This document shows, one piece after another, positions 1 to 64,000 of a DNA stretch of 64,000 nt. The notes under the pieces were generated by a model. That model saw only the letters and a program-made list of their open reading frames with translations. It was not told the origin of the DNA and did not search any database. This stretch comes from a virus: IMG/VR virus record IMGVR_UViG_3300027709_000056, positions 62,001 through 126,000 of that record. The stretch is one strand, 5' to 3'. Numbering within the stretch: the stretch's first letter is position 1; the number at the start of each line of letters is the position of its first letter. The position numbers and the translations under genes are program-made.

Positions 1-938
1 CACAAAATATTATTCCAAACGTAACGAATGCACGTAATATAGGAACTGTAAATGAACAATGGCTAAACGTATATGCACAAAATTTTATAGGTAACTTAAC
101 AGGAAATATCACAGGTACAGTTAGTGGACGTTCAGGCTCAGCAGATAAACTTGCGAGTCCAACAACATTCCAACTGACTGGAGATGTTTCAGCACCGTCG
201 TTTAGTTTTGATGGACAAGACGAAAGTACTAAAACATTTACAACATCTATTGCAAATAGTTTTATTGCTAATAAAGACGAAAGTGCTACAACTCAAGTTG
301 ATGATGAATTTTTAATTAATAGAGTAAGCGGAACTACTGGTGTATATAAAGTTAATAGAACTAACTTGTTTAGTGCTATGCCAACATATCCAATTGGGGC
401 TATTACAATGTATGGCGGTTTAGTACCACCAAATGGTTGGTTAATGTGTGACGGTACTGAAATTCTAATTGCATTATATCAGAATTTATTTACTGCTATT
501 CAATATAATTTTAAAGATATTACACTTGTTACAGCAGGGTCGTTTGCTTTACCAGATTTAAGAGGTAGATTTCCATTAGGTGCAGATAACATGGGCGGCG
601 AAAGTGCTAATACAGTTACAAGTGCGGCGGCAGATAATATAGGAACACATAGCGGTCAACAAGACCAACAAGTTGCTGTTACAAATTTACCAGAACACGA
701 ACATGATTTAAGAGGTGATAGTGGAGATCAATTTTATTCTTATAGAAAAGTTGCAGGCAATCCTAATGATTTAGGAAATATAGTATATGGTGCATTAGAA
801 GGAGCAACTGGCGGTCAGGCTATGCCAACAAGTGGTGGAGTATTAACAGGACAAACATTAGGACAAGCAGTAGATATTATGAATCCATATATGACAATTA
901 ATTATATCATATATGCAGGTGAGGCAGTAGAAAGCTAA
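1..938 (+). CDS. Tail fibre protein with phage tail-collar domain, 5' partial
   Basis: The frame is open from base 3 with no upstream stop, so the gene begins before the window; the TTG near base 366 is internal. The N-terminal visible part is a low-complexity fibre segment rich in Gly, Thr and Asn. The last ~190 residues form a tail-collar domain: IGAITMYGG, PPNGWLMCDG, then LPDLRGRFPLG and a C-terminal NYIIYAG strand. This domain is typical of T4 gp12-like short fibres and distal fibre subunits. The stop overlaps the next start by one base (TAATG), indicating coupled expression with the next fibre gene. Which fibre it belongs to is not decidable here. Confidence 0.85.
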   Translation, partial: QNIIPNVTNARNIGTVNEQWLNVYAQNFIGNLTGNITGTVSGRSGSADKLASPTTFQLTGDVSAPSFSFDGQDESTKTFTTSIANSFIANKDESATTQVDDEFLINRVSGTTGVYKVNRTNLFSAMPTYPIGAITMYGGLVPPNGWLMCDGTEILIALYQNLFTAIQYNFKDITLVTAGSFALPDLRGRFPLGADNMGGESANTVTSAAADNIGTHSGQQDQQVAVTNLPEHEHDLRGDSGDQFYSYRKVAGNPNDLGNIVYGALEGATGGQAMPTSGGVLTGQTLGQAVDIMNPYMTINYIIYAGEAVES

Positions 939-2821
939 TGAGTTATAAATTAAATAAAACAGACGGAAGTTTATTAGTTGATTTAGTTGACGGGCAGTTA
1001 GATACAACTACAACTGATATTTCTTTAATTGGAAAAAATTATACAGGGTTTGGTGAATCATTAAATGAAAATTTAATTAAAATGCTGGAGAATTTTTCTA
1101 AAGCATCTGCTCCTAGCAATCCTTTAATTGGTCAATTATGGTATGATACAACAACTCAACGAGTAAAAGTATATGACGGTGTTGGCTTTAGAACAAGTGG
1201 TGCACCGGCAGTAGACTCGCAACAACCAGCTACATTAGTTGCTGGCGATCTTTGGATTGATAGTTTAAATAATCAATTACATTTTTATGATGGTACTGAT
1301 TTAGAATTAGCAGGACCACTTTATACTAAAGCTCAAGGTAAAAGTGGATTTGAAGTTTCTACACTTATAGATACATTTAATAATAGTCAAATAGTAATGA
1401 AATATTTTGTTGCTGGTACTATAGTAGGTGTATGGAGTAATACAGAATTTATACCAGCAGTTGGATTTACAATTTCAGGAATAACTGGATCTATTAAAAA
1501 AGGATTCACACCAGTTAGTCTTGATGATTTTAGATGGCGTGGTATTGCCGATGAAGCTAGTGCATTAAGAACCTCAGGTGGCATTGTTAAATCAGCAGAG
1601 AAATTTTTACCTGCAGACGCCGACGCAACTACAACAGGTTCATTAACAGTACAAAATACCGGCGGACTTACAATTGGTCTAGCACAAAATAATATTTTAA
1701 AAGTAGTAGGTACATCTTTTGTTACTGAAAACCAGTTATCAAATCATGATTGGAAAGTTAGAGTTAGAAAGCCAACAGGATTTATTGATGCTCTTGTAGT
1801 TGATACATCAGAAGAGCATTTCGGAATTTTTAAATCAGACCCGCAACACGCACTTCATGTAGGCGGTGATATGAAAGTTGAAGGCGACTTTATAGTAGGT
1901 GGTACTTCACTTTTTGTAGAAACAACAAATTTAAGAGTGCAAGATAAGAATATTGAATTAGCAATAACAAGTGATAGTACTGTACTTGATAATGCTGGAG
2001 TAGATGGCGGAGGTATTATACTTAAAGCCAATCAAGCCAGTTTAAATGTAGATAAAGAATGGGTATGGAAAAATAATGCAGGCGACGCCGATTCACAATC
2101 GTGGACTAGTTCAGAGAATATTGATTTAGCCTCAAATAAACATTATATGATTGATGGGGTGAAGGTATTAGAGCACAATGAATTAGGAGGCCAAGTATTA
2201 AAGTCATCTTTAACAAGTGTTGGAACACTTGCAACACTAAATGTTGATAAATTAAGGTTTTGTGGTGATCCTGCTTCTGGTGGTGCTGGAGCAAATACTA
2301 TTCAATCTATAGATATTGGATTACGAATTAAGAGTGCAGGTGCTATTGAACTTGATACTGCTCAAGAAATTACAGGGGTAGCTGAGCCCACAACTAATTC
2401 ATCAGTTGCAACCAAGTATTATGTAGATGATCAAATAAATCTAGAGCCTGTTATTATGAATTTAGACGTAACTGGGTTAAGTTCTACTGAAATTGCTTCA
2501 ATTATTGAAGATATATATCCAGCTAATAACAAAAGACCAGGGTCGTATGCTTATATAATTACTTCATCATTAACGGGAGCAACTGTAAGCGGAATTAATG
2601 TAGATACACCAGTTTTAACTAAATCACTTATAGCAGTTGATTCAAATGGTGTACAAAATGAGAGTGTATTACAAGATATTGCATTTACGGCGGCAAGCGG
2701 TACTGTAAATATAACGATTCAACGTGGTTTGAAACGGTTTCAAACAGTTGGTTCACCTGGATCACTTGTTTGGCAGTTTGAGAGTAACATTAATTCTACC
2801 CATGTACCGCCATTGTGGTAG
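938..2821 (+). CDS. Virion structural protein, probable fibre subunit, 627 aa
   Basis: The N-terminal ~130 residues (DISLIGKNYTGFGE, ENLIKMLENFSKASAP, IGQLWYD, KVYDG..FRTSG) match the opening of the following gene closely, so the two are paralogues in this region. The remainder is beta-rich and repetitive, with a short VGGDMKVEGDFIVGG segment like fibre chaperone-docking or shaft sequence. Proteins of this type are recurrent structural proteins of marine T4-like phages; their exact place in the particle is unknown. ATG overlaps the preceding stop. Confidence 0.75.
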   Translation: MSYKLNKTDGSLLVDLVDGQLDTTTTDISLIGKNYTGFGESLNENLIKMLENFSKASAPSNPLIGQLWYDTTTQRVKVYDGVGFRTSGAPAVDSQQPATLVAGDLWIDSLNNQLHFYDGTDLELAGPLYTKAQGKSGFEVSTLIDTFNNSQIVMKYFVAGTIVGVWSNTEFIPAVGFTISGITGSIKKGFTPVSLDDFRWRGIADEASALRTSGGIVKSAEKFLPADADATTTGSLTVQNTGGLTIGLAQNNILKVVGTSFVTENQLSNHDWKVRVRKPTGFIDALVVDTSEEHFGIFKSDPQHALHVGGDMKVEGDFIVGGTSLFVETTNLRVQDKNIELAITSDSTVLDNAGVDGGGIILKANQASLNVDKEWVWKNNAGDADSQSWTSSENIDLASNKHYMIDGVKVLEHNELGGQVLKSSLTSVGTLATLNVDKLRFCGDPASGGAGANTIQSIDIGLRIKSAGAIELDTAQEITGVAEPTTNSSVATKYYVDDQINLEPVIMNLDVTGLSSTEIASIIEDIYPANNKRPGSYAYIITSSLTGATVSGINVDTPVLTKSLIAVDSNGVQNESVLQDIAFTAASGTVNITIQRGLKRFQTVGSPGSLVWQFESNINSTHVPPLW

Positions 2822-2826
2822 GAAAT

Positions 2827-2834
2827 GATAAATA
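2827..2834 (+). promoter_or_regulatory. Putative late promoter octamer GATAAATA
   Basis: GATAAATA differs by one base from the T4 late -10 TATAAATA. It lies 24 bases upstream of the next fibre gene, in the 37-base gap between two structural genes, which is a sensible place for a late start. Confidence 0.5.
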
Positions 2835-2858
2835 TAGTTAATAGGGGTTAAAACTAAT

Positions 2859-4364
2859 ATGGCATATACAATAGATAGATATAGTGGTGTAACACTAGTA
2901 GTCGTAGAAGATGGTACAGTTGATCAAACTACTGACATTAAATTAGTAGGTAAAAATTATGCTGGATACGGCGAAATTCAAAATGAAAATTTCTTACACT
3001 TACTAGAGAATTTTAGTGGTGCGGCGCAACCACCAAAAGCCATTTCAGGACAAATTTGGTTTGACGCTACGTCTAGTAAATTAAAATTTTATGATGGTTC
3101 TAAATTTAGAACTACAGGCGGTGCTGAAGTTGCCGCTACTGCTCCAGCAGGACTAGCCACTGGTGATTTATGGTGGGATTCTGCAAATGAGCAATTATAT
3201 GCTTTTAACGGATCAGGTTATATTTTAGTAGGCCCACAAGGTGTTGGTACTACTGTTTCACAAATGGTATCAAAAACTGTTCGTGATACAACTAGTGTAA
3301 ACAGAGTTATTATTGCGGCTACTGTTAATGATGAAGTAATCTTTATTATTAGCTCAGTAGCATTTACAATAGATTCAACTGATCCAACTAACGCTATTAC
3401 AGGATTCGATAGTATTAAGAAGGGTACTACCCTACGTAATACAATAAATGCAACAGGCGGTGTAACTAGTACAACAGATTATTACTGGGGAACTGCAAGT
3501 AACTCATTAAAATTAGAAGGTTATGGTGCTTCAGAATTTGCTCTTGCAGGATCAGGAGCATTTACTTCATTAGCAACGTTCTCCGACGCTGGTATTGCCA
3601 TTGGTGACTCCAATGACATGAAAGTTTACATCGAAAATGATAATGAAGGTGTAATACAAAATCAGGTTGGTACAAAAATTAAATTTAAAGTAGATGATTC
3701 CGGAGGTATTGTTAAAGAACCTCTTACAATAACAGCTGAAGGAATGTATCCACCAACAGATAATACGTTTGAGTTGGGTACAACTTCATTTAAATTTGCA
3801 AATATTCACTCAACTGCATTTACTGGATTAGCTTCACAAGCCGAAACAATGAAAGTTGGTGCTAATTTTAGATCAGCAGATACTGCCGCAACTAATAATA
3901 CTGTAGCAGTTAGAGATGGTAGTGGTAATTTAACTGCAAATTTATTTACAGGTACAGCTACACAGGCACAATATGCTGACTTGGCAGAGAAATATACAAC
4001 TGATACAGAATATGACTTTGGTACAGTGGTTGCAGTTAGCGAAGGTGCATCAAAAGAACTTACAAAATGTGATGTAACAAATGAACAACACACTTTAGGG
4101 TTTGTTGCTCCAGCACCAGTTGGTGTTGTTAGTGAAAGCCCAGCTTATTTAATGAATTCAGATGCAGACGGTCAAAATATTGCACTTAAAGGACGAGTTC
4201 CAGTAAGAGTATTAGGCCCAGTAAACAAAGGTAATGCCGTTTATGCAGGCTTGAATGGAACAGCTACTACGTCAATTGAAAATGGGGCTCTAATAGTAGG
4301 GGTTGCCCTAGAAACAAATACTTCGTCCGCTGAGAAATTAGTAGAATGTATATTAAAGGTATAG
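2859..4364 (+). CDS. Virion structural/fibre protein with phage fibre C-terminal domain, 501 aa
   Basis: It shares its N-terminal ~120 residues with the preceding gene (LVGKNYAGYGE, ENFLHLLENFSGAAQP, GQIWFD). The last ~120 residues (LAEKYTTDTEYDFGTVV, PAYLMNSD, ALKGRVPVRVLGPVNKG, ending in IVGVALE) form the C-terminal domain common in marine myovirus fibre and structural proteins. The middle contains a tandem G-x-A-T shaft-like section. Likely a capsid- or tail-attached fibre; the partner is unknown. Confidence 0.75.
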   Translation: MAYTIDRYSGVTLVVVEDGTVDQTTDIKLVGKNYAGYGEIQNENFLHLLENFSGAAQPPKAISGQIWFDATSSKLKFYDGSKFRTTGGAEVAATAPAGLATGDLWWDSANEQLYAFNGSGYILVGPQGVGTTVSQMVSKTVRDTTSVNRVIIAATVNDEVIFIISSVAFTIDSTDPTNAITGFDSIKKGTTLRNTINATGGVTSTTDYYWGTASNSLKLEGYGASEFALAGSGAFTSLATFSDAGIAIGDSNDMKVYIENDNEGVIQNQVGTKIKFKVDDSGGIVKEPLTITAEGMYPPTDNTFELGTTSFKFANIHSTAFTGLASQAETMKVGANFRSADTAATNNTVAVRDGSGNLTANLFTGTATQAQYADLAEKYTTDTEYDFGTVVAVSEGASKELTKCDVTNEQHTLGFVAPAPVGVVSESPAYLMNSDADGQNIALKGRVPVRVLGPVNKGNAVYAGLNGTATTSIENGALIVGVALETNTSSAEKLVECILKV

Positions 4365-4367
4365 AAA

Positions 4368-5276
4368 ATGGCAGTTGGCGATATAATTACAGCCGCAAGG
4401 TATAATAATCTTCAAAGTAGAGTTGCAACTATTATGGGCGTCGGCTCAGCTGACGATGGCTACGGCCAGACTTTAAATAGTTCGCAAGTAGGAGTTACCG
4501 ACAAAGTAACAGCTACTCATATGGCGTTATTGTTTAATGATATTGTAGCTGGTAGAATCCACCAAACAAATATAACACCTAGCAATATTGCACTTATTTC
4601 AGGTGCAGATCTAATTGAAGATAGTAATACAGTTAATAAAAAGGGTGTTGCCCAATACGAGAACAGAACTGGTGAACTTGAAACTGAAAAAAACAATATT
4701 GATGTAAACCAAGCTAGTGCTGAATCAGGTATTCAAGGCCAATATACTACTCCTTGGAATGGTCAACTTGATCATATTGTTAATGTAACATTTACAGGTT
4801 CAGACCATGCAAGACACTTTTTCAACTCAGGTGGACAAGTCCGCTTAAATGCCAATATTGCTTATGTTGGGACAGAAGAGAAAACTGTTGATTGGATGAA
4901 TATTTTAGCAAATATGGCACAAATTCAGTTTGGGGCTTCTAGTACGTTAGCTACTGGGACAGGATCGGGTGAAGCTTTAAAAGGTTATTTCCAGCTTACT
5001 ACGTCCTACCAAACACTTTTCACTAAACAAGGTACAGGTGATTATACAGAAAACTCTTATGTTGTTGAAGTAAAAGGAAATACTGTACCCTATCCTGATA
5101 TTGTAACATTTAGACTTAATTTTAACGATGATGATCCTACAGATCCAGGTACTCCAACTGATGAAACAGTTAAAGGTACTCTTACAAGCATTGTTAGTCA
5201 ATTCCGTGCAACTGGTGTAAACGTTGAAGTTCCAACGCCTACTTATGCCAATGATGCGGGCAGTAACTTAACCTAA
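4368..5276 (+). CDS. Conserved phage structural protein, 302 aa
   Basis: It begins MAVGDIITAARYNNLQ, an opening I recognise from hypothetical structural proteins in marine T4-like phages. The protein is rich in Gly, Thr and Asn and has an acidic, beta-prone C-terminus (FNDDDPTDPGTPTDE). It is three bases after the previous fibre gene and in the same operon, which supports a virion role. No enzymatic motif was seen. Confidence 0.6.
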   Translation: MAVGDIITAARYNNLQSRVATIMGVGSADDGYGQTLNSSQVGVTDKVTATHMALLFNDIVAGRIHQTNITPSNIALISGADLIEDSNTVNKKGVAQYENRTGELETEKNNIDVNQASAESGIQGQYTTPWNGQLDHIVNVTFTGSDHARHFFNSGGQVRLNANIAYVGTEEKTVDWMNILANMAQIQFGASSTLATGTGSGEALKGYFQLTTSYQTLFTKQGTGDYTENSYVVEVKGNTVPYPDIVTFRLNFNDDDPTDPGTPTDETVKGTLTSIVSQFRATGVNVEVPTPTYANDAGSNLT

Positions 5277-5301
5277 TTTAAACTCTCCAAAACATTTTTA
5301 C

Positions 5302-5309
5302 TGTAAATA
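5302..5309 (+). promoter_or_regulatory. Putative late promoter octamer TGTAAATA
   Basis: TGTAAATA sits in the 56-base gap between two + strand genes, 23 bases before the next ATG, and is followed by a good ribosome site (AGGAGA). It departs from TATAAATA at two positions' worth of strength, so this is tentative. Confidence 0.35.
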
Positions 5310-5332
5310 TACTACTAGTATAGGAGACAGTT

Positions 5333-5692
5333 ATGGATGAACGGTTAGCCAAAGCATTAGATTTTTCTAATTATATGGTTACGCTTAATAATCAAAAGCG
5401 TATTTTAAAAGAAAAATATTATGAAAGTGCAGTTCATTACTTTAATGGTGGCCAATTTTCAGTAACTAAAGAGCTGATTACGTTTGTTAGTATGCTTATT
5501 AGCAAAGGTAATGATTCTGATGTAGTATTACTTGATGATAATGATACTCCAATTAAAATTCAAGATTTAGTTAAATTCTTTGACGATATATTGGACATAT
5601 ATTTTACAGCTACTAATGAATATCAAACTGAGTATGAAAAAATTAGAACTAAACGAACAGTTGATGGGTTAGTCCAGTATGAGCAGTCATAA
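5333..5692 (+). CDS. Conserved hypothetical phage protein, 119 aa
   Basis: A small acidic, helix-rich protein (LAKALDFSNYMVTLNNQKR, FDDILDIYFTATNEYQTEYEKI). The sequence resembles a conserved hypothetical protein encoded next to fibre genes in marine T4-like phages. It has no recognisable enzymatic motif or membrane segment. The ATG is preceded by AGGAGACAGTT, a strong ribosome site. The gene overlaps the following glycosyltransferase-like gene by 14 bases. Confidence 0.6.
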   Translation: MDERLAKALDFSNYMVTLNNQKRILKEKYYESAVHYFNGGQFSVTKELITFVSMLISKGNDSDVVLLDDNDTPIKIQDLVKFFDDILDIYFTATNEYQTEYEKIRTKRTVDGLVQYEQS

Positions 5693-6533
5693 GCAAGGTA
5701 TTTTAATTTTTGCTAGAAACAATGCTCAAATTGATTACATAAAACAAGCTCACTTTTTAGCAAAGCGTGTTAAGGAATATTTAAATCTTCCCACATCTAT
5801 AGTTACGGATAGCATAAAGTATCTACATGAAACCTATACAGATTATAAAACTGTATTTGACCAGATTATTGAGGTACCGTATACTAAAGCTCCCAGTAGC
5901 AAACGCTATTATGATGGTGCGAATGTATATAAACAGTTAGAATTTAGGAACGATTTAAGAACTAGTGCATACGATTTAACACCATATGAAGAAACATTAC
6001 TATTAGATAGTGATTACATTGTAAGTAATAGTTTATTTAAACATTGTTTTACACAAGACCATGATTTTTTAATTTATAAAGATGCATACGATTTATGTGA
6101 TCATAGAGATTTTCCAGAATTTGTTCATATTAGTGATACTAGTGTTGATTTTTACTGGGCAACTTGTGTATTTTTTAGAAAAACAGAAACTAATAAAATA
6201 TTTTTTGACCTAACAAAGCATATACAAGAAAACTGGCAACACTATAATAGTATTTTTCAAATTAATAAACGTACCTTTCGTAACGACTGGGTGTTTAGTA
6301 TTGCAGTACATATAATGAATGGTTATCAACGAGGAGATTTTTCACACTCATTACCTAGTAAATTATACTATACAAGCGGCCTGGATATTTGTTGGGAAAT
6401 AAAAGACGATCAGTTTTTCTTTTTAATACAAAAAGAGAAATTCTTAGGTGAATATACGCCTTTAAAAATTAGAGGTAGTAGTGTTCATGTAATAAACAAG
6501 TTTAGTCTTAATAGGGTAATAGATAATGAGTAA
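5679..6533 (+). CDS. GT-A-fold glycosyltransferase-like protein, 284 aa
   Basis: The N-terminus (ILIFARNNAQIDYIKQAHFLAKRV) and the acidic motif LLLDSDYIV, near residue 110, resemble the nucleotide-sugar binding core and DxD of GT-A-type glycosyltransferases such as family GT8. It is paralogous to the next gene (matching positions of the D-x-D and the ~280 aa length). Donor and acceptor cannot be told. It starts an operon of sugar-related genes just after the fibre genes, so virion or surface glycosylation is a reasonable inference. Confidence 0.55.
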   Translation: MSSHKQGILIFARNNAQIDYIKQAHFLAKRVKEYLNLPTSIVTDSIKYLHETYTDYKTVFDQIIEVPYTKAPSSKRYYDGANVYKQLEFRNDLRTSAYDLTPYEETLLLDSDYIVSNSLFKHCFTQDHDFLIYKDAYDLCDHRDFPEFVHISDTSVDFYWATCVFFRKTETNKIFFDLTKHIQENWQHYNSIFQINKRTFRNDWVFSIAVHIMNGYQRGDFSHSLPSKLYYTSGLDICWEIKDDQFFFLIQKEKFLGEYTPLKIRGSSVHVINKFSLNRVIDNE

Positions 6534-7362
6534 AGGGTTTGTATTTTTAGCACAAAATAGTGAAGACGATTATGTTTTACAAGCGTGTTTATTAGCCATG
6601 AGCTTAAAAGCAACTCAGGAAGATTGTAATATTTGTTTAATTACTAATGATGATGTTCCAGCAAAGTATAAAAAGCTATTTGACGTCATTAAAGAAATTC
6701 CATGGAATGATAGTGCAAAAGATAAAGAGTGGAAAGTAGATAATCGTTGGAAACTATATCATGCATCACCGTATGATGAAACAATTGTACTTGATACAGA
6801 TATGTTGGTATTACAAGACTTAACAAACTGGTGGTCATTCTTAAAAAATTATGATTTATTTTTTGTTAACCGTGTTTATACATACAGGGGAGAATTAATA
6901 ACAAGTGATTATTACCGTAAAACATTTACTGCAAATAATCTACCTAACTTATATGCAGGGTTTCATTATTTTAAAAAATCAGAGTTTGCAAAAGAGTTTT
7001 ATACTTGGTTAGAATTAGTAATGAATAATTGGGAACTGTTTTATGGCAAGTATGCTAAAGAATTGTACCAAAAAAGGGTAAGTGTTGATTTAAGTGCGGC
7101 AATAGTTGCTAAAATACTTGACTGTGATAAGAAGATTACAAATAATAAGAGTTTATTTCCTAGTTTCACACATATGAAGACTTATGTACAAGGCTGGGAA
7201 AACAGTAGTAGCAAATGGCAGAATCGTGTAGGTAGTTATTTGACTCCAGACCTAAAATTAAAAGTAGGGAACCATATGCAACAAGGAATTTTTCATTATA
7301 CTGAGAAAGATTTTGTTACACATGACAAAATTAAGAAATATAGGAAGTGGTTAGGCGTATGA
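6526..7362 (+). CDS. GT-A-fold glycosyltransferase-like protein, 278 aa
   Basis: VFLAQNSEDDYVLQACLLAMSLK at the N-terminus and ETIVLDTDMLVLQDL near residue 90 fit the Rossmann-like start and DxD motif of GT-A glycosyltransferases. It overlaps the previous paralogue by eight bases and the next gene by an ATGA junction, so the three are translated together. Substrate unknown. Confidence 0.55.
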   Translation: MSKGFVFLAQNSEDDYVLQACLLAMSLKATQEDCNICLITNDDVPAKYKKLFDVIKEIPWNDSAKDKEWKVDNRWKLYHASPYDETIVLDTDMLVLQDLTNWWSFLKNYDLFFVNRVYTYRGELITSDYYRKTFTANNLPNLYAGFHYFKKSEFAKEFYTWLELVMNNWELFYGKYAKELYQKRVSVDLSAAIVAKILDCDKKITNNKSLFPSFTHMKTYVQGWENSSSKWQNRVGSYLTPDLKLKVGNHMQQGIFHYTEKDFVTHDKIKKYRKWLGV

Positions 7363-8132
7363 AACCTCAAATTACGATAGCAGGATATGGATACGTAGGT
7401 AAAGCAGTTCATAGTGTTTTAACTAACGCAAAAATTGTAGATCCTAAGTATAATAAAGAGTCAATATCATCTTGGTGGAATAAACCAGGTGGAGTAATCA
7501 TATGTGTAGGTACTCCAACGTTTCAAGGTGTTTGTCAAATGAAAAATGTTATTGATGTTGTAAAGCAAGTACCTAATAGAATACCTATTTTAATAAAAAG
7601 CACAATAAGTTTACGTGGGTGGGAAACATTAATAACAATGTTTGGTAATAAGCCTATAACTTTTAGTCCTGAATTTCTTACTGCCGCAAATCCACTTGAA
7701 GATTTTCAGAAGCAAGGTATGATGTATATAGGAGGCGGCCATACAAAGTTTTGGAGAAAGGTGTTTGATCCGTATTTTACTGTAACTGTAGAAAATCCAA
7801 GAGCATTAATAATTGCAAAATTATTTAGAAATGCTTTTTTAGCCACTAAAGTAAATTTCTTTAATCAAATATATGATTATTGTAAGGAACATGAGTTGGA
7901 TTATAATACAGTTAATAGTTTAATTGCTGTTGATAAACGTATAGGACATAGTCATACAGCAGTTCCTGGTGATGATGGTGTGCAAGGGTTTGGCGGGCGT
8001 TGTTTACCGAAAGATGTTGAAGCATTACTTAATACAGATCCAGAAGCTTTAACGATATTAGCAGAAGTTTTAAAATATAATCGCGGAATTAGAAAAGATT
8101 TAAAGTTATTAAGGGAACAAGGTACAATATAA
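7359..8132 (+). CDS. UDP-glucose/GDP-mannose dehydrogenase-like protein, short form, 257 aa
   Basis: An N-terminal NAD-binding motif (IAGYGYVGKAV), the CVGTPT loop and the central SPEFLTAANPLEDF lead to GFGGRCLPKD, which carries the catalytic cysteine of nucleotide-sugar 6-dehydrogenases. At 257 residues it lacks the third, UDP-binding domain of full-length (~400 aa) enzymes, so activity is uncertain. A GTG lies 12 bases upstream, but the ATG here forms an ATGA overlap with the preceding stop and is the better start. A longer paralogue lies at 15161. Confidence 0.75.
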   Translation: MKPQITIAGYGYVGKAVHSVLTNAKIVDPKYNKESISSWWNKPGGVIICVGTPTFQGVCQMKNVIDVVKQVPNRIPILIKSTISLRGWETLITMFGNKPITFSPEFLTAANPLEDFQKQGMMYIGGGHTKFWRKVFDPYFTVTVENPRALIIAKLFRNAFLATKVNFFNQIYDYCKEHELDYNTVNSLIAVDKRIGHSHTAVPGDDGVQGFGGRCLPKDVEALLNTDPEALTILAEVLKYNRGIRKDLKLLREQGTI

Positions 8133-8692
8133 TGGAACGTTACGCTGTTTTTAATCCTGACACAGGCGAGGTATTATCATTACCTAATTATAAACCAGAA
8201 TCTGGAAGTTATATTGCAGTAGATACCCAAGACATTAAAGGTATTTTATCAGGTCATGAACCTATGTCGTATTATTACGTGCATTTTTCTAAACTTACAA
8301 AAAAGTATGAGTTAAGACTACGATTAAACAATAATATAGATAGCTATAACGTCAATGACTTAATTTATGAAATCCCAAAGCGGAAAAAAGCTAATGCAGA
8401 TGTAACTATAACACAAAATACTAAAGACACTTGTTGGAAGATTAAAGTAGATGGAGATCTTAAAGCTAGTATTTTAGCACAAAAGGTTAGTTCAAATTAT
8501 ATAGTAAGTTTTAGTATTACTAGAGTTAATGATCCTAATATTCTTTATAAAACTCTAGAATTAAATTTTGCTAATTTAGAAAATAACAAATATGTTATTA
8601 TTCCATTTACAGAAGACTTTGAATTCAGGGGTGAGCCTGTTTCAATTTACACAATGAAAAAATTTGACAAATATTCTTTGGAGGTGATTTAA
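8132..8692 (+). CDS. Hypothetical protein, 186 aa
   Basis: No family recognised. The protein is beta-rich and lacks cysteine-rich or nucleotide-binding motifs. It is joined to both neighbours by one-base TAATG overlaps, so it is part of the sugar/radical SAM operon. Confidence 0.6.
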   Translation: MERYAVFNPDTGEVLSLPNYKPESGSYIAVDTQDIKGILSGHEPMSYYYVHFSKLTKKYELRLRLNNNIDSYNVNDLIYEIPKRKKANADVTITQNTKDTCWKIKVDGDLKASILAQKVSSNYIVSFSITRVNDPNILYKTLELNFANLENNKYVIIPFTEDFEFRGEPVSIYTMKKFDKYSLEVI

Positions 8693-8964
8693 TGTTTTAT
8701 TTCTTTTTATTATTATTTTTATTAAATGACGGATTCAGTATGATGAGACATTATAGTCCTTATCTACGTGATCTTAGACAACGTATTATTGACCGAATGA
8801 CACATACAAGATTTATAGTTGTTCATAGTATTATTGATATTAGTTGTGTTATTGGTATGATTTGGGCTTATAATAGCAAGTACAATTTATATGCAATCAT
8901 AGTAGTTGCTATGATTATGATTGTTTGGTACATACCATTAGGATGGCGAAAGTATAAAAAATGA
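8692..8964 (+). CDS. Small membrane protein, 90 aa
   Basis: It has three hydrophobic segments: residues 1-12, about 42-60 and about 65-83 (YNLYAIIVVAMIMIVWYI), followed by a basic tail WRKYKK. That makes it an inner-membrane protein. No family recognised. It is coupled to the upstream gene by TAATG and to the downstream gene by ATGA. Confidence 0.6.
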   Translation: MFYFFLLLFLLNDGFSMMRHYSPYLRDLRQRIIDRMTHTRFIVVHSIIDISCVIGMIWAYNSKYNLYAIIVVAMIMIVWYIPLGWRKYKK

Positions 8965-9860
8965 GCAATATTAAAATTGCAGAGCAAGATATTATCTTTT
9001 TAAGTTACGATGAACCTAATGCTGAAAAGAATTATGTTGATCTAGTACAAAAAGTGCCGTGGGCAAAGCGTGTTCATGGAGTAGAAGGTTCAGATGCCGC
9101 TCACAAGGCGTGTGCAGAGTTATCTGAAACTAAACATTTTGTTACTGTAGATGGTGATACAATTATTAATCAAAAGTTTTTAGATGTAGTATTAAACTTA
9201 GATGAATTAGGTGTAGATGATGACTATCAATTTAGTTGGTGCGGTAAAGTTAACATCAATGGACTAATGTATGGTAATGGTAGTTTGAAAATGTGGACTA
9301 AAGACTTTGTTAAGAATATGCGTACACATGAAAACACAGATGGTAACGATGATACTATGATTGAATTTTGTTATTTTGACAATTACTATCAGTTAAATGA
9401 CAATTATAGTGAAAGTATTATTAATTCAACTAAAGCCCAAGCCTTTAGAGCAGGGTTTAGAGAAGGTGTTAAGATGAGTCTTAACAGAGGTGCTAGAGTT
9501 ACTGATTTAGCAAAAGATATTTGGTGGCAAAATTATCATAGATTGTTAATATGGATGAATGTTGGTACAGATGTAGAGAACGGGTTATGGGCAATTTATG
9601 GTGCTAGAGAAGGATGCCATCTTGCACTTACTGATTGGGACGTTTCGCAAACAAGAGATTTTACTATTCTTAACAAAATGTGGGATGAAAAATATAGCAA
9701 AATAAAACACTCAAATGAACTGTATCATAAAATAGGTGAACTTGGTTGGCGTTTAAATGAACTAGGATTACCAATGGATCAAAAACCATTGTCAGCAGAT
9801 CAAAGTAAGTTCTTTAAAACTGTTTACATTAATACAGATAGAGTGATACGTAGAAAATGA
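8961..9860 (+). CDS. Glycosyltransferase-like hypothetical protein, 299 aa
   Basis: The opening (IIFLSYDEPNAEKNY, AKRVHGVEGSDAAH) followed by VTVDGDTII resembles a GT-A core with a D-x-D. The same opening occurs in the gene at 17177, so the two are paralogues. This member is longer at its C-terminus. No donor is inferable. It sits between a membrane protein and a double radical SAM protein in one coupled operon. Confidence 0.5.
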   Translation: MSNIKIAEQDIIFLSYDEPNAEKNYVDLVQKVPWAKRVHGVEGSDAAHKACAELSETKHFVTVDGDTIINQKFLDVVLNLDELGVDDDYQFSWCGKVNINGLMYGNGSLKMWTKDFVKNMRTHENTDGNDDTMIEFCYFDNYYQLNDNYSESIINSTKAQAFRAGFREGVKMSLNRGARVTDLAKDIWWQNYHRLLIWMNVGTDVENGLWAIYGAREGCHLALTDWDVSQTRDFTILNKMWDEKYSKIKHSNELYHKIGELGWRLNELGLPMDQKPLSADQSKFFKTVYINTDRVIRRK

Positions 9861-10162
9861 AAAATTGTAGATACTATATAGGAACATTTCGTATGAAAGA
9901 TGATGAAAGTTCTGATATATGGCATGATACAATTATGACAGAACAAATGGGTGACATATTAAGTGATGCATTTCTTTATGGCGGGGAAGTAATGGAAGAA
10001 AGAAGTGTGCCTAGCGACTTTGATATGCTTCATTGTCATTTGTATGTAAGATTTAAAGATGAAAGAAAAGCTATATTGTTTATATTAAAATATCCGCAAG
10101 TTAGACGTTCAGAAAAAATTCAAAGAGACGATTATGCTAAAAACTTGAATTGGGTAGGCTAA
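9857..10162 (+). CDS. Hypothetical protein, 101 aa
   Basis: A small soluble protein of mixed charge with no recognised family. It is coupled by an ATGA overlap upstream and a TAATG overlap to the radical SAM gene downstream, so it is part of the same translation unit. Confidence 0.55.
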   Translation: MKNCRYYIGTFRMKDDESSDIWHDTIMTEQMGDILSDAFLYGGEVMEERSVPSDFDMLHCHLYVRFKDERKAILFILKYPQVRRSEKIQRDDYAKNLNWVG

Positions 10163-12738
10163 TGGAAAAAGAATTAGATAAAATTAAAAGAATATTACCT
10201 ATCACTGATGCAGAAATTAGTCCTACTTTTTGTTTAGCCAAATGGCATCATACTACTATCTATCTAGCAACAGGTGAAACGCATAGTTGTTATCATCCTG
10301 CTCCACACAAAATACCTTTAGAAGAACTTAAAGACAATCCAAGTGCTTTACATAATACTATAGAAAAGAAAGACCAACGTAATAAAATGCTATGTGGCGA
10401 AAAGCCAGATGGTTGTAGTTATTGTTGGAAAATTGAAGCTATGGGTAAAGACTATGTAAGTGATAGACATATTAAAACAGCAAGTATATACACACCAGAA
10501 CGAGTTGCAGAAATAAAAGAGAAAGGAAAAGACTTTAATGTTAATCCTGAATACATAGAAATTAGTTTTTCAAATGAATGTAATTTTAAGTGTGGATATT
10601 GTCACCCTAAAGCTAGTAGTAGGTACTGGAAAGAGATAGAAGACCATGGTCCTTATAGTAAATCAAGTACACATAGACAAGATATTGATTGGTTTAAAGT
10701 TTATCAAAATGAAGAAGAGAATCCATATGTAAAAGCATGGTGGGAATGGTGGCCCGAAGTTAGTAAAACATTAAACATTTTGCGTATTACTGGTGGTGAA
10801 CCTTTAATGCACAAAAGTCTTTGGGACTTATTCGAAAAACTAGAAGCAGATCCAAAGCCACATATTCAAATTGAAGTTAATAGTAATATGGGTGTTAAGC
10901 ATTCGTTAGTTGAGAAACTAACAAAAATAGTATTAAGACTTAAAGCAAAAAATTGTATTAAAAGTTTTAAATTATACACAAGTATTGATACGTGGGGACC
11001 TAAAGCTGAATATATTCGTACAGGATTAGATTTAGAATTGTGGGAAAAGAACTTAGATTACTTTTTAAGGAATACTCCTTTCTCTGTTATTTTTATGATT
11101 ACATTTAATATCTTTAGTGTTACAAGTTTTAATTTATTATTAGAAAAAATATTAGAATGGCGTTCTAGGTATAATGGAATTGTAGCTAATCAAGTAAGAT
11201 GGCAAAAAGTACAATTTGATACGCCTCATTTAAAAGAACCTAGTATATATGATATGAATATATTACCTAAAGATGAGTTTATGCCATATATGGAAAAGAA
11301 CTTACAATCTATGATTGAACATCAAGATGATAAAGATAGGAATAAATTTAGTTCATTAGAAGTAGAAAAGTTTAGACGTGTAGTTGACTATATGCGTACA
11401 ACACATTACACACCAGTCAAACTTAAACAAGCTCATAAAGACTTTTATAATTGGTTTACAGAATTTGATAAAAGAAAAAGCACTAATTTAGTTAAAACGT
11501 TTCCTGAATTCGAAGTATTTTATGATGATTGTTTTATGGCAACCATGGAAGGTAAAACTCTTTGTATGCTTCCGTGGGTTCATATGTATGTAGGTGCAGA
11601 TGGAAACGTTTTACCTTGTTGTATAGGTGATTATAAACAGCCTTTAGGTAGTACGCATAAAAATAGCATAAAAGAGATTTGGAATAGTCCGCAATATAAA
11701 AAATTACGTCTGCAAATGCTTAATAACGAGAAACCATCAGCCTGTAATCAATGCTGGAAACACGAAGAAGCAGGAGGTGAAAGTAGTCGTTATAATAAAA
11801 ATAAAATGTTTAAAGAAGATTTACCGTTAATAGAAAAAACTAATAGTGATGGTAGTTTAGATGAAATGAAACTACGTTATATGGATGTACGTTGGAGTAA
11901 TATTTGTAATTTTAAATGTAGAACTTGTAGTGCGTCATTTAGTTCTACTTGGGCTCAAGAAGATAATGAATGCGGTGATAAGAAAGATGTCTTTATTTTT
12001 GCTGGCGGCAAAGATAACGATTCGTTATACGAACAATTTAAACCACATTTTAAAGATGTAAAAGTTTTTTATTTTGCTGGCGGTGAACCGTTAGTTACTG
12101 ATAAGCATTATGATATTTTAGAACACTTAATTGAAACTAATAATACAGATGTTTCATTACAATACAATTCAAATCTTAGTAATTTGTTTTATAAGAAAAA
12201 ATGTGTTACAGAATTATGGAATAAATTTTCTGATGTTAAAGTAGCGGCAAGTTTAGATAGTTGGGGAGACAGAGCTGAATATATTCGTGAAGGAACAGAA
12301 TGGCCTGTAATAATGGACAATTTAAATCGTGTAAAAAAAGATTCACCACACGTAAATATGACGTTCAATAGTGTTATAAGTGTTTTTAATATTTTAACAA
12401 TTACAGATTTTTTAACTTATATGGAAAATAATGGCTTTAAAACTAATCATGGTGTATTATATAATCTTGTTCATCCAGCACATTATCATATAAATGTTTT
12501 ACCTGCTAATTTAAAACAACTAGCATATCAAAAGATTGTAGCTCATGCACAAACAGTCCATAATAAAGGAATGTCTATGCAATTACAAGGTGTGTTAGAT
12601 TATATTAATGATTCAAAATTCGATCAAATGGCACAAATTAATTTTATATCAACTACACTACGTTATGATAAAATAAGAAATAGATCTTTTAGTAAAACAT
12701 TTCCTGAACTTAAAGATGCATTCGGTGATCGTTATTAG
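10162..12738 (+). CDS. Tandem double radical SAM protein (twitch/SPASM-like), 858 aa
   Basis: Two full units lie in one chain. Unit 1 has a Cys-rich prefix (C24, C43, C78, C85, C88) then the [4Fe-4S] motif C140-x3-C144-x2-C147 and GGEPLM at ~211. Unit 2 has a SPASM-like prefix (CMLPWVHMYVGADG, LPCCIGD, CNQCWKHEE, ~468-535), then C582-x3-C586-x2-C589 and AGGEPL. Radical SAM enzymes cleave S-adenosylmethionine to start radical chemistry; auxiliary clusters are expected from the prefixes. ATG at 10162 overlaps the upstream stop (TAATG) and is preferred to the TTG 12 bases earlier. Substrate unknown. Confidence 0.85.
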   Translation: MEKELDKIKRILPITDAEISPTFCLAKWHHTTIYLATGETHSCYHPAPHKIPLEELKDNPSALHNTIEKKDQRNKMLCGEKPDGCSYCWKIEAMGKDYVSDRHIKTASIYTPERVAEIKEKGKDFNVNPEYIEISFSNECNFKCGYCHPKASSRYWKEIEDHGPYSKSSTHRQDIDWFKVYQNEEENPYVKAWWEWWPEVSKTLNILRITGGEPLMHKSLWDLFEKLEADPKPHIQIEVNSNMGVKHSLVEKLTKIVLRLKAKNCIKSFKLYTSIDTWGPKAEYIRTGLDLELWEKNLDYFLRNTPFSVIFMITFNIFSVTSFNLLLEKILEWRSRYNGIVANQVRWQKVQFDTPHLKEPSIYDMNILPKDEFMPYMEKNLQSMIEHQDDKDRNKFSSLEVEKFRRVVDYMRTTHYTPVKLKQAHKDFYNWFTEFDKRKSTNLVKTFPEFEVFYDDCFMATMEGKTLCMLPWVHMYVGADGNVLPCCIGDYKQPLGSTHKNSIKEIWNSPQYKKLRLQMLNNEKPSACNQCWKHEEAGGESSRYNKNKMFKEDLPLIEKTNSDGSLDEMKLRYMDVRWSNICNFKCRTCSASFSSTWAQEDNECGDKKDVFIFAGGKDNDSLYEQFKPHFKDVKVFYFAGGEPLVTDKHYDILEHLIETNNTDVSLQYNSNLSNLFYKKKCVTELWNKFSDVKVAASLDSWGDRAEYIREGTEWPVIMDNLNRVKKDSPHVNMTFNSVISVFNILTITDFLTYMENNGFKTNHGVLYNLVHPAHYHINVLPANLKQLAYQKIVAHAQTVHNKGMSMQLQGVLDYINDSKFDQMAQINFISTTLRYDKIRNRSFSKTFPELKDAFGDRY

Positions 12739-13639
12739 CAGGTTTACGTGTTAGTAGATCATGTCTCATCCTATTTAACCAGTCTACAGGTTGATCGTAA
12801 ATACTAAACTTCTTTTGCCCTCTAGAGATGTCATTCATATGCTTAATCCATTTATTTTGAACTTCTCCAACTGCTTTATCAGTACGATCACTCCAATCAT
12901 GTTTAAAAGTTCTTTTTAAGTAATCATAGTGTTCTAATGGATGTGGATGTCCGTCTTGAAAAACTTTATTAATTAATCTTCGATCAGACTCAAATTTTTG
13001 CATCCAGTTATTATTAAAAAGTACATCATAAAAACTAGGTTTTAAATGAGCCGTTGTATCTAGATACATTTGTTTAAATTGATCAAGTCTCGAATTACCA
13101 AATTTTTTAGGTCTGTCATCAATTTTCTGAGTAACGTCCCATTGGTTTGCAAATTCAATTAAGTTATTCATTTGTATGAAATGCCATTGTGCTTTATGTT
13201 TAAGCATTTCATGAGCACCTTTAATAAAAGCTAAATCTCTAACAATTGCTCCGTACTCACTAAAATACTTGTCTCTCCATTCTTCATCATATATATTTTG
13301 TGTATAAATATTTCCTGGAGTTACCCAAGTACCATACTTTTTTCCGTGCTTACTGTCGTGCGTTTCGCGACCCGGTTCAAAGAATCTATCTTCTCTACTA
13401 ACATTAGTCCATTGTACTATTATTAAATCATAGTGATTAAAATTATAAGCCGCGTCAGCCTGCATTAATGAATTGTAGATATAATGATTGCCAGCACCAG
13501 ATTTACCAAAGTTATAAAACTCAGCTTCATGAAATTCAGTACCTAAAATATTAGCCCATGTAGTCCACAAGTATTGTGTAAAGCTACAACCAAAGCAAAA
13601 TATTCTATTAAGTGGATTGTTTATTAATTTTGTAGCCAT
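12710..13639 (-). CDS. SGNH-hydrolase-like protein, 309 aa
   Basis: FCFGCSFTQYLWTTWANIL near the N-terminus resembles the nucleophile block of SGNH/GDSL proteins with Cys-Ser (GCSFT), and NFGKSGAGNHYIYN fits the conserved Gly block. Three other GDS/GCS proteins occur in this window. A deacetylase or esterase acting on glycans is possible but not shown. The ATG here is chosen because the GTG 15 bases upstream falls directly on the AGGAG ribosome site. It ends by overlapping the double radical SAM gene tail to tail by 29 bases. Confidence 0.5.
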   Translation of the reverse strand: MATKLINNPLNRIFCFGCSFTQYLWTTWANILGTEFHEAEFYNFGKSGAGNHYIYNSLMQADAAYNFNHYDLIIVQWTNVSREDRFFEPGRETHDSKHGKKYGTWVTPGNIYTQNIYDEEWRDKYFSEYGAIVRDLAFIKGAHEMLKHKAQWHFIQMNNLIEFANQWDVTQKIDDRPKKFGNSRLDQFKQMYLDTTAHLKPSFYDVLFNNNWMQKFESDRRLINKVFQDGHPHPLEHYDYLKRTFKHDWSDRTDKAVGEVQNKWIKHMNDISRGQKKFSIYDQPVDWLNRMRHDLLTRKPANNDHRMHL

Positions 13640-13656
13640 TATATTTTTTTTCACTC

Positions 13657-13821
13657 CTAAAGTTTCCCACGCTTCAACATTTCTTTTGTTACTTTGTAGG
13701 GTATTTTTTCAATTTTGCCACCTTTAGCAAGAAATTCTTTCATCATACGATCACGTTCCTCTTGTGTTGTTCTTTTTTCAGGTTTAGTACTAGTGTATGC
13801 TCTGTTTATCTCAATGCCCAT
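13657..13821 (-). CDS. Small basic protein, 54 aa
   Basis: A short open frame starting MGIEINRAYTSTKP and ending MLKRGKL, rich in Lys, Arg and Glu. It overlaps the upstream gene's stop by 11 bases and ends 18 bases before the SGNH-like gene, filling what would otherwise be a 157-base gap. The spacing and coding-like composition support it as a real gene. Function unknown. Confidence 0.6.
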   Translation of the reverse strand: MGIEINRAYTSTKPEKRTTQEERDRMMKEFLAKGGKIEKIPYKVTKEMLKRGKL

Positions 13822-15079
13822 TTGCTATCTTTATTATTTTTTTTGCTAGGTTTAACATAGTTTCTTCAGTGTGCTTATTATTATACATAACTTTAAAATT
13901 GTATTTAAGTATATCTCGTTGTTTAAATTTCCATTCTTGGTGTGCACCTTTACTCATATTATCTAGCTCTTTTACTTTATCTTTAATTACCTCAAATAGT
14001 TTGCACCACCGTAGATATGTATCTTCTTCGCTGTCAAAACTGTAATCAAATGTATCTTCATATAATTTATACCCAAATTTTTCTAAGTTTTTGTTAATAT
14101 TTTGTTGTCCCCAAATAATAAAAGGTTGCATATGATATATAGCCCTAAATGTTTTTTCACTCCAAAACATACTAGTTTTATTCCAGTCTTCAACATACGT
14201 TTCATTTACTACCTGAAATAATGTAGTCCAATGTAAATGCGAATGTAAACTCATAGCATGATTAGTTGTAAAGTCTTCAGTATCTGCTATTAAGGGTAAT
14301 TCTTTATAAAACTTTTCTATTTGTTCTTCAGTTATATTAAATCCAGCTGGGAAAGTCTTTTTTAAATTATGTGCTTTTAAAAGTCCACCTTCAAATGCAT
14401 TATGGCTTACTACACCCTTTTCAAATATACCACTGTGAAAAAGCTCATAAGCACTCATTGTTCTATGAGGTCTGTTTACTCTACTAAGACTTAGATAGTA
14501 TTTTTCACCATAATAAAATCTTTTACTATGTTTACGTACCTCTGTATAGCGTTCGTCTATAAGTGTATCAACGTCAGTTCTAGTAGTATCAAGTTCATAA
14601 CGATTATTAACATTTTTTAATCCAAAAAGCATTTTTTCAAAATTATTAAAACAAGCAACATTAATAGATTCTGTTTCGTTATGTTTTTTGTTATATTTTT
14701 TTATGTTTTTAGTATCTAGCATATTTGAAGAAACAAAAATTATTTTTTTAGGACTAATATTATGTTTTTTACAGTTGTTATATAATATATCAAAAAACGG
14801 TAGATCATATAGAGTACTAAAGCCTTCAGTACTTGCATCAAAAAAGAAAAATGATTTTGGATCGTTACGTAATTGTTTAAGATTCTTTTTTCGCAGATAT
14901 TGAAATATATCAACACCGGCTCTCCATTGGGGATATTTTATTAGCACATGAAAAATGGTTATTGTAGGATCGTAGATATCATTCTCTTTAAATGCGTGTA
15001 ACAACTTTACTAAAGCAAGTGAAGTTTCTACTTGGCGTACATATACGTTTGGTTTAATGTAGTAATTTGCTGGAATCAT
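13811..15079 (-). CDS. Putative glycosyltransferase (GT10/exostosin-like C-terminus), 422 aa
   Basis: The C-terminal third (FWSEKTFRAIYHMQPFIIWGQQ, LEKFGYKLYEDTFDYSFD) has the S/T-E-K-x(5)-PF-I and G-Y-D-S-F-D pattern of fucosyltransferase/exostosin-like GT-B enzymes. The partial gene at the right edge of the window has the same block (FLTEKTYSAVLAKKPFIILGEQ), so they are distant paralogues. The N-terminal half is unrecognised. It reads away from the divergent promoter region at 15.1 kb. Confidence 0.55.
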   Translation of the reverse strand: MIPANYYIKPNVYVRQVETSLALVKLLHAFKENDIYDPTITIFHVLIKYPQWRAGVDIFQYLRKKNLKQLRNDPKSFFFFDASTEGFSTLYDLPFFDILYNNCKKHNISPKKIIFVSSNMLDTKNIKKYNKKHNETESINVACFNNFEKMLFGLKNVNNRYELDTTRTDVDTLIDERYTEVRKHSKRFYYGEKYYLSLSRVNRPHRTMSAYELFHSGIFEKGVVSHNAFEGGLLKAHNLKKTFPAGFNITEEQIEKFYKELPLIADTEDFTTNHAMSLHSHLHWTTLFQVVNETYVEDWNKTSMFWSEKTFRAIYHMQPFIIWGQQNINKNLEKFGYKLYEDTFDYSFDSEEDTYLRWCKLFEVIKDKVKELDNMSKGAHQEWKFKQRDILKYNFKVMYNNKHTEETMLNLAKKIIKIANGH

Positions 15080-15105
15080 ATATAAAAATCACTGGGTTAA
15101 AATGC

Positions 15106-15113
15106 CATAAATA
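15106..15113 (+). promoter_or_regulatory. Putative late promoter octamer CATAAATA
   Basis: CATAAATA lies 47 bases before the + strand dehydrogenase start in an 81-base divergent gap. It differs by one base from T4 TATAAATA. Confidence 0.5.
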
Positions 15114-15123
15114 TTAGCTGTAG

Positions 15124-15131
15124 TATTTATA
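15124..15131 (-). promoter_or_regulatory. Late promoter octamer TATAAATA
   Basis: An exact match to the T4 late -10 on the - strand (TATTTATA on the + strand), 44 bases upstream of the divergent glycosyltransferase-like gene. With the + strand octamer 10 bases away it forms a back-to-back late promoter pair. Confidence 0.6.
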
Positions 15132-15160
15132 TACGCATATAATGATTTAAGGATAACTTG

Positions 15161-16333
15161 ATGAAGATAGGATTTATTGGTTTAGGAAAACTAGGCTTAC
15201 CATGTGCTGAAGTAGTTGCTGAAAAAGGCCATGATGTTACTGGTTATGATCCTGCAAATATAACAAGTGATTTAGTTAGTATTAAAGAAAAAATCAAAGA
15301 TGCAGTACAAGACAGGGATATTGTTTTTGTTGCTGTTCCAACGCCCCATCATCCAGATTATGACGGTAAAGCTCCTACGGCACACTTAGAACCTAAAGAT
15401 TTTAGTTACGATATTGTTGTTGATGTGTTAAGAGAAGCCAATGAGCATATGACTCAAGAACAGTTGCTAGTCCTTATTAGTACTGTTTTACCTGGTACTA
15501 CTCGCAAAGAATTTGCACCATTAGTTACAAATACTCGCTTTGTTTATAATCCATATTTTATTGCTATGGGAACAGTAGCTTGGGATATGGTAAATCCTGA
15601 AATGGTAATTGTAGGAACTGATACCGGAAAAATAAATGGTGATGCAGAACAGTTAGTAGAATTTTATAAAGGTATAATGGAAAACAAGCCACGGTATGAA
15701 GTATGCACGTGGGACGAATGTGAATGTATTAAAGTTTTTTACAATACATTTATTAGTATGAAAATTGGATTTGTAAATATGATCCAAGATGTTGCTGAAA
15801 AGCAAGGTAATATTAATGTTGATGTAGTCACTAACGCTCTTTCAAAAAGTAAAAATCGAATTATTAGTACCCGATATATGACAGCAGGAATGGGTGATGG
15901 TGGAGCCTGTCATCCAAGAGATAATATTGCATTACGGTATATGGCCAAAAAATTGGACTTGCAATATGATCTGTTTGATGCTATAATGAAAGCTAGAGAA
16001 GTACAGGCTAAAAACATGGCTAAGAAATTAGTCAGTTTAGCCATAAAAAATAACTTGCCAATATTATTAAATGGCATCAGTTATAAACCAGGAGTACCAT
16101 ATATAGATGGAAGTTATAGTTTGTTAGTTGGTCATTATTGTTCAGAAGTTGAATATCATTGTATGAGAGTTGATCCGTTAGTGTGTCCACAGAAAGGACC
16201 ATTTAGTGCAATTGTTTTATTATCACACCCTGAATTGTATTGCTTTTTAAATGACGATAGTATAGTTGTTGACCCATGGAGAAAATATAAATCTAGCAAA
16301 CATAAGGTTATCCATTATGGCAATACGAGATGA
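15161..16333 (+). CDS. UDP-glucose/GDP-mannose 6-dehydrogenase family protein, 390 aa
   Basis: The N-terminal Rossmann motif is IGFIGLGKLGLP, followed by FVAVPTP and the central helix region YNTFISMKIGFVNM. The catalytic Cys lies in GDGGACHPRDN. The length is close to full-size enzymes (~400 aa), with a degenerate C-terminal domain. This family oxidises a nucleotide sugar C6 alcohol to a carboxylate with NAD. ATG at 15161 with AAGGA upstream is preferred over the TTG just before it. It leads a coupled + strand operon reaching 22.2 kb. Confidence 0.8.
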   Translation: MKIGFIGLGKLGLPCAEVVAEKGHDVTGYDPANITSDLVSIKEKIKDAVQDRDIVFVAVPTPHHPDYDGKAPTAHLEPKDFSYDIVVDVLREANEHMTQEQLLVLISTVLPGTTRKEFAPLVTNTRFVYNPYFIAMGTVAWDMVNPEMVIVGTDTGKINGDAEQLVEFYKGIMENKPRYEVCTWDECECIKVFYNTFISMKIGFVNMIQDVAEKQGNINVDVVTNALSKSKNRIISTRYMTAGMGDGGACHPRDNIALRYMAKKLDLQYDLFDAIMKAREVQAKNMAKKLVSLAIKNNLPILLNGISYKPGVPYIDGSYSLLVGHYCSEVEYHCMRVDPLVCPQKGPFSAIVLLSHPELYCFLNDDSIVVDPWRKYKSSKHKVIHYGNTR

Positions 16334-17184
16334 AAAAAATATTAATAATTGGAGACAGTAACGGATTAGGTGAATGGGGACAAGTTACTCCTGGACCAGG
16401 CGTTGCTAATAACAATAATAATACTATTTTTCGACCGTATAACCAAGACAAATATTTAGAAGGCAAACATCCTAAACCTTTTCAGTTAGTTCATCCAGGG
16501 TTTGGTTACTTTTTAGATTTAAAAGGTCATGCTACTTGTAATCATAGTTTTGGTGGCGCAGGTAATTTTGAATCAATTTTTAAAGCCGAAGAAGCATTAG
16601 GGTTGGCACCGCCTTTTACATCTCCTACTTTTTATACTCCTGATGTTATTATATGGATGTTAACAGAACCTTGTAGAAATTATACTTTAGAATCAAAATA
16701 TATTTGTCAAAATTCTGGACAAGCAGGGTTATGGGATTTAGATAAGCATTATTATAAATTGTACCAACCTAACATTGTTGATAAGATACCAACAATAGCC
16801 GAATTAAATCGTGTGCTTATGAAAACTGCATTTGATGGCGCACAAGACATTTATAATGAATTAAAAATTCCTTTTATTATAATAGAAGGTTGGGGCGAAA
16901 CATATGGTTTAGAAAAAGATTATACTTTTATTAAACATATTCATAAAGGTTGGTTACAAAAAATATTAGGCAAACAAATACCATTGCTTACATCATGGAG
17001 TGCAATTAATAATCTTAAACAGTCAAGACATGATTTAGCTGAAACTGAAGAATTTAAAACAGAAGTTAATAGATATGAAGACGTGATCGATTACATGAAA
17101 CAATCAGATGATTTTCCGGATAACGGACATCCAGGTAGAGAACTTCATAAAAAATTAGCAGATGAGCTAGAACCTTATGTATGA
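16330..17184 (+). CDS. SGNH-hydrolase-like protein, 284 aa
   Basis: LIIGDSNGLGEWG at residues 5-16 is a canonical GDS block. SFGGAGNFESI supplies a Gly/Asn block, and NGHPGRELHKKLADEL near the C-terminus fits the D/N-x-x-H block with H at the end. These features suggest an esterase or deacetylase of the SGNH superfamily. Coupled upstream by ATGA and downstream by an eight-base overlap. Substrate unknown; a glycan O-acyl group is a guess from the neighbours. Confidence 0.6.
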   Translation: MKKILIIGDSNGLGEWGQVTPGPGVANNNNNTIFRPYNQDKYLEGKHPKPFQLVHPGFGYFLDLKGHATCNHSFGGAGNFESIFKAEEALGLAPPFTSPTFYTPDVIIWMLTEPCRNYTLESKYICQNSGQAGLWDLDKHYYKLYQPNIVDKIPTIAELNRVLMKTAFDGAQDIYNELKIPFIIIEGWGETYGLEKDYTFIKHIHKGWLQKILGKQIPLLTSWSAINNLKQSRHDLAETEEFKTEVNRYEDVIDYMKQSDDFPDNGHPGRELHKKLADELEPYV

Positions 17185-17857
17185 TATAGTCTTTATAAGT
17201 TATGAAGAACCTAATGCAGATAAAGTTTACGAAGACTTAAAAGCTAGGTTTCCCATGGCTAAACGTGTTCATGGAGTAAAAGGAATACACCAGGCACATA
17301 TAGCCGCGGCAAAAAAGTGTTTTACAAAAATGTTTTGGGTAGTAGACGGAGATGCTCAGTTAAAAGAAGATTGGAAGTTTGATTATATTGCAAGTGAATG
17401 GGATCTTGATGCTGTTCATGTATGGCGTTGTCAGAATCCTATTAATTTTTTAGAATATGGACACGGTGGTGTAAAGTTATTGCCAAGGCAACTTACAATA
17501 GATATGGATGTTAGTCATCCTGATATGACAACTAGTATTAGTAATAAATTTTTTGCCCATCAAGAGATTAGTAATACTACAGCATTTAGTACAGATCCTT
17601 TTAATACGTGGAAAAGTGCATTCCGAGAATGTGTTAAATTATCAAGTAAACTTATTAGAGGACAAGTAGACGAAGAAACTGAAATGCGATTAATGGTGTG
17701 GTGTAATGAAGGTAAAGGAAAACCTAATGGCGACTATGCTATAATGGGTGCAAGAGCAGGTAAGAAGTACGGAGAAGAAAATATAGGTAATAAGGAAGCA
17801 CTATTTAAAATTAATGATTTTAAGTGGCTTAAAGAAATGTATGATAGAGAAAATTAA
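17177..17857 (+). CDS. Glycosyltransferase-like hypothetical protein, 226 aa
   Basis: A paralogue of the protein at 8961: IVFISYEEPNADKVYEDL, AKRVHGVKGIHQAH and the acidic WVVDGDAQL block align. It is shorter at the C-terminus. A GT-A-like nucleotide-sugar core is suspected from the D-G-D motif, but this is not a firm family assignment. Confidence 0.5.
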   Translation: MYDIVFISYEEPNADKVYEDLKARFPMAKRVHGVKGIHQAHIAAAKKCFTKMFWVVDGDAQLKEDWKFDYIASEWDLDAVHVWRCQNPINFLEYGHGGVKLLPRQLTIDMDVSHPDMTTSISNKFFAHQEISNTTAFSTDPFNTWKSAFRECVKLSSKLIRGQVDEETEMRLMVWCNEGKGKPNGDYAIMGARAGKKYGEENIGNKEALFKINDFKWLKEMYDREN

Positions 17858-18803
17858 AGAAAACATAACCAAAGTTGGATTAAAAACTTTAATTGAAAAT
17901 AAAGATCTTTTTACTGTTAGTTGGATTCTTGGACGATTTTGTAATTACGATTGTAGTTATTGTTGGCCGTATGCTAAAAGTAAAACTGTAGATCATAGAC
18001 CTCTTTTACAATATATCGGAACAATGGATGAAATTAAAAGTCAGGCTAGAGTAAATGGCTTTACAAAGTTTCATTTTAGTTTTAGTGGAGGCGAACCTAC
18101 AGCATATAAAGGTCTAATAGATTTACTTAAAGCATATAAAGAACCTGTTAGTAATTATCTTAGTGTGCATATGACTACTAATGCTAGTCCAGGATTTAAT
18201 TGGTGGAATAAATGGTTAACAGCAACAGACGGATTAGATCGTAAAAGTTTAACGGCAAGTTATCATGCAGAGTTTTCTAATGAAAAAGAGTTTGCAGGTA
18301 AACTTAAATTTTTACAGGAGCACGGAGTATTAGTTACAATTAATCAAGTTATGGTTCCAGATCGTTGGGATGAATACTATGGGAGAGCGTTACGTTTTAA
18401 AGATGAAGGATTGCACGTAACCCTTAAACCACAAAGTAATCCAACTGCAAGTTCTGTTGTAGAAGGATATACATTTGAGCAATGGGAAATATTACAAAAC
18501 GAAATGCAGATGGATATAAATCAGATGTTATTATTTGATACTGATGGAAAACAGTACGAATTAGATCAAGCAGAACGACTTAATGCTTATGAGTTTAATA
18601 AATTTAAAGGTTGGACTTGTAATGCTGGCTACCAAAGTTGTATTATCCGTGAACCAGGTGGCGAAATTAAAAGAGGCTATAGTTGTCATGACGAGCCGTT
18701 AGGTACTATTGATGAAGGATTTACTTTATTTAAAGAACCACGTGAGTGTATTACACCAACGTGTGTAAGTAGTGCAGATAGTAAGATACCAAAATGGAAA
18801 TAA
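17841..18803 (+). CDS. Radical SAM protein, 320 aa
   Basis: C34-x3-C38-x2-C41 in GRFCNYDCSYCWP is the [4Fe-4S]/SAM motif and SGGEPTAY the SAM amino-group motif. A C-terminal cysteine group (GWTCNAGY, YSCHDE, ECITPTC) suggests a SPASM-like auxiliary cluster domain. It belongs with the genes at 18794 and 24392, which have the same W-x-L-G-x-x-C-N-Y-D/K-C-x-Y-C start and GW/DWxC tail. An earlier ATG at 17814 lies deep in the upstream gene, so ATG at 17841 is chosen. Substrate unknown. Confidence 0.8.
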   Translation: MIEKIKENITKVGLKTLIENKDLFTVSWILGRFCNYDCSYCWPYAKSKTVDHRPLLQYIGTMDEIKSQARVNGFTKFHFSFSGGEPTAYKGLIDLLKAYKEPVSNYLSVHMTTNASPGFNWWNKWLTATDGLDRKSLTASYHAEFSNEKEFAGKLKFLQEHGVLVTINQVMVPDRWDEYYGRALRFKDEGLHVTLKPQSNPTASSVVEGYTFEQWEILQNEMQMDINQMLLFDTDGKQYELDQAERLNAYEFNKFKGWTCNAGYQSCIIREPGGEIKRGYSCHDEPLGTIDEGFTLFKEPRECITPTCVSSADSKIPKWK

Positions 18804-19798
18804 TTGAAGTAAAAAATGATGGTTGGTCAAATGACTTGTTAAGAGTCGATGTTGCAATCGGAAATATCTGTAATTATAAGTGTTGGTATTGTTGGCCAGA
18901 ATCTCATGCTGGAAATATTAAATGGCCCGATTTTGATTCTTATGTTAAAAATCTTTCACATTTATTAGATTATTATTTAGAGAATAGTGAAAAGAAACGA
19001 TTTGATATTACTCTTATGGGTGGCGAAGTTACTCATTGGAAAAGATTTACAGATCTTATAAAATATTTTAAAGAAAGATATGATTGTATCTTTACATTAA
19101 CAACTAATGCTTCTAAAAAAATATCTTGGTGGCAAGATGCTTACAAATATTTAGATTATGTTAATATAAGTGTTCACCACGAATTTTCAGACCCTAATCA
19201 TCTTAAAGACGTTGCAGATTTTTTATATGAGAAAAATGTTTATCTTGTAACACTTGTTCTAATGGATCCGTTAGCTTGGGATAAGTGTACAGATATAGTT
19301 GATACTTTAAAAACTAGTAAACATAGATGGACAATAAAACAAATGCCAATAGTTGAACATGGTGATATAAAAATTGTATATACAGATGAGCAAAAGAATG
19401 TTCTTAATACATTAAGAGCACGTAAACCTAATATTTGGTATTATTGGAGGTCTAATAAAAGTTATAAAAGTAAAGTAAAAGTAATAGACACTAATAATAA
19501 GAAACACTCTTTTGAAGACAACGAAATACTACGAAGAGTTTTTACTGAAGAATCTTCACGTAAACTTAATAATTTTAAAGGTTGGGAATGTGATGTAGGA
19601 GTTCATTGGATAGCAATTAAGTCCAATGGACAAATATCAGGTATTTGTAATAATGGATTATATGATGAAGGAAAAACATATAATTTAAATGATGTCGATT
19701 TTAAAACAACCTTTAGACCGAAAATTACACCTACAATATGTGAGCAGGCCGCTTGTTGGTGTGGGTTTGAAACTGATATGCCTAAAAGAAAATTATGA
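18794..19798 (+). CDS. Radical SAM protein, 334 aa
   Basis: C26-x3-C30-x2-C33 (GNICNYKCWYCWP) binds the cluster; LMGGEVTHW is a GGE variant. The tail carries GWECDVGVHW, GICNNG and TICEQAACWCG, a likely auxiliary cluster. It is a tandem paralogue of the preceding gene and overlaps it by 10 bases. It may share a substrate or act in sequence with its neighbour; no direct evidence tells which. Confidence 0.8.
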   Translation: MEIIEVKNDGWSNDLLRVDVAIGNICNYKCWYCWPESHAGNIKWPDFDSYVKNLSHLLDYYLENSEKKRFDITLMGGEVTHWKRFTDLIKYFKERYDCIFTLTTNASKKISWWQDAYKYLDYVNISVHHEFSDPNHLKDVADFLYEKNVYLVTLVLMDPLAWDKCTDIVDTLKTSKHRWTIKQMPIVEHGDIKIVYTDEQKNVLNTLRARKPNIWYYWRSNKSYKSKVKVIDTNNKKHSFEDNEILRRVFTEESSRKLNNFKGWECDVGVHWIAIKSNGQISGICNNGLYDEGKTYNLNDVDFKTTFRPKITPTICEQAACWCGFETDMPKRKL

Positions 19799-20412
19799 AG
19801 ATAGATATTAATGATATAGCTTATTGGATGGATGCAATCCGTGATGAAGAAAATCATCAACGTTATCATATGCTAGAAAGCTTCTGGCACGGACAACTTA
19901 AAAGTAAAGTTTGGTTATGTGAAGAACTTCCTAAAGTTACTCATGCAACAACAAATAAAATAGTTATTTTTGGCGGTTGGTATGGAGTATTATCAACAAT
20001 GCTTTTTAATAGTGAGCTTGGTGTTAGACATATTACGAGTGTTGATATTGATCCTAAATGTGAAGAGATAGCAGTAAAGATGAATAAAAAATATGAAATG
20101 GCTGAACCGTCTACTTTTAAGGCAGTTACAGCAGATATGTGTGATTACGAATATACAGAACATCCGCAGATTGTTATTAATTTAAGTTGTGAACATATTA
20201 CGCAAAAACAATATGAGGCTTGGCTAGAAAAAATAGATCCTGATACATGGATAGTTGTACAAAGTAATAATTTTGCATCACATAAAGAACATATTAATTG
20301 TTCTGATAGTCTTGATGATTTTAAATGGAAATCTAAAATTAGTAAACCTTTTTATACAGGAACATTAGAATTACCTAAATATGATAGGTATATGATAATT
20401 GGAAGAAAATGA
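19795..20412 (+). CDS. Class I methyltransferase-like protein, 205 aa
   Basis: KIVIFGGWYGVLSTML (~58-73) is a motif I-like Gly-rich loop; VDIDPKCEEIA is the acidic end of strand 2; VTADMCDY and VINLSCEH fit motifs II and post-II. Together they indicate a Rossmann-fold SAM-dependent methyltransferase. The acceptor is unknown. It overlaps the radical SAM gene upstream (ATGA) and the SGNH-like gene downstream, so it belongs to the island pathway. Confidence 0.6.
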   Translation: MKIDINDIAYWMDAIRDEENHQRYHMLESFWHGQLKSKVWLCEELPKVTHATTNKIVIFGGWYGVLSTMLFNSELGVRHITSVDIDPKCEEIAVKMNKKYEMAEPSTFKAVTADMCDYEYTEHPQIVINLSCEHITQKQYEAWLEKIDPDTWIVVQSNNFASHKEHINCSDSLDDFKWKSKISKPFYTGTLELPKYDRYMIIGRK

Positions 20413-21218
20413 CAGACCTAAACGAAATGATTAATCTTATTGAGCGAAAAGTAATTAAGAATCTTGCCCCTAGTATGCCAAAGTATATTACTTCTGGAAA
20501 GATTTTACCACCAGATGGTCATAACGATATAGTTAATGGTTTTACTGTAAGTGGTACAGATACTGCGGATCACTTTGAGTATAATAGTACGGCATTCGGA
20601 GATGATTGGGAGTATCAAACAAAGCAAGTCAATTACACACTTAATAAACATTCTTATCGAACAAAAGAATTTGCAGATGTTGATTGGAAAGAATCAGTAG
20701 TTATATTTGGTTGTAGTAATGTATTTGGTGTCGGCGTTGATGATGCTGACACTATTAGTAATCAACTATCTATTATACTTAATCGTCCTGTAATAAATCT
20801 AGGTGTTGGCGGAAGTTCTATTGACTTTAACTTACATAATTCAGTAATTTTAAATGCTAATTACCCAACACCAAAAGCAGTAGTTCATATTTGGACAGGG
20901 TCTGATAGAACAGTATATTATCAACGTAAGAAATTAATTTTTCATGGTGGGTGGACTCTTGAACCTAACAACTATTTTGACCACTGGGCAAAACATAAAG
21001 AACACGGACAGATTCAAGCCTTGTTTGCTAGTTTAATTAGTAAACAATTATGGAAAGATACTGGTTATTACGAAGCAAGTTTCTTTACAGAAACTGCTGA
21101 TCTTTTAGACTGTGATGATTTAAGTGTAACAGATAAAGCAAGAGATAATTTGCATCCCGGTAAGAAAACTACAAAACTTACCGCAGAAAGAATAGCTAAG
21201 AATTTATGTATAAGTTAG
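20409..21218 (+). CDS. SGNH-hydrolase-like protein, 269 aa
   Basis: VVIFGCSNVFGVGVDDADTI has the G-x-S nucleophile block, with Cys in place of Asp. INLGVGGSSIDF provides the conserved Gly block, and DNLHPGKKTTKLTAE supplies a C-terminal D-x-x-H. A SGNH esterase or transferase fold is likely. Coupled by ATGA to the methyltransferase-like gene. Confidence 0.6.
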   Translation: MTDLNEMINLIERKVIKNLAPSMPKYITSGKILPPDGHNDIVNGFTVSGTDTADHFEYNSTAFGDDWEYQTKQVNYTLNKHSYRTKEFADVDWKESVVIFGCSNVFGVGVDDADTISNQLSIILNRPVINLGVGGSSIDFNLHNSVILNANYPTPKAVVHIWTGSDRTVYYQRKKLIFHGGWTLEPNNYFDHWAKHKEHGQIQALFASLISKQLWKDTGYYEASFFTETADLLDCDDLSVTDKARDNLHPGKKTTKLTAERIAKNLCIS

Positions 21219-22198
21219 ACGACATAAAATCAATCCACTTTGAAGTAACAAGTAAATGTCAAGCTCGTTGTCCTATGTGTCCACGACGTACTCGAGGGGG
21301 ACCTTTAAATATAACTCTTGATGAAATTACCTTTAATACATTTATTAAATGGTTCCCAATAGACTTTATTAAACAATTAGTTGATTTTAATATGTGTGGT
21401 AATTTAGGTGATCCAATTATAGCAGAAGACACTCTTGAAATTTTTAATTATTTGCGTGAGCATAATTCAACCATGACATTACAAATGCATACTAATGGCA
21501 GTGGTAGAAGTAAGGAATGGTGGCAGGCTCTTGCAGGTATTAATGTTAAAGTTATATTTGGTATTGATGGATTAAAAGATACACATTCTTTGTACAGAAT
21601 TAGCACAGATTGGCAAAGGATTATAGATAATGCACAAACGTTTATTAATGCAGGTGGAGATGCACGTTGGGATATGTTAGTCTTTAAACATAATGAACAC
21701 CAAGTTGATACTTGTGAACAGATGAGTAAAGATTTAGGGTTTAAAGGATTTAGTATTAAACATACTACAAGATTTAGAGATGGTAAATTAGATGTTATTG
21801 ATGATGACTATAATGTTACCCATACGCTTTATCCTACAAAGAAAAGCGAAGAAGCAATTGCAAAAGTCAAAACAGCTCAAAGCGAGTTATTACCAACTAT
21901 TACTTGTAAAGCAAAAAAAGATAGTCAGTTATACGTAAGTGCTAGGGGAAATGTTTCACCTTGTTGTTGGTTAGATTTAGAATGGGTACCAGAAGTATCA
22001 ATATCACGTATTGATTATATGTCCAAAATAAACCAATTTCCAAATTTGCATAATACAAGTTTACGTGAAATATTTGATAGTGGATTTTTTAGTGCTATTA
22101 GTGGATGTTGGTCGACAACAGGATTAAAAGAATGCTCAAAACAATGTGGTAGTTTTGATAAACTTAATGCACAATTTGAACAATTAGAGCATGAATAA
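21206..22198 (+). CDS. Radical SAM/SPASM protein, 330 aa
   Basis: C18-x3-C22-x2-C25 (KCQARCPMCPR) is followed by an NLGDP block in place of GGEP, and by a C-terminal SPASM region (TCKAKKD, GNVSPCCW, SGCW, ECSKQCG). The R-C-P-M-C-P-R core is typical of SPASM maturases and their relatives. It is the last gene of the + strand operon and faces the hairpin at 22.26 kb. No peptide-precursor gene was found next to it, so a RiPP function is unsupported. Confidence 0.8.
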   Translation: MYKLDDIKSIHFEVTSKCQARCPMCPRRTRGGPLNITLDEITFNTFIKWFPIDFIKQLVDFNMCGNLGDPIIAEDTLEIFNYLREHNSTMTLQMHTNGSGRSKEWWQALAGINVKVIFGIDGLKDTHSLYRISTDWQRIIDNAQTFINAGGDARWDMLVFKHNEHQVDTCEQMSKDLGFKGFSIKHTTRFRDGKLDVIDDDYNVTHTLYPTKKSEEAIAKVKTAQSELLPTITCKAKKDSQLYVSARGNVSPCCWLDLEWVPEVSISRIDYMSKINQFPNLHNTSLREIFDSGFFSAISGCWSTTGLKECSKQCGSFDKLNAQFEQLEHE

Positions 22199-22260
22199 TA
22201 CGTTATATACGTCTAAAAATACGCTGGTATACTTGCACACGTCTATAATACTTAACCACG

Positions 22261-22297
22261 CTTAAACGACGTTATACGCTGTTTAAGACGCCTTTTT
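22261..22297. terminator. Hairpin in convergent gap, possible bidirectional terminator
   Basis: CTTAAAC (22261-22267) pairs perfectly with GTTTAAG (22281-22287) around a 13-base loop, then CCTTTTT follows. A competing hairpin can form between GTTTAA (22281-22286) and TTAAAC (~22296-22301). It lies between two converging gene ends in a 115-base gap. Confidence 0.45.
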
Positions 22298-22313
22298 AAA
22301 CGCACTTAATACC

Positions 22314-22568
22314 CTATTTTACTACTGTTTGATATGTAAATTCTTCAGGACTTGATATGTCTATTGTCTTATCTTTATAGTAGAATCTTAAAGTATTTGG
22401 AGAGTTTTCAAAGTCAAGATACATATCACATAGACTGTTCATCCAGGCTGTATGTGTCTTACCGGTATGGACTACTTTACCATTTTCTATAACTTCGTAA
22501 TCAATAATTACTAGGTCATATTTGGTATCAAAATTCTTTGCCAAAGCATTTGTTATTTCTATTTCCAT
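22314..22568 (-). CDS. Hypothetical protein, 84 aa
   Basis: A short acidic beta-rich protein (YDLVIIDYEVIENGKVVHTGKTH). No family recognised. Its start overlaps the end of the next gene on the - strand by 10 bases, which supports the pair as a transcript ending at the 22.26 kb hairpin. Confidence 0.55.
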   Translation of the reverse strand: MEIEITNALAKNFDTKYDLVIIDYEVIENGKVVHTGKTHTAWMNSLCDMYLDFENSPNTLRFYYKDKTIDISSPEEFTYQTVVK

Positions 22569-23284
22569 TGTTTCTCCGCATACTGTTTTACAGTATCTGT
22601 GAAATCCAATTTTCCTAAATTATATTCAAGATAAAAAAGCATACTGTTTAAATCGTTTTTCATTCTATCCCTAAATCCTAATTCGGACGTATTCCATTTT
22701 TTAAAGTCTGCCCAAAAGTAGCCTTCTTCATCTTTAAGTCTTTTTGTTGGTGGTATGCCTACTTCTGGAAATCCGCAATTAGGAATACTGTCAACTACTG
22801 TTTTTAGATTCTTAAACAATATAACAGCCTGATCGATATATTCAATAAAGTATTTTTCATCTATATTACCTTCAAATATATCATATTGAAAATCTAAACC
22901 TACTTGGTGGCATGGTCTTTGAACAACACTAAAGAAAAAAGCATCATCAGTAATTTCATTTTCAATTGGAATTTCTGTTCTGAAGTCTTTGCTATTTTGA
23001 GATAGTTTATATAATTGTAAAAATGCTGGCCAATCGTGTTCTGTGAATTGCCATTGCTTTGTAAGTTTATAAACTGTTCCTGTCAGGTTTATATGAATTG
23101 CTGTAACATCTCTATGTATTGTTACACCTCTATGTCTGGAGAAGGCATTTTTATTATAGGTCCAAATATATTTGCCTTCGGTTTCATCTCTAGTACAGTT
23201 TGAATGGAATGCGTCAGCTTTTTCTTGATTCCATGTTGATAATAGCTTTTCTAAATATTCTTTAATTTCAGTATTCTCAAGCAT
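22559..23284 (-). CDS. Hypothetical protein, 241 aa
   Basis: No family recognised. Its features include a Trp- and His-rich N-terminal part (TYNKNAFSRHRGVTIHRD), VVQRPCHQVGLDF in the middle and a C-terminal helical region. The start is 26 bases from the divergent aminotransferase gene, so the promoters must overlap. Possible partner of the 84-aa protein downstream. Confidence 0.55.
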   Translation of the reverse strand: MLENTEIKEYLEKLLSTWNQEKADAFHSNCTRDETEGKYIWTYNKNAFSRHRGVTIHRDVTAIHINLTGTVYKLTKQWQFTEHDWPAFLQLYKLSQNSKDFRTEIPIENEITDDAFFFSVVQRPCHQVGLDFQYDIFEGNIDEKYFIEYIDQAVILFKNLKTVVDSIPNCGFPEVGIPPTKRLKDEEGYFWADFKKWNTSELGFRDRMKNDLNSMLFYLEYNLGKLDFTDTVKQYAEKQWK

Positions 23285-23297
23285 AGTAGTACTTATT

Positions 23298-23305
23298 ATT
23301 AAATA
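23298..23305 (+). promoter_or_regulatory. Late-like octamer ATTAAATA five bases before an ATG
   Basis: ATTAAATA then CAGTA then the aminotransferase ATG. If it acts as a -10, transcription would begin at or just before the start codon. Confidence 0.35.
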
Positions 23306-23310
23306 CAGTA

Positions 23311-24414
23311 ATGCTCATCTATAATGAAATGATTGGTCAGTGGGTTAATCAAAACTCTAAACGATCTATTGATAAAACTGAAGGATATTATACCTATAGT
23401 AACGGTAACAAATATCTTGATACCCAAATGGGTAATAGCAGTTTTATATTTGGATATAATGATAAGCGAATACTAGATGCTATTTCAAATAGTAGTGTAG
23501 ATTTTTTACACTCATCAAAAACTAGTGATACGTTAAATTCAGTTACAAAGAAATTATTAGAACTATCTAAGATGAGTACTGTTCTTTGGAGCCACAGTGG
23601 TAGTGATGCTGTCGAGTCAGCAGTTGCATTAAATGATCGATATTGGGATATTGTAGATCCAACAAAAAAGAAAATTATTACAATTGAAAATAATTATCAC
23701 GGTGCAACATATCTTACTAAAGCTATGCGAGGTGAAGTTCCCTTAGATCGATTTATTATAACAAAAGACTTTGGAATACAAGCGGCAATTGATGAAACTG
23801 TTGGAGCAGTTATTGTTGAAAGTATACCTTGGCTACACGGAGTGAATCCACGAAGTAAGCAATGGTGGATAAATTTAAGAGATTTATGTACAAATAGAAA
23901 TATTAATTTAATAGTTGATGATGTCGCTGGAAGTTTTGGTAAATTAGGTTATGCATTTAGCACGGATAGATATAATATATCTGCTGACATAATTGCTACA
24001 AGCAAAGCTATAACGGCAGGGTATGTTCCATTTGGAGCCACGTTTGCAAATAAGAAAATTGTTGATGTATTAAAAGATAGTAACTGGGATCATAGTCATA
24101 CCTATAATCCTTCCGCTTATGCCATAGAAGCGTGTAATTGTGTTTTAGAAAGACTTGATGAATTTAACAATATACCACGACTAGAACAAAATCTATCTGA
24201 CATATTCTTTCATACAGGATTAGAATCTTGTAATATAGGATTAGTAGGAGAATTAAAATTACCTACAACTAAAAGTCCAGAGCAATATTGGAAAGCAGGA
24301 CTTGAACTTAATATATACGTTCCTGACAGATTTATAATAGTAATGCCTGTAATTGCTAACGAAGAATACTTTTTCCGTTTAGCAACTTCAATTAGGACTT
24401 TACTTTCGTTATAA
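23311..24414 (+). CDS. Class III PLP-dependent aminotransferase, 367 aa
   Basis: SHSGSDAVESAVAL (~95-107), IENNYHGATYLTKAMRG and IVDDVAGSFG (D203) are cofactor motifs; K232 in ATSKAITAGYVPFGA is the Schiff-base lysine. The family moves amino groups to aldehydes or ketones (ornithine, 4-aminobutyrate, diaminopelargonate) or acts as glutamate-1-semialdehyde mutase. The substrate is not readable. Slightly short for the family (~400-430), missing part of the N-terminus. It converges on the radical SAM gene at 24392 with a 23-base tail overlap. Confidence 0.8.
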   Translation: MLIYNEMIGQWVNQNSKRSIDKTEGYYTYSNGNKYLDTQMGNSSFIFGYNDKRILDAISNSSVDFLHSSKTSDTLNSVTKKLLELSKMSTVLWSHSGSDAVESAVALNDRYWDIVDPTKKKIITIENNYHGATYLTKAMRGEVPLDRFIITKDFGIQAAIDETVGAVIVESIPWLHGVNPRSKQWWINLRDLCTNRNINLIVDDVAGSFGKLGYAFSTDRYNISADIIATSKAITAGYVPFGATFANKKIVDVLKDSNWDHSHTYNPSAYAIEACNCVLERLDEFNNIPRLEQNLSDIFFHTGLESCNIGLVGELKLPTTKSPEQYWKAGLELNIYVPDRFIIVMPVIANEEYFFRLATSIRTLLSL

Positions 24415-25285
24415 AAATATCTGCCGCACAAGTACACCAATTTCTATTACATATAACAGACTGTGTTGGATGTGCAAATGTTCCTTGATATATGTTTCCT
24501 AAACTACCACCTACTCTACAAGTAGCACGATGAACTTCTCCGTCCCAGTTTATCATAAGACTTTCTAAACCTATATTACATTTCCAATCAGTAAATTTAT
24601 TTCTATGCTGTTTAATAATATCATTAGCATGAACAATTTCTTCGTCATCAACCAAACAGTTAGCATCAGCAGTAGCATTAAGTTCTAATAACCAACCTAG
24701 ATCATCTTTTATATATTTGTTATCGTCAAATTTGTCATGATCTTCATCACCCCAGCGTATTCTTCGTACTGCATATTTTACGTTGTTAGTATCAAATAGC
24801 TCTACAGTTTTACGTACTGCATCCATATAATCATGATGGGCCATTACATTTACAAAGAAATTCTTCTTTCCTTGTTTTTTATATTCAAGTATTGTATCAA
24901 TGACTCTTTGATAATCTGCTTCAAAGTGTAGGCTAAACAATATGTGGTTCCAATATTCTTCATTTTCTAAATGCCAAGCGTGTGTTCTAGTTCCATTAGT
25001 CGTAAGACTTACCCATGATACGTTTTTAGCTTTTAAATAATGTAGAAGCTCTTCAAATTTAGGATGAACTGTTGGTTCCCCTCCTGTAAAAGTAATTCTT
25101 ACAGGTTTATCTGTTTCACAAATCTTATCTACAGTATCTTTTAGTATTTGTATGTCCGTGTGTTTGCTAAAATTATCGTGTATACTAGCTGGACAATAAG
25201 AGCAATCGTAATTACATCTTTTGCCAAGATTCCATTGTACGCTAAGACTATCTTGATGTCCCCATCTACTAGTAACCTTATACAT
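24392..25285 (-). CDS. Radical SAM protein, 297 aa
   Basis: C24-x3-C28-x2-C31 (GKRCNYDCSYCPAS), FTGGEPTVHP, and a tail with DWKCNIGLES, ATCRVGG and ICNRNWCTCA for an auxiliary cluster. It is the same subfamily as the pair at 17841 and 18794 but on the opposite strand. ATG at 25285 overlaps the upstream stop by eight bases and is preferred over the TTG nine bases earlier. Confidence 0.8.
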   Translation of the reverse strand: MYKVTSRWGHQDSLSVQWNLGKRCNYDCSYCPASIHDNFSKHTDIQILKDTVDKICETDKPVRITFTGGEPTVHPKFEELLHYLKAKNVSWVSLTTNGTRTHAWHLENEEYWNHILFSLHFEADYQRVIDTILEYKKQGKKNFFVNVMAHHDYMDAVRKTVELFDTNNVKYAVRRIRWGDEDHDKFDDNKYIKDDLGWLLELNATADANCLVDDEEIVHANDIIKQHRNKFTDWKCNIGLESLMINWDGEVHRATCRVGGSLGNIYQGTFAHPTQSVICNRNWCTCAADIFITKVKS

Positions 25286-26990
25286 ACTCTGCAAACTCCG
25301 GAGTTATAACTTCAAATGGTCCTTGATTACGACTTTTATCTAAGTTATGATTAAATTTAATACAGTCTTGCCATAACTCGTCGTGTAGATTATCAGCTTT
25401 TAAGAAGTTAATATTATCCTGAATTTGTGTCAGTGTAAAATGTTTCATGCGTTCGTCATCTTTTACAAGTTTATAATTAACCACTTGAGATTTTAATGCT
25501 TCTAGTTTATCAATTACTTCTATTTTTAGTTTAGGTGGTATTACTTGTGCCGATAAAGCTCGTGGATACTGTACGTGATGACTGTAAAAAATAATCCCCA
25601 TCGTTTCTAAGAAGTATTCAATTACCTTATCAATTTGCATTATGTTATTTGCCTGTACAGTAAATGCTCCACCAATTCTTCTAACTGTAGGAATAGTTTT
25701 CATAATTTTAACGTTTTCTTCAACATCACTAAACTTACCATTACCTCTAATGTAATCATATACATCATGCAATCCGTCAATTGAAACATTAACTGCAACA
25801 CTTTTAAATTTAGGCCAATAGTCATGTATACTACGACCACCTTTAATTCCTAATACAGTTCCATTTGTAGCATACTTAATTTCCATATTTTTTCCGTATG
25901 GTGCTAACAGATCTAAAATTTTATAATGTTGTGGATCCATTAACGGTTCGCCACCAGCAAATTCTACTCGTCTAAAGAATGGTAGTAATTTTTTAAAACT
26001 TGACCACCAATTCTCTGAATCGTCAAACACATCGATATATTGTCCGGGTGTTTTAACTAGTCCCTCAACTGCTGGAATAAGAAAGTTGTTTTCTTTTTTA
26101 TAAAACTCTGTAACTTGATCCCAGTCTTTCCATTGTGTACTATCTAATGGGTTACACATACGACATCTAAGATTACATAAATTGTTTAGTTTGATTTCCA
26201 TAGTAGGAAATTCAAACGGCATTGAATAATCGTCTTCTAGTGTGTCTAATGCATCAGGGTATAAGTTGATCCTTGCTTCAGGTATTACTCCTGCTATATG
26301 ACGCTGTCGTAAGCTCTGTACACCCTGATCTTCTTTTCTAAAGCAAGGCTCACATACATCAGGACGTTCATTATTCAATACTTGTCGGCGAACTTCTTTC
26401 ATTTTATCGCCATTCCATACTTCTTCTAAAGTTTCATCTTTAATATTACCAATAGGAAGACTTCTGCAACATACTTTAATTGCACCATCTTCTCTTGTTG
26501 CTAATCCTGTAAAAGGGTGCATACAAAATGTTTTACTTTGCATACAAAATCTTTTACTTACATCTATAAAAATTTCTCTTAGATAATCTAATGCTCCAAT
26601 AGTTTCATTATATCTTAAACCAAGATCTATACATAATATTTTAACGTTAGGACTAACAATAGCACTATGAACAACACTAGTATCTAAAATAAAAGGAAAA
26701 TTTATAACGTATTCTTTATCTTTTACAGTAAGTTTAAATTCTTCTTTAGTAAGAGGAACAATTAAACAGCTATCACGACCGTCATCAGTGTGTTCTGGAA
26801 CGTTATTATCTGTAAATTCTGTTACTATTGTTGAGGATAGATCTATATTACTTTTAAATAATGCAGGTTCTACTTTATATTCTTTTACTATTCCGTCAGC
26901 ATATTCAAAAATAGGGTCATTCTTAAATGATGCTAAGATTACTTCTAATGCATTATCTGTTATTGTAACATTATTAAAGGGCTGAAGCAT
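25278..26990 (-). CDS. Fusion: DSBH oxygenase-like domain + SPASM/twitch + radical SAM, 570 aa
   Basis: Residues 1-145 resemble a 2-oxoglutarate/Fe(II) double-stranded beta-helix: H67-T-D69 and H108 (VVHSA) are plausible iron ligands. Residues 156-225 are a Cys-rich prefix (FCMHPF, VCCRS, CEPCFRKED). The radical SAM domain has C272-x3-C276-x2-C279 and AGGEPLMD. The C-terminal ~200 residues match the 27784 protein in style. The combination suggests two successive oxidative or radical steps on one substrate, which is inference. It overlaps the PP-loop gene upstream by 17 bases. Confidence 0.75.
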   Translation of the reverse strand: MLQPFNNVTITDNALEVILASFKNDPIFEYADGIVKEYKVEPALFKSNIDLSSTIVTEFTDNNVPEHTDDGRDSCLIVPLTKEEFKLTVKDKEYVINFPFILDTSVVHSAIVSPNVKILCIDLGLRYNETIGALDYLREIFIDVSKRFCMQSKTFCMHPFTGLATREDGAIKVCCRSLPIGNIKDETLEEVWNGDKMKEVRRQVLNNERPDVCEPCFRKEDQGVQSLRQRHIAGVIPEARINLYPDALDTLEDDYSMPFEFPTMEIKLNNLCNLRCRMCNPLDSTQWKDWDQVTEFYKKENNFLIPAVEGLVKTPGQYIDVFDDSENWWSSFKKLLPFFRRVEFAGGEPLMDPQHYKILDLLAPYGKNMEIKYATNGTVLGIKGGRSIHDYWPKFKSVAVNVSIDGLHDVYDYIRGNGKFSDVEENVKIMKTIPTVRRIGGAFTVQANNIMQIDKVIEYFLETMGIIFYSHHVQYPRALSAQVIPPKLKIEVIDKLEALKSQVVNYKLVKDDERMKHFTLTQIQDNINFLKADNLHDELWQDCIKFNHNLDKSRNQGPFEVITPEFAEYV

Positions 26991-27741
26991 TTTTCATTCC
27001 CCATTCTCGTTCTTGACACCAAAAACACTTGCCACAAGTAGGAACGTACTGTCCTTTTTTGTAATTTTTATAATCTAGGTCACCGAATATATCTGGGTAA
27101 TCAGTAGCATCACCCTCGCAACTTCTTGTTATATTAAGTAAGTCAGTAAGGTAATTTTTTTTAAATTGTTTAATAACCCAATCTTTTTTAGTTGCTATTA
27201 ATGGGTGACAAATTTTTGTCCCCATATGATCTTTTATAGCTTCAAGTGTAGGTTCTTTTCTATCAGCTAATGCCCCTTCAAGTTCTACATCTGGATTTTG
27301 ATTAACACCGGCAAACCAAGCATCTAGTTTATATTTGTGTACCAAATATTCGTTAAATGCACGTAAAATAATTTGATTACCAGATTTCATTTTCCCATCA
27401 ATCTCAATCGTTGGTCCTTTGCTACCCCATTCTAGTTCAGGTGGTATAAAATTTAAATGTCTTCGAAATTCAATCTTAGGGAAGCGTACGACAAACCAAT
27501 TAAACACTTCTTCAGCAATATGCTCTTGCCAAGGTCTTGTTTGCCAACAACGTATCTGTGTACTAATGTGTACTTTACAATTATCGTGTAAATTAGTACA
27601 AATTAAGTAGGCCATTAAGGCACTATCTGCACCGCCACTAAGACTGATTCCAATGTTTCGCCATTCAGTATTAATTGGAAAATACACGTTATCTATATGT
27701 ACGCCTGGTGTATCCGAGGTCTTATAAATATCATTATGCAT
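26974..27741 (-). CDS. QueC-like PP-loop ATP pyrophosphatase, 255 aa
   Basis: GISLSGGADSALMAY (31-45) is a PP-loop. C208 with C236-G-K-C239-x2-C242 near the C-terminus resembles the four-Cys zinc site of QueC, which makes preQ0 from carboxy-deazaguanine. The spacing between the first Cys and the CxxCxxC group (27 residues) is longer than in classical QueC. The phage has FolE, QueD, QueE and DpdA elsewhere, so it could supply the missing QueC. Because it overlaps a radical SAM gene it may instead form an amide or nitrile on the island product. Confidence 0.6.
   Translation of the reverse strand: MHNDIYKTSDTPGVHIDNVYFPINTEWRNIGISLSGGADSALMAYLICTNLHDNCKVHISTQIRCWQTRPWQEHIAEEVFNWFVVRFPKIEFRRHLNFIPPELEWGSKGPTIEIDGKMKSGNQIILRAFNEYLVHKYKLDAWFAGVNQNPDVELEGALADRKEPTLEAIKDHMGTKICHPLIATKKDWVIKQFKKNYLTDLLNITRSCEGDATDYPDIFGDLDYKNYKKGQYVPTCGKCFWCQEREWGMKNASAL
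27723..27730 (+). promoter_or_regulatory. Late promoter octamer TATAAATA
   Basis: An exact TATAAATA on the + strand, 53 bases before the radical SAM gene at 27784, placed inside the 5' end of the divergent PP-loop gene. Confidence 0.5.
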
Positions 27742-27749
27742 AATAACAG

Positions 27750-27757
27750 TATTTATT
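27750..27757 (-). promoter_or_regulatory. Late-like octamer AATAAATA eight bases before an ATG
   Basis: AATAAATA on the - strand, separated by eight bases from the PP-loop gene start. If functional, the leader would be only a few bases long. Confidence 0.35.
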
Positions 27758-27783
27758 GATGCCTAACTTGGTAAGATTTTAAT

Positions 27784-29199
27784 ATGACAAACCACAATTT
27801 CTGGAAAAATCACAATAACAAACAACTATCAGAATGGCAAAAGGACATTGAAGATAAATCAAATAGTCCTACTTTCTGTGTGTTACCTTGGATACACATG
27901 GCAACTAGACCAAATGGTGATATGCGATTGTGTTGTGGAGCGAATGCCAGCGGAGCAGGAGTAGACCCAACCATTGGTATAGTTAAAGATTCTACAGGAC
28001 AACACGCTAATTTTGGAAATCAAACACCAATGGAAGCGTGGAATAGTCAATATATGAAAGATGTAAGGAAAAATATGTTGGCTGGTAAAATATCTGCGAG
28101 TTGTCAAAAGTGTTTTCAAGAGGAAGCTAGAGGGATATCAAGCAAGAGAATATGGGAACATAATTACTGGCAAGACGAAAATATTAATATACAGGATTTA
28201 ATTAATGAGACTTTAGAAGACGGAACCGCTCCTGAAAGAATACATTATCTAGACCTAAGGCTAGGACATACTTGTAATTTAAAATGTATAATGTGTAGTC
28301 CGCATGATTCGAGTCAATGGGTTGGAGATTATTATAAGTTAAAAAAACTTACTACAGATAAAAATATACAAAGCCAATTACATTGGGTAAGAAAAGAGTT
28401 CAATAATCAATGGCATGAGAATCCTGAGTTTTGGGAAGAAATGTATAAGCAAATTCCTAACATTAAGCAAGTTTATTTTGCAGGGGGTGAGCCATTAATG
28501 ATTAGAGAACATAAAGAATTTATTAAGGAAATTATTAAGCAGGGTTACGAAAAGAATATTGTGTTGCGATATAATACAAATGGATTATTAATAGATGAAG
28601 AATTTATAAAATTATGGAGTCCCTTTAAAAGAGTACAAGTAGGTTTCAGTTTAGATGGAAACTTTCAAAGAAATCATTTCATTCGTTATCCTAGCGACTG
28701 GGAAATTGTTGATAATAATTTAGATTTACTTGATAATACGTCTGATAATATAGATGTAACTATTGCTACTTGTCTTAGCATTTTAAATATTAAACATCTT
28801 CCTGATTTTGTAAAGTGGAAAATTAATAAAAAATATAAAAAGATTAATACTAGAAAGAACAAGGAAGGATTAATTATAGGTGGAGGACTTGTTAATATCC
28901 ATTTAGTGTATATGCCTACATTCCTTGATATGAGAATATTACCTAAGGAACACAAAGAAGATGTAACAAAACGCTTTGAAGAACTTAAAACTTGGTTATG
29001 GGAAAACTATACACAAGATGATGCTTTTTGGAAATTAAATCCTTATGGTTGGAGAAGATACGAAGGTGTATTAGATTTTATGAATAGTGAAGATAAAACT
29101 GCGATGCTTCCTAGCTTTAAAGATTATATTAATAAGATGGATATAATTAGAGAAACTAATTTTAAAGAAGTTTTTCCTGAACTTGCTGATTTAGTCTAG
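27784..29199 (+). CDS. Radical SAM protein with SPASM-like prefix, 471 aa
   Basis: The Cys-rich prefix (FCVLPWIHMATRPNG, RLCCGA, SCQKCFQEE, residues 31-114) matches the middle of the double radical SAM protein at 10162. C164-x3-C168-x2-C171 and AGGEPLMI follow. The SSQW motif just after the cluster also occurs as STQW in 25278 and SSTW in 10162 unit 2, which marks one subfamily. Its own late promoter and its opposite strand suggest independent acquisition. Substrate unknown. Confidence 0.8.
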   Translation: MTNHNFWKNHNNKQLSEWQKDIEDKSNSPTFCVLPWIHMATRPNGDMRLCCGANASGAGVDPTIGIVKDSTGQHANFGNQTPMEAWNSQYMKDVRKNMLAGKISASCQKCFQEEARGISSKRIWEHNYWQDENINIQDLINETLEDGTAPERIHYLDLRLGHTCNLKCIMCSPHDSSQWVGDYYKLKKLTTDKNIQSQLHWVRKEFNNQWHENPEFWEEMYKQIPNIKQVYFAGGEPLMIREHKEFIKEIIKQGYEKNIVLRYNTNGLLIDEEFIKLWSPFKRVQVGFSLDGNFQRNHFIRYPSDWEIVDNNLDLLDNTSDNIDVTIATCLSILNIKHLPDFVKWKINKKYKKINTRKNKEGLIIGGGLVNIHLVYMPTFLDMRILPKEHKEDVTKRFEELKTWLWENYTQDDAFWKLNPYGWRRYEGVLDFMNSEDKTAMLPSFKDYINKMDIIRETNFKEVFPELADLV

Positions 29200-29757
29200 G
29201 TCTTCAAAAGTATTATTATCTTTATGGTATTTCTTAAAGTCTCTAGCCCAAATTTCTTTGTCTAATAACCAAACATTTTGTTGAGTATAAAGGTATTCAA
29301 AATCTTCTTTTAATAATGAAATGCCCTCAACTCCTCTACGCATAAGTTTATCAACTGCATGACTTCTACCTGCGCCATCTATGCTTTCTGGTCTATTTGT
29401 TGTGTGAATAAAATTACTAGGACCATGAAGTTTATCGATATACTTCATTTGTAGATAATAGTTTATTCCAGCGTTAAGTGAATTAAGTCTTAGATTACGA
29501 CTAGTTTTTTGATTAGCGTCAATTGTTGCACCCCTAAACCCACAACGCCAGTATGTTTTATTATCCATATAAAATTCATGAACACCACTAAACACTTTGA
29601 TACGATTATCTTCAATACCTCCAAAGAACTGTATATGTTCAAAGTAATCAAATTTTAATTTTTTAATTGATGTATTATTATCAAATCCTTTTTTTGCACA
29701 TTCTTCCATAAAAGAAGGTAGTAAAGGATCATCTTTATTAATTTGTTTCCAATGCAT
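29191..29757 (-). CDS. Possible acyltransferase (GNAT-like), 188 aa
   Basis: No confident family. The arrangement of an N-terminal beta region, FRGATIDANQKTSRNLRLN and a helix-rich middle (LNAGINYYLQMKYIDKLHG) is compatible with an N-acyltransferase fold. It overlaps the ANL adenylating enzyme upstream by 20 bases, so the two may use one acyl intermediate. Treat the activity as a guess. Confidence 0.4.
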   Translation of the reverse strand: MHWKQINKDDPLLPSFMEECAKKGFDNNTSIKKLKFDYFEHIQFFGGIEDNRIKVFSGVHEFYMDNKTYWRCGFRGATIDANQKTSRNLRLNSLNAGINYYLQMKYIDKLHGPSNFIHTTNRPESIDGAGRSHAVDKLMRRGVEGISLLKEDFEYLYTQQNVWLLDKEIWARDFKKYHKDNNTFEDLD

Positions 29758-30868
29758 TTCTAATCTTTTTATTCAGCGAGTTTCTTGGCACACTATCAAT
29801 CTTGCTATATTTAAGTGGAATGTTACACGGTGGTAGGTAGGGAACAAGCATTTCTTTAATTGCGTCTTTATCTGGATTACCTTTAGTATGCATTAATTCA
29901 ATATAGTCGCTTCCTGCTTTATTTTTAGGGACAGCCAGGCAATCTCCATAACCCATTTCCTCTAAATAATTTTCAATTAGTAATAGACTACATTGATAGC
30001 CATTTACTTTAACTACATCGTTTGATCTGCCTTTAAACTGTATTAAGCCATTCCCAACATATTGCTTTATTTCAAATAGATCAGCAGTAGCAACACCATT
30101 GTAGATTAATTCATCATTTCTAATTTTGCAATTTTTGTCAAGTTCTAAATAACAAGATGTTTCATCTAATTCAGTAGTTCTATGTCCTAGTACAGGACTA
30201 CCAATTTCTGTTGATCCATATATGTGATTAAAAACGTTGCACCCATTATCAAAAATGTATTTTGCGTGTCTTGGCAATAATTGACTAGCACCAGATGCCA
30301 CGATATCAAATTTGTCAAGTGGTAATTTAAGTTCAGCTATTCTAAATTGATCTATTAATCCAGGGATGAATATTGTAGCATTAACATCAGTTTGGAAATC
30401 ATCTTTAAGTGTTTGTCTATTTGATAATACAATTTTACAATCGTGTTTAACTATTGCTGGCAAAACAATATGCCAGAACCCACTAGTAAATGGTGGAATA
30501 AAATTTAACCAACTTGTATTACTGTTCCAATCAAGATGTTGTTCTGATTTTTTAATTATTTGTTTAAAGGCATTCTGATCAAACGAAACTAATTTAGGAG
30601 AACCTGTGGTTCCACTAGTGTGTAGAAAAACACAATCGTTTGCTGGTTGTTCCGCTAACTGTTTATCTAGTTCTTCCTTTTGCTTGGATGGAAGCATAGG
30701 TGCTCTAACTAATATGCGGCCGCCAACTTCCATCCAAGCAATATAAAGAGCTATGTGATCAAGATGATCAACAGATTCTATTATTACTATTTCATTTTTT
30801 AATTGCTGTTTGTATTTAGAAACAGTGACAGCATAATCTAAATAACTGCCATTGCGGAATATTTTCAC
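29738..30868 (-). CDS. ANL-superfamily adenylating enzyme, short form, 376 aa
   Basis: FLHTSGTTGSPKLVSF is the AMP-binding P-loop; YGSTEIGSPV is motif A5; IQFKGRSNDVVKVNGYQ is the hinge; VPRNSLNKKIR contains the C-terminal catalytic lysine. The family activates carboxylic acids as acyl-AMP, then makes CoA or carrier thioesters. The N-terminal region is short compared with ~500-residue relatives. Start is GTG, overlapping the upstream TAG by one base. No acyl-carrier protein was seen nearby. Confidence 0.8.
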   Translation of the reverse strand: MKIFRNGSYLDYAVTVSKYKQQLKNEIVIIESVDHLDHIALYIAWMEVGGRILVRAPMLPSKQKEELDKQLAEQPANDCVFLHTSGTTGSPKLVSFDQNAFKQIIKKSEQHLDWNSNTSWLNFIPPFTSGFWHIVLPAIVKHDCKIVLSNRQTLKDDFQTDVNATIFIPGLIDQFRIAELKLPLDKFDIVASGASQLLPRHAKYIFDNGCNVFNHIYGSTEIGSPVLGHRTTELDETSCYLELDKNCKIRNDELIYNGVATADLFEIKQYVGNGLIQFKGRSNDVVKVNGYQCSLLLIENYLEEMGYGDCLAVPKNKAGSDYIELMHTKGNPDKDAIKEMLVPYLPPCNIPLKYSKIDSVPRNSLNKKIRNALETN

Positions 30869-31509
30869 TAGAACCTCGTTATAAAGGCTACTGCTGTAAT
30901 TTCAGAATCATAATCACCTCGTTGCCATCCTCTGGTTACCATCATGCTTACCTTTGGTGTAATTTTATAACCAAGTCCGGCGGTAACTGTTTCTGTTTCC
31001 CAAACAATATCATCAGAATCTCTAAATCTATAATTTAGATCAGTAAAAAGTCTGTCAGTAAGTTTATACTGTGTTCCAACTTTTATTGTAAAATAATCAT
31101 CTGTGTTTTTGTCTGAGTTTTCATACTTTCTCCAACCCAAGCTATAGAATGCATACGGGGAAAAGTCTTTAATCCTCGTTGTATATCCAATACCAGCCAT
31201 CCACCTTGTTTCGTCATTAACAGCTGAAAGGTTCGGATAACCTTTCTGGTACATACCAGTTAATGTAAACCCGCTATCAAATCTATAAAATCCTTGGACT
31301 TGAAATAGGTCAACGCTTAATGTTTCGGAAATTGTTTCAACACCATAACCTGAACCTACAACTAACTTCTTTAAATTAAAAAGCGGTTCTTTTTTTACTG
31401 TTTCAGTATCAGTAGGTGGTGTTTGAGCATGGGCGGCAGTTAATCCAATAGGACCGGCTACCGCTGTCAATGATAGTATCATTGCTCCGATTAAGATAAT
31501 TTTTTTCAT
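30868..31509 (-). CDS. Exported outer-membrane beta-barrel protein, 213 aa
   Basis: A signal peptide (MKKIILIGAMILSLTAVAG...TAAHA-QT) is followed by alternating beta strands (YGVETISETLSVDLFQVQGFY, FTLTGMYQKGY, RWMAGIGYTTRI, TAGLGYKITPKVSMMV) and ends in Phe (FITRF), the usual barrel-assembly signal. This is consistent with a small 8-strand OmpW/OmpX-like barrel. ATG at 31509 with GGAAAG upstream is preferred over the ORF's earlier start. It overlaps the DUF2061 gene. Possible roles are receptor masking or altered permeability of infected cells. Confidence 0.75.
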   Translation of the reverse strand: MKKIILIGAMILSLTAVAGPIGLTAAHAQTPPTDTETVKKEPLFNLKKLVVGSGYGVETISETLSVDLFQVQGFYRFDSGFTLTGMYQKGYPNLSAVNDETRWMAGIGYTTRIKDFSPYAFYSLGWRKYENSDKNTDDYFTIKVGTQYKLTDRLFTDLNYRFRDSDDIVWETETVTAGLGYKITPKVSMMVTRGWQRGDYDSEITAVAFITRF

Positions 31510-31913
31510 GTGGTCTTTCCCCAATTTATTAAGTTCCAAATTCTTTCATGTGTGTAATGTACAACGATGAACAGGATATTTGTTACAATAGTCCACTCTA
31601 ACGCATGAGCAGAACTAAGACCCATCATCATACCAATTACAAATAAAACAAACATGGACCATAGTCGCCAAGTAACCGTCTTAGCCGTTGTTCTAAAGTG
31701 TGTATCCTTGTTGTCTATTCTTTGCCATTTAACTCTATTCCATATTTTTTCTTGTACCCAGAACGATGCAAACCCAACAGTATATGATAGAATAACAAAT
31801 GTAATTCCAAATCCTGCTGAATAGTTCATTGCCAGTGCCGCGAGAAAAATGCTCACTGCAACGACTGTTCTGTATGAAAGAGTTTTTACTACTGTCCTAA
31901 GATTATTATCCAT
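31506..31913 (-). CDS. Double DUF2061 membrane protein, 135 aa
   Basis: Two tandem copies of a ~55-residue unit: K-T-x-S-Y/T-W-R, two hydrophobic segments, then W-V-Q-E-K-I-W-N-R in copy 1 and H-Y-T-H-E-R-I-W-N in copy 2. This is the DUF2061 pattern, giving four membrane spans. Single-copy versions are common in bacteria with unknown function. ATG with GGAGG five bases upstream fixes the start; the TTG 12 bases earlier overlaps the ribosome site. Overlaps the outer-membrane barrel gene by four bases. Confidence 0.75.
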   Translation of the reverse strand: MDNNLRTVVKTLSYRTVVAVSIFLAALAMNYSAGFGITFVILSYTVGFASFWVQEKIWNRVKWQRIDNKDTHFRTTAKTVTWRLWSMFVLFVIGMMMGLSSAHALEWTIVTNILFIVVHYTHERIWNLINWGKTT

Positions 31914-31989
31914 TATGTCCTCCAATTAAGATCTATGAGTTTCATAGTACAGTTACTATATACTTATTGTTCTGCAAAACCGGGGGGTA

Positions 31990-32466
31990 TTATTGTGGCA
32001 TTCCAGGCGGAGTGAATTTATCCCCAAATGATGATTTTAAATCACTATGTAATTTTTCTATTATTTCTTGGGGACTGTATATGCCTACATTATCCCAATC
32101 TACGATCTGTATATTATTTCCATCAATAAGAATATTGCTTAATTGCCAATCACCGTGGGCGTAAGGAGATGTATGATTAATATGATTAATACAGAAATTA
32201 TAAATTTTATCTATAAATTGTTCAGTAATCGGAAATGTATTTGCTGGTATTCCCGGTATAATTTTATAATCTATATATAAGCTCTCTGTAGTAACACCGT
32301 GAGTAATAACAAATCCAGGCATAAGTTTTTCTAAAATATCTAAATGTTCTTCAAGAGCCGCTTCATCTGGGTTATGTTCTGGTTTACATTGCCAAGTCTT
32401 TCTATAGAAATCTGGGAATTTCCAGACTTGCCGTGAGTTCTCTTTGTTATCTTTGATTAAGTCCAT
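31990..32466 (-). CDS. Aminoglycoside/choline kinase-like protein, short, 158 aa
   Basis: YAHGDWQLSNILIDGNNIQIVDWDNVG holds the H-G-D-x(4)-N catalytic loop and the D-W-D metal site of APH/choline kinase-like phosphotransferases. The ~100 upstream residues are too few for a full N-lobe, and no obvious ATP-binding Lys is evident, so it may bind ATP only through the C-lobe or be a remnant. It overlaps the radical SAM gene at its start by 10 bases. Confidence 0.6.
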   Translation of the reverse strand: MDLIKDNKENSRQVWKFPDFYRKTWQCKPEHNPDEAALEEHLDILEKLMPGFVITHGVTTESLYIDYKIIPGIPANTFPITEQFIDKIYNFCINHINHTSPYAHGDWQLSNILIDGNNIQIVDWDNVGIYSPQEIIEKLHSDLKSSFGDKFTPPGMPQ

Positions 32467-33263
32467 ACGTCAAAACTCTCTTCCCCATAAACGCAACCGT
32501 TAATGTTGCAGTTTTTACAAGGAGATTTTCCAGACCTTAGTCCACTTGCTAATTTATTTCTATAGTCCATTATTTCATCACCAAGCCATATCTCCTTTAT
32601 CGAAGTTTTATGTATGTTACCAAGTATCCCTTTTCTAGCCCAATCCTCAGAGCATACTAACGCATCACCATTCCAGTCAATAAACATTTTGTAAAAGGGC
32701 AAGTAACAAGGCTTTGTAATATTTTCTAATTTTTTTCCAAGTATATTATTTGTTCTATCAACCAATGTTAATTCAAATCTTTCAGGATAACAATGCCTAG
32801 GCATTATTTCAATATTTGTATCTCCACGCATTTCTAATAGTTCTTTTGTTATATCTTTATCATACATACTAACCATTATGTGTGTACATCCTGCATCAGC
32901 AAAATTCTTTATCTTATTAGCAGTAAGAAAGTCACCGTTAGTGTTTATGTCAATCCACTTGGCATCAGTTTGAGCGATAATTTCTATTTGTCTTGCTAGT
33001 TTTTTATGTAACAACGGTTCGCCAAATCCTACAAAGCCAACCCTACCATTAAATTTAATATCCTTAAGATCATCAGCAAGTTTTTGTGTAGTGCTTTCTG
33101 ATATAACCCAGTTCTTATTTGTATATATGTCTGGATTGCTTCTTGGACAGAAGTCACAAAATCTGTTGCATATATCAACAGGATTAATCTGTATGCTTCT
33201 TAAAGAAGAAAGTTTATCAGTTGCACCGGATGATTGCTGGGTTCGTAAGTTATGTAGGTTCAT
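32457..33263 (-). CDS. Radical SAM/SPASM protein, 268 aa
   Basis: C32-x3-C36-x2-C39 (ICNRFCDFCPRS) with GFGEPLLHKK as the GGE-type motif. The C-terminal region (PCYLPFYKMFIDWNGDALVC, then CKNCNINGC) fits a compact SPASM auxiliary-cluster domain. It is short for a SPASM protein. It overlaps the kinase-like gene and sits two bases from an aminotransferase gene, which suggests a shared pathway. Confidence 0.8.
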   Translation of the reverse strand: MNLHNLRTQQSSGATDKLSSLRSIQINPVDICNRFCDFCPRSNPDIYTNKNWVISESTTQKLADDLKDIKFNGRVGFVGFGEPLLHKKLARQIEIIAQTDAKWIDINTNGDFLTANKIKNFADAGCTHIMVSMYDKDITKELLEMRGDTNIEIMPRHCYPERFELTLVDRTNNILGKKLENITKPCYLPFYKMFIDWNGDALVCSEDWARKGILGNIHKTSIKEIWLGDEIMDYRNKLASGLRSGKSPCKNCNINGCVYGEESFDVWT

Positions 33264-33265
33264 AG

Positions 33266-34051
33266 CTAACTCCAGTCATGCTTAGAATATTTGTTATATT
33301 CTGCTAGAGTGTCCATATCTATTAATGACATTCTATAAAGACCGTTAACTTGTTTATAGCCAAGTTTCTCTGTGTATTGATTAGGTTTCTTAAAAAGAAC
33401 GTAATTGCTATTTGAAGGAACGCAATCAAAGTTTGTTTCTAAGTAGTTTCTAGTTTTAATCATTCTTTTTATATGATTTGGAATATCATTTAATATGTAT
33501 TTTAATGTGTCGCTTGGTATTGTAGCACATATAGGTCTATATTTTTTTAGTTCTTCTATTACAGTTTTATTTGCTATGCACCAACCAAACCTTGCACCAG
33601 GCATAGCATAACTCTTAGATAATGTTTTTAATACTATAATGTTTTCTACGTGTTCATATATTACGCTTTCGTTAGCAAAGTCACCGTATGCTTCATCAAC
33701 AATTAGGTATTTGTAATCTTTTGCCATTTCAATAACACGTTCTTTAGAAATTACTGTACCATCATTACCGTTTGGGTTGATAAGATAGTATACATCATCT
33801 CCTAATGGAACATTAAATTGTGTAGCACCATACCAAGGATACTGACAAACTGTCATTGATAAATTATTATCTTGTAAAAAGCGTTCTAATCGAACTGCAA
33901 GTTCACTGATGCCATATCCAACTTCGATGTGCTTATAGTTGTAGTGGTGCGTTAAAACAGAAAGTTCATCAGCATGAGTAACATATCTTCTTACATCTAA
34001 TTTTAAATTAATATTTTTGTCATAGCATACATTTTGAGCCAAACTAATCAT
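33266..34051 (-). CDS. Class I/II PLP-dependent aminotransferase (HisC-like), 261 aa
   Basis: YLIVDEAYGDF (D119) and IVLKTLSKSYAMPGARFGW (K147) are the PLP-binding motifs; INPNGNDGTVIS replaces NPNNPTG. The length is well below the usual 350-370, so both N- and C-terminal parts are reduced, but the cofactor core is intact. Histidinol-phosphate aminotransferase relatives also act on amino alcohols and phosphonates. Substrate unknown. Confidence 0.7.
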   Translation of the reverse strand: MISLAQNVCYDKNINLKLDVRRYVTHADELSVLTHHYNYKHIEVGYGISELAVRLERFLQDNNLSMTVCQYPWYGATQFNVPLGDDVYYLINPNGNDGTVISKERVIEMAKDYKYLIVDEAYGDFANESVIYEHVENIIVLKTLSKSYAMPGARFGWCIANKTVIEELKKYRPICATIPSDTLKYILNDIPNHIKRMIKTRNYLETNFDCVPSNSNYVLFKKPNQYTEKLGYKQVNGLYRMSLIDMDTLAEYNKYSKHDWS

Positions 34052-34647
34052 TAATATGATCCTCTCATTATAGGCCCTTTGCCTTCATTTATTCTATGCA
34101 TACCAGGTTGCTTACTTTGAATATTTAGAACTTTAATGTAAGGATTTTCAACTATTGTTTTAATGTGTGCTACAATGTCATCAACAGTAATACCATTAAG
34201 GTGTGGATATTGTTCTAGTTCTCCATTTCCATCTATATGACTTATGTTAATAATTTTTGAATCTAAATAACTATTAAAGAATGCTTTGGCAAAATTAATT
34301 TTTTTGTTAGTTAAATTTAATAATTGTTTTTCTAAATCAGCTGTTCCTTCAGGATTATGTAATACAGCTAATCCTAAATAACTTCCTATATTAAGAACTG
34401 TATGTTTTATTTTTTTAGTATTACAATATTGATATAAGTCAACTAAAAGTTTGCTGGCTCTAAAACCGTACCCTGGACAAAAATTAATTGTTAGATCATA
34501 CTCTTCTGTTTTATCTAAGAATAATTTAATATCAACATCAAAGTTTATATCCCAGCCAGACTCTCTGCTGTAAAAACTAGTAGTATATAGTTTTGCTATT
34601 TCTTTTCCTAGCCAATGATTTGGATTACTGGTTATTCTAGCTCTCAT
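34051..34647 (-). CDS. Hypothetical protein, possible nucleotide-sugar binding, 198 aa
   Basis: No firm family. ITVDDIVAHIKTIVENPYIKVLNIQ near the C-terminus resembles the closing strand of short-chain reductases, but the Gly-rich N-terminal motif is missing. It overlaps the aminotransferase gene by one base and the next upstream gene by 11 bases, so the group is one operon. Confidence 0.4.
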   Translation of the reverse strand: MRARITSNPNHWLGKEIAKLYTTSFYSRESGWDINFDVDIKLFLDKTEEYDLTINFCPGYGFRASKLLVDLYQYCNTKKIKHTVLNIGSYLGLAVLHNPEGTADLEKQLLNLTNKKINFAKAFFNSYLDSKIINISHIDGNGELEQYPHLNGITVDDIVAHIKTIVENPYIKVLNIQSKQPGMHRINEGKGPIMRGSY

Positions 34648-35524
34648 AATTTGCTCTCGTATATGGTAGTATAACAGCAGACGACGAATCTAATATTTTA
34701 AATAAAGGTTCTTTATTAGTATTAAGGCTACCAACGTAATAATAAACATTACTTAACCACACGGCTGTTCTTTCATTGCAATTGTATAATAATCTTTCCA
34801 GGTCATCTTCACGCCTAATATCACAAAGTCCATACTCTACATTACAATCCTTTAAAAAATTATAGTATTTTTGAACAGTTTCAATGTCTATTTGTTTAAT
34901 ATCTTCAACGGTTGCTGAACGTTTTCCTGTATGTAGTACAGGAAGAAACCTATCGTAAACTTCGTTTATATCGTCAGCTTGTATTAGTTCCCTTTGAAAT
35001 TTTAAACTTACAGGACTATAATCATAAAATTCAATATCTTTTATATTATTTTCGTATGCCCATCTAGCCATCATTGTTCCACTAGCTAGGCCAACTAGTC
35101 TGTCATAGTCACCTTCAAGTTTAAAGTACTTTTCAGTATTTTTATAATAGACTCTTTCTTTAACAAGTGGTTCAAATTCTTGTAGTTTCTCTTTTAGCGT
35201 TTCTCTATTATTAGCATTATATAGATCTAAGTAGTCTATAGGATTATCAATGTGAGTAACTGGGTAATCATTAGATAGTCTTTGTTCAAAAACTACTTTT
35301 CCATTTACAGATACAAATACATTCCAACCAAGAGGGCGATCAAGAATAGTATATAGTGTTTTGTCTGTAAACAAACATCCTTCTTGTATTTTTATATAAG
35401 GGAATTTAGGTTCTTTAGCATTACCTACAACAGTAAATGGAGCGTTCATAGGATTTATTATACCACAGAAGGTAAGTGTTTCCTCTAGATACTTGTCTTC
35501 AATGTTGTCAATATATACATTCAT
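34637..35524 (-). CDS. Possible SAM methyltransferase, 295 aa
   Basis: The central segment (YDRLVGLASGTMMARWAYENN, IEFYDYSPVSLKFQRELI) has the Gly-rich loop then acidic strand end typical of class I methyltransferases. The C-terminal part (VWLSNVYYYVG) is less typical. No substrate hint. It is the first gene of a - strand operon of five genes ending with the kinase-like gene. Confidence 0.45.
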   Translation of the reverse strand: MNVYIDNIEDKYLEETLTFCGIINPMNAPFTVVGNAKEPKFPYIKIQEGCLFTDKTLYTILDRPLGWNVFVSVNGKVVFEQRLSNDYPVTHIDNPIDYLDLYNANNRETLKEKLQEFEPLVKERVYYKNTEKYFKLEGDYDRLVGLASGTMMARWAYENNIKDIEFYDYSPVSLKFQRELIQADDINEVYDRFLPVLHTGKRSATVEDIKQIDIETVQKYYNFLKDCNVEYGLCDIRREDDLERLLYNCNERTAVWLSNVYYYVGSLNTNKEPLFKILDSSSAVILPYTRANYES

Positions 35525-35537
35525 CCGTTTTTGTCTT

Positions 35538-35545
35538 TATAAATA
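35538..35545 (+). promoter_or_regulatory. Late promoter octamer TATAAATA
   Basis: An exact TATAAATA on the + strand, 22 bases before the hydroxylase-like gene, in the 43-base divergent gap. Confidence 0.55.
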
Positions 35546-35567
35546 TTACACATATTTAAGGTAAAAC

Positions 35568-36056
35568 ATGGAATTTTTTAGCAGAACTGATATAAAGGTA
35601 GATCTTAATAGGATTACTAATGACTATTTGGACAACAAGGATACGTGGCCTTGGTCACACAATAAGGTTGCTATTAATAATCATACTGGTTCACCCGACG
35701 AAACTGATACAAAATATAAACTTGTCTATACAGAATATAAATTTATAAATCCAATATTCAAAAATTCTATCTGGGAAGAAACAATTAATCAATTACCGAT
35801 TAAAAAAGGTAGAGCAAGACTACAAATTATGAAACCGTTTAGCATTTTAACTGCACATAGAGACTTTGAACAAAGATATCACCTTGCTATTAAAACAGAC
35901 CCAGCTTGTCTATTTGTTGATGTTAATGAAAATAAAACTTACCATATTCCTGCTGATGGATATTTTTATAAAGTTAATACTATGAAACTCCATACAGTAT
36001 TCAATGCCAGTAATAATTGTGACAGGCTTCATTTAGTTGTGAGCGAATATGTATAA
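35568..36056 (+). CDS. Aspartyl/asparaginyl hydroxylase-like 2OG/Fe(II) protein, 162 aa
   Basis: H97-R-D99 (TAHRDFEQRYHLAI) and H142 (KLHTVFNAS) with R153 (CDRLHLVVSE) match the iron and 2-oxoglutarate binding pattern of the Asp/Asn beta-hydroxylase family (double-stranded beta-helix). It would oxidise a protein side chain or a small molecule. It is encoded next to a 91-aa protein with an eight-base overlap. Confidence 0.65.
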   Translation: MEFFSRTDIKVDLNRITNDYLDNKDTWPWSHNKVAINNHTGSPDETDTKYKLVYTEYKFINPIFKNSIWEETINQLPIKKGRARLQIMKPFSILTAHRDFEQRYHLAIKTDPACLFVDVNENKTYHIPADGYFYKVNTMKLHTVFNASNNCDRLHLVVSEYV

Positions 36057-36324
36057 TACATTTTTGAATATAGAGCTTTCTAAGGAGTTTGATCTTGATG
36101 CCACTGATGAAAGTATATCTTGGTCTAAAAAAGCAGATCTAGTGTCTATAGTTAATCAATATATTACTAATAAGCAACTAGTAGAAATATTAAAGGTAAA
36201 CGAGGATTATGTATTTACTTGGGATAATCAAGATAGTTATAAAAAATTTATAACCGAAAACCTATTTGTAGAAATGTTCTTTTTGTTAAAGAATTCAGGG
36301 GTGTTTATTTCATGGAAGGAATAG
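36049..36324 (+). CDS. Hypothetical protein, 91 aa
   Basis: Acidic and helix-rich, with no recognised family. It starts inside the end of the hydroxylase-like gene and runs into the converging 110-aa gene with a 20-base tail overlap. Confidence 0.5.
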   Translation: MYNTFLNIELSKEFDLDATDESISWSKKADLVSIVNQYITNKQLVEILKVNEDYVFTWDNQDSYKKFITENLFVEMFFLLKNSGVFISWKE

Positions 36325-36637
36325 CAGTACTTCTATATTGAGCTTCAACTTCGTTAGGCCAGAACCAAACAGTATCAACAATATTCTTAATATCTAAGTT
36401 TTCAATGTAGTTCTCTATTGATCGTTTCATGTCATCAGTAGGACTTACAGCATATATCGTTGTAATAGTTCCGCCCCAGTCAGTAAAGCCACTTCTTAAC
36501 ATCTGTTTCCAACCAAAGACAGTTGCATCAAGTTCAGCAAAAGTATCATCAATAGATATGACTACTACGTTGTGTATTTTATTTGATAATTGTGATTCGT
36601 CTGGAATAGACCAAAATACTGTTATGTCATTACGCAT
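36305..36637 (-). CDS. Hypothetical protein, 110 aa
   Basis: A mixed alpha/beta protein (NKIHNVVVISIDDTFAELDATVFGWKQML) with no recognised family. Its ATG is preceded by CATAAATA at a distance of five bases. It is the first gene of the uninterrupted - strand half. Confidence 0.5.
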   Translation of the reverse strand: MRNDITVFWSIPDESQLSNKIHNVVVISIDDTFAELDATVFGWKQMLRSGFTDWGGTITTIYAVSPTDDMKRSIENYIENLDIKNIVDTVWFWPNEVEAQYRSTAIPSMK

Positions 36638-36642
36638 AAAAA

Positions 36643-36650
36643 TATTTATG
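36643..36650 (-). promoter_or_regulatory. Late-like octamer CATAAATA five bases before an ATG
   Basis: CATAAATA then TTTTT then ATG on the - strand. The spacing is identical to that at 23298, and no ribosome site fits between promoter and start. Confidence 0.4.
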
Positions 36651-36680
36651 TTTGATATATTTTGGATTTAGTGATTATGA

Positions 36681-38054
36681 TTAAGTGTGTAAGTCTACCC
36701 AAGCTACGCCTGTACGTCCTTGGAATTTATTATCGGTAGTATTATAAATTATCATACCAGCCGCCGGAGTTAATGCATCTCTTTCAACAGTTGTTAGGTT
36801 ACCAAATTTTGTATAACCGCTTACTATTGCATCACCATTTACATCGAGGTTAGCACTTGCTTCTTCTTGGTTAACAGCCATTCGACCCCTGGAATCAAAA
36901 TTAAATTTCTTAATTGCATCACCATCAACACCAGACGCTACAAGAATATGAATCTTTTGATCAAGTCTATCAACTGCAATAGTTCCGTTTGGATCAACCT
37001 GTGCAAGTATAGTACTTATTTGTCTATTATTATTTCCTGGACTATCTTGTCCTGAAAAAGCATAACCGCCTAGAATGTCACCAGCAACGAGCTGTGTTGG
37101 AGTTTCAATAGATCCTTTATAACCTTCTAACTCCATTCTTCGAAGATCAGGTAATCCAGTTTTAACATCTGCAACATTTGAAGGTGTTGCTGTTAGTGTA
37201 GCAACAATCAGCGGTGCTTTATCTAAGCTACCTGGCCAAATTGTAAGTCCACCAAAATCGCCTGCCGCCGGTCTAGCATCAAGCATCGTATGTCCACTAA
37301 GGTTAGTAGCACCAAAAACGGCTCCACTATTCATTACCATAGTGTTGTTAATAGCATCTATAACTATTGATGAATCGTCATTAAAGACTGATCCTAAAAC
37401 ATCACCTGTTAAACTTCCAGTAATTTGATTTGCTTGTATATTACCTGCAAACGTTCCATCATTTGCTGTAACATTTTTTGTTGTAGCATTATAAAAATTT
37501 GAATTGTCAGCGGCATCTACATCACCTGTAAGTTTACCACTAGCATTTAAGGCTCCAGTTGCTTTATTAAGTAAGACAGTACTATCGTCTCCAACAACAT
37601 TAGCATTAATAACTGCGGCACTAATATCGTCGTTAACGTGTACAGTTTTAAACCAACCTTGATTAAATCTTGATGTTCCAGCACCAATGTTTCTTGCACC
37701 ATCTACGTCTGGAATAATATGACTTTCTACTTTCGCAGTAAAGGCAACAGTATCAGTTGAAGCGTCACCTATATTAAGGTTTCCACCAAGTGTAAGATTA
37801 CCATCTGCTGTAATGTTACCTGTTATAGTAATGTTACCAGTAGTATTAATGTTACCAGTACCTACTAAATCAAAGTTATTTAAATCAACATTGGAACCAT
37901 AAGCCGTTCCAGCTGTGTCAACTGGGTTCCCACCAACAGTTAAACCATCGCCTATATATAGTCTTTTGGTGTCTGTAGTGTAGACTAATTCACCATCTGC
38001 TGGTGTAATTAACCCTCGTTCGCTGTCTGTTCCTCTGCGTAATCTTAAAGCCAT
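36681..38054 (-). CDS. Fibre/receptor-binding protein with Mtd-type N-terminal domain, 457 aa
   Basis: MALRLRRGTDSERGLITPADGE and LVYTTDTKRLYIGDG form the short N-terminal domain found in Bordetella phage major tropism determinant and many fibre proteins. The middle is a repeat-rich shaft (NITITGNITADGNLTLGGNLNIGD). The C-terminus (ERDALTPAAGMIIYNTTDNKFQGRTG) resembles a host-binding tip repeat. It is the only fibre-like gene on the - strand in this window. AGGAGTG ribosome site upstream. Confidence 0.75.
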   Translation of the reverse strand: MALRLRRGTDSERGLITPADGELVYTTDTKRLYIGDGLTVGGNPVDTAGTAYGSNVDLNNFDLVGTGNINTTGNITITGNITADGNLTLGGNLNIGDASTDTVAFTAKVESHIIPDVDGARNIGAGTSRFNQGWFKTVHVNDDISAAVINANVVGDDSTVLLNKATGALNASGKLTGDVDAADNSNFYNATTKNVTANDGTFAGNIQANQITGSLTGDVLGSVFNDDSSIVIDAINNTMVMNSGAVFGATNLSGHTMLDARPAAGDFGGLTIWPGSLDKAPLIVATLTATPSNVADVKTGLPDLRRMELEGYKGSIETPTQLVAGDILGGYAFSGQDSPGNNNRQISTILAQVDPNGTIAVDRLDQKIHILVASGVDGDAIKKFNFDSRGRMAVNQEEASANLDVNGDAIVSGYTKFGNLTTVERDALTPAAGMIIYNTTDNKFQGRTGVAWVDLHT

Positions 38055-38083
38055 TTAATATTCACTCCTGGATATCTTACTAG

Positions 38084-38091
38084 TATTTATG
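38084..38091 (-). promoter_or_regulatory. Putative late promoter octamer CATAAATA
   Basis: CATAAATA on the - strand, 29 bases upstream of the Mtd-type fibre gene and followed by AGGAGTG, which gives a normal leader length. Confidence 0.5.
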
Positions 38092-38104
38092 CCGTTAAAC
38101 ATAT

Positions 38105-38425
38105 TTATTTGTTCTTCTTCAAGAAGCCTTTGGTACGCTTTTGCACATCCTTTTTCACACGATCTGTATCTACCCTGAAATCGATGTGCTTGATGCTATT
38201 ATCATAGCCAGTAAATAGCTCGTGTAGAGTACGTTCAAGCTTCTGTAAAGGGTTATTTTTTGAGTTCCCGTCTTTTACAAGTATATCCCAGATTTTGCCA
38301 TTCCCGAATTCAACCCTTACAGAGTGTAAGTATTGGAGAGGAATGGCTTTAATATCTATATCTTTAAATACTTCTGGCCACTTGTTAATGACATCTTGCG
38401 GTAGCCTCTTCTTAGGCTTTGCCAC
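38105..38425 (-). CDS. Conserved hypothetical phage protein, 106 aa
   Basis: Basic at both ends (MAKPKKRLPQDVINKWPEVF, TKGFLKKNK). I recognise the type from marine T4-like phages, always without assigned function. It overlaps the upstream gene by 14 bases. Confidence 0.6.
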   Translation of the reverse strand: MAKPKKRLPQDVINKWPEVFKDIDIKAIPLQYLHSVRVEFGNGKIWDILVKDGNSKNNPLQKLERTLHELFTGYDNSIKHIDFRVDTDRVKKDVQKRTKGFLKKNK

Positions 38426-39011
38426 TGGCTTTAGCTTTAGTGCTAGGGCTCAGCTTTTCAGCATCTTTACGAAGCTGTTCCGCTTCTTTAAACAATGCGT
38501 CAGCATCTTTACGCATATTAGTAGCTAAATCTTCGTCTGATAAAGCCTTTTCTTTAGTGGTTACAACATCATCTACCGTTGCAGATGGTACAGACTGAAC
38601 TGTGCCTACTTCTTCTACACTAGATTGGTTAACCGCTAAATCTTTAACTTGTACGCCTTTTTGTTCAGCAATTTGACGATTGATTTCATCAAGGCCTATT
38701 GCTACTTGCGTATTAGGTGTCATTTCAATGTCAGCGGTACTAACCTTAACTAGGTTTCCTGCTGTATGAAAACGTGCTAACATAATACTACCATCGGTTA
38801 ATGGTGTACGTTGCATCGCATCTGCTAACTCATGTGCCGTTTGACCAGCATTACTTTCGATTAAATTCATCAAAGTATCATGGTCTTCGTCTTTTAAGTT
38901 TTCAGTTTGACAAACTAATGCACTATCAGGGTCGTCTGGTAAAGTACGAAATACAACCGCACATTTACGTTTGCTTTTTTTGTACCGACCAATGTGTTTT
39001 AAATCAGCCAT
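38412..39011 (-). CDS. Conserved hypothetical phage protein, 199 aa
   Basis: The N-terminal half is folded-looking (KRKCAVVFRTLPDDPDSALVC); the C-terminal half is acidic with a coiled-coil-prone end (FKEAEQLRKDAEKL, 175-190). Resembles a protein conserved in marine T4-like phages. Coupled to the next gene upstream by a TAATG-type overlap. Confidence 0.6.
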   Translation of the reverse strand: MADLKHIGRYKKSKRKCAVVFRTLPDDPDSALVCQTENLKDEDHDTLMNLIESNAGQTAHELADAMQRTPLTDGSIMLARFHTAGNLVKVSTADIEMTPNTQVAIGLDEINRQIAEQKGVQVKDLAVNQSSVEEVGTVQSVPSATVDDVVTTKEKALSDEDLATNMRKDADALFKEAEQLRKDAEKLSPSTKAKASGKA

Positions 39012-39367
39012 TATTTGTCTCCTGTTGGAGTAGCTGGCTTGGCTGGTGTTGCCGGAGCATTACCTTGTGCCGCTACTTGTTGATTTTGTATACTAGTTAG
39101 AAATGTTTCTAACTTGGTATACGTTTTGCCAATTGCTTCTAGTTCGTTGGCTTTAAAGGCCCCACGACTTTGAGCAACTTCGATAATTGTTTTCAGTACT
39201 CCTAAATCTTGAACAGTGAGTTCAGGATTGCCTGCTGGGGGAGCCCCGTCGGGCCCTGGAGTAGCTGAAGGATTTGTAACGCCTGGAGCCGTAGGTGCTA
39301 CTGGTGCCGCCTGAGGCGGAGTTGCACTAGTACCTTCTGGTGCCATCGCTTGTTTTCCATCTGACAT
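39011..39367 (-). CDS. Pro/Ala-rich phage protein, 118 aa
   Basis: The first ~50 and last ~25 residues are Pro/Ala/Gly-rich and probably disordered; a single helical core (VQDLGVLKTIIEVAQSRGAF) lies between. AGGAGAAC precedes the ATG. Likely a scaffold or virion-associated linker by composition only. Confidence 0.55.
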   Translation of the reverse strand: MSDGKQAMAPEGTSATPPQAAPVAPTAPGVTNPSATPGPDGAPPAGNPELTVQDLGVLKTIIEVAQSRGAFKANELEAIGKTYTKLETFLTSIQNQQVAAQGNAPATPAKPATPTGDK

Positions 39368-39410
39368 ATATGTTCTCCTTTAATAGTCTTGTATAGTTAT
39401 ATACGTATAT

Positions 39411-39418
39411 TATTTATT
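39411..39418 (-). promoter_or_regulatory. Putative late promoter octamer AATAAATA
   Basis: AATAAATA on the - strand, 43 bases before the Pro/Ala-rich protein gene, touching the stop codon of the upstream gene. Confidence 0.4.
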
Positions 39419-39755
39419 AATACTTTAAATGTGGACACGCCAACATGAAATATGAAAGCTCTTTTGGGTCTTCAAAACCGAGATTAATCATGGTGTTTAT
39501 TGTGTTGTCATTATCTATAGCTACCTTTTTGCCTATAAAAAATCTGCTCTTTAAGTTCTTTAGTATCCATTTTGCCATAGCCTCTTCCAAATTGTAATTT
39601 TGTTTGAGTGTAATATATTCAAAATGAGGTGGAGCCACAGACAGTTGTCTTAGCTCAAAAAAGTTTAAGGCATTTGGTTGCCCTGTTTTATGTAGCATTA
39701 TATCTTGCATTCCTTTAAATGTATTTGGTTGTTTCTTTTTTTGCCCACCCTTCAC
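39417..39755 (-). CDS. Conserved hypothetical phage protein, 112 aa
   Basis: A basic start (MKGGQKKKQPNTFKG) and an alpha-rich body ending PKELSYFMLACPHLKY. No family recognised. It overlaps the upstream 68-aa gene by 41 bases. Confidence 0.5.
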   Translation of the reverse strand: MKGGQKKKQPNTFKGMQDIMLHKTGQPNALNFFELRQLSVAPPHFEYITLKQNYNLEEAMAKWILKNLKSRFFIGKKVAIDNDNTINTMINLGFEDPKELSYFMLACPHLKY

Positions 39756-39921
39756 CAGACAGATCTGCTAATGGATCTTTTATTTCTTTAATGTTAGTAA
39801 CTAGGTTAGGCGCAAATCGTTGTTCTATATCTGTTCCTGTATCGCTATAAACAAAGGATTTAATAGTCCTAACTTTAGATGGATGCATATATTTTAGTTT
39901 AAAACTCCAAGCCTTTGTCAT
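39715..39921 (-). CDS. Small conserved phage protein, 68 aa
   Basis: A short protein beginning MTKAWSFKLKYMHPSKVRTIKSFVYSD. Linked by an ATGA overlap to the VWA protein gene upstream. Function unknown. Confidence 0.5.
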   Translation of the reverse strand: MTKAWSFKLKYMHPSKVRTIKSFVYSDTGTDIEQRFAPNLVTNIKEIKDPLADLSGEGWAKKETTKYI

Positions 39922-41210
39922 TTTGAGTCTTCGTAGTGTGCCGTAACTCCGAATGGTGCCTTTAAGTTCTTGTCATGATGTCCGTGAATGATGAATACTG
40001 TTTCACAGTAGTTTTCATCACCCCAGCTATCCCAAGGATAACCATCTGTAAACATTATGAAACGTTTTGGATTAATACCGTTCTCTTCCATATATTTCCA
40101 ATTCGCCATAAAGTCTGTTCCGCCACCGCCTTTAATTTCGTAGTGTTCAAGTTCACTACCATTATCAGCAGTAAAGTCTGCTTCGTTATATACTTTAGTA
40201 TCAAAGCACCATAGCTTAATTCTGTAGTCCTGGTACTCTTGCATAATGCCTTGTACTTCACTTAGAAACACTTTAGCTTGATCGTTTCCAATTGATCCAC
40301 TCATATCAATTCCAATACAAATATCAATAGTTGTATCAAAAGTCATACCTGGAAGAATTGCTCCCGTGTGCCATCCTTTACGTGAAGGACGTTGGAAAGA
40401 ATAATCATTTTTAATAGTGCTTTGGATCTGTTGACGTAACAGTTCACGCCAGTTCATTTTAGGTTCAGTAAGTTCTTTAATAAAACGATCAACTTCACCA
40501 GGAACATTACCAGCACCTGCGGCCTGTGCCGCCCCTAGCATACTTTCCTTAACTTCATCACGGATTTTACGAAGTTCGTCTTTAGAATATTTTGGCGGTC
40601 CTTTTTTGTCTTTCTTCTTGTTCTTTTTATCTTTAGAATTAGATGGGCTTTTATTTTCGTTATCTTTATCCCAATCAATATGATCATCAAGCAACTCGCC
40701 TAATTGCTCAAGTTCTTCTTCATCATATTTCTTATAAAGCTCATCGTAAACTTTCTCACTAGTCCAACCTTCATATTTGAAGTCTTGGAAAATTTGTATA
40801 TCTTTTGGTTTTGTTCCGATTGAATCACGCACCAAAGTATTATTAACAATATAATCTGATGCAATATTATGAACCTGTGGATCTCTATCTTCACGTCTTG
40901 TCATATGATCAAAAACGCAATGAAGAATTTCGTGGGCTATAACAAACTCAATTTCTTTGTTTGTCATTTTAGCGAAAAACTGTGAATTATAAAATAAGTG
41001 TCTACCGTCAGTTGCGGCAGTTCCACACCAGTCATCACATTCTTTTATAATAAGCCTTGTAGCCATATTACCAAAAAATGGGTGGCGTAAAAGTAATCCA
41101 ACTCGTGCTACGATAATTTTGTCCAAAACTTCAGCTCGAAGATCTTTCAATTCTTCTGGTGAAAGTTTAACTTCTTCTGTTTTTGGTTTGTCTAAAGTAA
41201 TTGTAGTCAT
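39918..41210 (-). CDS. VWA domain protein with HExxH metallopeptidase-like N-terminus, 430 aa
   Basis: FVIAHEILHCVFDH (about residues 91-104) is a zinc HExxH motif. A Lys-rich linker (NKKKDKKGPPKYSKDE) leads to the VWA domain with the MIDAS motif D-M-S-G-S in GIDMSGSIGND. VWA proteins of this type work as partners of MoxR-family AAA+ proteins, and the MoxR-like gene is the next gene upstream. The start at 41210 has AGGA nine bases before it; the ATG nine bases earlier would lie directly on the ribosome site. Transcribed from a consensus sigma70 promoter. Confidence 0.8.
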   Translation of the reverse strand: MTTITLDKPKTEEVKLSPEELKDLRAEVLDKIIVARVGLLLRHPFFGNMATRLIIKECDDWCGTAATDGRHLFYNSQFFAKMTNKEIEFVIAHEILHCVFDHMTRREDRDPQVHNIASDYIVNNTLVRDSIGTKPKDIQIFQDFKYEGWTSEKVYDELYKKYDEEELEQLGELLDDHIDWDKDNENKSPSNSKDKKNKKKDKKGPPKYSKDELRKIRDEVKESMLGAAQAAGAGNVPGEVDRFIKELTEPKMNWRELLRQQIQSTIKNDYSFQRPSRKGWHTGAILPGMTFDTTIDICIGIDMSGSIGNDQAKVFLSEVQGIMQEYQDYRIKLWCFDTKVYNEADFTADNGSELEHYEIKGGGGTDFMANWKYMEENGINPKRFIMFTDGYPWDSWGDENYCETVFIIHGHHDKNLKAPFGVTAHYEDSK

Positions 41211-41243
41211 CTGTGCCATTCCTCAATTTCTTATTATATGTAT

Positions 41244-41272
41244 ATTATACTATATTTAATGTTCATTGTCAA
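41244..41272 (-). promoter_or_regulatory. Consensus sigma70 promoter
   Basis: On the - strand, TTGACA (41267-41272), a 17-base spacer and TATAAT (41244-41249): a perfect match to the bacterial housekeeping consensus, reading into the VWA gene. Confidence 0.85.
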
Positions 41273-41275
41273 CCG

Positions 41276-41309
41276 AAAAATGGAAGGGGATTAATTAAAA
41301 TCCCCCTCC
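41276..41309 (-). terminator. Rho-independent terminator
   Basis: On the - strand, GGAGGGGGATT pairs with AATCCCCTTCC (one G-T pair) around a six-base AT loop, followed by ATTTTT. It lies just after the MoxR-like gene and just before the VWA promoter, so the two partner genes are separately transcribed. Confidence 0.8.
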
Positions 41310-41321
41310 AAATGACGCCTG

Positions 41322-42416
41322 TTAGGCCGACGCCTCGCCTTGTGCGGCTTTAATATACTTGCCAAAACGTTCATGGAACTCATCAAAACATTCAACTTCG
41401 TCTGGATCGATTGGAAGTTGATATTGTGTAAGAGCTAATTTGATACCCATAACTACTAGTTCAGTATCAAAGTTGTCCATTGCGAACCTTAAGAAGTTAT
41501 TAACTTTGTCATCAAACTTCTTATCGTTCTTATCACAAGCTTCTTTAAGCTCGTAGCATAAAGAGACTGTTAAGGAATACATGGCACTGATTTCTTTAGT
41601 CTCTAGCTTCTTAACCTTCGCAGTAAGAATGTCGCTTGGGTTAGGAAGATCTGCGGCTACTTTTCTGTGAGCCATGAATTTTACAGCAAGTCCTTCGCCT
41701 ACTGCACCACTAACTAAATCTGTAGTGGTGTTCTCATCGTCGTCATCTTCCAAAAGTTCGGAAACAAACGACCAAGAACGGGGTGTAGCAAATGAACGAC
41801 TCGGTGATTTTGGATCAAAATCATATAAGTCCTTCTTGCTAAATGTTAGGTAACCAACTACATCCTGGTGTTGGTTGTTTTTTACTGCCCACTCAAACCA
41901 GTCATCAAAATCAACTTTAAGTTCTAAGTGAACAAAACGGTTAGCCAACGGAGCAGGCATTCTATATGTAACGCCTTTATCAGCTTCTCTATTACCCGCC
42001 GCAACGATCAAAACGTTGTCAGGTAATACATAAGTGCCAACCCTACGATTTAGGATTAACTGATAAGCCGCCGCCTGTACTGCTGGTGCCGCCGAATTCA
42101 TTTCATCCAAAAACACAATAATATATTTGTGCTTTTTAGCCATCTTAGCATCTGGCAATTCGCTTGGGGGTGCCCAAACCATTGTACCTTGCTTTGAATC
42201 GAAATAAGGGATACCTTTAATGTCTGTTGGTTCCCATAAGCTCAAACGTATATCGATAACGTGAGCTTCCATATTATCGCCGATCTGTTTAACGATGTCT
42301 GATTTTCCAATACCTGGGGGACCCCAGATAAAGATTGGACGTTTCTTTTTAAATGCTCTGACAACACTTGCCTTTGCATTATTTGGACTTACTTGCCTTA
42401 CTGCTAGATTTTCCAT
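41322..42416 (-). CDS. MoxR-family AAA+ ATPase, 364 aa
   Basis: Walker A G32-P-P-G-I-G-K38-S (FIWGPPGIGKSD); Walker B FLDEMNSAAPAVQAAAYQL with D104-E105; sensor-like VAAGNREAD. MoxR ATPases are chaperone-like remodelling enzymes that work with VWA partners to mature metal enzymes or complexes. Such a pair recurs in marine T4-like phages, with no known substrate. Followed by a strong terminator. Confidence 0.85.
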   Translation of the reverse strand: MENLAVRQVSPNNAKASVVRAFKKKRPIFIWGPPGIGKSDIVKQIGDNMEAHVIDIRLSLWEPTDIKGIPYFDSKQGTMVWAPPSELPDAKMAKKHKYIIVFLDEMNSAAPAVQAAAYQLILNRRVGTYVLPDNVLIVAAGNREADKGVTYRMPAPLANRFVHLELKVDFDDWFEWAVKNNQHQDVVGYLTFSKKDLYDFDPKSPSRSFATPRSWSFVSELLEDDDDENTTTDLVSGAVGEGLAVKFMAHRKVAADLPNPSDILTAKVKKLETKEISAMYSLTVSLCYELKEACDKNDKKFDDKVNNFLRFAMDNFDTELVVMGIKLALTQYQLPIDPDEVECFDEFHERFGKYIKAAQGEASA

Positions 42417-42471
42417 TTATTTGTACTCCTTCTTTTGCCTTTGTTATGTTCAGTGCCTTATTGTTATATAC

Positions 42472-42500
42472 ATTATACGTTCATTATCGTCAAAGGTCAA
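42472..42500 (-). promoter_or_regulatory. Near-consensus sigma70 promoter
   Basis: On the - strand, TTGACC (42495-42500), 17-base spacer, TATAAT (42472-42477), upstream of the MoxR-like gene. Confidence 0.8.
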
Positions 42501-42512
42501 CCAGAATCTGCG

Positions 42513-42530
42513 AAAAAAGTGTGGTTTTTT
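42513..42530 (-). terminator. Weak A/T hairpin, possible terminator
   Basis: AAAAAACCACACTTTTTT on the - strand, 22 bases after the end of the 131-aa gene and just upstream of the MoxR promoter. The stem is all A:T, so this is tentative. Confidence 0.3.
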
Positions 42531-42551
42531 AAGAAAAAATATGTAATAAAA

Positions 42552-42947
42552 TCAAGAGTTTACAGTTTCATTTGTCCGTTTTAGAGCTTTATTCAATCCA
42601 TATTTTCGGACATCTCCTGAAAATAGATGTAATTCGAGTGCTTTTTTCTCGTTTAAAACTGTAACACTTCTATTAGTAAGGTAATATGGACAATCTATAA
42701 ACTTATCCAAAAAAATTACAATTTGGGTAGTCACTTTAAAGTTCTCTGGAAATGGAACTTCGTAATTTGTTAACTCTAACTTATTCACAGTAAAGTCTAA
42801 TCCGTCTTCAGTTAATCGTAATCCTCCAACTTTTTTTGCTCTAGTATTCTGCCACCACATAGGCATATATTCTTTTAATGTACTTTCATTAATTGAGATG
42901 CCTGCTTGTTTTAAGAATACCTTGGTATAGGTTTCTTTTAAGTTCAT
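42552..42947 (-). CDS. Hypothetical protein, 131 aa
   Basis: A mixed alpha/beta protein (MPMWWQNTRAKKVGGLRLTEDGLDF, FPENFKVTTQIVIFLDKFI). No recognised enzymatic motif; T4-like phages carry similar small orphan proteins. ATGA overlap with the upstream gene. Confidence 0.55.
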   Translation of the reverse strand: MNLKETYTKVFLKQAGISINESTLKEYMPMWWQNTRAKKVGGLRLTEDGLDFTVNKLELTNYEVPFPENFKVTTQIVIFLDKFIDCPYYLTNRSVTVLNEKKALELHLFSGDVRKYGLNKALKRTNETVNS

Positions 42948-43234
42948 TTTTCTACTACTGTTTCACCAGATACTAGTTTGACTACTGTAAAATCTTCAGA
43001 GTTAAAAAGATCATTAAGTTTCTTTGCAAGGTTGTGAGCATGACCAGGATTACTAAAACTAACCTTCTTATATTTTGGCCCTGGATAATTTGTTAATACA
43101 TTTGACGATTTTAAATTGAATGGTTTGTTTTTGTGGAAAACCGCCCATATGGCTTCTGCATCCAAAACTTGTTCTGAACGATAAGTTTTCTTATTAACGT
43201 GCTCTAATATTATCTCTGGCTTTGGCCTACTCAT
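42944..43234 (-). CDS. Hypothetical protein, 96 aa
   Basis: A short basic protein (MSRPKPEIILEHVNKKTYRSEQV) ending VVKLVSGETVVEK. No family recognised. First gene after a possible late octamer. Confidence 0.5.
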   Translation of the reverse strand: MSRPKPEIILEHVNKKTYRSEQVLDAEAIWAVFHKNKPFNLKSSNVLTNYPGPKYKKVSFSNPGHAHNLAKKLNDLFNSEDFTVVKLVSGETVVEK

Positions 43235-43260
43235 AATTTATTCCTGTTATCTACTACTAT

Positions 43261-43268
43261 TATTTATC
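43261..43268 (-). promoter_or_regulatory. Putative late promoter octamer GATAAATA
   Basis: GATAAATA on the - strand, 26 bases upstream of the 96-aa gene. The rest of the 92-base gap holds an imperfect hairpin (AGTTTTACTCGTAAAGTAAACT, interrupted stem), not followed by a T run. Confidence 0.4.
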
Positions 43269-43326
43269 TCAATATAGCAGTTATATACGCAGTTTACTTT
43301 ACGAGTAAAACTATGTTATAGAGGGG

Positions 43327-43569
43327 TTATTTCCAGTCTCCGCCGCCATCCATTGTAACGTTAACGACATCTTCTGTTTTATTAGCTTGATCTATTAGCT
43401 TTTCTAAATCACCGTGTAATCTAGACATTACACTAGCTATTGTGAATGCGAGGTTTTTAGCTTCTTTTAATTCTATTTTAACTTCAACTTGCTTAGAGTT
43501 ATCGGCAACCTTTACTTTATCAATAAATTGTTGTAAAGGAATAGTGTTTAAAGGTTTAACGGTTTGCAC
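43327..43569 (-). CDS. Conserved hypothetical phage protein, 80 aa
   Basis: Helix-rich core (IASVMSRLHGDLEKLIDQANK) and a C-terminus VTMDGGGDWK. No family recognised. It overlaps the upstream gene by 14 bases. Confidence 0.5.
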   Translation of the reverse strand: MQTVKPLNTIPLQQFIDKVKVADNSKQVEVKIELKEAKNLAFTIASVMSRLHGDLEKLIDQANKTEDVVNVTMDGGGDWK

Positions 43570-44068
43570 GACTTAACTCCTGACGCATTTCTAATTCAGT
43601 TTTAAAAGGTCCTTTGTGTTCATATTTTTCTAAAGTGACTTCTTTCGGACAAAAACTTTTAACCCAACCCTTGTCAAAATGGATTATAAAGTATCCTGCA
43701 CAATATAAACTTTTAGATTTTTTGCTTTTAGTAAATAATGCTCGTTTCTTTTTAAGATCATACATAGCATTGTAAGGTACTGTACTAGTTGCTAAATGAT
43801 AAATTTCTTTTGAAACTGTTTTATTAGCATCACTTATTGTAGCAGAACTCCAAAGAATTTCACCGCCGATTCCTTCTTTAAGATCTGGTAAGCAATTATA
43901 ATATTCAGTTCTTGACCTGCAACCTACTGGTTCACATGGTCGCTGACAACAATACATATAATGATTGTTTTCGTCTTTAGATAATGTGCCTAGTTTTTTT
44001 CCGTGAACAGCATCTTCAATTATCCAGAATTTATTTTTTAAAATTTCCTTTGCTTTTACATCTGTCAT
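43556..44068 (-). CDS. Hypothetical Cys-rich phage protein, 170 aa
   Basis: Has a cysteine cluster (YCCQRPCEPVGCRSRTEYYNC, ~34-54) that could bind a metal, and more Cys near residues 122 and 139. No family recognised. Coupled to the RNase H gene by ATGA. Confidence 0.5.
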   Translation of the reverse strand: MTDVKAKEILKNKFWIIEDAVHGKKLGTLSKDENNHYMYCCQRPCEPVGCRSRTEYYNCLPDLKEGIGGEILWSSATISDANKTVSKEIYHLATSTVPYNAMYDLKKKRALFTKSKKSKSLYCAGYFIIHFDKGWVKSFCPKEVTLEKYEHKGPFKTELEMRQELSRANR

Positions 44069-45051
44069 AATACAGGGTACCTCGCTTGTAATGGCTCAGC
44101 ATACGCCTGAGCATTATCAGTTATTCTTTGCATATCATAAATTGCACAGAATTTCATTAATCGCAAACCTACTTGCGGTATGTTTTTAGGTTGTGCGTTT
44201 TCAATTATTGTATTCTTAATTTTTTCTTTAATATATTCAGGTTGTGCAGTTAAGTCACATAGTTCTACATTTCTATTATAATCATCTAATACTCTATGCT
44301 CTTTGCCTTCATGATCAACCCAACGTTGTAACATCAAATTATTCCAACTGTAACCTTTTGTAGTCATATCATTAAATGCTTCTTCTAAGCCTACCTTGTT
44401 TCTTGTGCCTGATTTTCTTACACCAGGATATGCAGAAAAGACATTATCACTAGTATCACCTCGTACACATTTTTCAAATAATAGCCATTCTGGATTAGGT
44501 GCTGGTTTATCTTTTCCTGTCTTTTTATCGATTACTCGTTTTCCTTTTTCGTCAAAATATCCTTCGTGTGTAATAGTTACATTTGACACACCGTTATATT
44601 GACACACCTTAGGTGAAATTAATTGTGCAAAATCACCATCTGTTGATATAATTGCGTGTTCGTCATTAGGATGATGGTCAATCCAACCTGCAATTAAATC
44701 ATCAGCTTCTAATTCGTCATGCTGTAAAACAGTACAATTTGTTTTATTTGTTATAAAGTCTCTAAAGTTATCAAACGTTTCCCAAAAGACTTGTTCTTCT
44801 TCTTGTTCTTTTTCTGTTAGAGCATCACGTGCCGCTTGCCTATTTCTTTTATATGGTTCATAAACATCTTTACGCCAACTACGTCCTTCTAAACAAAATA
44901 CAATATGATCTGCATCAAAGTCGTTCCAGGCTTTCTTTAAACTATTAAAAGTAATATGGAAAGCCATACCTACCTTCATATCAGTTTCACCACGTACTAC
45001 ATGACGAGCTCTAAAGAACGTATTTGCTGTATCAACTAAAACATATTTCAT
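44065..45051 (-). CDS. rnh: RNase H / 5'-3' exonuclease (FEN-like), T4 Rnh type, 328 aa
   Basis: MKYVLVDTANTFFRARHV (D7) starts the 5'-nuclease domain. DELEADDLIAGWI and STDGDFAQLI carry the clustered metal-binding acidic residues, and VRGDTSDNVFSAYPGV is the H3TH DNA-binding element. It removes RNA primers and flaps during lagging-strand synthesis. Length is close to T4 Rnh (305). Confidence 0.85.
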   Translation of the reverse strand: MKYVLVDTANTFFRARHVVRGETDMKVGMAFHITFNSLKKAWNDFDADHIVFCLEGRSWRKDVYEPYKRNRQAARDALTEKEQEEEQVFWETFDNFRDFITNKTNCTVLQHDELEADDLIAGWIDHHPNDEHAIISTDGDFAQLISPKVCQYNGVSNVTITHEGYFDEKGKRVIDKKTGKDKPAPNPEWLLFEKCVRGDTSDNVFSAYPGVRKSGTRNKVGLEEAFNDMTTKGYSWNNLMLQRWVDHEGKEHRVLDDYNRNVELCDLTAQPEYIKEKIKNTIIENAQPKNIPQVGLRLMKFCAIYDMQRITDNAQAYAEPLQARYPVL

Positions 45052-45428
45052 TATGAAATCTCACTTTTACCATCCTTATTAGGCGAGCCTACATTAATAT
45101 AACCTGCACCTCTTGATGGATCTAATCCTTGTTCACTTAAAATATTTCGTGCAACGTCTTTAAACCAACCATCAACTATTTGCTCATTAGTTTCGCCTTT
45201 ATAGCCAGCATCTAATAATTGTTCAATAAATTCGTTGTTCCAATCAAGTTCAAAGAATCCGTTTTTAATGTCTTTTGGATTTACGTGAGTTTCTAAAACT
45301 GCTACCCAAGGCTTTTTAGCCTTTTCAGCCGCTTTCTTTTCTTCCATTAGTAAAGTAAGACGATCCTTTTCCTTTGGATTCTTTTTTACTTTTGGAAGGT
45401 TAAGTAATTCTTTAATTTTATCTAACAT
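45051..45428 (-). CDS. Conserved hypothetical phage protein, 125 aa
   Basis: Helix-rich, Lys-rich N-terminal half, then VLETHVNPKDIKNGFFELDWN and a C-terminal SRGAGYINVGSPNK. I recognise the type from marine T4-like phages; no function is known. One-base overlap with rnh. Confidence 0.6.
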   Translation of the reverse strand: MLDKIKELLNLPKVKKNPKEKDRLTLLMEEKKAAEKAKKPWVAVLETHVNPKDIKNGFFELDWNNEFIEQLLDAGYKGETNEQIVDGWFKDVARNILSEQGLDPSRGAGYINVGSPNKDGKSEIS

Positions 45429-45461
45429 AATTATATTCCCGAATGTCTAATTTTTTCCATA

Positions 45462-46328
45462 TCAAGTTCCCCAGGAGTTTCCGAAGATATCGACGTGTAG
45501 TCTGGGTGTGTATCTCCATCCTCTTCCCATTGCAAGTTTGGCGACTGTTTTTGCGTTTTCTTGGTATTCTTCGTAACACCCACCCACGGCCATACAGTAA
45601 ACTGGACACTCAACCCCGGCAGATTTGTACTCGTCCACAGCTTTAGTAACTTCGTCCACATCCACTTCGTCAGCCACGACAAACTTAAGATACAAGTGAG
45701 TCCCAGGGACAGTAAAATATGAATCAGCAACTTTAGGCTTGATAGCATCACTCCATAACTCACCACTGACAGTAAGTTTCGGAGAGCACGACCAAGTAGT
45801 ATGAAATCTTGCTTTAGTTGAGATGTAGTCTCTGAAATCATCTCTAAGCTCTTGTGTAGTGTTTGTTTCAAACGTAACATTCTTTAAATCTCCCATTTTT
45901 GGATGTTCAAACAGGTCTACATACATCCGTTGCCATCCAAGCAAAGGTTCACCCCCTGTTATTACAAGGTGAATATCTTGTCCATTATTACAAGTCCATT
46001 TGCCTTCTGGTGTAAGAGAAAGTAATTCATCAACTAGATCGTCTAATTGGTAATCCGTAGTAAACTTTTTAAATCTTGGATCCCATGATGCATAAGAATC
46101 ACAACCCCTATGCACTAATGGCAAATCTTTCAATACTTTGTACTTATCCGGGTTTTCCTGGTGGTCTTTAGCAATCAGGTTGTAGTCATTAGCCAATTCA
46201 CCTCTTGGCATACCAAAACCACGGCATTTAAAGTTGCACCCATACATACGCAGGAAAACCGAAGGTACACCAACAAAGCGACCTTCTCCTTGCACACTAT
46301 AGAATGATTCGCACACTCTAGCCTTCAT
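45462..46328 (-). CDS. queE: 7-carboxy-7-deazaguanine synthase QueE, 288 aa
   Basis: ESFYSVQGEG (7-16), the cluster start GCNFKC and VITGGEPLLGWQ identify QueE, which uses SAM radical chemistry to turn carboxy-tetrahydropterin into 7-carboxy-7-deazaguanine. The cluster cysteines are C31 and C35, but the third expected Cys is replaced by GFGM; the next Cys is C76, after a ~40-residue insertion. Sits below folE in the same operon. Confidence 0.85.
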   Translation of the reverse strand: MKARVCESFYSVQGEGRFVGVPSVFLRMYGCNFKCRGFGMPRGELANDYNLIAKDHQENPDKYKVLKDLPLVHRGCDSYASWDPRFKKFTTDYQLDDLVDELLSLTPEGKWTCNNGQDIHLVITGGEPLLGWQRMYVDLFEHPKMGDLKNVTFETNTTQELRDDFRDYISTKARFHTTWSCSPKLTVSGELWSDAIKPKVADSYFTVPGTHLYLKFVVADEVDVDEVTKAVDEYKSAGVECPVYCMAVGGCYEEYQENAKTVAKLAMGRGWRYTPRLHVDIFGNSWGT

Positions 46329-46476
46329 ATATCTTCTCCCTTATAACAGCCTTATCATAGCCTAATCTGGACATTTCGTCCAAAAACTTTTCTTCTGTCC
46401 AAGCACCATACTCAAACATTTGTATTGCTTTATTCACTTTACGATTCCAAAACTCTCTTACAGACGAAACACTCAT
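46318..46476 (-). CDS. Small hypothetical protein between folE and queE, 52 aa
   Basis: An open frame beginning MSVSSVREFWNRKVNKA and ending VIREKIYEG. It overlaps the folE stop by an ATGA junction and the queE start by 11 bases, so it is translated between them. Composition is helical, with alternating charge. Function unknown. Confidence 0.65.
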   Translation of the reverse strand: MSVSSVREFWNRKVNKAIQMFEYGAWTEEKFLDEMSRLGYDKAVIREKIYEG

Positions 46477-47159
46477 TTTGAATGTCCTTTCATGCTTAAA
46501 CAGATATCATAAAATTCTTGTTTTAGTGCTGGGTCTTCACTAAATGCACCTAGCATAATTGCAGTAGTCATATCTGATTCGTGTTCTTTTACACCACGTT
46601 GTGTCATACAATGGTGTTCTGCTTTAACTACAACCGCTACGTGTTTTGTTTTTGCAAACGTTGAAAGTTCATTTGCAATTTCTGTAGTCATTTCTTCTTG
46701 TATTTGTGGGCGTTCGGCGATGTGATGTACTAGTCTATTAAACTTACTCAGACCAATAACTTCTTCTTCAGGTATAATGCCAACCCAAGCATTACCTACA
46801 ATATTTTGAAAGTGATGGGCACAAGTGGACCGAACACTTATTGGTCCACTCGTATACAAAGATTTGTAACCCATATTGGGAAAACTTGTTACCGCAGGTC
46901 GCGGATTAAACCGACCTCCGAAGATTTCGCGAACATACATTTTTGCAACACGTTTTGCTGTATTGCGAGTATTATGATCGTTTTCAGTATCTATTACGAG
47001 AGAATCAAGAACTACTTGAAACGCTTCCTGAACTTCCGTTTCAAGTTGTTCTTTCTCATATTCATAGATATGTTCGCTGATATTATCATTCGCATGAAAT
47101 CTTATGCCTGCGTCTATCAGCCTTTGTCGAATTTGTGTACTTACTTTTCCCAATGTCAT
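46473..47159 (-). CDS. folE: GTP cyclohydrolase I, 228 aa
   Basis: RSTCAHHFQNIVGNAWVGIIPEEEVIGLSKFNRLVHHIAERPQIQEEMT covers the zinc Cys-His motif (T-C-A-H-H) and the L-S-K-x-N-R substrate block; KAEHHCMTQRGVKEHES holds the second zinc Cys. It converts GTP to dihydroneopterin triphosphate, the first step to 7-deazaguanine. Its own sigma70 promoter lies 40-70 bases upstream. Confidence 0.9.
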   Translation of the reverse strand: MTLGKVSTQIRQRLIDAGIRFHANDNISEHIYEYEKEQLETEVQEAFQVVLDSLVIDTENDHNTRNTAKRVAKMYVREIFGGRFNPRPAVTSFPNMGYKSLYTSGPISVRSTCAHHFQNIVGNAWVGIIPEEEVIGLSKFNRLVHHIAERPQIQEEMTTEIANELSTFAKTKHVAVVVKAEHHCMTQRGVKEHESDMTTAIMLGAFSEDPALKQEFYDICLSMKGHSK

Positions 47160-47201
47160 TCTCCGATGTTAAGGCAGTGGATTGCCATAATCTAATATAC
47201 T

Positions 47202-47230
47202 ATTGTATAGTATATTTAGGTTTTTGTCAA
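47202..47230 (-). promoter_or_regulatory. Sigma70 promoter of the folE-queE operon
   Basis: On the - strand, TTGACA (47225-47230), 17-base spacer and TACAAT (47202-47207), 43 bases before folE. Confidence 0.8.
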
Positions 47231-47235
47231 GCATT

Positions 47236-47433
47236 TTAGAAATGTTTGTTAGCCATTTCAAGCATATCATTATACTTGGCAATTAATTCAATTTCAGTAC
47301 TGATCGTACTGATCATGTCAGGATGGTCTGCTACGCCGGTAGTATTATTGAGTAGTACCTCAACATTAGCTACTGACTTTGCAATTTGGCCTGCCATGTG
47401 TGCCTTAAAAGCTTCTAAGAGTTTCTCTCTCAT
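47236..47433 (-). CDS. Small conserved phage protein, 65 aa
   Basis: A helical protein (MREKLLEAFKAHMAGQIAKSVANVEVLL) that I recognise as a type found in marine T4-like phages. AGGAGAA precedes the ATG. Function unknown. Confidence 0.6.
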   Translation of the reverse strand: MREKLLEAFKAHMAGQIAKSVANVEVLLNNTTGVADHPDMISTISTEIELIAKYNDMLEMANKHF

Positions 47434-47435
47434 AG

Positions 47436-48317
47436 TTATTCTCCTTTCAAAGGGTTAAATTGTGATGGTAGATATTCTAAAGCAATTTGTTGATGAATTT
47501 CTTCATCAAAGTGTTCGCCATCTTTAGTGTGCTTTAGTATGTCTACTTGTTTATTCTGCAAGAACCAATCTTCTACAGAATCTGGTGCTACTTGAATACT
47601 ATCAAAATTATAAAAATCATTCATCATAGGTGGTATCCAAGTCCATTTATTTAAACCAAAAAGTTTCAGTTCGGCTCCGTATTCTTTACAAAGTGTTTGT
47701 AAAATATATATTTCTTTAAACCAATCTCGCTGATTCTTTAGGCTCATAATCTCCATCCAAGTTTTAACTTGCATATATGGGGTATCTCTTAAGTCAGGAG
47801 TTTTCCAATGAAATGCTGGTTTCATTTCTATTTCTAACTCTGGTTTCTTTTTCATATCAACTGCATGAACTTGTAATGGCATATCAAATGCTCTAAATAA
47901 AGATAGATTACGTTCATTAAGTGCTATATGTTTACTCCAACAATCGATATTTCCTTTTGTTGTTTCTTTAAAAAATAAGTCTTCGTATTGAATAACATTT
48001 TCATAGTCTGGTGGTTCTACCCAAGTTACTCTAAAACGATTCCAATATGTATTTTGTATTACAACTTCTTTAATGTCATCATATTTTCTAAAAAGAAAAC
48101 TTAACCATTCGCTATATTCCCACCAACCATTAGATGGGTTTGCAAATATAACACCATCAGCACCTTTACTATTAATATAAAACTCAGCCCAATTATTATC
48201 ATTCCATCTACCTGAGAATGGCCAAGTTTCAAAATTTAATGGTGTATTGTCATCAGCAGGCATATCAGCTATATGATATCCACAAGTATGACTACAACCT
48301 AGTGCCGCAATTCTCAT
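47436..48317 (-). CDS. SGNH-like hypothetical protein, 293 aa
   Basis: IAALGCSHTCGYHIAD at the start has the G-C-S-x-T nucleophile-like block also seen at 13639 and 20409. NPSNGWWEYSEWLSFLF and VVIQNTYWNRFRV follow the same order as the others. The C-terminal D-x-x-H block is not clear. Probable SGNH fold, activity unproven. Overlaps the HIT-like gene by four bases. Confidence 0.45.
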   Translation of the reverse strand: MRIAALGCSHTCGYHIADMPADDNTPLNFETWPFSGRWNDNNWAEFYINSKGADGVIFANPSNGWWEYSEWLSFLFRKYDDIKEVVIQNTYWNRFRVTWVEPPDYENVIQYEDLFFKETTKGNIDCWSKHIALNERNLSLFRAFDMPLQVHAVDMKKKPELEIEMKPAFHWKTPDLRDTPYMQVKTWMEIMSLKNQRDWFKEIYILQTLCKEYGAELKLFGLNKWTWIPPMMNDFYNFDSIQVAPDSVEDWFLQNKQVDILKHTKDGEHFDEEIHQQIALEYLPSQFNPLKGE

Positions 48318-48724
48318 TCAAACAGCCTCATTTGTTTTTCGTCGTCGTCTTCAGCAAACTCATTCCAGTCTTTTTTATAGTTCCCTTTATCAGGAATAGC
48401 ATGACGCACTCCTCCAGTCGGATCAGATACATCAGCTTTACGTCTAGGAATTAAATGTACGTGAGCATACATTATAGATTGTCCTGCTTCACGCCCAACG
48501 TTTTGTCCAATGTTATAAGCATCACAATATCCTTTTTGCACCCAATCATAACCCCATTGGTAAGCGGCCTTATAACATTTTGCTAAATGTTCCCAGTCTT
48601 CTATTTTAGGAACAAATAATAAATGTCCTTCAGTTACCGGATACTTGTCTTTCCATACATAAAAGTCTTTAGTTTTAATTAAAGGTTCATTATTTAAATA
48701 CCAAACGGTTTCTTCAAGTTTCAT
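48314..48724 (-). CDS. HIT-domain-like protein, 136 aa
   Basis: GHLLFVPKIEDWEHLAK and AGQSIMYAHVHLIPRR match the HIT nucleotide hydrolase/transferase fold. The triad H-x-H-x-H reads Y-A-H-V-H-L, so the first His is Tyr while the central His, the usual nucleophile, remains. Likely nucleotide binding; catalytic efficiency uncertain. Confidence 0.7.
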   Translation of the reverse strand: MKLEETVWYLNNEPLIKTKDFYVWKDKYPVTEGHLLFVPKIEDWEHLAKCYKAAYQWGYDWVQKGYCDAYNIGQNVGREAGQSIMYAHVHLIPRRKADVSDPTGGVRHAIPDKGNYKKDWNEFAEDDDEKQMRLFE

Positions 48725-48948
48725 TTGTCATGCTCCTCAACCCATTCAAGTACATTCATCATTGTATGCAATCGTTTACGGGCTTCATTAAGATTAAGTG
48801 CAGGTACCCAAGCAGTACCTTTATTTTGTTGCATCTCTAACATAATGTCCTTATGCTTATCTCCTTTTGTAAATTTAATAACGTCTGATGTTTTAAATTT
48901 TAAAACGAAGACTTCTTTTTTCTTTTTAAATGGTATAACATTAGTCAT
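48721..48948 (-). CDS. Hypothetical protein, 75 aa
   Basis: Starts MTNVIPFKKKKEVFVLKF, with GGAAG before this ATG; the ATG 18 bases upstream lies in the preceding gene. Basic and helical at the end (ARKRLHTMMNVLEWVEEHDK). No family recognised. Confidence 0.5.
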   Translation of the reverse strand: MTNVIPFKKKKEVFVLKFKTSDVIKFTKGDKHKDIMLEMQQNKGTAWVPALNLNEARKRLHTMMNVLEWVEEHDK

Positions 48949-49423
48949 CTTTATAACTTCCAACATTTTCCCAAGGGTATACTAACCATACATCATCTTC
49001 GGCTTTGTTTACTTCGTGAGCCCAATACTTAACATCTTGGAATTCACTTGATAAATTTTCAGTTAAAACTGCAAAGCGGACATTGTTCATACTAGAATTA
49101 ATACACCAATCGTGTCTAATCCAATTAAAAGTAGCACCTGTATCATTAATGTCATCTATTACTAAAATATTTTTTCTTTTTGATACAGCGTCTTCGGCCA
49201 TCCATGTATTAGATTCATTTTTTCTAGCATGATCACGTAAAGCAACCTTTAATGATTCACATCTAATATCTAGCATATTACTTAATATAGCCGCAGGTAT
49301 ATTGCCCCCTCTTGTGATTCCTACAATGTATTCAGGTATCCATTTATCTTTGTACATACCAAGTACAATTTGTTTACACATATTTTCTATGTTAGTCCAA
49401 CTGTAATAATGTTTTTTAACCAT
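48941..49423 (-). CDS. Phosphoribosyltransferase, 160 aa
   Basis: IVGITRGGNIPAAILSNML is the N-terminal loop and ILVIDDINDTGATFN (D-D-x-x-D-T-G-x-T) is the PRPP-binding signature of type I phosphoribosyltransferases. Size fits xanthine/hypoxanthine types. It would convert a free purine or related base to a nucleotide. Placed among the 7-deazaguanine genes, it might salvage bases for that pathway, but this is inference. Confidence 0.8.
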   Translation of the reverse strand: MVKKHYYSWTNIENMCKQIVLGMYKDKWIPEYIVGITRGGNIPAAILSNMLDIRCESLKVALRDHARKNESNTWMAEDAVSKRKNILVIDDINDTGATFNWIRHDWCINSSMNNVRFAVLTENLSSEFQDVKYWAHEVNKAEDDVWLVYPWENVGSYKDD

Positions 49424-50048
49424 TTATAATCCTTATATTGTCTTCCGGCGTACGACCTTCTATTCCATTACCTGGATATTTTAAAGGCGTCTCAAGCCAA
49501 GCTGTTCTTCGCTTGTTCATCACCTCTTGTGACACAAACTTTAATGCAGGTGTAAAACGTTGTCTACCTCGTAACCCTGTTGCTGTATGCGACATTGTAC
49601 TTGGGAACGTCATAATACGTCCTGGAATCGGTGCTACACTATGAATAATCTGTTTAGGATCTATTAAAATTTTAGTTTCACCTCCTTCATTAATATCCCA
49701 AAAAGTTTGTGGATAAAATAATAGTGTCATTGCTTTAGGGTCTGCATCATCAGTATGATAATAAGCATTTTCTCCCGGAGCAAAAAAATTACAAGAAGAT
49801 TTAAAAAGAACTAGTCCGTTAAGTTCTGGACAATGTTCTTCACAAAATTTCCATAACAATTTAAAAGTTTCTGTATGTGTTATTCCTTCACAAGCCAGTC
49901 CTGTTGGAACAGGATTTTCTTTATTATCATATGCTCCAAAACTAAAAAGTAAACTTGAATTTTCTACTTCTAGTTCTCTAATTTTTTCAATTGGAAAAAC
50001 ATCGTCGTATATTTTAAGTCTACCATCAATGTGACTACCTATTATCAT
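49416..50048 (-). CDS. 2-oxoglutarate/Fe(II) oxygenase, 210 aa
   Basis: YYHTDDAD supplies H-x-D; GGETKIL, and SHTATGLRGRQRFTPALKF supply the distal His and the 2OG-binding Arg. These proteins are common in marine T4-like phages; targets (protein, nucleotide or DNA) are unknown. Overlaps the phosphoribosyltransferase gene by eight bases. Confidence 0.8.
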   Translation of the reverse strand: MIIGSHIDGRLKIYDDVFPIEKIRELEVENSSLLFSFGAYDNKENPVPTGLACEGITHTETFKLLWKFCEEHCPELNGLVLFKSSCNFFAPGENAYYHTDDADPKAMTLLFYPQTFWDINEGGETKILIDPKQIIHSVAPIPGRIMTFPSTMSHTATGLRGRQRFTPALKFVSQEVMNKRRTAWLETPLKYPGNGIEGRTPEDNIRIING

Positions 50049-50473
50049 ATTCCGTATTTTTCCTTTAAATACTGTTCATTATTAATCCATTCACCGTTTC
50101 TTATAAATCCCCAGTCTTGTTGTTTTTGTCCCATAAAGAACAAACTCCAACACGGTATTTCGTTACCGTCTGTATCTTTTTTAAGTTCTAGTCTATGTAA
50201 AGATTGTGCTTTACAAAAACGAAAATGTCCTGGACCACGCCAAAATTTACCTTCAGGTGTGTGTTCGTAATATCCACCTTTTAAAATAATTGTAACATAA
50301 TCCCATGGATGATCATGTAAGTCATCTAAGTCGCTAACTAAAATTTTATGTAATGTGAGGTTAAACGGAAACCTTTTTCTATCTTTTAAAAACAAATAAT
50401 ACCTAACCAAATACGGAATTTTATTATACCGATCATATATAACTCGTTTTCTATTTTTAAACAGACCCATCAT
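50045..50473 (-). CDS. Cupin-fold protein, 142 aa
   Basis: DLDDLHDHPWDYVTIILKGGYYEHTPEG has the cupin H-x-H and G-x(5)-E/H motif, and CKAQSLHRLEL supplies the second His block. Metal-binding beta-barrel, substrate unknown. Either of two adjacent ATGs may be the start. ATGA-type overlap with the oxygenase gene. Confidence 0.7.
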   Translation of the reverse strand: MMGLFKNRKRVIYDRYNKIPYLVRYYLFLKDRKRFPFNLTLHKILVSDLDDLHDHPWDYVTIILKGGYYEHTPEGKFWRGPGHFRFCKAQSLHRLELKKDTDGNEIPCWSLFFMGQKQQDWGFIRNGEWINNEQYLKEKYGI

Positions 50474-50810
50474 TTACAGGTTCCTCGTATGTATAATCAT
50501 CTTTAACTAGATCATAGACAGTTTTAAATTTTTCATATTGCAATTTAAGTCCAGGATATTTTTTAATCATATCCTCAATAACTACTTCTGATGGCCAATT
50601 GTCAAATGTCTGTCTCTGCCATTCAGTTCCTAAAGCATTATTATCTATGTTTATACTGATAGGTGTACTAGGTGCTGTTACAGTACCATAGTTTGTACTA
50701 GCATCAAATGATACAGTAAGACTAGAATCAGAGTCTCCTGCTATAGATGGAGTAGTATCATATGATATTTTATACTCAGGTTTTGGAAGTGTTGATGTAT
50801 CAACTGTCAT
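50457..50810 (-). CDS. Conserved hypothetical phage protein, 117 aa
   Basis: The N-terminal half is low-complexity Ser/Thr/Asp-rich and likely disordered; the C-terminal half is helical (WPSEVVIEDMIKKYPGLKLQYEKFKTVYDLVKDDY). I recognise the latter block from marine T4-like phages. No function known. Confidence 0.55.
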   Translation of the reverse strand: MTVDTSTLPKPEYKISYDTTPSIAGDSDSSLTVSFDASTNYGTVTAPSTPISINIDNNALGTEWQRQTFDNWPSEVVIEDMIKKYPGLKLQYEKFKTVYDLVKDDYTYEEPVNDGSV

Positions 50811-51882
50811 AGTTTATTCCTTCATAAAGTTTTTTACCGCTAAAATAATCTGCTTTTAATTTAGCGACTTGCTTTTGTATTAAAGGAAGGTAACTATCAT
50901 AATTTTCTATATAATTCGTAATTCTTTCTCTAATATCTGCTTTGTGATGCGTGTATGCTTTAAATGTCGTTGTCCATTCTGACGGATATTTAAATTCTTC
51001 TAATCCCATTTCTTTATAACTTAAACGATCTGGGACCATCGGGATTGCATTAACTAACGCACCTTCATACCAACTAATACCTAATGTTTCTTGTAAGTTA
51101 GCACTAAACACAATTTTAGCACGACCTAATAGGTTATGATATTCATTCTTTGTTAAAGTTTGATCTTGACATACAACAAATTCATAATCTGGTAATTGTG
51201 TTCTTAAATCTCTAAATATATCTGGTTGTTTTTCTGGAGCAATTCTATGTGGGAAAAGAATTAAATTTTCTTTGTCCATATGTTTGTAACTATCTAAACT
51301 TTTTGCTAGATACTCCATAGGCCATCCAGTACGTATAACTTTCTTTTTACTAGCTTGTGGAGTTAATCCAATATGGCTTTCTACATTATCAAATGTACTA
51401 GCAAACATATCAATATGGAAATTGGTTGCAAAGTAATTATGATCATATACTTCAAACATAGATTGTTCTGCATATCTGCACCAAGGTGCATCGCCAATTA
51501 ATCTACCTAAAAAGTCTGCTGGATCATAACTACCGGCGTGCCACATACCACCTATTTTAATCTTAACGCCTAATAGTTCTGCCATATATTTTAATTGTAT
51601 AACAGTAGGATTCCATGCATCTGTATATAAGAAATAATCACCATGATGTATTCGTCCTTTACAGAACATTTCGCCTATTTGTTCTAACTGATTACTTTTG
51701 TAAACGTTAGTTCCGCCAAAGTTAAGAAAAGCCCCCGGCGTTGTAGCCTGCGGGGCCTCTCCTCCACTTATAACTACGACATCTTTACCTGTAGCTTTCC
51801 GTAGTTGTACTGGCAGGTACTCTTTCCACTGTTTAGTGTACCTTGTATCAACTGCTTCTATGTCTACAATATAAATTGTCAT
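50800..51882 (-). CDS. GT-B glycosyltransferase-like protein, 360 aa
   Basis: LILFPHRIAPEKQPDIFRDL (phosphate-binding loop of group 1-type enzymes), VVCQDQTLTKNEYHNLLGRAKIVFSANLQETLGISWYEGALVNAIPMV (E-x7-E region) fit the C-terminal GT-B domain. Could glycosylate a base, protein or surface sugar; its place in the operon with queD and dpdA makes DNA base glycosylation one hypothesis only. ATG at 51882 overlaps the upstream stop (ATGA); the 27 residues upstream in frame are basic junk in another gene. Confidence 0.65.
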   Translation of the reverse strand: MTIYIVDIEAVDTRYTKQWKEYLPVQLRKATGKDVVVISGGEAPQATTPGAFLNFGGTNVYKSNQLEQIGEMFCKGRIHHGDYFLYTDAWNPTVIQLKYMAELLGVKIKIGGMWHAGSYDPADFLGRLIGDAPWCRYAEQSMFEVYDHNYFATNFHIDMFASTFDNVESHIGLTPQASKKKVIRTGWPMEYLAKSLDSYKHMDKENLILFPHRIAPEKQPDIFRDLRTQLPDYEFVVCQDQTLTKNEYHNLLGRAKIVFSANLQETLGISWYEGALVNAIPMVPDRLSYKEMGLEEFKYPSEWTTTFKAYTHHKADIRERITNYIENYDSYLPLIQKQVAKLKADYFSGKKLYEGINYDS

Positions 51883-52091
51883 TGTCTTCGTTTGTTCCTT
51901 CTTTGTCGGCTTCGTTGTTGTCGTTCTCTTCGAGCCTTTTCGGGGTCTAAGAACGCCTGCCAAACTTTTGACTTTTTATTATATAAATCTCTTTCATCAA
52001 ATTTATATCCTTCAAAACGACAAAAGTCTCTTAGTTTATCTAGATCATCAAAGATCTGTACTACGTCGGGTCGAGTTGCAAAATAGCCCAC
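51879..52091 (-). CDS. Small basic phage protein, 70 aa
   Basis: MGYFATRPDVVQIFDDLDKLRDF then a Lys/Arg-rich tail (KARRERQQRSRQRRNKRRQ). The tail suggests nucleic-acid contact. AAGGAG near the start. Function unknown. Confidence 0.55.
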   Translation of the reverse strand: MGYFATRPDVVQIFDDLDKLRDFCRFEGYKFDERDLYNKKSKVWQAFLDPEKARRERQQRSRQRRNKRRQ

Positions 52092-52108
52092 AATGTGTTC
52101 TCCTTCAT

Positions 52109-52549
52109 TTAGCTACGTGCATATTGAATATGGCAACCATTTTCGCCATCTTCAGAAATGTCAATGTTTACTGCTCGTGATTGATAACGTTCTGATATTT
52201 TATTATATAAATCATCAGCCATCATTTCACAAGATTTAAAGTCTACATTTAGTTCCCCTTCATATAGTTCCTCCAACCATCTTTTAAATTGTATAAACTC
52301 AATATCCCTATCATCGTGGAATACTTCGATCGCTACTTTAAAGTGGAAAATATGTCTGTGTAAATATCCTAAGAAAGATACATCAAACTTATCTCCAGTA
52401 GCTAGTTTTGGATCATCAAGTGCCGCAGGATACTTATGCATCCCTTCTTTGCGGAAGGTAACCCAAATCATTCTTGACGCAGATTGCATAATCTTTTTAT
52501 GTCTATCTTCGTCCATTTTTTCTAATACCATAGTGTCCATAGTACTCAT
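52109..52549 (-). CDS. queD: QueD-like 6-carboxytetrahydropterin synthase, 146 aa
   Basis: H39, H64 and H66 (FLGYLHRHIFHF) are candidate zinc ligands; the following VEVFHDDRDIEF and SCEMMADDLY blocks match the phage QueD/PTPS type. It would convert dihydroneopterin triphosphate to carboxy-tetrahydropterin for QueE. The first ATG directly follows the promoter -10, so translation may start at Met4, Met7 or Met12 instead. Confidence 0.8.
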   Translation of the reverse strand: MSTMDTMVLEKMDEDRHKKIMQSASRMIWVTFRKEGMHKYPAALDDPKLATGDKFDVSFLGYLHRHIFHFKVAIEVFHDDRDIEFIQFKRWLEELYEGELNVDFKSCEMMADDLYNKISERYQSRAVNIDISEDGENGCHIQYARS

Positions 52550-52578
52550 ATTATACTGCTTTCATTGTTATTTGTCAA
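52550..52578 (-). promoter_or_regulatory. Consensus sigma70 promoter overlapping the queD start
   Basis: On the - strand, TTGACA (52573-52578), 17-base spacer, TATAAT (52550-52555). The -10 abuts the first ATG of queD, so the transcript would start inside or at the coding sequence. Confidence 0.8.
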
Positions 52579-53107
52579 CCTCTAGTTTTTCATCTTTAGA
52601 GTATTGATCCCAGTTTGTAAATTTTTTTCGATCCATCAAGTCGTGTATTTGGTGTATCCAAACCCCAGGATTAGTTGCGTCAAAATTCTCATCATCAATT
52701 TTAATACAAGCATTATAGTTTAACTGATCAATGTTTGGTAATTTAACACTAATCTGTGAAATAAATCTTTCATAATCATTATACTCTTGTTGTACTACCC
52801 AATTGTGATATTTAATATCATAATCAAGAGTTACCCAAAATCCTTTGTCGAGCAATCCTAATATGCTCTCAGACCATAATTTAATTTCACCTGAATGATT
52901 TTGTATTAAGTCTACGTGAAAACTGTGATTAGCACCAAGATAGATATGTTCGTTACCTTGATGTTCTGCGTGTTTAAGAATATCATCTAAAGACTGTGGT
53001 CCAACAACAAATAATGTGTCCATATCAAATGCAGGAGTTTTTTCTACTTCAAATCCAGTAAAAAATTTTACATCGGATTCTGTACCACTGCTATAAACAC
53101 GTTTCAT
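52568..53107 (-). CDS. Conserved hypothetical marine T4-like phage protein, 179 aa
   Basis: Contains NEHIYLGANHSFHVDLIQN and GFWVTLDYDIKYHNWVV. I recognise it as a protein commonly found next to queD in marine T4-like phages; no activity known. Start forms a TAATG-type overlap with the upstream gene. Confidence 0.65.
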   Translation of the reverse strand: MKRVYSSGTESDVKFFTGFEVEKTPAFDMDTLFVVGPQSLDDILKHAEHQGNEHIYLGANHSFHVDLIQNHSGEIKLWSESILGLLDKGFWVTLDYDIKYHNWVVQQEYNDYERFISQISVKLPNIDQLNYNACIKIDDENFDATNPGVWIHQIHDLMDRKKFTNWDQYSKDEKLEVDK

Positions 53108-53424
53108 TATTTGTCATTCCCAGGATCTGTTTCGTCGCCATCAATTTGATCAATTGGTGCTTCACCTGTACCTTCATTCAGGACTTCCAAATTAGGTTTT
53201 TCTGTACAACCAACATGGACTAGTTCAACGTCCCATCCTTCTTTTAACATATCCCGGACAGCATCTAAGCCTCTTGATCGGATAGTATTTCCCCAATCTT
53301 CTACAAATTCAACACATTCGGGTTTAGTATCAAAATGTCTAGAAAGAACATTTACTATTTCGTCCCTTTCTACTCCACTTGGCTCTGTTAATGTAAATGC
53401 CAAAAGTAGCATAAAAGTTTTCAT
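53107..53424 (-). CDS. Hypothetical protein with possible signal segment, 105 aa
   Basis: MKTFMLLLAFTLTEPSG looks like a short hydrophobic leader; the rest is acidic with an extended C-terminal tail. It has its own sigma70 promoter. No family recognised. Confidence 0.5.
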   Translation of the reverse strand: MKTFMLLLAFTLTEPSGVERDEIVNVLSRHFDTKPECVEFVEDWGNTIRSRGLDAVRDMLKEGWDVELVHVGCTEKPNLEVLNEGTGEAPIDQIDGDETDPGNDK

Positions 53425-53467
53425 TGTTTTACCTCTTGTTTGCCTAAAAAAATACGATTACAATAAT

Positions 53468-53495
53468 AGTATAACACAATATACTTAAATGTCAA
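53468..53495 (-). promoter_or_regulatory. Sigma70 promoter
   Basis: On the - strand, TTGACA (53490-53495), 16-base spacer, TATACT (53468-53473), 44 bases before the 105-aa gene. Confidence 0.75.
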
Positions 53496-53686
53496 GCATC
53501 ATTGTTTTCTAATTGTGCCAATTCGTCTTTGACCTTAAGTTTCATTTTTTTGTGTCTCTTTATTATTGCCTTTGTTTCCCAATTTCTATTGCCTTTTTCA
53601 TCTCGTTCTTCTTCCATTTGTTCAACTTTTCTATGTAAGTAGTCGAACTCTTTTTTAAGTCGTACCGCTTTTTTACTTTTGCTCAT
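53492..53686 (-). CDS. Small charged coiled-coil-like protein, 64 aa
   Basis: Dense in Lys/Glu (LHRKVEQMEEERDEKGNR, RHKKMKLKVKDELAQLE), with a heptad-like pattern. It starts inside the end of dpdA by 14 bases. Function unknown. Confidence 0.5.
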   Translation of the reverse strand: MSKSKKAVRLKKEFDYLHRKVEQMEEERDEKGNRNWETKAIIKRHKKMKLKVKDELAQLENNDA

Positions 53687-55214
53687 ACTCCAGTTCCTCT
53701 AGTTTGTGCTCTTGTTCTTCAGTGAACTCGTCATCTTCAACTAGTGGCGTTGTACCATCGGATACATCAAATAGTGAATTAAACTGAGCACTTGCATTCA
53801 CAGTTCGTTTGCCTGTCATACCTCTAGTTCCTATCACTGAAATCCAAAATTTATTAAATTCTTCTATTACTGCCATTGCAGTATCTTTACTATCTGTTGC
53901 AAATATAGCCTCTATAATATCTCTAAAGTAAACTCTATCAAAACGTTCATCAACTAGCATTTTTGGAATAACATTATTATCATATTGTCTGTTTGCTTCT
54001 TGTACTGCATTAATATGATGCCAAACATTATGTCCCATTTGAATTGCATAACTAAATGAATCCCAACTAGTTCTACCTTCTTTACCTATCTTATTTAGGT
54101 CACCTGGCTTATAACAACATACATCTGAAACTTTTAATCCATCCGTTATAGGTGAATTTTCAAAGTTTTTAAATACACCATCTTGTAATACTGCATCTTT
54201 AAATGAACGAGTATCTGTAGCATACTTTTTATCATCTATACTCGGTACCATTCGGTACACCCATTTAGATCTATCTTCTGTTTCTGTTTGAATATAAACT
54301 TGTCCATTTGCAGTTGCTAAGAAAGGACTTGCACAATCAAATGTAACTGTAAAGTTTGGATTATGATATTTACGAACTGCTCGTTGTACGTCAGTTAGTA
54401 AGGCCGCCCATTCAAGTTTAGATGTACCTAAGAAGTGCATGAAGTCATGTTTACCTGTTTCTAATAGTCCATCAAAACGTAATGCTACAAGTCTTTTTAA
54501 TACTAGGTGTATGTCACACATATTTTGACCACCCATTGACCAACCTTTAAAATGATCGCTATATTTTTTAGGATCACAATAGTCTTTCATTTGCTGATAC
54601 CAATCTTCTGCATCAGCATGGTTTTCGCCTTGTAAAACATTTAAGAATTTACAATTACCATTTTGTTCTTTCATAAAGTAATCGTTATTAATGCGTGTAG
54701 CATTAACGGCATCTTGATAATTGTCAATTCCTGTTGCTTTTGCTCCTGCTGGAGAACGTGATACCCAAGCTGGAATATCTAAAATCATTCCATAGTCCAT
54801 ATACTCATCCATCCAAGCAAGAACTTGTTCACGTTTCTTTTTAGCTTTAGGACAGTTAGGATCTTTCCAATCGCCTTCCCAAACACCTTTACCAATTTGG
54901 AAACCACCTGAGTCACCAAGTAGCCAACTATTCTTACGATCCCTGTTTCGAATCATATCTTCTTTAGGTGAATGTTTGTTTATATCTAGTTCGGCGTGTC
55001 CCGCACTATATAGACTCCAATGATATTTGAATAAACCCTTTTGTGGGTTTAACCAGTTCATACTTTCTACATCGTTCGGGAAGTTTGATGGTACTCTAGT
55101 TTTTTCAACATACTCTGCGTGTCGTTGCTTTCCTATATAAGTTGCAAAGAAGCCACTTATTGCTGGAAGGAATATTGCATAATCCTTTTGTGCAGTTGTT
55201 AAGTCTGTATTCAT
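53673..55214 (-). CDS. dpdA: DpdA-like DNA 7-deazaguanine transglycosylase (TGT family), 513 aa
   Basis: D101-S-G-G-F-Q106 is the TGT catalytic Asp block. FLNVLQGENHADAEDWY, FKGWSMGGQ and TFDCASP (D293, candidate nucleophile) follow in family order. Length (~500) fits phage DpdA, which exchanges guanine in DNA for a 7-deazaguanine. tRNA TGT is an alternative but is shorter (~375) and carries a CxCx2Cx25H zinc site that I do not see here. Same operon as FTR1 and clamp genes. Confidence 0.8.
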   Translation of the reverse strand: MNTDLTTAQKDYAIFLPAISGFFATYIGKQRHAEYVEKTRVPSNFPNDVESMNWLNPQKGLFKYHWSLYSAGHAELDINKHSPKEDMIRNRDRKNSWLLGDSGGFQIGKGVWEGDWKDPNCPKAKKKREQVLAWMDEYMDYGMILDIPAWVSRSPAGAKATGIDNYQDAVNATRINNDYFMKEQNGNCKFLNVLQGENHADAEDWYQQMKDYCDPKKYSDHFKGWSMGGQNMCDIHLVLKRLVALRFDGLLETGKHDFMHFLGTSKLEWAALLTDVQRAVRKYHNPNFTVTFDCASPFLATANGQVYIQTETEDRSKWVYRMVPSIDDKKYATDTRSFKDAVLQDGVFKNFENSPITDGLKVSDVCCYKPGDLNKIGKEGRTSWDSFSYAIQMGHNVWHHINAVQEANRQYDNNVIPKMLVDERFDRVYFRDIIEAIFATDSKDTAMAVIEEFNKFWISVIGTRGMTGKRTVNASAQFNSLFDVSDGTTPLVEDDEFTEEQEHKLEELEYEQK

Positions 55215-55217
55215 TTG

Positions 55218-55760
55218 TTACCCCAAATGTTCAATTGCCTCATAGCCAAACCATAAAGCAAATATAAGAAACGTATATCTTGTAATTGAAAATAGTGTTT
55301 GTGTTTTAATGTGTTTTCTTATTAACGGAAAAGCACCAAATACTAATGCAATGGCAAGTCCTGCCCCTAACCATCCATCGCTTGTATTGTTTACTGATTG
55401 AAACATAAAAATAAATATTTCCATAAATTCTCTAGCAAAAATAAAGAATATTGTAAACATTCCTACAAGCAAACCTGTTTGTCCACTTTTAATATAGCTG
55501 ACGTGTTGTTTAATATGCGCCGCCATATTCTTACTATTAAAGAACAAATAAAACATTAATAAAGAAAGTAATGCATACATACCTACTTCGTATGCCTCTA
55601 ATGCTTCACCTAAAAAGATTCCAGATGCTAATCCTGTTAGTAATCCTATAAAAGCTGGTACATATACTTTCCAATTTAAACCTATAGCTGTAGAAACCAT
55701 GACAGTTAAAAACATCATTTCTAAAGCCTCACGCCCTACATAAACAAAACTTGCTAACAT
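55218..55760 (-). CDS. FTR1-type iron permease-like membrane protein, 180 aa
   Basis: Two motifs exactly 100 residues apart: R10-E-A-L-E14 and R110-E-F-M-E114, matching the REGLE/REXXE Fe(III) ligand motifs of FTR1/EfeU permeases. About six hydrophobic segments are visible. It is shorter than typical FTR1 (~270+), with no fused periplasmic domain. It would import iron, probably with an oxidase in the host. One-base overlap with the clamp gene, so it is not a contaminant. Confidence 0.75.
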   Translation of the reverse strand: MLASFVYVGREALEMMFLTVMVSTAIGLNWKVYVPAFIGLLTGLASGIFLGEALEAYEVGMYALLSLLMFYLFFNSKNMAAHIKQHVSYIKSGQTGLLVGMFTIFFIFAREFMEIFIFMFQSVNNTSDGWLGAGLAIALVFGAFPLIRKHIKTQTLFSITRYTFLIFALWFGYEAIEHLG

Positions 55761-56494
55761 TATTTGCTCTGTGCAGGTAAAATATAATTGTAATCAGTTA
55801 GTCCTGAATCTACACTGATTTGCATAGCCCCTTGATCTGAAATCTTCATAGTTAGTTTTCCATCAAGACTTAATATAGCTTGGACTTGTGCTACAGGCCA
55901 ACTCCACGAATGTTTTAATTCGGTTTCAATTCCTGTATGTTGAAATACAAATGATCCTGCGTGTGTTGAATGATCACCAAAGTAAAATACTAATGTATTG
56001 TTTTCTGTTTTAACTGTAAAAACAGTTTCTTCGGCGTGTGCGGCACTTTGTAATTTCATTCTGTTAATTGATGCCATTGTTGGTTCAAATTCAACTTCCC
56101 AAGTTGCACCTTTAAATTTAACAGACTTTAATTTTTCATTAATAATTTCGCTATTCATAAAACGATAATCATTTTGGAAATCTCCTGCTTCATTTTCAAA
56201 GTGAATATGTGTTGGAATAGTTACTCCGTTTCTATCTGCTTTTTCTACAGATAGTTTTGCATTTTTCTGATATTCAGGATTTTTTAAATGCAAAGCTAAC
56301 TTATCTAAGTTTGGCATACCAAATGTTTCTTTAAATTCTGAAACAGGATTTTTTGCTGTTGCTGTAAGAATTACAGAACGATCCTCAGCCATACTCTCAA
56401 TAGTAGTACTTTGATCGTCACCTGTAACCTTAACTAGATTTAAAAAGCCTAGCGAATGTGTATGGGCAACGATATCTTGTAAGATGTCTTTCAT
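55760..56494 (-). CDS. 45: Probable sliding clamp (T4 gp45-like), 244 aa
   Basis: The length is close to T4 gp45 (228). Alternating strands (FKETFGMPNLDKLALHL, FMNSEIINEKLKSVKF, NTLVFYFGDHSTHAGSF) follow the clamp pattern, and the tail (SGLTDYNYILPAQSK) ends in the usual beta edge. The identity is weak, so this rests on architecture plus position upstream of the replication operon. Transcribed from a sigma70 promoter. Confidence 0.55.
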   Translation of the reverse strand: MKDILQDIVAHTHSLGFLNLVKVTGDDQSTTIESMAEDRSVILTATAKNPVSEFKETFGMPNLDKLALHLKNPEYQKNAKLSVEKADRNGVTIPTHIHFENEAGDFQNDYRFMNSEIINEKLKSVKFKGATWEVEFEPTMASINRMKLQSAAHAEETVFTVKTENNTLVFYFGDHSTHAGSFVFQHTGIETELKHSWSWPVAQVQAILSLDGKLTMKISDQGAMQISVDSGLTDYNYILPAQSK

Positions 56495-56517
56495 ACGATT
56501 TTCTCCATTAAGTGTTT

Positions 56518-56546
56518 ATTATACGTGTCTTTTATTATAAAGTCAA
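56518..56546 (-). promoter_or_regulatory. Sigma70 promoter of the clamp-FTR1-dpdA operon
   Basis: On the - strand, TTGACT (56541-56546), 17-base spacer, TATAAT (56518-56523), followed by GGAGAA before the clamp ATG. Confidence 0.85.
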
Positions 56547-57313
56547 GCATTTTTTTGTAGTCCTCGCTCATTAAAATACTCAAATATATCGAGCGTAGGT
56601 TTCCAGCCAGACTTTTTTAATATTGAAATGTCTGCTTGATTATCAGTTCGTTCGTGTTTATCTCCGATTTTTAATTTAGGATATAAACCCAAATGGTCTG
56701 TAATATCTTTTAGTTTGTGTGATTTTCCTGTGCCCAAATCGATTACACCTGTTAATCGTTTGTCCATTAAATGAATTAGTGCGTCACAAATATCGCTAAC
56801 GTGGATAAAATCTCGTTTATGGTTGTTGTTTATAAAATCAATTTCTCGTCTTAGAAGTTTTGGTATAAACATATCTGGCCTAGGTTCTTGGTCTCCATTG
56901 TATATAGTCGTAAATCGCAGGCCTAAAGCTCTTCGTGGCGCAACACGTTCAATTGTATGTTTTGATAACGCATATGGATTTCTCCAAGGTTCTTTTGCAG
57001 TACTTGAACTTGCATATATAATTCTTGCTTTTGGAAATGCTTTAAATAATCTCTTTGATGCTAGTACATTATGTTCCCAATATTCTTTTGGGTGTGTAAG
57101 ACTTCTTCTGACACCGCTCTTTCCTGCTAAATGAAATATTACATCTACATCATAATCTAAATCACAATCTCTAAGATCTTGACCATCTAAAATATCAAGC
57201 GTATGAATTTCATGATCATATAACAATCTTATTCTTAATTCTGAGCCAACCATTCCTTGGCTACCAGTTATTAATATTTTTTTTGAATGACGATCACGCA
57301 CCATATTCTTCAT
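56543..57313 (-). CDS. NAD-dependent epimerase/dehydratase (extended SDR), 256 aa
   Basis: ILITGSQGMVGSELRIRLL is the Gly-rich NAD loop; IFHLAGKSGVRRSL, YASSSTAKEPWRNPYALSK (Y-x-x-x-K with Ser before it) are the catalytic tyrosine and lysine. These enzymes interconvert nucleotide sugars. Two ATGs nine bases apart are possible starts, overlapping the cytidylyltransferase gene. Product sugar unknown. Confidence 0.75.
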   Translation of the reverse strand: MKNMVRDRHSKKILITGSQGMVGSELRIRLLYDHEIHTLDILDGQDLRDCDLDYDVDVIFHLAGKSGVRRSLTHPKEYWEHNVLASKRLFKAFPKARIIYASSSTAKEPWRNPYALSKHTIERVAPRRALGLRFTTIYNGDQEPRPDMFIPKLLRREIDFINNNHKRDFIHVSDICDALIHLMDKRLTGVIDLGTGKSHKLKDITDHLGLYPKLKIGDKHERTDNQADISILKKSGWKPTLDIFEYFNERGLQKNA

Positions 57314-58250
57314 CTAATTTCGAAATGTCAAATGAGTTTTCAATATGACCTTTAGCTTTCCAATAGTCGCCGGCTCTTTCCCATTCAGCTTTAAAGTCAT
57401 TTACTACATCTAGATCTGATACGTCTTGACAATTTTTTTTATTAAGTAAACTTGTTTTAATATAAAGTTCTATTTGTGTATGTTTTAATAGCTTTATTAC
57501 ACCAAGTCTACGTTTATGTATACATTCGCCCCAATCTAATCCAGTAATAAGCCACTTACCATAATTTAATCCTTTATCATTAAATTCTTCTAACGTTGTT
57601 ATATGGTGTGTGTGTTCAACTGTGTTTATACTGTATAGTATAGGATGTAACGGTCTATCTTCACCGTGTCCGTCATATGTTGCAAAAACAATATGCGTTG
57701 GTGGACGTTTTGTAAAAAATTGTTGTAAACGATTATAAAGATTTACAGAGTTTGGACTATGCTTATTGGTCCAGTCGCCACCCCAACAATCTATTACAAT
57801 TGCACCATCAAATGCAATAGTTATACTTTTATTAAGAACATTGTTAGTAAGAACTCTTTGTCTTAAATCTGTACTAGAAAATCTATGATTACGTTTATTA
57901 TAATAATGTTCTATGCCTAAACGTTCGCCTACTTCTTTACCACTAAAGTTTTTACCTTCATATTCAACACCTAGTATACGTACATGAATACCATTCCTTA
58001 AATTAAGGATATCATCTATATCCCTTTCTTTAACATAAGGAATAATTTCATCAACATAACGTACACCTTTTAATTGCGTGTATCGTTCAACTATAGTTTG
58101 AACAGGTTTATTTTTTTCTGGTCTATCAATTGTTGGATCAACTTGTATTCCAGCAATAAGATAATCACATTGTTCTTTTGCTTCACGCAACATAGCAATA
58201 TGTCCTGCGTGTAGTAAATCAAATGTACTAAATGTTATACCAACTCTCAT
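57294..58250 (-). CDS. Cytidylyltransferase-like protein with unknown C-terminal domain, 318 aa
   Basis: ITFSTFDLLHAGHIAMLREAK (H-A-G-H) and HRFSSTDLRQRV are the nucleotidyltransferase signatures of the glycerol-3-phosphate cytidylyltransferase (TagD) type, over residues 1-135. Residues ~140-318 are another domain beginning ITIAFDGAIVIDCWGGDW, which I do not recognise and which may bind a nucleotide. It would activate a sugar or alditol phosphate as CDP-ester. Coupled to purC by ATGA. Confidence 0.7.
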   Translation of the reverse strand: MRVGITFSTFDLLHAGHIAMLREAKEQCDYLIAGIQVDPTIDRPEKNKPVQTIVERYTQLKGVRYVDEIIPYVKERDIDDILNLRNGIHVRILGVEYEGKNFSGKEVGERLGIEHYYNKRNHRFSSTDLRQRVLTNNVLNKSITIAFDGAIVIDCWGGDWTNKHSPNSVNLYNRLQQFFTKRPPTHIVFATYDGHGEDRPLHPILYSINTVEHTHHITTLEEFNDKGLNYGKWLITGLDWGECIHKRRLGVIKLLKHTQIELYIKTSLLNKKNCQDVSDLDVVNDFKAEWERAGDYWKAKGHIENSFDISKLDEEYGA

Positions 58251-59128
58251 TCTATAAACCTATTTGTTAGTTCTGTTACTAATTCATATTTGTTTGCAAC
58301 ATTAGATAAATCTTCGCCATCTCTAAAAGATTGTTTGTCTAATTGTTTGTTAGGATCACCATCTGGCCAAATACGCCAGCTATCATTGTCAACAACATCA
58401 GATAGTACTAAAAGATTGTCTTTAGTTCTCCATCCTAATTCAAATTTTATATCTACAAGATGTATATCAGAAATATTTCTCCAACTTCTTTCTATAGCTT
58501 CAAAGGCAGGAAGAACAATTTTAAAAATTGCACTATCTAATTCTCGATCGTTAAGTAAAATTCCAGTATTCATTAGAGGTTGACCCTGAATAGGATCTTT
58601 TGCAGAATACAATTCCCATCCGTTTCCAATTTTAATATATGGATCTGTATATACACCGTCGGCCCATTTACCTTCTACTAAATATTTTTCTCTAGCTTCA
58701 TTTTCATCCATCTGCATAGGTTCATGTACATTAGGTGGCATTACAACAGAATGTTTATGAAATATTTCCCATACAGGTTCTGCAAAGTTCCAAGGGCCAC
58801 CTGGTCTCGTTGCAAATCCTGGGTTGCGTTTTAAGTAACTGCCATAAGCATAACGTCTAACAACAAACTCAAGTGGCAACATATCGCATTCGTTGTGTAG
58901 CATTGTACTTGGGTCTGTTTGTTTAATAAAAGATGTAGGCACATCATTTTCTTCAAGCATTTTAAATACATTTGATGCTTGTTTTGTTTTTTGTATTCCT
59001 ATATCAGTAAGTTCTTCTTTTTGAGCGGCATCACCGCCTGTCAAAAAATCTTTTGCTATCATATTAACTGTAAAGGGTTCATCACCCTTTTGAATTAATT
59101 TTGTTTTACCTTCAATTAAGGTAGTCAT
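58247..59128 (-). CDS. purC: SAICAR synthetase PurC, 293 aa
   Basis: LIEGKTKLIQKG (start block), FVVRRYAYGSYLKRNPGF and IHLVDIKFELGW are the PurC signatures for ATP and CAIR binding. It makes SAICAR from CAIR and aspartate in purine synthesis, boosting nucleotide supply for replication. Overlaps the HemB-like gene by 17 bases. Confidence 0.85.
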   Translation of the reverse strand: MTTLIEGKTKLIQKGDEPFTVNMIAKDFLTGGDAAQKEELTDIGIQKTKQASNVFKMLEENDVPTSFIKQTDPSTMLHNECDMLPLEFVVRRYAYGSYLKRNPGFATRPGGPWNFAEPVWEIFHKHSVVMPPNVHEPMQMDENEAREKYLVEGKWADGVYTDPYIKIGNGWELYSAKDPIQGQPLMNTGILLNDRELDSAIFKIVLPAFEAIERSWRNISDIHLVDIKFELGWRTKDNLLVLSDVVDNDSWRIWPDGDPNKQLDKQSFRDGEDLSNVANKYELVTELTNRFIE

Positions 59129-59912
59129 TTAATTTTCTCGCTCCATAAGATATCATATAATCCGCACCAGCTCTTTTAAACACATGGTACGTTTCTACTA
59201 ATTGTTCAGGTGTATCTATACCTAAGTATTCACCTGAGGTTTGGAATGCACCACAGGCTTTTCCTGTGATTTGTTTTATAGGTTCTATTAAATCTATACT
59301 AGTCATACCTGGTTTAACCATTAATTCATTTGCACCATCATCTGCATATTTTGTTGAACGTATTATAGCACCAGTTCTATCAGAAACATCTAATTGATAA
59401 GGTCTTACTATACCTTTTTTTATTCCCATTACATTACGCCAACCACTATAAAAACTAGATCTAAATTTTGTACTATAACTCATTACAGGAATATCTGGGT
59501 TTTTATTTTTAATATTTTTAACAGTATTTGGTTGACAATCACTAGGAGCAATTGTGGCCCCAGAAGCATTGTATATTTCTACTGCTTGTTCTAATAATAG
59601 TTCGTCTGTTTTATCTTGATCACCTGTAACGCAACAATGTCCATCATATGTATATGCACATAAGCATATATCTACATTTAGTTTAATATCAAGTTTAGCA
59701 AGAGCTCGTGCGGTCTGTGATACTAAAACAAAGTTATCTTCTTCCTTTAATTTATAATCTGGAATATAAAATAGTAAAAATTCTTTAACTCCTAAATCAA
59801 TATCTTTCTTAACTCGTTCAATAGTATCTATATGACCAAAAACTTTGTTATCTTCACCTAGTCCTGACTCATGTGTAGTAGGACTAGAAAATAGTGTTTG
59901 TATTACTCTCAT
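59112..59912 (-). CDS. hemB: HemB-like porphobilinogen synthase (delta-aminolevulinate dehydratase), 266 aa
   Basis: DICLCAYTYDGHCC (81-94) has the zinc cysteines C83, C85 and C93; K149 (SYSTKF) and K200 (LMVKPGM) match the two catalytic Schiff-base lysines; FQTSGEY and KRAGADYMISYG complete the fold. The family joins two 5-aminolevulinate molecules to porphobilinogen for haem, chlorophyll and B12. It is ~55 residues shorter than usual, lacking the N-terminal arm that controls oligomer state. Encoded between dexA and purC with overlaps, so it is truly phage-borne. Substrate is inferred from family. Confidence 0.8.
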   Translation of the reverse strand: MRVIQTLFSSPTTHESGLGEDNKVFGHIDTIERVKKDIDLGVKEFLLFYIPDYKLKEEDNFVLVSQTARALAKLDIKLNVDICLCAYTYDGHCCVTGDQDKTDELLLEQAVEIYNASGATIAPSDCQPNTVKNIKNKNPDIPVMSYSTKFRSSFYSGWRNVMGIKKGIVRPYQLDVSDRTGAIIRSTKYADDGANELMVKPGMTSIDLIEPIKQITGKACGAFQTSGEYLGIDTPEQLVETYHVFKRAGADYMISYGARKLNDYLN

Positions 59913-60439
59913 CGTGTTATTCCGAAGTGTTTATACGTTTGCTGTACGCATTTAGCTTGATAGTAAGAGTCTGCTAAGGCGTTGTGTGCGTCGCTCTGTA
60001 TAGCTTTACGAGGGTCTTTAGGCATCATACTAAACAATGTACGGCTATCACGTATTTGCCAGAAGTTCCAAGGTACTGGTTTACCCAGTTGTTCATATAA
60101 GTGTTCTAACATACCAAAATCAAATAAAGGACCTTGACACCATAAGTAATCTAAACCAACACACCATTTATTTAGGCGTTTGGTTAATTCATTCAGGCCA
60201 ACTCTGTCTTCATCACCTAGAGCTTCATCTCTAATACTTGCTTTTTGTTTGCCCCACCAGTTTAATGTATCTTGATCGATTGTACGACCTAGTTCCGTTT
60301 GGTCGTCTACATTAATACGTAGGTATAATCCATCATGTGGATCAACGTCTGTATATGGATCAAACTTAATTGCTCCGAGTGTTAGTATAGCGGAATTAGG
60401 TTTAACTCCTAATGTTTCTAAGTCTATCATTCCGTGCAT
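59909..60439 (-). CDS. dexA: 3'-5' DEDDh exonuclease, T4 DexA-like, 176 aa
   Basis: GMIDLETLG (Exo I), GPLFDFGMLEHLY (Exo II) and HNALADSYYQA (Exo III, DEDDh type) identify a proofreading-type exonuclease. T4 DexA degrades 3' ends of single-stranded DNA. Coupled by ATGA to hemB and by one base to the polymerase. Confidence 0.8.
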   Translation of the reverse strand: MHGMIDLETLGVKPNSAILTLGAIKFDPYTDVDPHDGLYLRINVDDQTELGRTIDQDTLNWWGKQKASIRDEALGDEDRVGLNELTKRLNKWCVGLDYLWCQGPLFDFGMLEHLYEQLGKPVPWNFWQIRDSRTLFSMMPKDPRKAIQSDAHNALADSYYQAKCVQQTYKHFGITR

Positions 60440-63114
60440 TATTCTTCTCCTCCTCCAAAATCAAATAGTGATTGAAATGTATTATGTTGGAGTGTACTTG
60501 CTATATCCCAGTTTAATACGCCAATTAAGTTGCCTAGTTTATTATCAATAATAGTTTCTTCCATAGCTTCGTTATCAAATGGAAGTTCTTTAAACCAATC
60601 AGGTAAACGTAATTCATCTGTTGGATATGCAACACTTGTATACCCTAATGGATTTTGTTTTAGTTTACAAACAATAACTTTCATACCATCTACAATTGTT
60701 TGACTATACTTGTCGCCATTCATACGTTTTAATGTATTCCAGTTAATACTTGCTCGAACGTGTCCGGGCATATTTGCCTTACCTGCTTTTTCTTCTTTTT
60801 TTCTATATTCTGTAACTTTATTAGCACGTTTAGGAGATCCTTTTTCATATCCAGGACGTAACTTAAAGTCTTTTCTAAATGCTGTAATACGTTCTAATAC
60901 TTCAGCTTCTGGTTTGTCAGTTAATACCATAAGCAATAACTCACTTAAAAAGTTTTGCATAAACTCTGGTGTATCAGAACGTTTTAAATCAAGACCCATA
61001 GCTTTTACTTTACCTGGGCCATCAATATCTTTGCGTGTACCTTCGTCATCATATATTAATGTCGCATAACGTTTCTTTGTAATATACAATCCGTTTTCTG
61101 CAACCATTTCTCTACCTGCTTGAATTACATCTGCACGAGATTTCGGACAATGAAATGCTTTACCCATAAAGTCAATAAATGTTTTATTAACTTCTTCTGC
61201 TACTTGGTCATATAATTTAATAACACTTTCTTTAGTCCAAGGTATTGCTCCAGATTCTATTTCTTTTTTCAAAATTGGAAATGCTGAAAAGTATACAGAG
61301 TCTGTATCACCATAAATTACAGAGTCACCAACATGATCATATGTGCCTGTAATAACTTTATTAGATTCTGCCGCCATATGTTTTGCAATTTGTCTACCTG
61401 TTAATGTAGTTGATTGTCCAAGACGTTTATCAAAGAATCTGCAACCAGGATTTAAAAGTGCTCCATATAAACTGTTTAAATTAATTTTTTTAACAAGTTG
61501 TCGTTTATCCCAATATTCGATTTCAATTTTATTGCTGGCATCAATTGCTTTTTGTTTCATTTCTTGCAGTTCTTTACGTTCTGCATACCAACGTTTTAAT
61601 AATCCTGGAATAACACCATCAAACTCAGTTGTTAAAATTGTTCCATTAGCTGTTAACATCCAAGGCTTACGACTATCAAATATTATTTTATAAACTTCTG
61701 CCGCACTCATTATTTCTGGATCTCCACCTTCCCAATCAATTGTAATGTCAAAATCTTTACGTTTTTCCATTACAGCTTCATATTCAAGTGTTCCAAAATG
61801 ACCTTCCCAAGCACCTGCAAAAGATTTTTTCTGTAAAGTCATTGCTTCATTAACCATTGCATCTGTGTCAACTGGTCTTAGTTGTCCTACAATAGTTGCT
61901 GGGTCCATATTCAATGCTCTAATAACAGATGGATACAGAGAATTTAAGTCCATTGACCCAATCCACTTGTGTAATCCTTTTTTAGGAAATGCAACATAGG
62001 CTCCTGCCGCAGTTGCAGTTTCACGATCGTGTTTAACTCTATTAGGTACTTGTAATCCTCTACCGTGTGCTTCATTAATAATTGCTTGTTCTGTAACTGC
62101 TACTGCACCCATTGTAGTTTGCAGTAATACAGTATTTGCGTGTGCTAGTTCATTACTAAGATCAATAAACTTTAATTTCTTATCTAGTTTATCTAATAAT
62201 GCAACGTCTTGTCTATTATATTCAATAAAGGTTTTAAAATCGTTTTTATAAAGTTCATCTAATGTACCTTCATAAACAGTTTTCTTTTCACCTATCTCAG
62301 CTTCACCAATTGCATCTAATCTATAAGAATGTGTTTCTGAATATGTATATTTTCTATACAACTCTAAACTATCTAAATGTACACGACCTACTAAATCGTA
62401 TGTTTCAAGTTTACGACCATACTTTTCATATTCACGTTTCTTTGGAAGTTGTTTCCAAAGACAAAATCGTCTTGTATCGTCTTTGCTTAATATTTTAGAT
62501 ACTCTATTAATTGTATAAGGAATATCATAACCTTCTGAGTTCCAACCACTTAAAATGTCAGCATCTTCAATTAAATCAAGAAATGTTTTTAACATCTCTT
62601 CTTCTTTTTCAAATAAATGTGTATTCGGAAAGTCTTTAGTTTGCTCTTTTGCTTCTTCCATTGTAATTGTTTTCGGCGGAACTGCTAAAGTAACAAGTGT
62701 ATCCAGCCATTGTAAATGTACACTAATTGCAGTTATTGGCATAAATGGATCTGATGGATCAGCAAAACCACGTTCAGGATCAAAGTCTGTTTCAATATCC
62801 CAAAATGCTACGTTAAGTTTCGGAGCATCATGATTAAGATAATGTTCGCTTAAACATTGAAAGATAGGATTAACATCACTTTCAAATAATTGCTTTGTAT
62901 TATTGATAGCGAGTTCTTTACGGAAGTCTTTAGTTGACTTAGATACTATTCTATTTAAAGGATCACCATAAATGCTTTTATGTTTACCGCGAGGGTCTTT
63001 ATAATAAAATGTATATTTTATAGGATATTCTGTAAAATGGCGTTTGCCTTCTTTACGTTCAACAACACGAATTATATCTGCTGTTCTATCAAATAAAGCA
63101 TCTACGTAACTCAT
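60439..63114 (-). CDS. 43: Family B DNA polymerase, T4 gp43 type, 891 aa
   Basis: FWDIETDFD (~105-112) starts the exonuclease domain with catalytic D106/E108; SGWNSEGYDIPY is Exo II; SMDLNSLYPS is motif A; KINLNSLYGAL is motif B; YGDTDSVYF is motif C; KKRYA follows. Length matches gp43 (~898), so both exonuclease and polymerase domains are complete. It replicates the phage genome. It overlaps the upstream glycosyltransferase gene by four bases. Confidence 0.97.
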   Translation of the reverse strand: MSYVDALFDRTADIIRVVERKEGKRHFTEYPIKYTFYYKDPRGKHKSIYGDPLNRIVSKSTKDFRKELAINNTKQLFESDVNPIFQCLSEHYLNHDAPKLNVAFWDIETDFDPERGFADPSDPFMPITAISVHLQWLDTLVTLAVPPKTITMEEAKEQTKDFPNTHLFEKEEEMLKTFLDLIEDADILSGWNSEGYDIPYTINRVSKILSKDDTRRFCLWKQLPKKREYEKYGRKLETYDLVGRVHLDSLELYRKYTYSETHSYRLDAIGEAEIGEKKTVYEGTLDELYKNDFKTFIEYNRQDVALLDKLDKKLKFIDLSNELAHANTVLLQTTMGAVAVTEQAIINEAHGRGLQVPNRVKHDRETATAAGAYVAFPKKGLHKWIGSMDLNSLYPSVIRALNMDPATIVGQLRPVDTDAMVNEAMTLQKKSFAGAWEGHFGTLEYEAVMEKRKDFDITIDWEGGDPEIMSAAEVYKIIFDSRKPWMLTANGTILTTEFDGVIPGLLKRWYAERKELQEMKQKAIDASNKIEIEYWDKRQLVKKINLNSLYGALLNPGCRFFDKRLGQSTTLTGRQIAKHMAAESNKVITGTYDHVGDSVIYGDTDSVYFSAFPILKKEIESGAIPWTKESVIKLYDQVAEEVNKTFIDFMGKAFHCPKSRADVIQAGREMVAENGLYITKKRYATLIYDDEGTRKDIDGPGKVKAMGLDLKRSDTPEFMQNFLSELLLMVLTDKPEAEVLERITAFRKDFKLRPGYEKGSPKRANKVTEYRKKEEKAGKANMPGHVRASINWNTLKRMNGDKYSQTIVDGMKVIVCKLKQNPLGYTSVAYPTDELRLPDWFKELPFDNEAMEETIIDNKLGNLIGVLNWDIASTLQHNTFQSLFDFGGGEE

Positions 63115-64000
63115 TGTGGTACTCCGAACTTATTGTAAATTTCTGGAAAAACATCTGCATATATTATTTTGTCTTTATTGTATCGCCAAAATTCTTCTGG
63201 AATTGATTTTTGATCATTAACAATTTCTTGTAGTCTATTATAATTATAATTAACAGTTGCTTTTGCTGACTGATAAAGAGTTTTATAATCTTCATGGGCT
63301 AGAGATTTAATTTGATCACATATTGATGTAATACGTCCTTTTAAATTCATATCTCTATCAAAACTATAATCAAATAATTCGTTATATAATTTAAACCCAA
63401 GGTTTTCTAATCTTGTATGAATTCCTTGTTCGCCTAAAATTATAAACGGCTTCTTAGCCAATACAGCTGAATAAGTTTTTTCAGTTAGGAACGGACTTGT
63501 ATGAGTTGACTCTAATATAAGATTAAAAACTGTTTTAAAATAATGCTCTGGCAACATTTCTTGACAAGCACCTCGTGTTAAATCCATATCATAATCATCT
63601 AAAACCATTTTTTGATTTTTAAATGCTTGGAACTTATAAGGCTGTAACATTTCTTTTTTGTGCCAAGATATATGTCCGTATCGTAATAAATCTCTTTTAG
63701 CTAATTCATCCATCATCGCACATCTATGATAGTGGGCACGATTGTTAAGTGATATATAAAGTTTATTAATATTTCTAACTTTCTTGATAGTGTCTTTGTG
63801 TGTTCTATACCAAGTATGATGTATCCAATACGTAGGCCAGGTTTTTATAGATACATTTGGCATATCATTAAGATAAGCTATTTTATTTGATAGCCTGCCA
63901 AGCATAAATTCTAAATGAATATTATTTTGTTCAAGAATAGTTTGAGCATCGTGTCTTAGTTGTTCATCGCGAGCCCAATAGTTATCACAGAAGGGTGAAT
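63111..64000 (-). CDS. Putative glycosyltransferase (GT10/exostosin-like), 5' partial
   Basis: The frame is open to the right edge (SPFCDNYWARDEQLRHDAQTIL... precedes the internal ATG at 63905), so the gene begins outside the window. FLTEKTYSAVLAKKPFIILGEQ and LENLGFKLYNELFDYSFD match the C-terminal block of the gene at 13811. It would bind a sugar nucleotide; acceptor unknown. It is coupled by four bases to the DNA polymerase gene. Confidence 0.6.
   Translation of the reverse strand, partial: SPFCDNYWARDEQLRHDAQTILEQNNIHLEFMLGRLSNKIAYLNDMPNVSIKTWPTYWIHHTWYRTHKDTIKKVRNINKLYISLNNRAHYHRCAMMDELAKRDLLRYGHISWHKKEMLQPYKFQAFKNQKMVLDDYDMDLTRGACQEMLPEHYFKTVFNLILESTHTSPFLTEKTYSAVLAKKPFIILGEQGIHTRLENLGFKLYNELFDYSFDRDMNLKGRITSICDQIKSLAHEDYKTLYQSAKATVNYNYNRLQEIVNDQKSIPEEFWRYNKDKIIYADVFPEIYNKFGVPQ

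Follow-up and report, generated by a model that had tools for sequence, protein, structure and literature searches.

A conserved radical SAM-rich locus with predicted late promoters beside the tail-fibre genes of an uncultured T4-like phage

In marine viruses, genes for radical SAM and 2-oxoglutarate enzymes are often catalogued as scattered auxiliary metabolic genes. The DNA analysed here, a window of 64,000 nucleotides (positions 62,001 to 126,000) from the 199,810-base (199.8-kb) virus record IMGVR_UViG_3300027709_000056, raises the question whether many such genes can belong to a single biosynthetic locus and what this locus might make. An island of eight proteins with nine radical SAM units had been predicted at 10162-33263, and profile searches bear this out: all eight proteins match PF04055 over the curated cut-off, the first of them in two stretches. 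A profile search of the whole record placed all nine Pfam-detectable radical SAM matches inside the island, a pattern that would almost never be expected if the eight genes had been placed independently. A QueE-like protein at 45462, which shows an atypical cysteine pattern, was not detected with PF04055. The gene positions given earlier are correct, except that RS5, RS6 and RS8 were listed by their left ends although they lie on the minus strand.

The three radical SAM subfamilies that had been distinguished by eye were recovered as well. The first comprises proteins of the NF033640 type, in which an N-terminal twitch/SPASM domain is followed by the radical SAM domain: RS1 (10162-12738, plus strand), a double protein with two radical SAM units and SPASM matches that reaches 700.6 bits over both halves, RS6 (25278-26990, minus strand; 321.7 bits) and RS7 (27784-29199, plus strand; 398.1 bits), all far over the cut-off of 170 bits. 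For RS2, RS3, RS4, RS5 and RS8 this model scored 28-55 bits or was absent among the best families listed. The second, CNYxCxYC subfamily contains RS2 (17841-18803, plus strand) and RS5 (24392-25294, minus strand; CNYDCSYC), both with C-terminal auxiliary cysteines, and RS3 (18794-19798, plus strand). The third consists of the radical SAM/SPASM proteins RS4 (21206-22198, plus strand; CPMC type) and RS8 (32457-33263, minus strand; CDFC type). Nearly all relatives retain the CX3CX2C motif in the island's radical SAM families. A viperin-type antiviral role was rejected, as the match covers the generic radical SAM core and reaches 57 bits against a cut-off of 180.

Among the partner enzymes originally named, two UDP-sugar dehydrogenases, class III and class I/II aminotransferases, an AMP-binding enzyme and a PP-loop protein are supported by profile or fold, and a methyltransferase-like partner by its fold; the SGNH proteins and glycosyltransferases were recognised by motif only and received no Pfam call. 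On the left flank (5679-10162, plus strand), two glycosyltransferase-like proteins, a short nucleotide-sugar dehydrogenase (7347-8132), GTe1 (8961-9860) and small proteins are found in the same order beside fibre genes in a related locus (L016). The island itself encodes SGNH-like protein 1 (12710-13654, minus strand; 2.6e-9 with the SGNH-like profile f27, built from relatives; no Pfam match), a protein of unknown fold (13811-15079, minus strand) with similar proteins in 5 of 53 related loci, a nucleotide-sugar dehydrogenase of the UDP-glucose type (15158-16333, plus strand; PF03721/PF00984, and TIGR03026 with 177 bits, slightly under cut-off), SGNH-like protein 2 (16330-17184, plus strand; f27, 1.1e-5) and GTe2 (17177-17857, plus strand), a conserved protein that is glycosyltransferase-like by a DGDA motif in the family alignment only, with no PDB or Pfam match. 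MT (19795-20412, plus strand) has a class I methyltransferase fold resembling NodS and nicotianamine synthase (AF2 pLDDT 87; Foldseek 3ofj, E 5.9e-10), and next to it lies SGNH-like protein 3 (20409-21218, plus strand; f27, 3.3e-12). Further to the right are a class III PLP aminotransferase (23311-24414, plus strand; PF00202, 153 bits), the PP-loop protein, a QueC-like ATP pyrophosphatase (26974-27741, minus strand), a protein related to the conserved family f15 (29191-29757, minus strand; 6.6e-8) and classed by eye as GNAT-like, a short-form AMP-binding (ANL) enzyme (29738-30868, minus strand; PF00501, 41.7 bits), a small APH-type kinase-like protein (31990-32466, minus strand; PF01636, 22.0 bits, slightly under the cut-off of 23.2) and, adjoining RS8, a short HisC/CobD-like class I/II aminotransferase (33266-34051, minus strand; PF00155; TIGR01141, 79.7 bits). 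An Asp/Asn beta-hydroxylase-like 2-oxoglutarate oxygenase (35568-36056, plus strand) matches its family profile, f6, with 3e-28, and a member of this family exceeds the PF05118 cut-off; several HxD...H oxygenases are found among the island families. The right border is a fibre-like protein, fibreC (36681-38054, minus strand). The island had been described as lying between fibre genes, which PHROGs confirm on the upstream side, whereas fibreC gave only a weak PHROG match, to a family without assigned function. When the PDB was searched with sequence profiles, the families of PP-loop, MT, GTe and oxygenase proteins gave nothing informative, and family f12 gave no more than a marginal protein-kinase match. 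An A-type Fe-S carrier (PF01521) is encoded by this phage and 8 of 14 relatives, and a ferredoxin by this phage and four of the 14.

These genes had been taken for one locus, and this reading survives comparison with related viruses, which carry them linked, in nearly fixed order and under purifying selection. A core consisting of the PP-loop protein, RS2 to RS7, the methyltransferase and the oxygenase recurs in 53 non-redundant loci. Among the 32 loci with enough flanking sequence to be counted, RS5, RS6 and RS7 are present in every one (32/32 each), the oxygenase in 31, MT and RS4 in 29 each, RS2 in 24 and RS3 in 22. The dN/dS values of 0.07-0.15 demonstrate strong purifying selection on island genes, and the radical SAM complement is expanded to up to 21 domains per record. 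The PP-loop protein occurs in at least 507 IMG/VR contigs; protein searches with PP-loop, RS2 and GTe2 gave no match among 50,697 deposited phages, and neither did a search of deposited phages for nearly identical DNA. An origin of the island from bacterial or archaeal hosts was also considered, and 84,980 bacterial and archaeal genomes gave a single match, at the edge of a contig of a metagenome-assembled genome (L056). This contig carries the same kind of radical SAM-rich island, including the RS8-aminotransferase pair, and may thus represent misbinned phage DNA.

The predicted promoters point to the time at which the island might be expressed. The most enriched upstream word is a late-promoter motif of the T4 type, NATAAATA, located immediately upstream of ORFs; 29 of its 45 sites in the genome lie right upstream of an ORF of at least 100 amino acids. 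Taken by itself, the exact T4 late motif TATAAATA shows no enrichment in the window. Sites of NATAAATA lie before ORFs for fibres and other proteins of virion type, before five island operons and before the gene of the A-type carrier. In and beside the island, predicted sites are located at 15106-15114 (plus strand, CATAAATAT) before the operon from the UDP-glucose-type dehydrogenase to RS4, at 15123-15131 (minus strand, TATAAATAC) before the gene at 13811-15079, at 27723-27731 (plus strand, TATAAATAT) before RS7, at 27749-27757 (minus strand, AATAAATAC) before the PP-loop-RS6-RS5 operon and at 35538-35546 (plus strand, again TATAAATAT) before the hydroxylase-like gene, and fibreC is preceded by two (38083-38091 and 38101-38109). 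Between 39.5 and 64 kb of the window only two sites were found, before a 96-aa ORF (43268) and antisense within a gene (55410). In relatives, the motif precedes operon-leading genes (the PP-loop upstream region in 25 of 51 cases, fibreC in 12 of 12) and rarely inner genes. As judged from these promoters predicted from sequence, the island operons would begin at T4-type late promoters like those of virion genes.

A conserved block that adjoins tail-fibre genes and carries late switch sequences is probably involved in making or decorating some part of the virus particle. Our preferred reading, to which we give about even credence, is that the island forms a single biosynthetic and tailoring locus, expressed late, within the tail-fibre module of an uncultured T4-like phage lineage. 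Its likeliest job would be to produce a highly modified glycan, or modified side chains, for display by the virion, with the tail fibres as the most probable site. We infer the virion location of the product solely from gene position and predicted promoters. In such a pathway, the ferredoxin and the A-type carrier would keep the Fe-S enzymes charged, the UDP-sugar dehydrogenases would supply uronic-type sugars and the glycosyltransferase-like proteins would attach them. The radical SAM/SPASM and 2-oxoglutarate enzymes might then perform oxidation, epimerisation, coupling or methylation, the QueC-like PP-loop enzyme might activate a carboxylate with ATP to give an amide or nitrile, and the methyltransferase-fold enzyme could transfer methyl or aminocarboxypropyl groups. 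Once displayed, the decoration might adjust how the phage adsorbs or conceal the fibre. The enzymes may have a protein chain as their substrate instead of a sugar, and action of a late product on the host envelope or in lysis would be equally possible.

Remodelling of the host envelope is a related explanation: the enzymes would synthesise or change a sugar in the lipopolysaccharide or capsule of the infected cell and thereby block superinfection or ease release. The UDP-sugar dehydrogenases, aminotransferases and glycosyltransferase-like genes of the island would suit this role, and glycosyltransferases in the same region of pelagimyophages, the host-recognition clusters, have been proposed to act on the envelope (PMC7029224). 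We consider it unlikely, however, because late promoters shared with virion genes fit superinfection exclusion poorly and because the island was not seen to encode an initiating glycosyltransferase, a flippase or a polymerase. Hypermodification of one polypeptide in the manner of proteusins, with radical SAM enzymes, 2-oxoglutarate hydroxylases and a methyltransferase acting on either a small precursor or a segment of a fibre, appears rather improbable: the mixture of many SPASM/twitch radical SAM proteins with several HxD...H oxygenases and the expansion of radical SAM domains would agree with it, but the island contains no conserved short precursor-like ORF of the kind expected for a RiPP cluster across the 53 loci, peptide-maturase models remain far under cut-off, and such a pathway has no need of UDP-sugar dehydrogenases or aminotransferases.

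A further possibility concerns the PP-loop protein, which might be the phage's own QueC, so that the real story would be a tie between the island and 7-deazaguanine DNA-modification genes. The phage encodes QueE-like, FolE and QueD-like proteins and no other QueC, and DpdA-like genes and QueE homologues are each found in 10 of 14 relatives; the DpdA-like designation of the TGT-like protein at 53673 is based on its DSGGFQ motif alone, since it had no match in Pfam, NCBIfam or PHROG. The predicted structure of the PP-loop protein (AF2 pLDDT 90) has QueC (2pg3) as its best PDB fold, followed by Cap9 (9nto), and shares with both the C-terminal zinc motif CGxCxxC; SGG(A/I)DS and the zinc cysteines are conserved in its family, as expected for a QueC-type PP-loop fold. 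Nevertheless, it differs from QueC and Cap9 in genetic context and apparent timing, is only 16% identical across the structural match and scores under the QueC cut-off (PF06508) in every record. PF06508 has no match in this phage (G000), and its sole match over the cut-off among relatives is encoded at a different locus (of G004). In addition, the PP-loop gene shares an operon with RS6 and RS5 behind a predicted late promoter, whereas no late motif precedes the QueE, FolE or DNA polymerase genes, so that sequence prediction does not suggest co-regulation. A 191-kb record (G002) has the PP-loop gene with neither QueE nor a DpdA-like gene. A QueC role would also cover one gene and leave the linked radical SAM families unexplained, and we regard it as very unlikely. 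That the island is a hot spot where unrelated cargo genes of host origin have gathered without a common pathway is hardly credible: the edge genes (the ANL enzyme, RS8, the class III aminotransferase and RS1) are indeed rare among relatives, but the linkage, nearly fixed order and strong purifying selection of the core already largely refute it.

Decoration of the virion as the preferred reading has a wider implication, which we put forward tentatively and hold at somewhat less than even: abundant uncultured T4-like phages may build a radical-enzyme assembly line of their own, sensitive to oxygen and served by a phage-encoded Fe-S supply, late in infection, and may use it to hypermodify their receptor-binding fibres with a chemical group that is not known from viruses. 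A real product would represent new virus chemistry and a source of tailoring enzymes. Genes usually listed singly here constitute one conserved locus with predicted late promoters and with Fe-S support genes of its own, present in hundreds of viral contigs and absent from the deposited phages searched, which raises the testable question of how 5-20 radical enzymes are used during virion assembly.

The island had been proposed as the best candidate for an undescribed system, and this holds in part. Gene clusters with many radical SAM proteins have been reported for the T4-like Campylobacter phages CP220 and CPt10 (PMC2853527), for pelagimyophages (PMC7029224) and for a T4-like Tara genome (PMC5332604), whereas our literature search found no published description of the conserved core with its QueC-like enzyme, the late promoters or the abundance in uncultured viruses. 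CP220 and CPt10 encode 11-12 radical SAM proteins including a block of five (PMC2853527), which in CPt10 is situated roughly 10-15 kb away from a gene for a tail fibre and has a putative glycine amidinotransferase and a gene of HisC/CobD type among its members. The RS5, RS3 and RS8 profiles find matches among CPt10 proteins, but identity to the island is about 28% over the core only, both phages lack a homologue of the QueC-like core gene, and their five-gene block has been swapped wholesale between the two phages, whereas the order of the island is conserved over many diverged loci. The window contains a radical SAM block of this kind, and no amidinotransferase was seen in it; amidinotransferase-like ORFs were recognised by eye in L056 and in a family that occurs in six loci. 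The host recognition cluster of pelagimyophages such as Mosig EXVC030M, which is defined as lying between VrlC and gp14 and including tail fibres, resembles the island in its position beside fibre genes, its radical SAM cassettes, UDP-glucose dehydrogenase and GT8 enzymes, but is described as hypervariable and non-syntenic (PMC7029224). Mosig has matches to the RS4, RS3 and MT profiles (the latter at 27% identity) and an annotated Asp_Arg_Hydrox protein, but no match to PP-loop, RS6 or RS7 in this region. By its published description, the 183-kb T4-like genome TARA_ERS488813_N000010 resembles this phage in its radical SAM genes, 12 in number, and in an A-type Fe-S carrier; the passages on this genome treat it in terms of Fe-S metabolism and do not describe gene order, a link to fibres or partner genes (PMC5332604). 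The deposited 255-kb Vibrio phages K566 and K567 encode at least five proteins matching the RS6/RS7 profiles within about 18 kb, at about 22-23% identity to the island and with no PP-loop, RS2 or GTe match. The island is thus not the first of its kind, but a much larger and conserved variant of the known radical SAM-rich modules of T4-like phages.

The virus record from which the analyzed DNA comes (positions 62001-126000) is 199,810 bases long and reads as a T4-like phage, with virion and replication genes that by eye are of T4 type. Its DNA polymerase, identified by a PHROG match, has its closest deposited relatives in large phages (Sinorhizobium Phosso, Agrobacterium Atu_ph07, PBECO4-like) at no more than 50% identity. 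The original prediction of eight radical SAM (rSAM) proteins with nine rSAM domains in at least three subfamilies was confirmed for the island at 10162-33263: every domain scored above the Pfam cut-off, and three groups were distinguishable, N-twitch (NF033640; RS1 twice, RS6, RS7), CNYxCxYC (RS2, RS3, RS5) and CPMC/CDFC with SPASM (RS4, RS8; proteins numbered from left to right). These nine were all the rSAM domains detectable in the whole record with PF04055. The island is bordered by fibre genes on the left (PHROG matches to tail collar and tail fibre), and a fibre-like gene (36681-38054) forms the right border of the rSAM stretch. It also contains an outer-membrane beta-barrel protein gene (30868-31539, minus strand; PF13505, signal-like N-terminus) adjoining a DUF2061 membrane protein gene.

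Searching IMG/VR with RS5 and the PP-loop protein, a QueC-like ATP pyrophosphatase, yielded 39 loci, and a profile built from the PP-loop alignment detected relatives encoded on at least 507 stretches of contigs; the best 80 of these were retained, and dereplication at 90% PP-loop identity gave 53 loci, 32 of them with sufficient flank. RS5, RS6 and RS7 each occurred in all 32, the oxygenase family f6 in 31, RS4 and a methyltransferase-fold enzyme (MT) in 29 each, RS2 in 24 and RS3 in 22; because loci were selected via the PP-loop protein or RS5, only the presence of the other partners is evidence. The usual order is a fibre-like gene, an oxygenase-like/kinase-like/GNAT-like/SDR-like group, f6, PP-loop, RS6 and RS5, followed in the opposite direction by RS3, RS7, RS4, MT, RS2, a glycosyltransferase-like gene (GTe) and a UDP-sugar dehydrogenase. 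With its core partners linked and in a usual order among relatives, the island indeed behaves as one locus. Median dN/dS was 0.07-0.15 in all core families tested. In the compact locus L016, fibre genes are followed by GT1, GT2, GTe1, GTe2, MT and RS4, and then by PP-loop and oxygenase genes; its 632-aa GTe protein (L016:3527-5425, minus strand) has several degenerate repeats before the glycosyltransferase-like domain, of which the copy studied here has the last unit only. Fifteen long records contain 3-21 rSAM domains each, and among the matches listed these cluster in one region in most records. Up to 21 lie at about 57-117 kb of a 170-kb virus record (G004, the record of locus L044), which has a further PP-loop gene, at about 57.4 kb, that scores above the QueC cut-off. 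A phage-like rSAM island with a PP-loop protein, an RS8-aminotransferase pair and an amidinotransferase-like gene was also found at a contig edge in a bacterial MAG (PAAV01000055.1, Chloroflexi MAG NAT137), perhaps a misbinned phage.

The most enriched upstream 8-mer, NATAAATA, has the form of the T4 late promoter and occurs at about 25 times expectation. Of 45 sites genome-wide, 29 are followed within 90 bases by an ORF of 100 aa or longer, compared with about 2 expected by our estimate from the strand length covered. Fibre and other virion-type ORFs have such sites in front of them, as do five starts in the island: UDPGDH2 (a nucleotide-sugar dehydrogenase) to RS4 (15106, plus), a minus-strand island start (15131), RS7 (27723, plus), PP-loop-RS6-RS5 (27757, minus) and f6 (35538, plus); a further island site (13303, plus) lies within an opposite-strand gene. 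Between 39.5 and 64 kb there are only two sites, one before a 96-aa ORF (43268, minus) and one antisense within a gene (55410, plus), and the site scan found none before the DNA polymerase, QueE, FolE or TGT-like genes. Among relatives, the region upstream of the PP-loop gene contains the motif at 25 of 51 loci, and 12 of 12 have it ahead of the fibre-like gene; inner operon genes seldom have it in front of them. The island is thus predicted from its sequence to be expressed late.

Elsewhere in the record are genes for a Fer4-type ferredoxin (G000:149899-150237) and an A-type Fe-S carrier (G000:176961-177260; PF01521; late motif at 177296), in keeping with enzymes that depend on Fe-S clusters and electrons at a late stage of infection; the ferredoxin family occurs in 4 of 14 related records and the carrier family in 8 of 14. 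The locus lies in a fibre module, shares late-promoter motifs with virion-type ORFs and is accompanied by Fe-S support genes; read most simply, it would be a tailoring pathway that feeds virion assembly late in infection. For its substrate, which we infer, the main alternatives are a fibre protein chain and a host-surface glycan. The fold of MT is that of a class I methyltransferase (NodS closest, nicotianamine synthase among the matches), f6 is a relative of Asp/Asn beta-hydroxylase, and the conserved families f9, f11 and f14 contain HxD...H motifs; GTe and three SGNH-like proteins are putative assignments by motif only. A conserved short precursor peptide was not found among the 53 related loci.

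The predicted PP-loop model (pLDDT 90) best matches QueC (2pg3) and also the protein-modifying enzyme Cap9 (9nto), and the protein falls below the QueC family cut-off. Outside the island, QueE-like and FolE genes (45462-47159), a TGT/DpdA-like gene recognized by motif only (53673-55214) and a QueD-like (PTPS) gene (G000:180538-180984), all on the minus strand, probably serve 7-deazaguanine DNA modification. In an unlikely rival reading the PP-loop gene belongs to this pathway, which would account for the PP-loop gene only. Most relatives with a PP-loop protein also carry the QueE and DpdA-like genes, but the promoter pattern of the PP-loop gene is unlike theirs, and in one 191-kb record a PP-loop protein is encoded while both of these genes are missing. 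Further sugar and purine genes nearby are a cytidylyltransferase-like gene adjoining a sugar epimerase/dehydratase gene (56543-58250, minus) and, beside this pair, a SAICAR synthetase gene (58247-59128). A porphobilinogen-synthase-like (HemB/ALAD) gene (59112-59912, minus; PF00490, 145.8 bits) scores under the NCBIfam equivalog cut-off, and deposited phage records give distant matches only, several in small fragments.

With regard to the proposed late tailoring locus, we found no description in the openly licensed literature of a conserved core with a QueC-like enzyme, of late regulation of such a locus or of its abundance outside culture, and protein searches of deposited phages (n=50,697) gave no relatives of the PP-loop, RS2 and GTe2 proteins. 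Distant rSAM relatives (22-28% identity) occur in deposited Vibrio K566/K567 and Campylobacter phages. Campylobacter phages CP220/CPt10 encode 11-12 rSAM proteins, five within an interchangeable module (PMC2853527), pelagimyophages carry rSAM cassettes within a fibre-linked host recognition cluster (PMC7029224), and a Tara T4-like genome has 12 rSAM genes and an A-type carrier (PMC5332604); this kind of module is therefore already known. In the cultured pelagimyophage Mosig, matches to the RS4, RS3 and MT profiles lie in the area of the host recognition cluster.

Follow-up and report, generated by a model that had tools for sequence, protein, structure and literature searches.

Introduction

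DUF2061 (PF09834) is a membrane domain for which we know of no assigned function. A doubled form, with two copies of the domain in one protein, is encoded by uncultured Caudovirales; such genes are common in uncultured phages, nearly always without an adjacent barrel. The double-DUF2061 protein described here ('DUF2061x2') has in common with them two repeats, the R-K-R and HERxWNxIxWG signatures, and four helices. It differs in being co-translated with an outer-membrane protein ('OMP') and with an adenylate-forming ligase ('ANL') that has the full set of motifs, and in reaching 84% identity to one lineage only. Single DUF2061 proteins occur in phages beside APS-kinase-like genes, and in Bacteroidota beside CysH-CysD-CysN. 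In both settings, as here, the homologous membrane domain adjoins enzymes of adenylylated substrates; what sets our locus apart is that the domain is repeated, and that ANL takes the place of the APS-kinase-like gene.

Three further systems invite comparison. Small, secreted, phage-encoded beta-barrels ending in Phe are represented by the OMP_b-brl family (PF13505), the cyanophage OMPs (PF24653) and Lom; our OMP is of the same kind, clears the cut-off of PF13505, and scores weakly on the other two. Dlt-type D-alanylation, like our locus, combines an adenylating enzyme (DltA) with a membrane protein, but neither DltB nor DltD is seen among the neighbors of our genes, and no working carrier protein was found. 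The GtrA/DPMS transmembrane domain (PF04138), finally, also has four helices, likely a mere matter of common arrangement.

The phage and its four-gene unit

The DNA analyzed, 'the window', is a stretch of 64,000 nucleotides; it runs from base 62001 to base 126000 in a virus record of 199.8 kb that is possibly a fragment. The phage origin of the record is sound. Its DNA polymerase is of the T4 type and is closest to those of the jumbo phages Phosso (50%) and Atu_ph07 (45%), which makes an alphaproteobacterial host plausible rather than demonstrated. A large island spans positions 15158-35524 of the window. It contains numerous radical SAM/SPASM genes, and also encodes aminotransferases, a dehydrogenase of UDP-sugars, a PP-loop enzyme and methyltransferase-like proteins. 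Elsewhere in the record (L268:5550-20000; record positions about 45550-60000), one open reading frame exceeds 4,800 codons and continues past the interval analyzed.

A reading made from the sequence alone had singled out two overlapping genes here, OMP and DUF2061x2, as a membrane cassette, and it placed the boundaries of both exactly. We find that the two belong to a run of four overlapping genes (Table 1).

Table 1. Features of the four-gene unit (window coordinates)
Feature	Position	Strand	Product or content	Remarks
DUF2061x2	31506..31913	(-)	135 aa, ATG start	RBS GGAGG precedes ATG
OMP	30868..31509	(-)	213 aa, ATG start	PF13505 + signal
ANL	29738..30868	(-)	376 aa, GTG start	PF00501 + motifs
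X188	29191..29757	(-)	188 aa, family unknown	fourth gene in unit
Intergenic gap 5' of unit	31914..31989	(-)	76 bases	gap sizes computed

The DUF2061x2 and OMP genes share the 4 bases ATGA, the OMP stop and the ANL GTG overlap by 1 base, and ANL and X188 overlap by 20. Translational coupling of OMP and DUF2061x2, one protein for each membrane, is supported. The genes upstream of the gap are co-oriented with the unit, and comprise an APH-like kinase, a radical SAM/SPASM protein, a HisC/CobD-like aminotransferase and two unknowns. A scan for promoters and terminators gave nothing above background. Among 50,697 phage records, no match turned up to any of the four proteins; OMP, ANL and X188 have no relatives in cultured phages.

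The outer-membrane protein

OMP begins with a Sec-type signal, MKKIILIGAMILSLTAVAGPIGLTAAHA|Q, which ends in AHA. Its sole hydrophobic segment is at residues 4-22, with none later in the chain, and its terminal residue is Phe. PF13505 matches it at E 4.9e-9 and 37 bits (curated cut-off, 28.7). The signal, a beta-strand pattern and the terminal Phe had been taken in the earlier reading as those of a true outer-membrane protein, and the profile match agrees. Weaker matches occur to Porin_4, to the Phage_OMP family PF24653 (18.9 bits, below the cut-off of 27) and to Lom (17.8 bits, E 0.0046); phrog_417 matches at E 0.0021, and none of the Lom or phage OMP profiles tried (PF24653, phrog_108 and phrog_417) reaches its cut-off. 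In density of amphipathic 10-mers, OMP ranks top of 158 proteins compared in the phage record, a value equalled in 3% of 2000 composition shuffles. Read from its sequence, the mature protein would have about ten strands, arranged as five hairpins; an AF2 model built on an alignment of two sequences has a pLDDT of 34 and is usable for its C-terminal half alone, where it shows only strands. We considered that OMP might be a recent acquisition from a host, and rejected this: among 289 genomes, from the class of an alphaproteobacterial locus, there is 1 weak match, and this has an internal stop.

The double-DUF2061 protein

The sequence-only reading had also seen two DUF2061 copies in the overlapping gene, and PF09834 indeed matches DUF2061x2 in two stretches, with 33.2 bits for the whole protein (cut-off, 23.1). 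Scored apart, one repeat (25.5 bits) is over the cut-off and the other (18.8 bits) under it. The AF2 model (pLDDT 88) has four helices, at residues 4-28, 33-60, 72-96 and 101-128, and an alignment of 19 double DUF2061 proteins conserves R, K, R and the HERxW positions. Alignment and model together give one two-helix hairpin per repeat, with R/K and HERxW at its ends. Predicted structures of two viral proteins annotated as DUF2061, A0A6J5L743 and A0A6J5KNW9, superimpose on DUF2061x2 with a TM of about 0.85; a fold search of the PDB returned no significant solved structure. Structural alignment with DPMS covers 90-93 residues at an rmsd of about 3.0 (Z 5.6-6.0) and provides a fold lead only. Homology to GtrA/DPMS looks doubtful: comparison of profiles is negative, hhalign giving a probability of 0.2% for DUF2061 against a GtrA set of eight sequences. 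PF04138 matches 1 of 19 DUF2061 members (E 0.0023).

ANL and X188

ANL, a short ligase, is matched by PF00501 at E 8.7e-11 and 41.7 bits (cut-off, 29.9). It has the core motifs of adenylate-forming enzymes: TSGTTGSPK, YGSTE, GRSNDVVKVNGYQ and, at the C-terminus, the Lys-bearing PRNSLNKKIR. The closest solved match, a weak one (E 2.9e-5), is the D-alanine ligase DltA. In its homologues from loci L043 and L074 the presence of PF00501 was verified. The ANLs of other gene arrangements lack the C-terminal motif, and may therefore be partial enzymes. Relatives of X188 adjoin ANL and DUF2061x2 in L025, L074 and L092. In L043, L047 and L095 a double DUF2061 gene is followed by those of a truncated AMP-binding protein (248 aa) and of a protein with no assigned family (190 aa), and clamp-loader-like and methyltransferase-like genes adjoin the set.

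The same phage has one carrier-protein-like gene, the only one found, far from the four-gene unit (L270:19125-19409; record 145043-145231, minus strand). It scores 22 bits against PF00550, over the cut-off, and its phosphopantetheine Ser seems to be Asp (DLDGDDMDMIE).

Conservation in another virus lineage

All four genes, with overlaps of like kind, recur in contigs L003, L004 and L005, which are mutually 99.9% identical and are counted here as one lineage. Amino acid identities between the window and L004 are 84% for DUF2061x2, 61% for OMP, 74% for ANL and 73% for X188, and the overlaps in the two are 4, 1 and 20-23 bases. The dN/dS ratio against this other virus is about 0.16 for OMP and about 0.07 for DUF2061x2, showing purifying selection; with identities of 61% and 84%, these low values argue that neither is a chance open reading frame. 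The radical SAM and methyltransferase genes that neighbor the unit in the L004 lineage are represented in the window by homologues some 10 kb off, on the opposite strand, from which we infer that the unit stayed together while its surroundings moved. From the recurrence of four genes and their overlaps at 61-84% identity, in different surroundings, we conclude that the unit is genuine and maintained by selection. The sequence-only reading had staked its membrane pair on conservation elsewhere, and in this one other virus lineage the pair is kept.

Neighbors of double DUF2061 genes in phages

A search with a DNA pattern built on the HERxWNxIxWG end yields DUF2061 loci from viruses and from cells, at least 119 of each. 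Twenty-three of the viral loci are double, and only the L004 lineage (L050) among them has an adjacent OMP homologue. L029, L053 and L056 have barrel proteins of other families close to DUF2061; other barrels are 5 kb or far more away. We rejected nearness of OMPs to DUF2061 as a general rule, since P is about 0.05 within loci and other phage OMPs are farther away. The barrel gene in L056 (4490-5860) encodes a complete porin of alphaproteobacterial type (Porin_2, 160 bits), 1.3 kb from the double DUF2061 gene on a phage contig. ANL recurs more often: 8 of the 23 double loci, representing three arrangements, have a homologue beside DUF2061x2, and in no locus sampled is there one elsewhere. With a looser threshold, phmmer also matches ANL in two single-DUF2061 loci, so that ANL is not tied exclusively to doubles. 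A gene with a PP-loop ATPase motif adjoins four further double loci. Fourteen of the 23 did not score as having ANL or a PP-loop gene; 3 of these have a divergent ANL by clustering. Cassettes of the radical SAM/SPASM island type adjoin DUF2061x2 in L059, L060, L078 and L110.

The notion of a membrane cassette thus survives in part. There is one coupled protein for each membrane, but a dedicated pair is not supported: the recurrent partners are the ligase and sulfate-activation genes (below), and they point to chemistry on activated molecules. The pair is better seen as part of the four-gene unit, with DUF2061x2 and the adenylate-forming ligase as the recurrent core. The rarity of the adjacent barrel might instead mean that OMP and DUF2061x2 are unrelated morons, acquired separately, neighbors by chance, and each with its own minor function. 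That OMP accompanies DUF2061x2 in only one other lineage, that most double genes do without it, and that other phage OMPs lie no closer to DUF2061 than chance allows all fit such an account. Against it stand the 4- and 1-base overlaps, which are retained between two viruses with 16-39% of residues changed and with different genes flanking the unit, and we regard independent acquisition as rather unlikely.

Single DUF2061 proteins and sulfate activation

The neighbors of single DUF2061 genes give the clearest picture. In 66 of 93 viral loci, a fusion of an APS-kinase-like domain with a nucleotidyltransferase occurs within 3 genes of DUF2061, and in none does it occur farther off. A sulfotransferase is sometimes present as well in these loci (among L020-L138, e.g. 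L023, L027 and L033). In cells, the companions of DUF2061 are CysH-CysD-CysN for Bacteroidota and TauE/SafE for Pelagibacteraceae. In Armatimonadota, Patescibacteria and archaea, CysN/CysNC or CysD takes this place. Among 21 Bacteroidia genomes, picked by profile and not by DNA pattern, 8 have CysD, CysH or APS kinase within 1.5 kb of DUF2061, including a case of double DUF2061 (L292). With ANL, APS-kinase-like, CysD/CysN/CysH and TauE neighbors, DUF2061 looks to be tied to adenylylation and sulfate activation, as an inner-membrane partner of this chemistry. The 199.8 kb phage record, which may be incomplete, has no match to PF01583 (APS kinase) or PF13469 (sulfotransferase), and a sulfur role for single DUF2061 proteins is therefore not simply transferable to our phage.

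In the portions available of the full-text literature that names the domain, we found no link to sulfur. Published tables include DUF2061 genes in the iron-regulation sets of Caulobacter, with an iron or Fur-type response (PMC3751524), and in an iron regulon of Shewanella (PMC12442407); a Pseudomonas study lists DUF2061 among polymyxin-B hits (PMC12632274).

One function that these contexts suggest is nutrient uptake, OMP serving as a small pore and DUF2061x2 supplying the infected cell with imported sulfate or a different anion. Its company of sulfate-activation genes and TauE in cells, and of an APS-kinase-like gene in phages, speaks for this, as do the iron or Fur-type response of DUF2061 genes in Caulobacter and their listing in an iron regulon of Shewanella. 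Four helices with neither an ATPase nor a known carrier fold would make an odd importer, the uptake model leaves ANL and X188 unexplained, and a sulfur-activation gene was not found in the phage record. Altered nutrient entry, which the sequence-only reading had offered as one possible use of the membrane pair, accordingly gains slight support from the sulfur context of DUF2061, and loses some to the lack of such a gene; we consider it doubtful.

The other use proposed in that reading was exclusion of other phages. It is known in general that phages can make porins and surface proteins which keep other phages out. OMP would mask or replace a receptor, and DUF2061x2 would block the entry of DNA at the inner membrane. 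One phage making two membrane proteins together is what such a scheme calls for, and OMP does match, weakly, the Lom and phage OMP family profiles. But DUF2061 genes adjoining those for sulfate activation are spread widely through bacteria and archaea, which is atypical of an exclusion protein; most double-DUF2061 phages lack the adjacent OMP; and exclusion gives ANL and X188 nothing to do. We think it quite improbable.

Functional interpretation

The most economical reading is that the unit activates a small carboxylic acid and acts at the envelope. We propose, with a probability of about one in three, that DUF2061x2, OMP, ANL and X188 form a co-translated accessory unit through which the phage changes the envelope chemistry of its Gram-negative host during infection. 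ANL would activate a carboxylic acid, either an amino or an acyl acid, as its adenylate, and X188 would assist transfer of the activated acid. DUF2061x2 would be the partner in the inner membrane, dealing with the activated substrate or with the product formed from it; alternatively, it might import the anion to be activated, as single DUF2061 proteins may do with sulfate. OMP would be the surface end, either a pore or a changed receptor, added in the lineage of the window to an older DUF2061x2-ANL core. The shared order and overlaps of the four genes, the low dN/dS of OMP and DUF2061x2, the ANL homologues adjoining double DUF2061 and the sulfate-activation neighbors of single DUF2061 speak for this reading. 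Against it count the lack of an APS kinase or sulfotransferase match in the record, the double loci that scored for neither ANL nor a PP-loop gene, the ANL matches in two single-DUF2061 loci, the missing C-terminal motif in the ANLs of other arrangements, and the distance and altered Ser of the sole carrier-protein-like gene. More loosely, a phage unit that modifies the envelope or nutrient supply is our best guess.

A broader proposal, which we put forward as unlikely in its full extent, is that DUF2061 serves generally as a partner, in the inner membrane, of enzymes that form adenylates (APS/PAPS in cells and many phages, acyl adenylates in phages of this type), and that large phages have coupled the doubled version to a ligase and a barrel, so remodelling the host envelope. 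Sulfate-activation neighbors in several phyla, and in most of the single-domain phage loci examined, make a role for DUF2061 directly testable, and this link is the more useful result. The four-gene unit is a compact case, in which DUF2061 has a different adenylating enzyme for a neighbor, along with an outer-membrane protein.

Follow-up and report, generated by a model that had tools for sequence, protein, structure and literature searches.

The open reading frame at positions 55218..55760 (minus strand) of the window, the 64-kb stretch of DNA analysed here from inside a 199.8-kb virus record, encodes an FTR1/EfeU-like six-helix membrane protein of 180 amino acids. It is rather likely a compact, strongly diverged FTR1/EfeU relative that keeps helices 1-6 and imports iron as a cargo gene, a reading in which we infer the iron substrate, the direction of transport and the benefit to the phage. 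Relatives are encoded on 11 viral contigs, with identities to the window protein of 69-98% across the eight viral relatives aligned.

The translation agrees with the earlier note in placing two RExxE motifs in this protein: REALE at residues 10-14 in helix 1 (55719..55733, minus strand), in register with REGLE of EfeU, and REFME at residues 110-114 in helix 4 (55419..55433, minus strand). They are its sole RExxE motifs, and two such motifs appear in 1 of 20,000 residue shuffles of the 180-amino-acid protein. A dual REXXE is described as the mark of iron(III) permeases (PMC4460010). The second motif is present in all eight aligned relatives and the first in all seven that cover that stretch. 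At its start, helix 3 carries the acidic residues E55-E58 (55587..55598, minus strand), which align with the QELFE acidic patch of EfeU. When the phage family is aligned with 53 cellular EfeU proteins, R110, E111, E114 and E55 are invariant, and R10, E11, E14 and E58 are conserved at 90% or more.

Relationship to the FTR1/EfeU family

The assignment to an FTR1-like family is upheld by matches in both search directions and by a profile-profile alignment that beats motif-keeping shuffles, with weak similarity outside the motifs. Among family models, NCBIfam EfeU (NF041756) matches the window protein at an E-value of 3.3e-5, its score of 23.6 bits standing against a curated cut-off of 255, and the best of the eight viral relatives reaches 1.2e-7; TIGR00145 matches six of eight viral family members. 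Pfam FTR1 (PF03239) gives no match to the window protein at E-values up to 10, and all NCBIfam scores fall far under the curated cut-offs that define FTR1/EfeU membership. The profile check called for in the earlier note therefore returned matches to NCBIfam EfeU and TIGR00145 below cut-off and none to Pfam FTR1, with some FTR1 similarity left outside the two motifs.

A profile of the phage family, searched against 12,191 open reading frames of the gathered loci, places E. coli EfeU directly behind the family itself (E 0.0017). Against 398 Pseudomonadota genomes (200 first), its top two matches are the FTR1 proteins L260 and L261, with per-genome E-values of 0.0014 and 0.0016 and alignments spanning residue 1 to about 130. 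These E-values are not strong alone; their weight is that both top matches are FTR1 proteins, L260 also matching PF03239 above its cut-off and L261 carrying the same REVLEM and REGSE motifs as L260. In the reverse direction, profiles of 100 cellular FTR1 proteins rank the phage family next behind EfeU. Alignment of the phage family with an FTR1 profile by hhalign gives a probability of 96.4% and a score of 65, with phage residues 1-168 collinear with profile positions 4-195 and both RExxE motifs in register. Identity to EfeU proteins is approximately 20-31% across the aligned part, and a search of genome contigs turned up no cellular protein closely homologous to the phage family.

Column shuffles that keep the motifs reach a maximum hhalign score of 48.8 (mean 26.7, n = 300), and 300 full local shuffles reach a maximum of 31.7. 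Masking the motifs lowers the hhalign score from 65 to 37.3, with the register still correct, and the hmmsearch scores from 14-22 to 1-8 bits. These controls support a homology to FTR1/EfeU, judged from sequence, that is real but distant, since most of the profile signal is concentrated in and around the RExxE motifs. The weak signal beyond the motifs would also be expected if the protein were unrelated to FTR1, a six-helix membrane protein such as those of the TauE/LysE kind, and carried the RExxE pair by chance, and TauE does reach 0.003 in two of the eight relatives. TauE/SafE (PF01925) itself gives no match to the window protein at E-values up to 10, and its best relative, at 0.0029, stays below the cut-off. 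EfeU matches far better (1e-7), motif spacing and helix positions correspond to those of FTR1, none of the 300 motif-keeping shuffles reaches the true score, and the masked score exceeds all 300 full local shuffles; a chance origin of the motif pair is thus very improbable.

FTR1 proteins of the REVLEM and EfeU types were not found in 2.9 million viral contigs by pattern-limited searches, and a profile-limited search gave no PHROG match to EfeU. MT835771, the sole phage-collection record matching EfeU, was set aside as it looks like a GC-rich bacterial contig. Weak matches in Certrevirus and Pectobacterium phages were also rejected, being short, and the one that was translated lacks the RExxE pair. 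In the accessible literature, mostly excluding subscription journals, no description of a phage FTR1 was found.

Membrane topology and structure models

Hydropathy, AlphaFold2 (AF2) helices and loop charges agree with the earlier description of a compact six-span protein with its motifs in membrane helices. The helices lie at approximately residues 2-26, 33-49, 54-75, 95-123, 129-147 and 153-177, and both RExxE motifs fall inside helices 1 and 4, at moderate model confidence. Neither of the two outcomes that the earlier note set as refuting was thus obtained, weak as the similarity beyond the motifs is. Loops 3 and 5 carry three lysine or arginine residues each and loops 2 and 4 none, a distribution that, by the positive-inside rule, fits six spans with both termini outside. 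With 53 EfeU rows added to the alignment, AF2 returns exactly six helices (pLDDT 64, pTM 0.51), compared with a pLDDT of 40 on the phage family alone. The protein ends at EAIEH of helix 6, aligned near HEAG of EfeU; helix 7 is missing because the protein stops about where helix 6 of EfeU ends, leaving six helices where FTR1/EfeU proteins are defined by seven.

A Foldseek search with the AF2 model returned nothing at E-values below 0.3. The best Z-score from VIA-align is 7.8, and ZnT zinc transporters reach 7.1 over 142 residues, values of little meaning for a helical bundle. Searching by sequence with EfeU returned no solved structure for the FTR1 fold.

Taken with the profile evidence, the gene appears to be a divergent, compact viral FTR1 variant and probably an iron permease. 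Because its scores lie below the curated cut-offs and it lacks the seventh helix, it is not filed as a member of EfeU or Pfam FTR1; it is classed as a divergent relative from viruses, one that probably functions as they do.

A variable slot between the clamp and dpdA-like genes

The upstream neighbour is a sliding-clamp-like gene (55760..56494, minus strand; PHROG 12062), whose homologues are annotated as PCNA or beta clamp in two other phage records. It overlaps the FTR1-like gene, as had been claimed, by the single base shared between its stop codon and the following start (TAATG). A consensus promoter had also been said to drive the FTR1-like gene. A sigma-70-like promoter does exist (TTGACT-17-TATAAT, 11 of 12 positions; 56546-56518, minus strand), but it lies upstream of the clamp gene, about 760 bp from the FTR1-like gene, and belongs to the clamp transcription unit rather than to the FTR1-like gene alone. 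Relatives retain both hexamers, and among these are three that lack the FTR1-like gene. Since the promoter precedes the clamp gene and its hexamers persist where the slot is empty, the FTR1-like gene is most readily taken to belong to the clamp transcription unit, with which it would be co-transcribed, and a promoter of its own is unneeded.

The downstream neighbour (53673..55214, minus strand) is termed dpdA-like by its DSGGFQ motif only. Its protein carries GDSGGFQIGKG, which resembles the TGT signature, and it gives no Pfam, NCBIfam or PHROG match. Homologues of the dpdA-like gene are present in PA5oct-type phages, and these jumbo phages have the two neighbours, as homologues, arranged in the same order and separated by an 86-amino-acid open reading frame. 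In PA5oct this small frame is gp169 (L294:2153-2413), and the clamp homologue, gp170, bears a structural-protein annotation along with a note on mass spectrometry.

In this phage group the junction serves as a slot for variable cargo. Across 162 loci with both neighbours, several of them sharing contigs, the gap from clamp to dpdA-like gene is in many cases 2-86 bp, an empty slot. Other occupants include a Na+/H+ exchanger (2.8e-26), PsiE (4.5e-21), DUF2061, a methyltransferase and small membrane proteins; examples of slot content are the junction at 55214-55760 and loci L139, L173 (a PsiE copy), L159, L067, L134 and L137. PsiE-like genes, of a phosphate-starvation family, occur commonly in viral contigs: relatives of the L173 copy are encoded on 148 stretches, with loci L295-L374 among them. 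In a tree of the clamp and dpdA-like proteins, where sampling is biased toward close relatives, the FTR1-like gene occurs at two far-apart places, one of them nested among relatives with an empty slot.

Such turnover raises the question of whether the gene is neutral passing cargo, a hitch-hiker that plays no part in infection and sits at a junction prone to recombination. The slot is indeed empty in the very close relatives L019 and L020, whose clamp and dpdA-like proteins are 96% and 91% identical to those of the window. However, pairwise dN/dS values of 0.10-0.33 (near-identical pairs left out) mark the FTR1-like gene as one held under purifying selection, and a very distant lineage, L006-L008, carries the same gene in the same slot; neutral carriage is therefore improbable. 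A broader proposal is advanced tentatively and at less than even expectation: that a minimal, partner-independent six-helix FTR1 iron channel evolved in a family of large phages, and that the junction is a docking place for host-membrane nutrient and ion proteins (FTR1-like for iron, PsiE for phosphate starvation, an exchanger for sodium and protons) expressed with replication genes from the clamp promoter.

Possible iron transport and comparison with known systems

As first stated, the claim of actual iron uptake is not supported. The curated thresholds are missed, the seventh helix is absent, and no genes for EfeO (M75), EfeB/DyP, P19-like or cupredoxin partner proteins were found in the 199.8-kb record, for which completeness is not stated. 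The window encodes four radical SAM proteins (10150-12738, 17814-18803, 25278-26990 and 27784-29199), three of them with SPASM domains, a 2OG-Fe(II) oxygenase, and a HemB-like (porphobilinogen synthase) protein of 266 amino acids (59112-59912) that matches ALAD at 2e-42, is shorter than the 317-327-position models and scores under the NCBI cut-offs. The presence of the radical SAM and HemB-like genes thus stands, but the argument from iron demand is circumstantial: the distant carriers L006-L008 have the FTR1-like gene yet lack one of HemB type close to the clamp. An association of HemB-like and FTR1-like genes was considered and set aside as inseparable from clade.

Several other features were seen in the window. 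A SAICAR-synthetase-like gene (58247-59128) adjoins the HemB-like gene; at 39918-42416 a MoxR-type AAA ATPase stands beside a DUF2201 metallopeptidase/VWA protein, a pair that looks cellular; and the protein at 36681-38054 contains a major tropism determinant N-terminal domain (Mtd_N, 4e-10).

FTR1-type proteins are reported to pass iron with a partner, and the yeast permease requires a partner oxidase (PMC9174327). With the seventh helix missing and none of the searched partner proteins found in the record, and with assorted membrane proteins of unlike function among the other slot occupants, the protein could be a true FTR1 homologue that no longer transports iron, handling another divalent metal or acting as a small membrane effector, for example through iron binding or tuning of the host membrane during infection. 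This alternative is unlikely, though it deserves more weight than neutral carriage: both RExxE motifs and the acidic residues of helix 3 are kept while the rest drifts to approximately 70% identity, a pattern suggesting that the iron site still binds metal. On sequence grounds, an iron importer aiding infection appears the likeliest function.

As an iron importer, the protein would most likely be produced from the clamp promoter along with the sliding clamp and would insert into the inner membrane of the host, N-terminus outward. Iron, probably drawn from the periplasm either through a host partner or unaided, would move inward past the glutamates that line its path, those of REALE in helix 1, REFME in helix 4 and E55/E58 in helix 3, and its import may support the iron-dependent enzymes of the infected cell. 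The gene itself would behave as cargo, gained and lost in the slot between the clamp and dpdA-like genes. If iron is moved, the phage equips the host membrane with an iron channel of its own and offers a direct test case for virus-iron coupling. A six-helix version of 180 amino acids would help to establish how small the core of the FTR1 fold can be, and the slot beside the clamp would serve as a simple map of the host membrane functions that these phages have chosen for alteration.

Among known systems, an 'iron transporter' of bacterial origin is reported for algal-virus contigs in one study (PMC11633385); it concerns eukaryotic viruses of an algal pond and is compared by description only. 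Yeast Ftr1p, also set beside the phage protein by description only, shares the dual REXXE iron-permeation motifs (PMC4460010, PMC8065604) and differs in its seven helices and its dependence on the Fet3p oxidase (PMC9174327). The REVLEM-type FTR1 proteins of Pseudomonadota, L260 and L261, are the best cellular profile matches, and their REVLEM resembles REALEM of the phage protein; they differ in being about 270 amino acids long, with a C-terminal part absent from the phage protein, and in having REGSE as second motif. The L260 gene adjoins a cytochrome-c-peroxidase-like gene, by reading of its open reading frames, whereas none is seen near the phage gene. EfeU/YcdN of E. coli has 276 amino acids, seven helices (PMC9174327) and a place in the efeUOB operon, compared with 180 amino acids, six helices and a lone cargo gene in the phage; in laboratory E. 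coli K-12, efeU is a pseudogene. The two proteins are alike in their start point, with REGLE of EfeU at residue 10 as is REALE of the phage protein, in a second RExxE in helix 4, in an acidic patch where helix 3 begins and in the order of helices 1-6.
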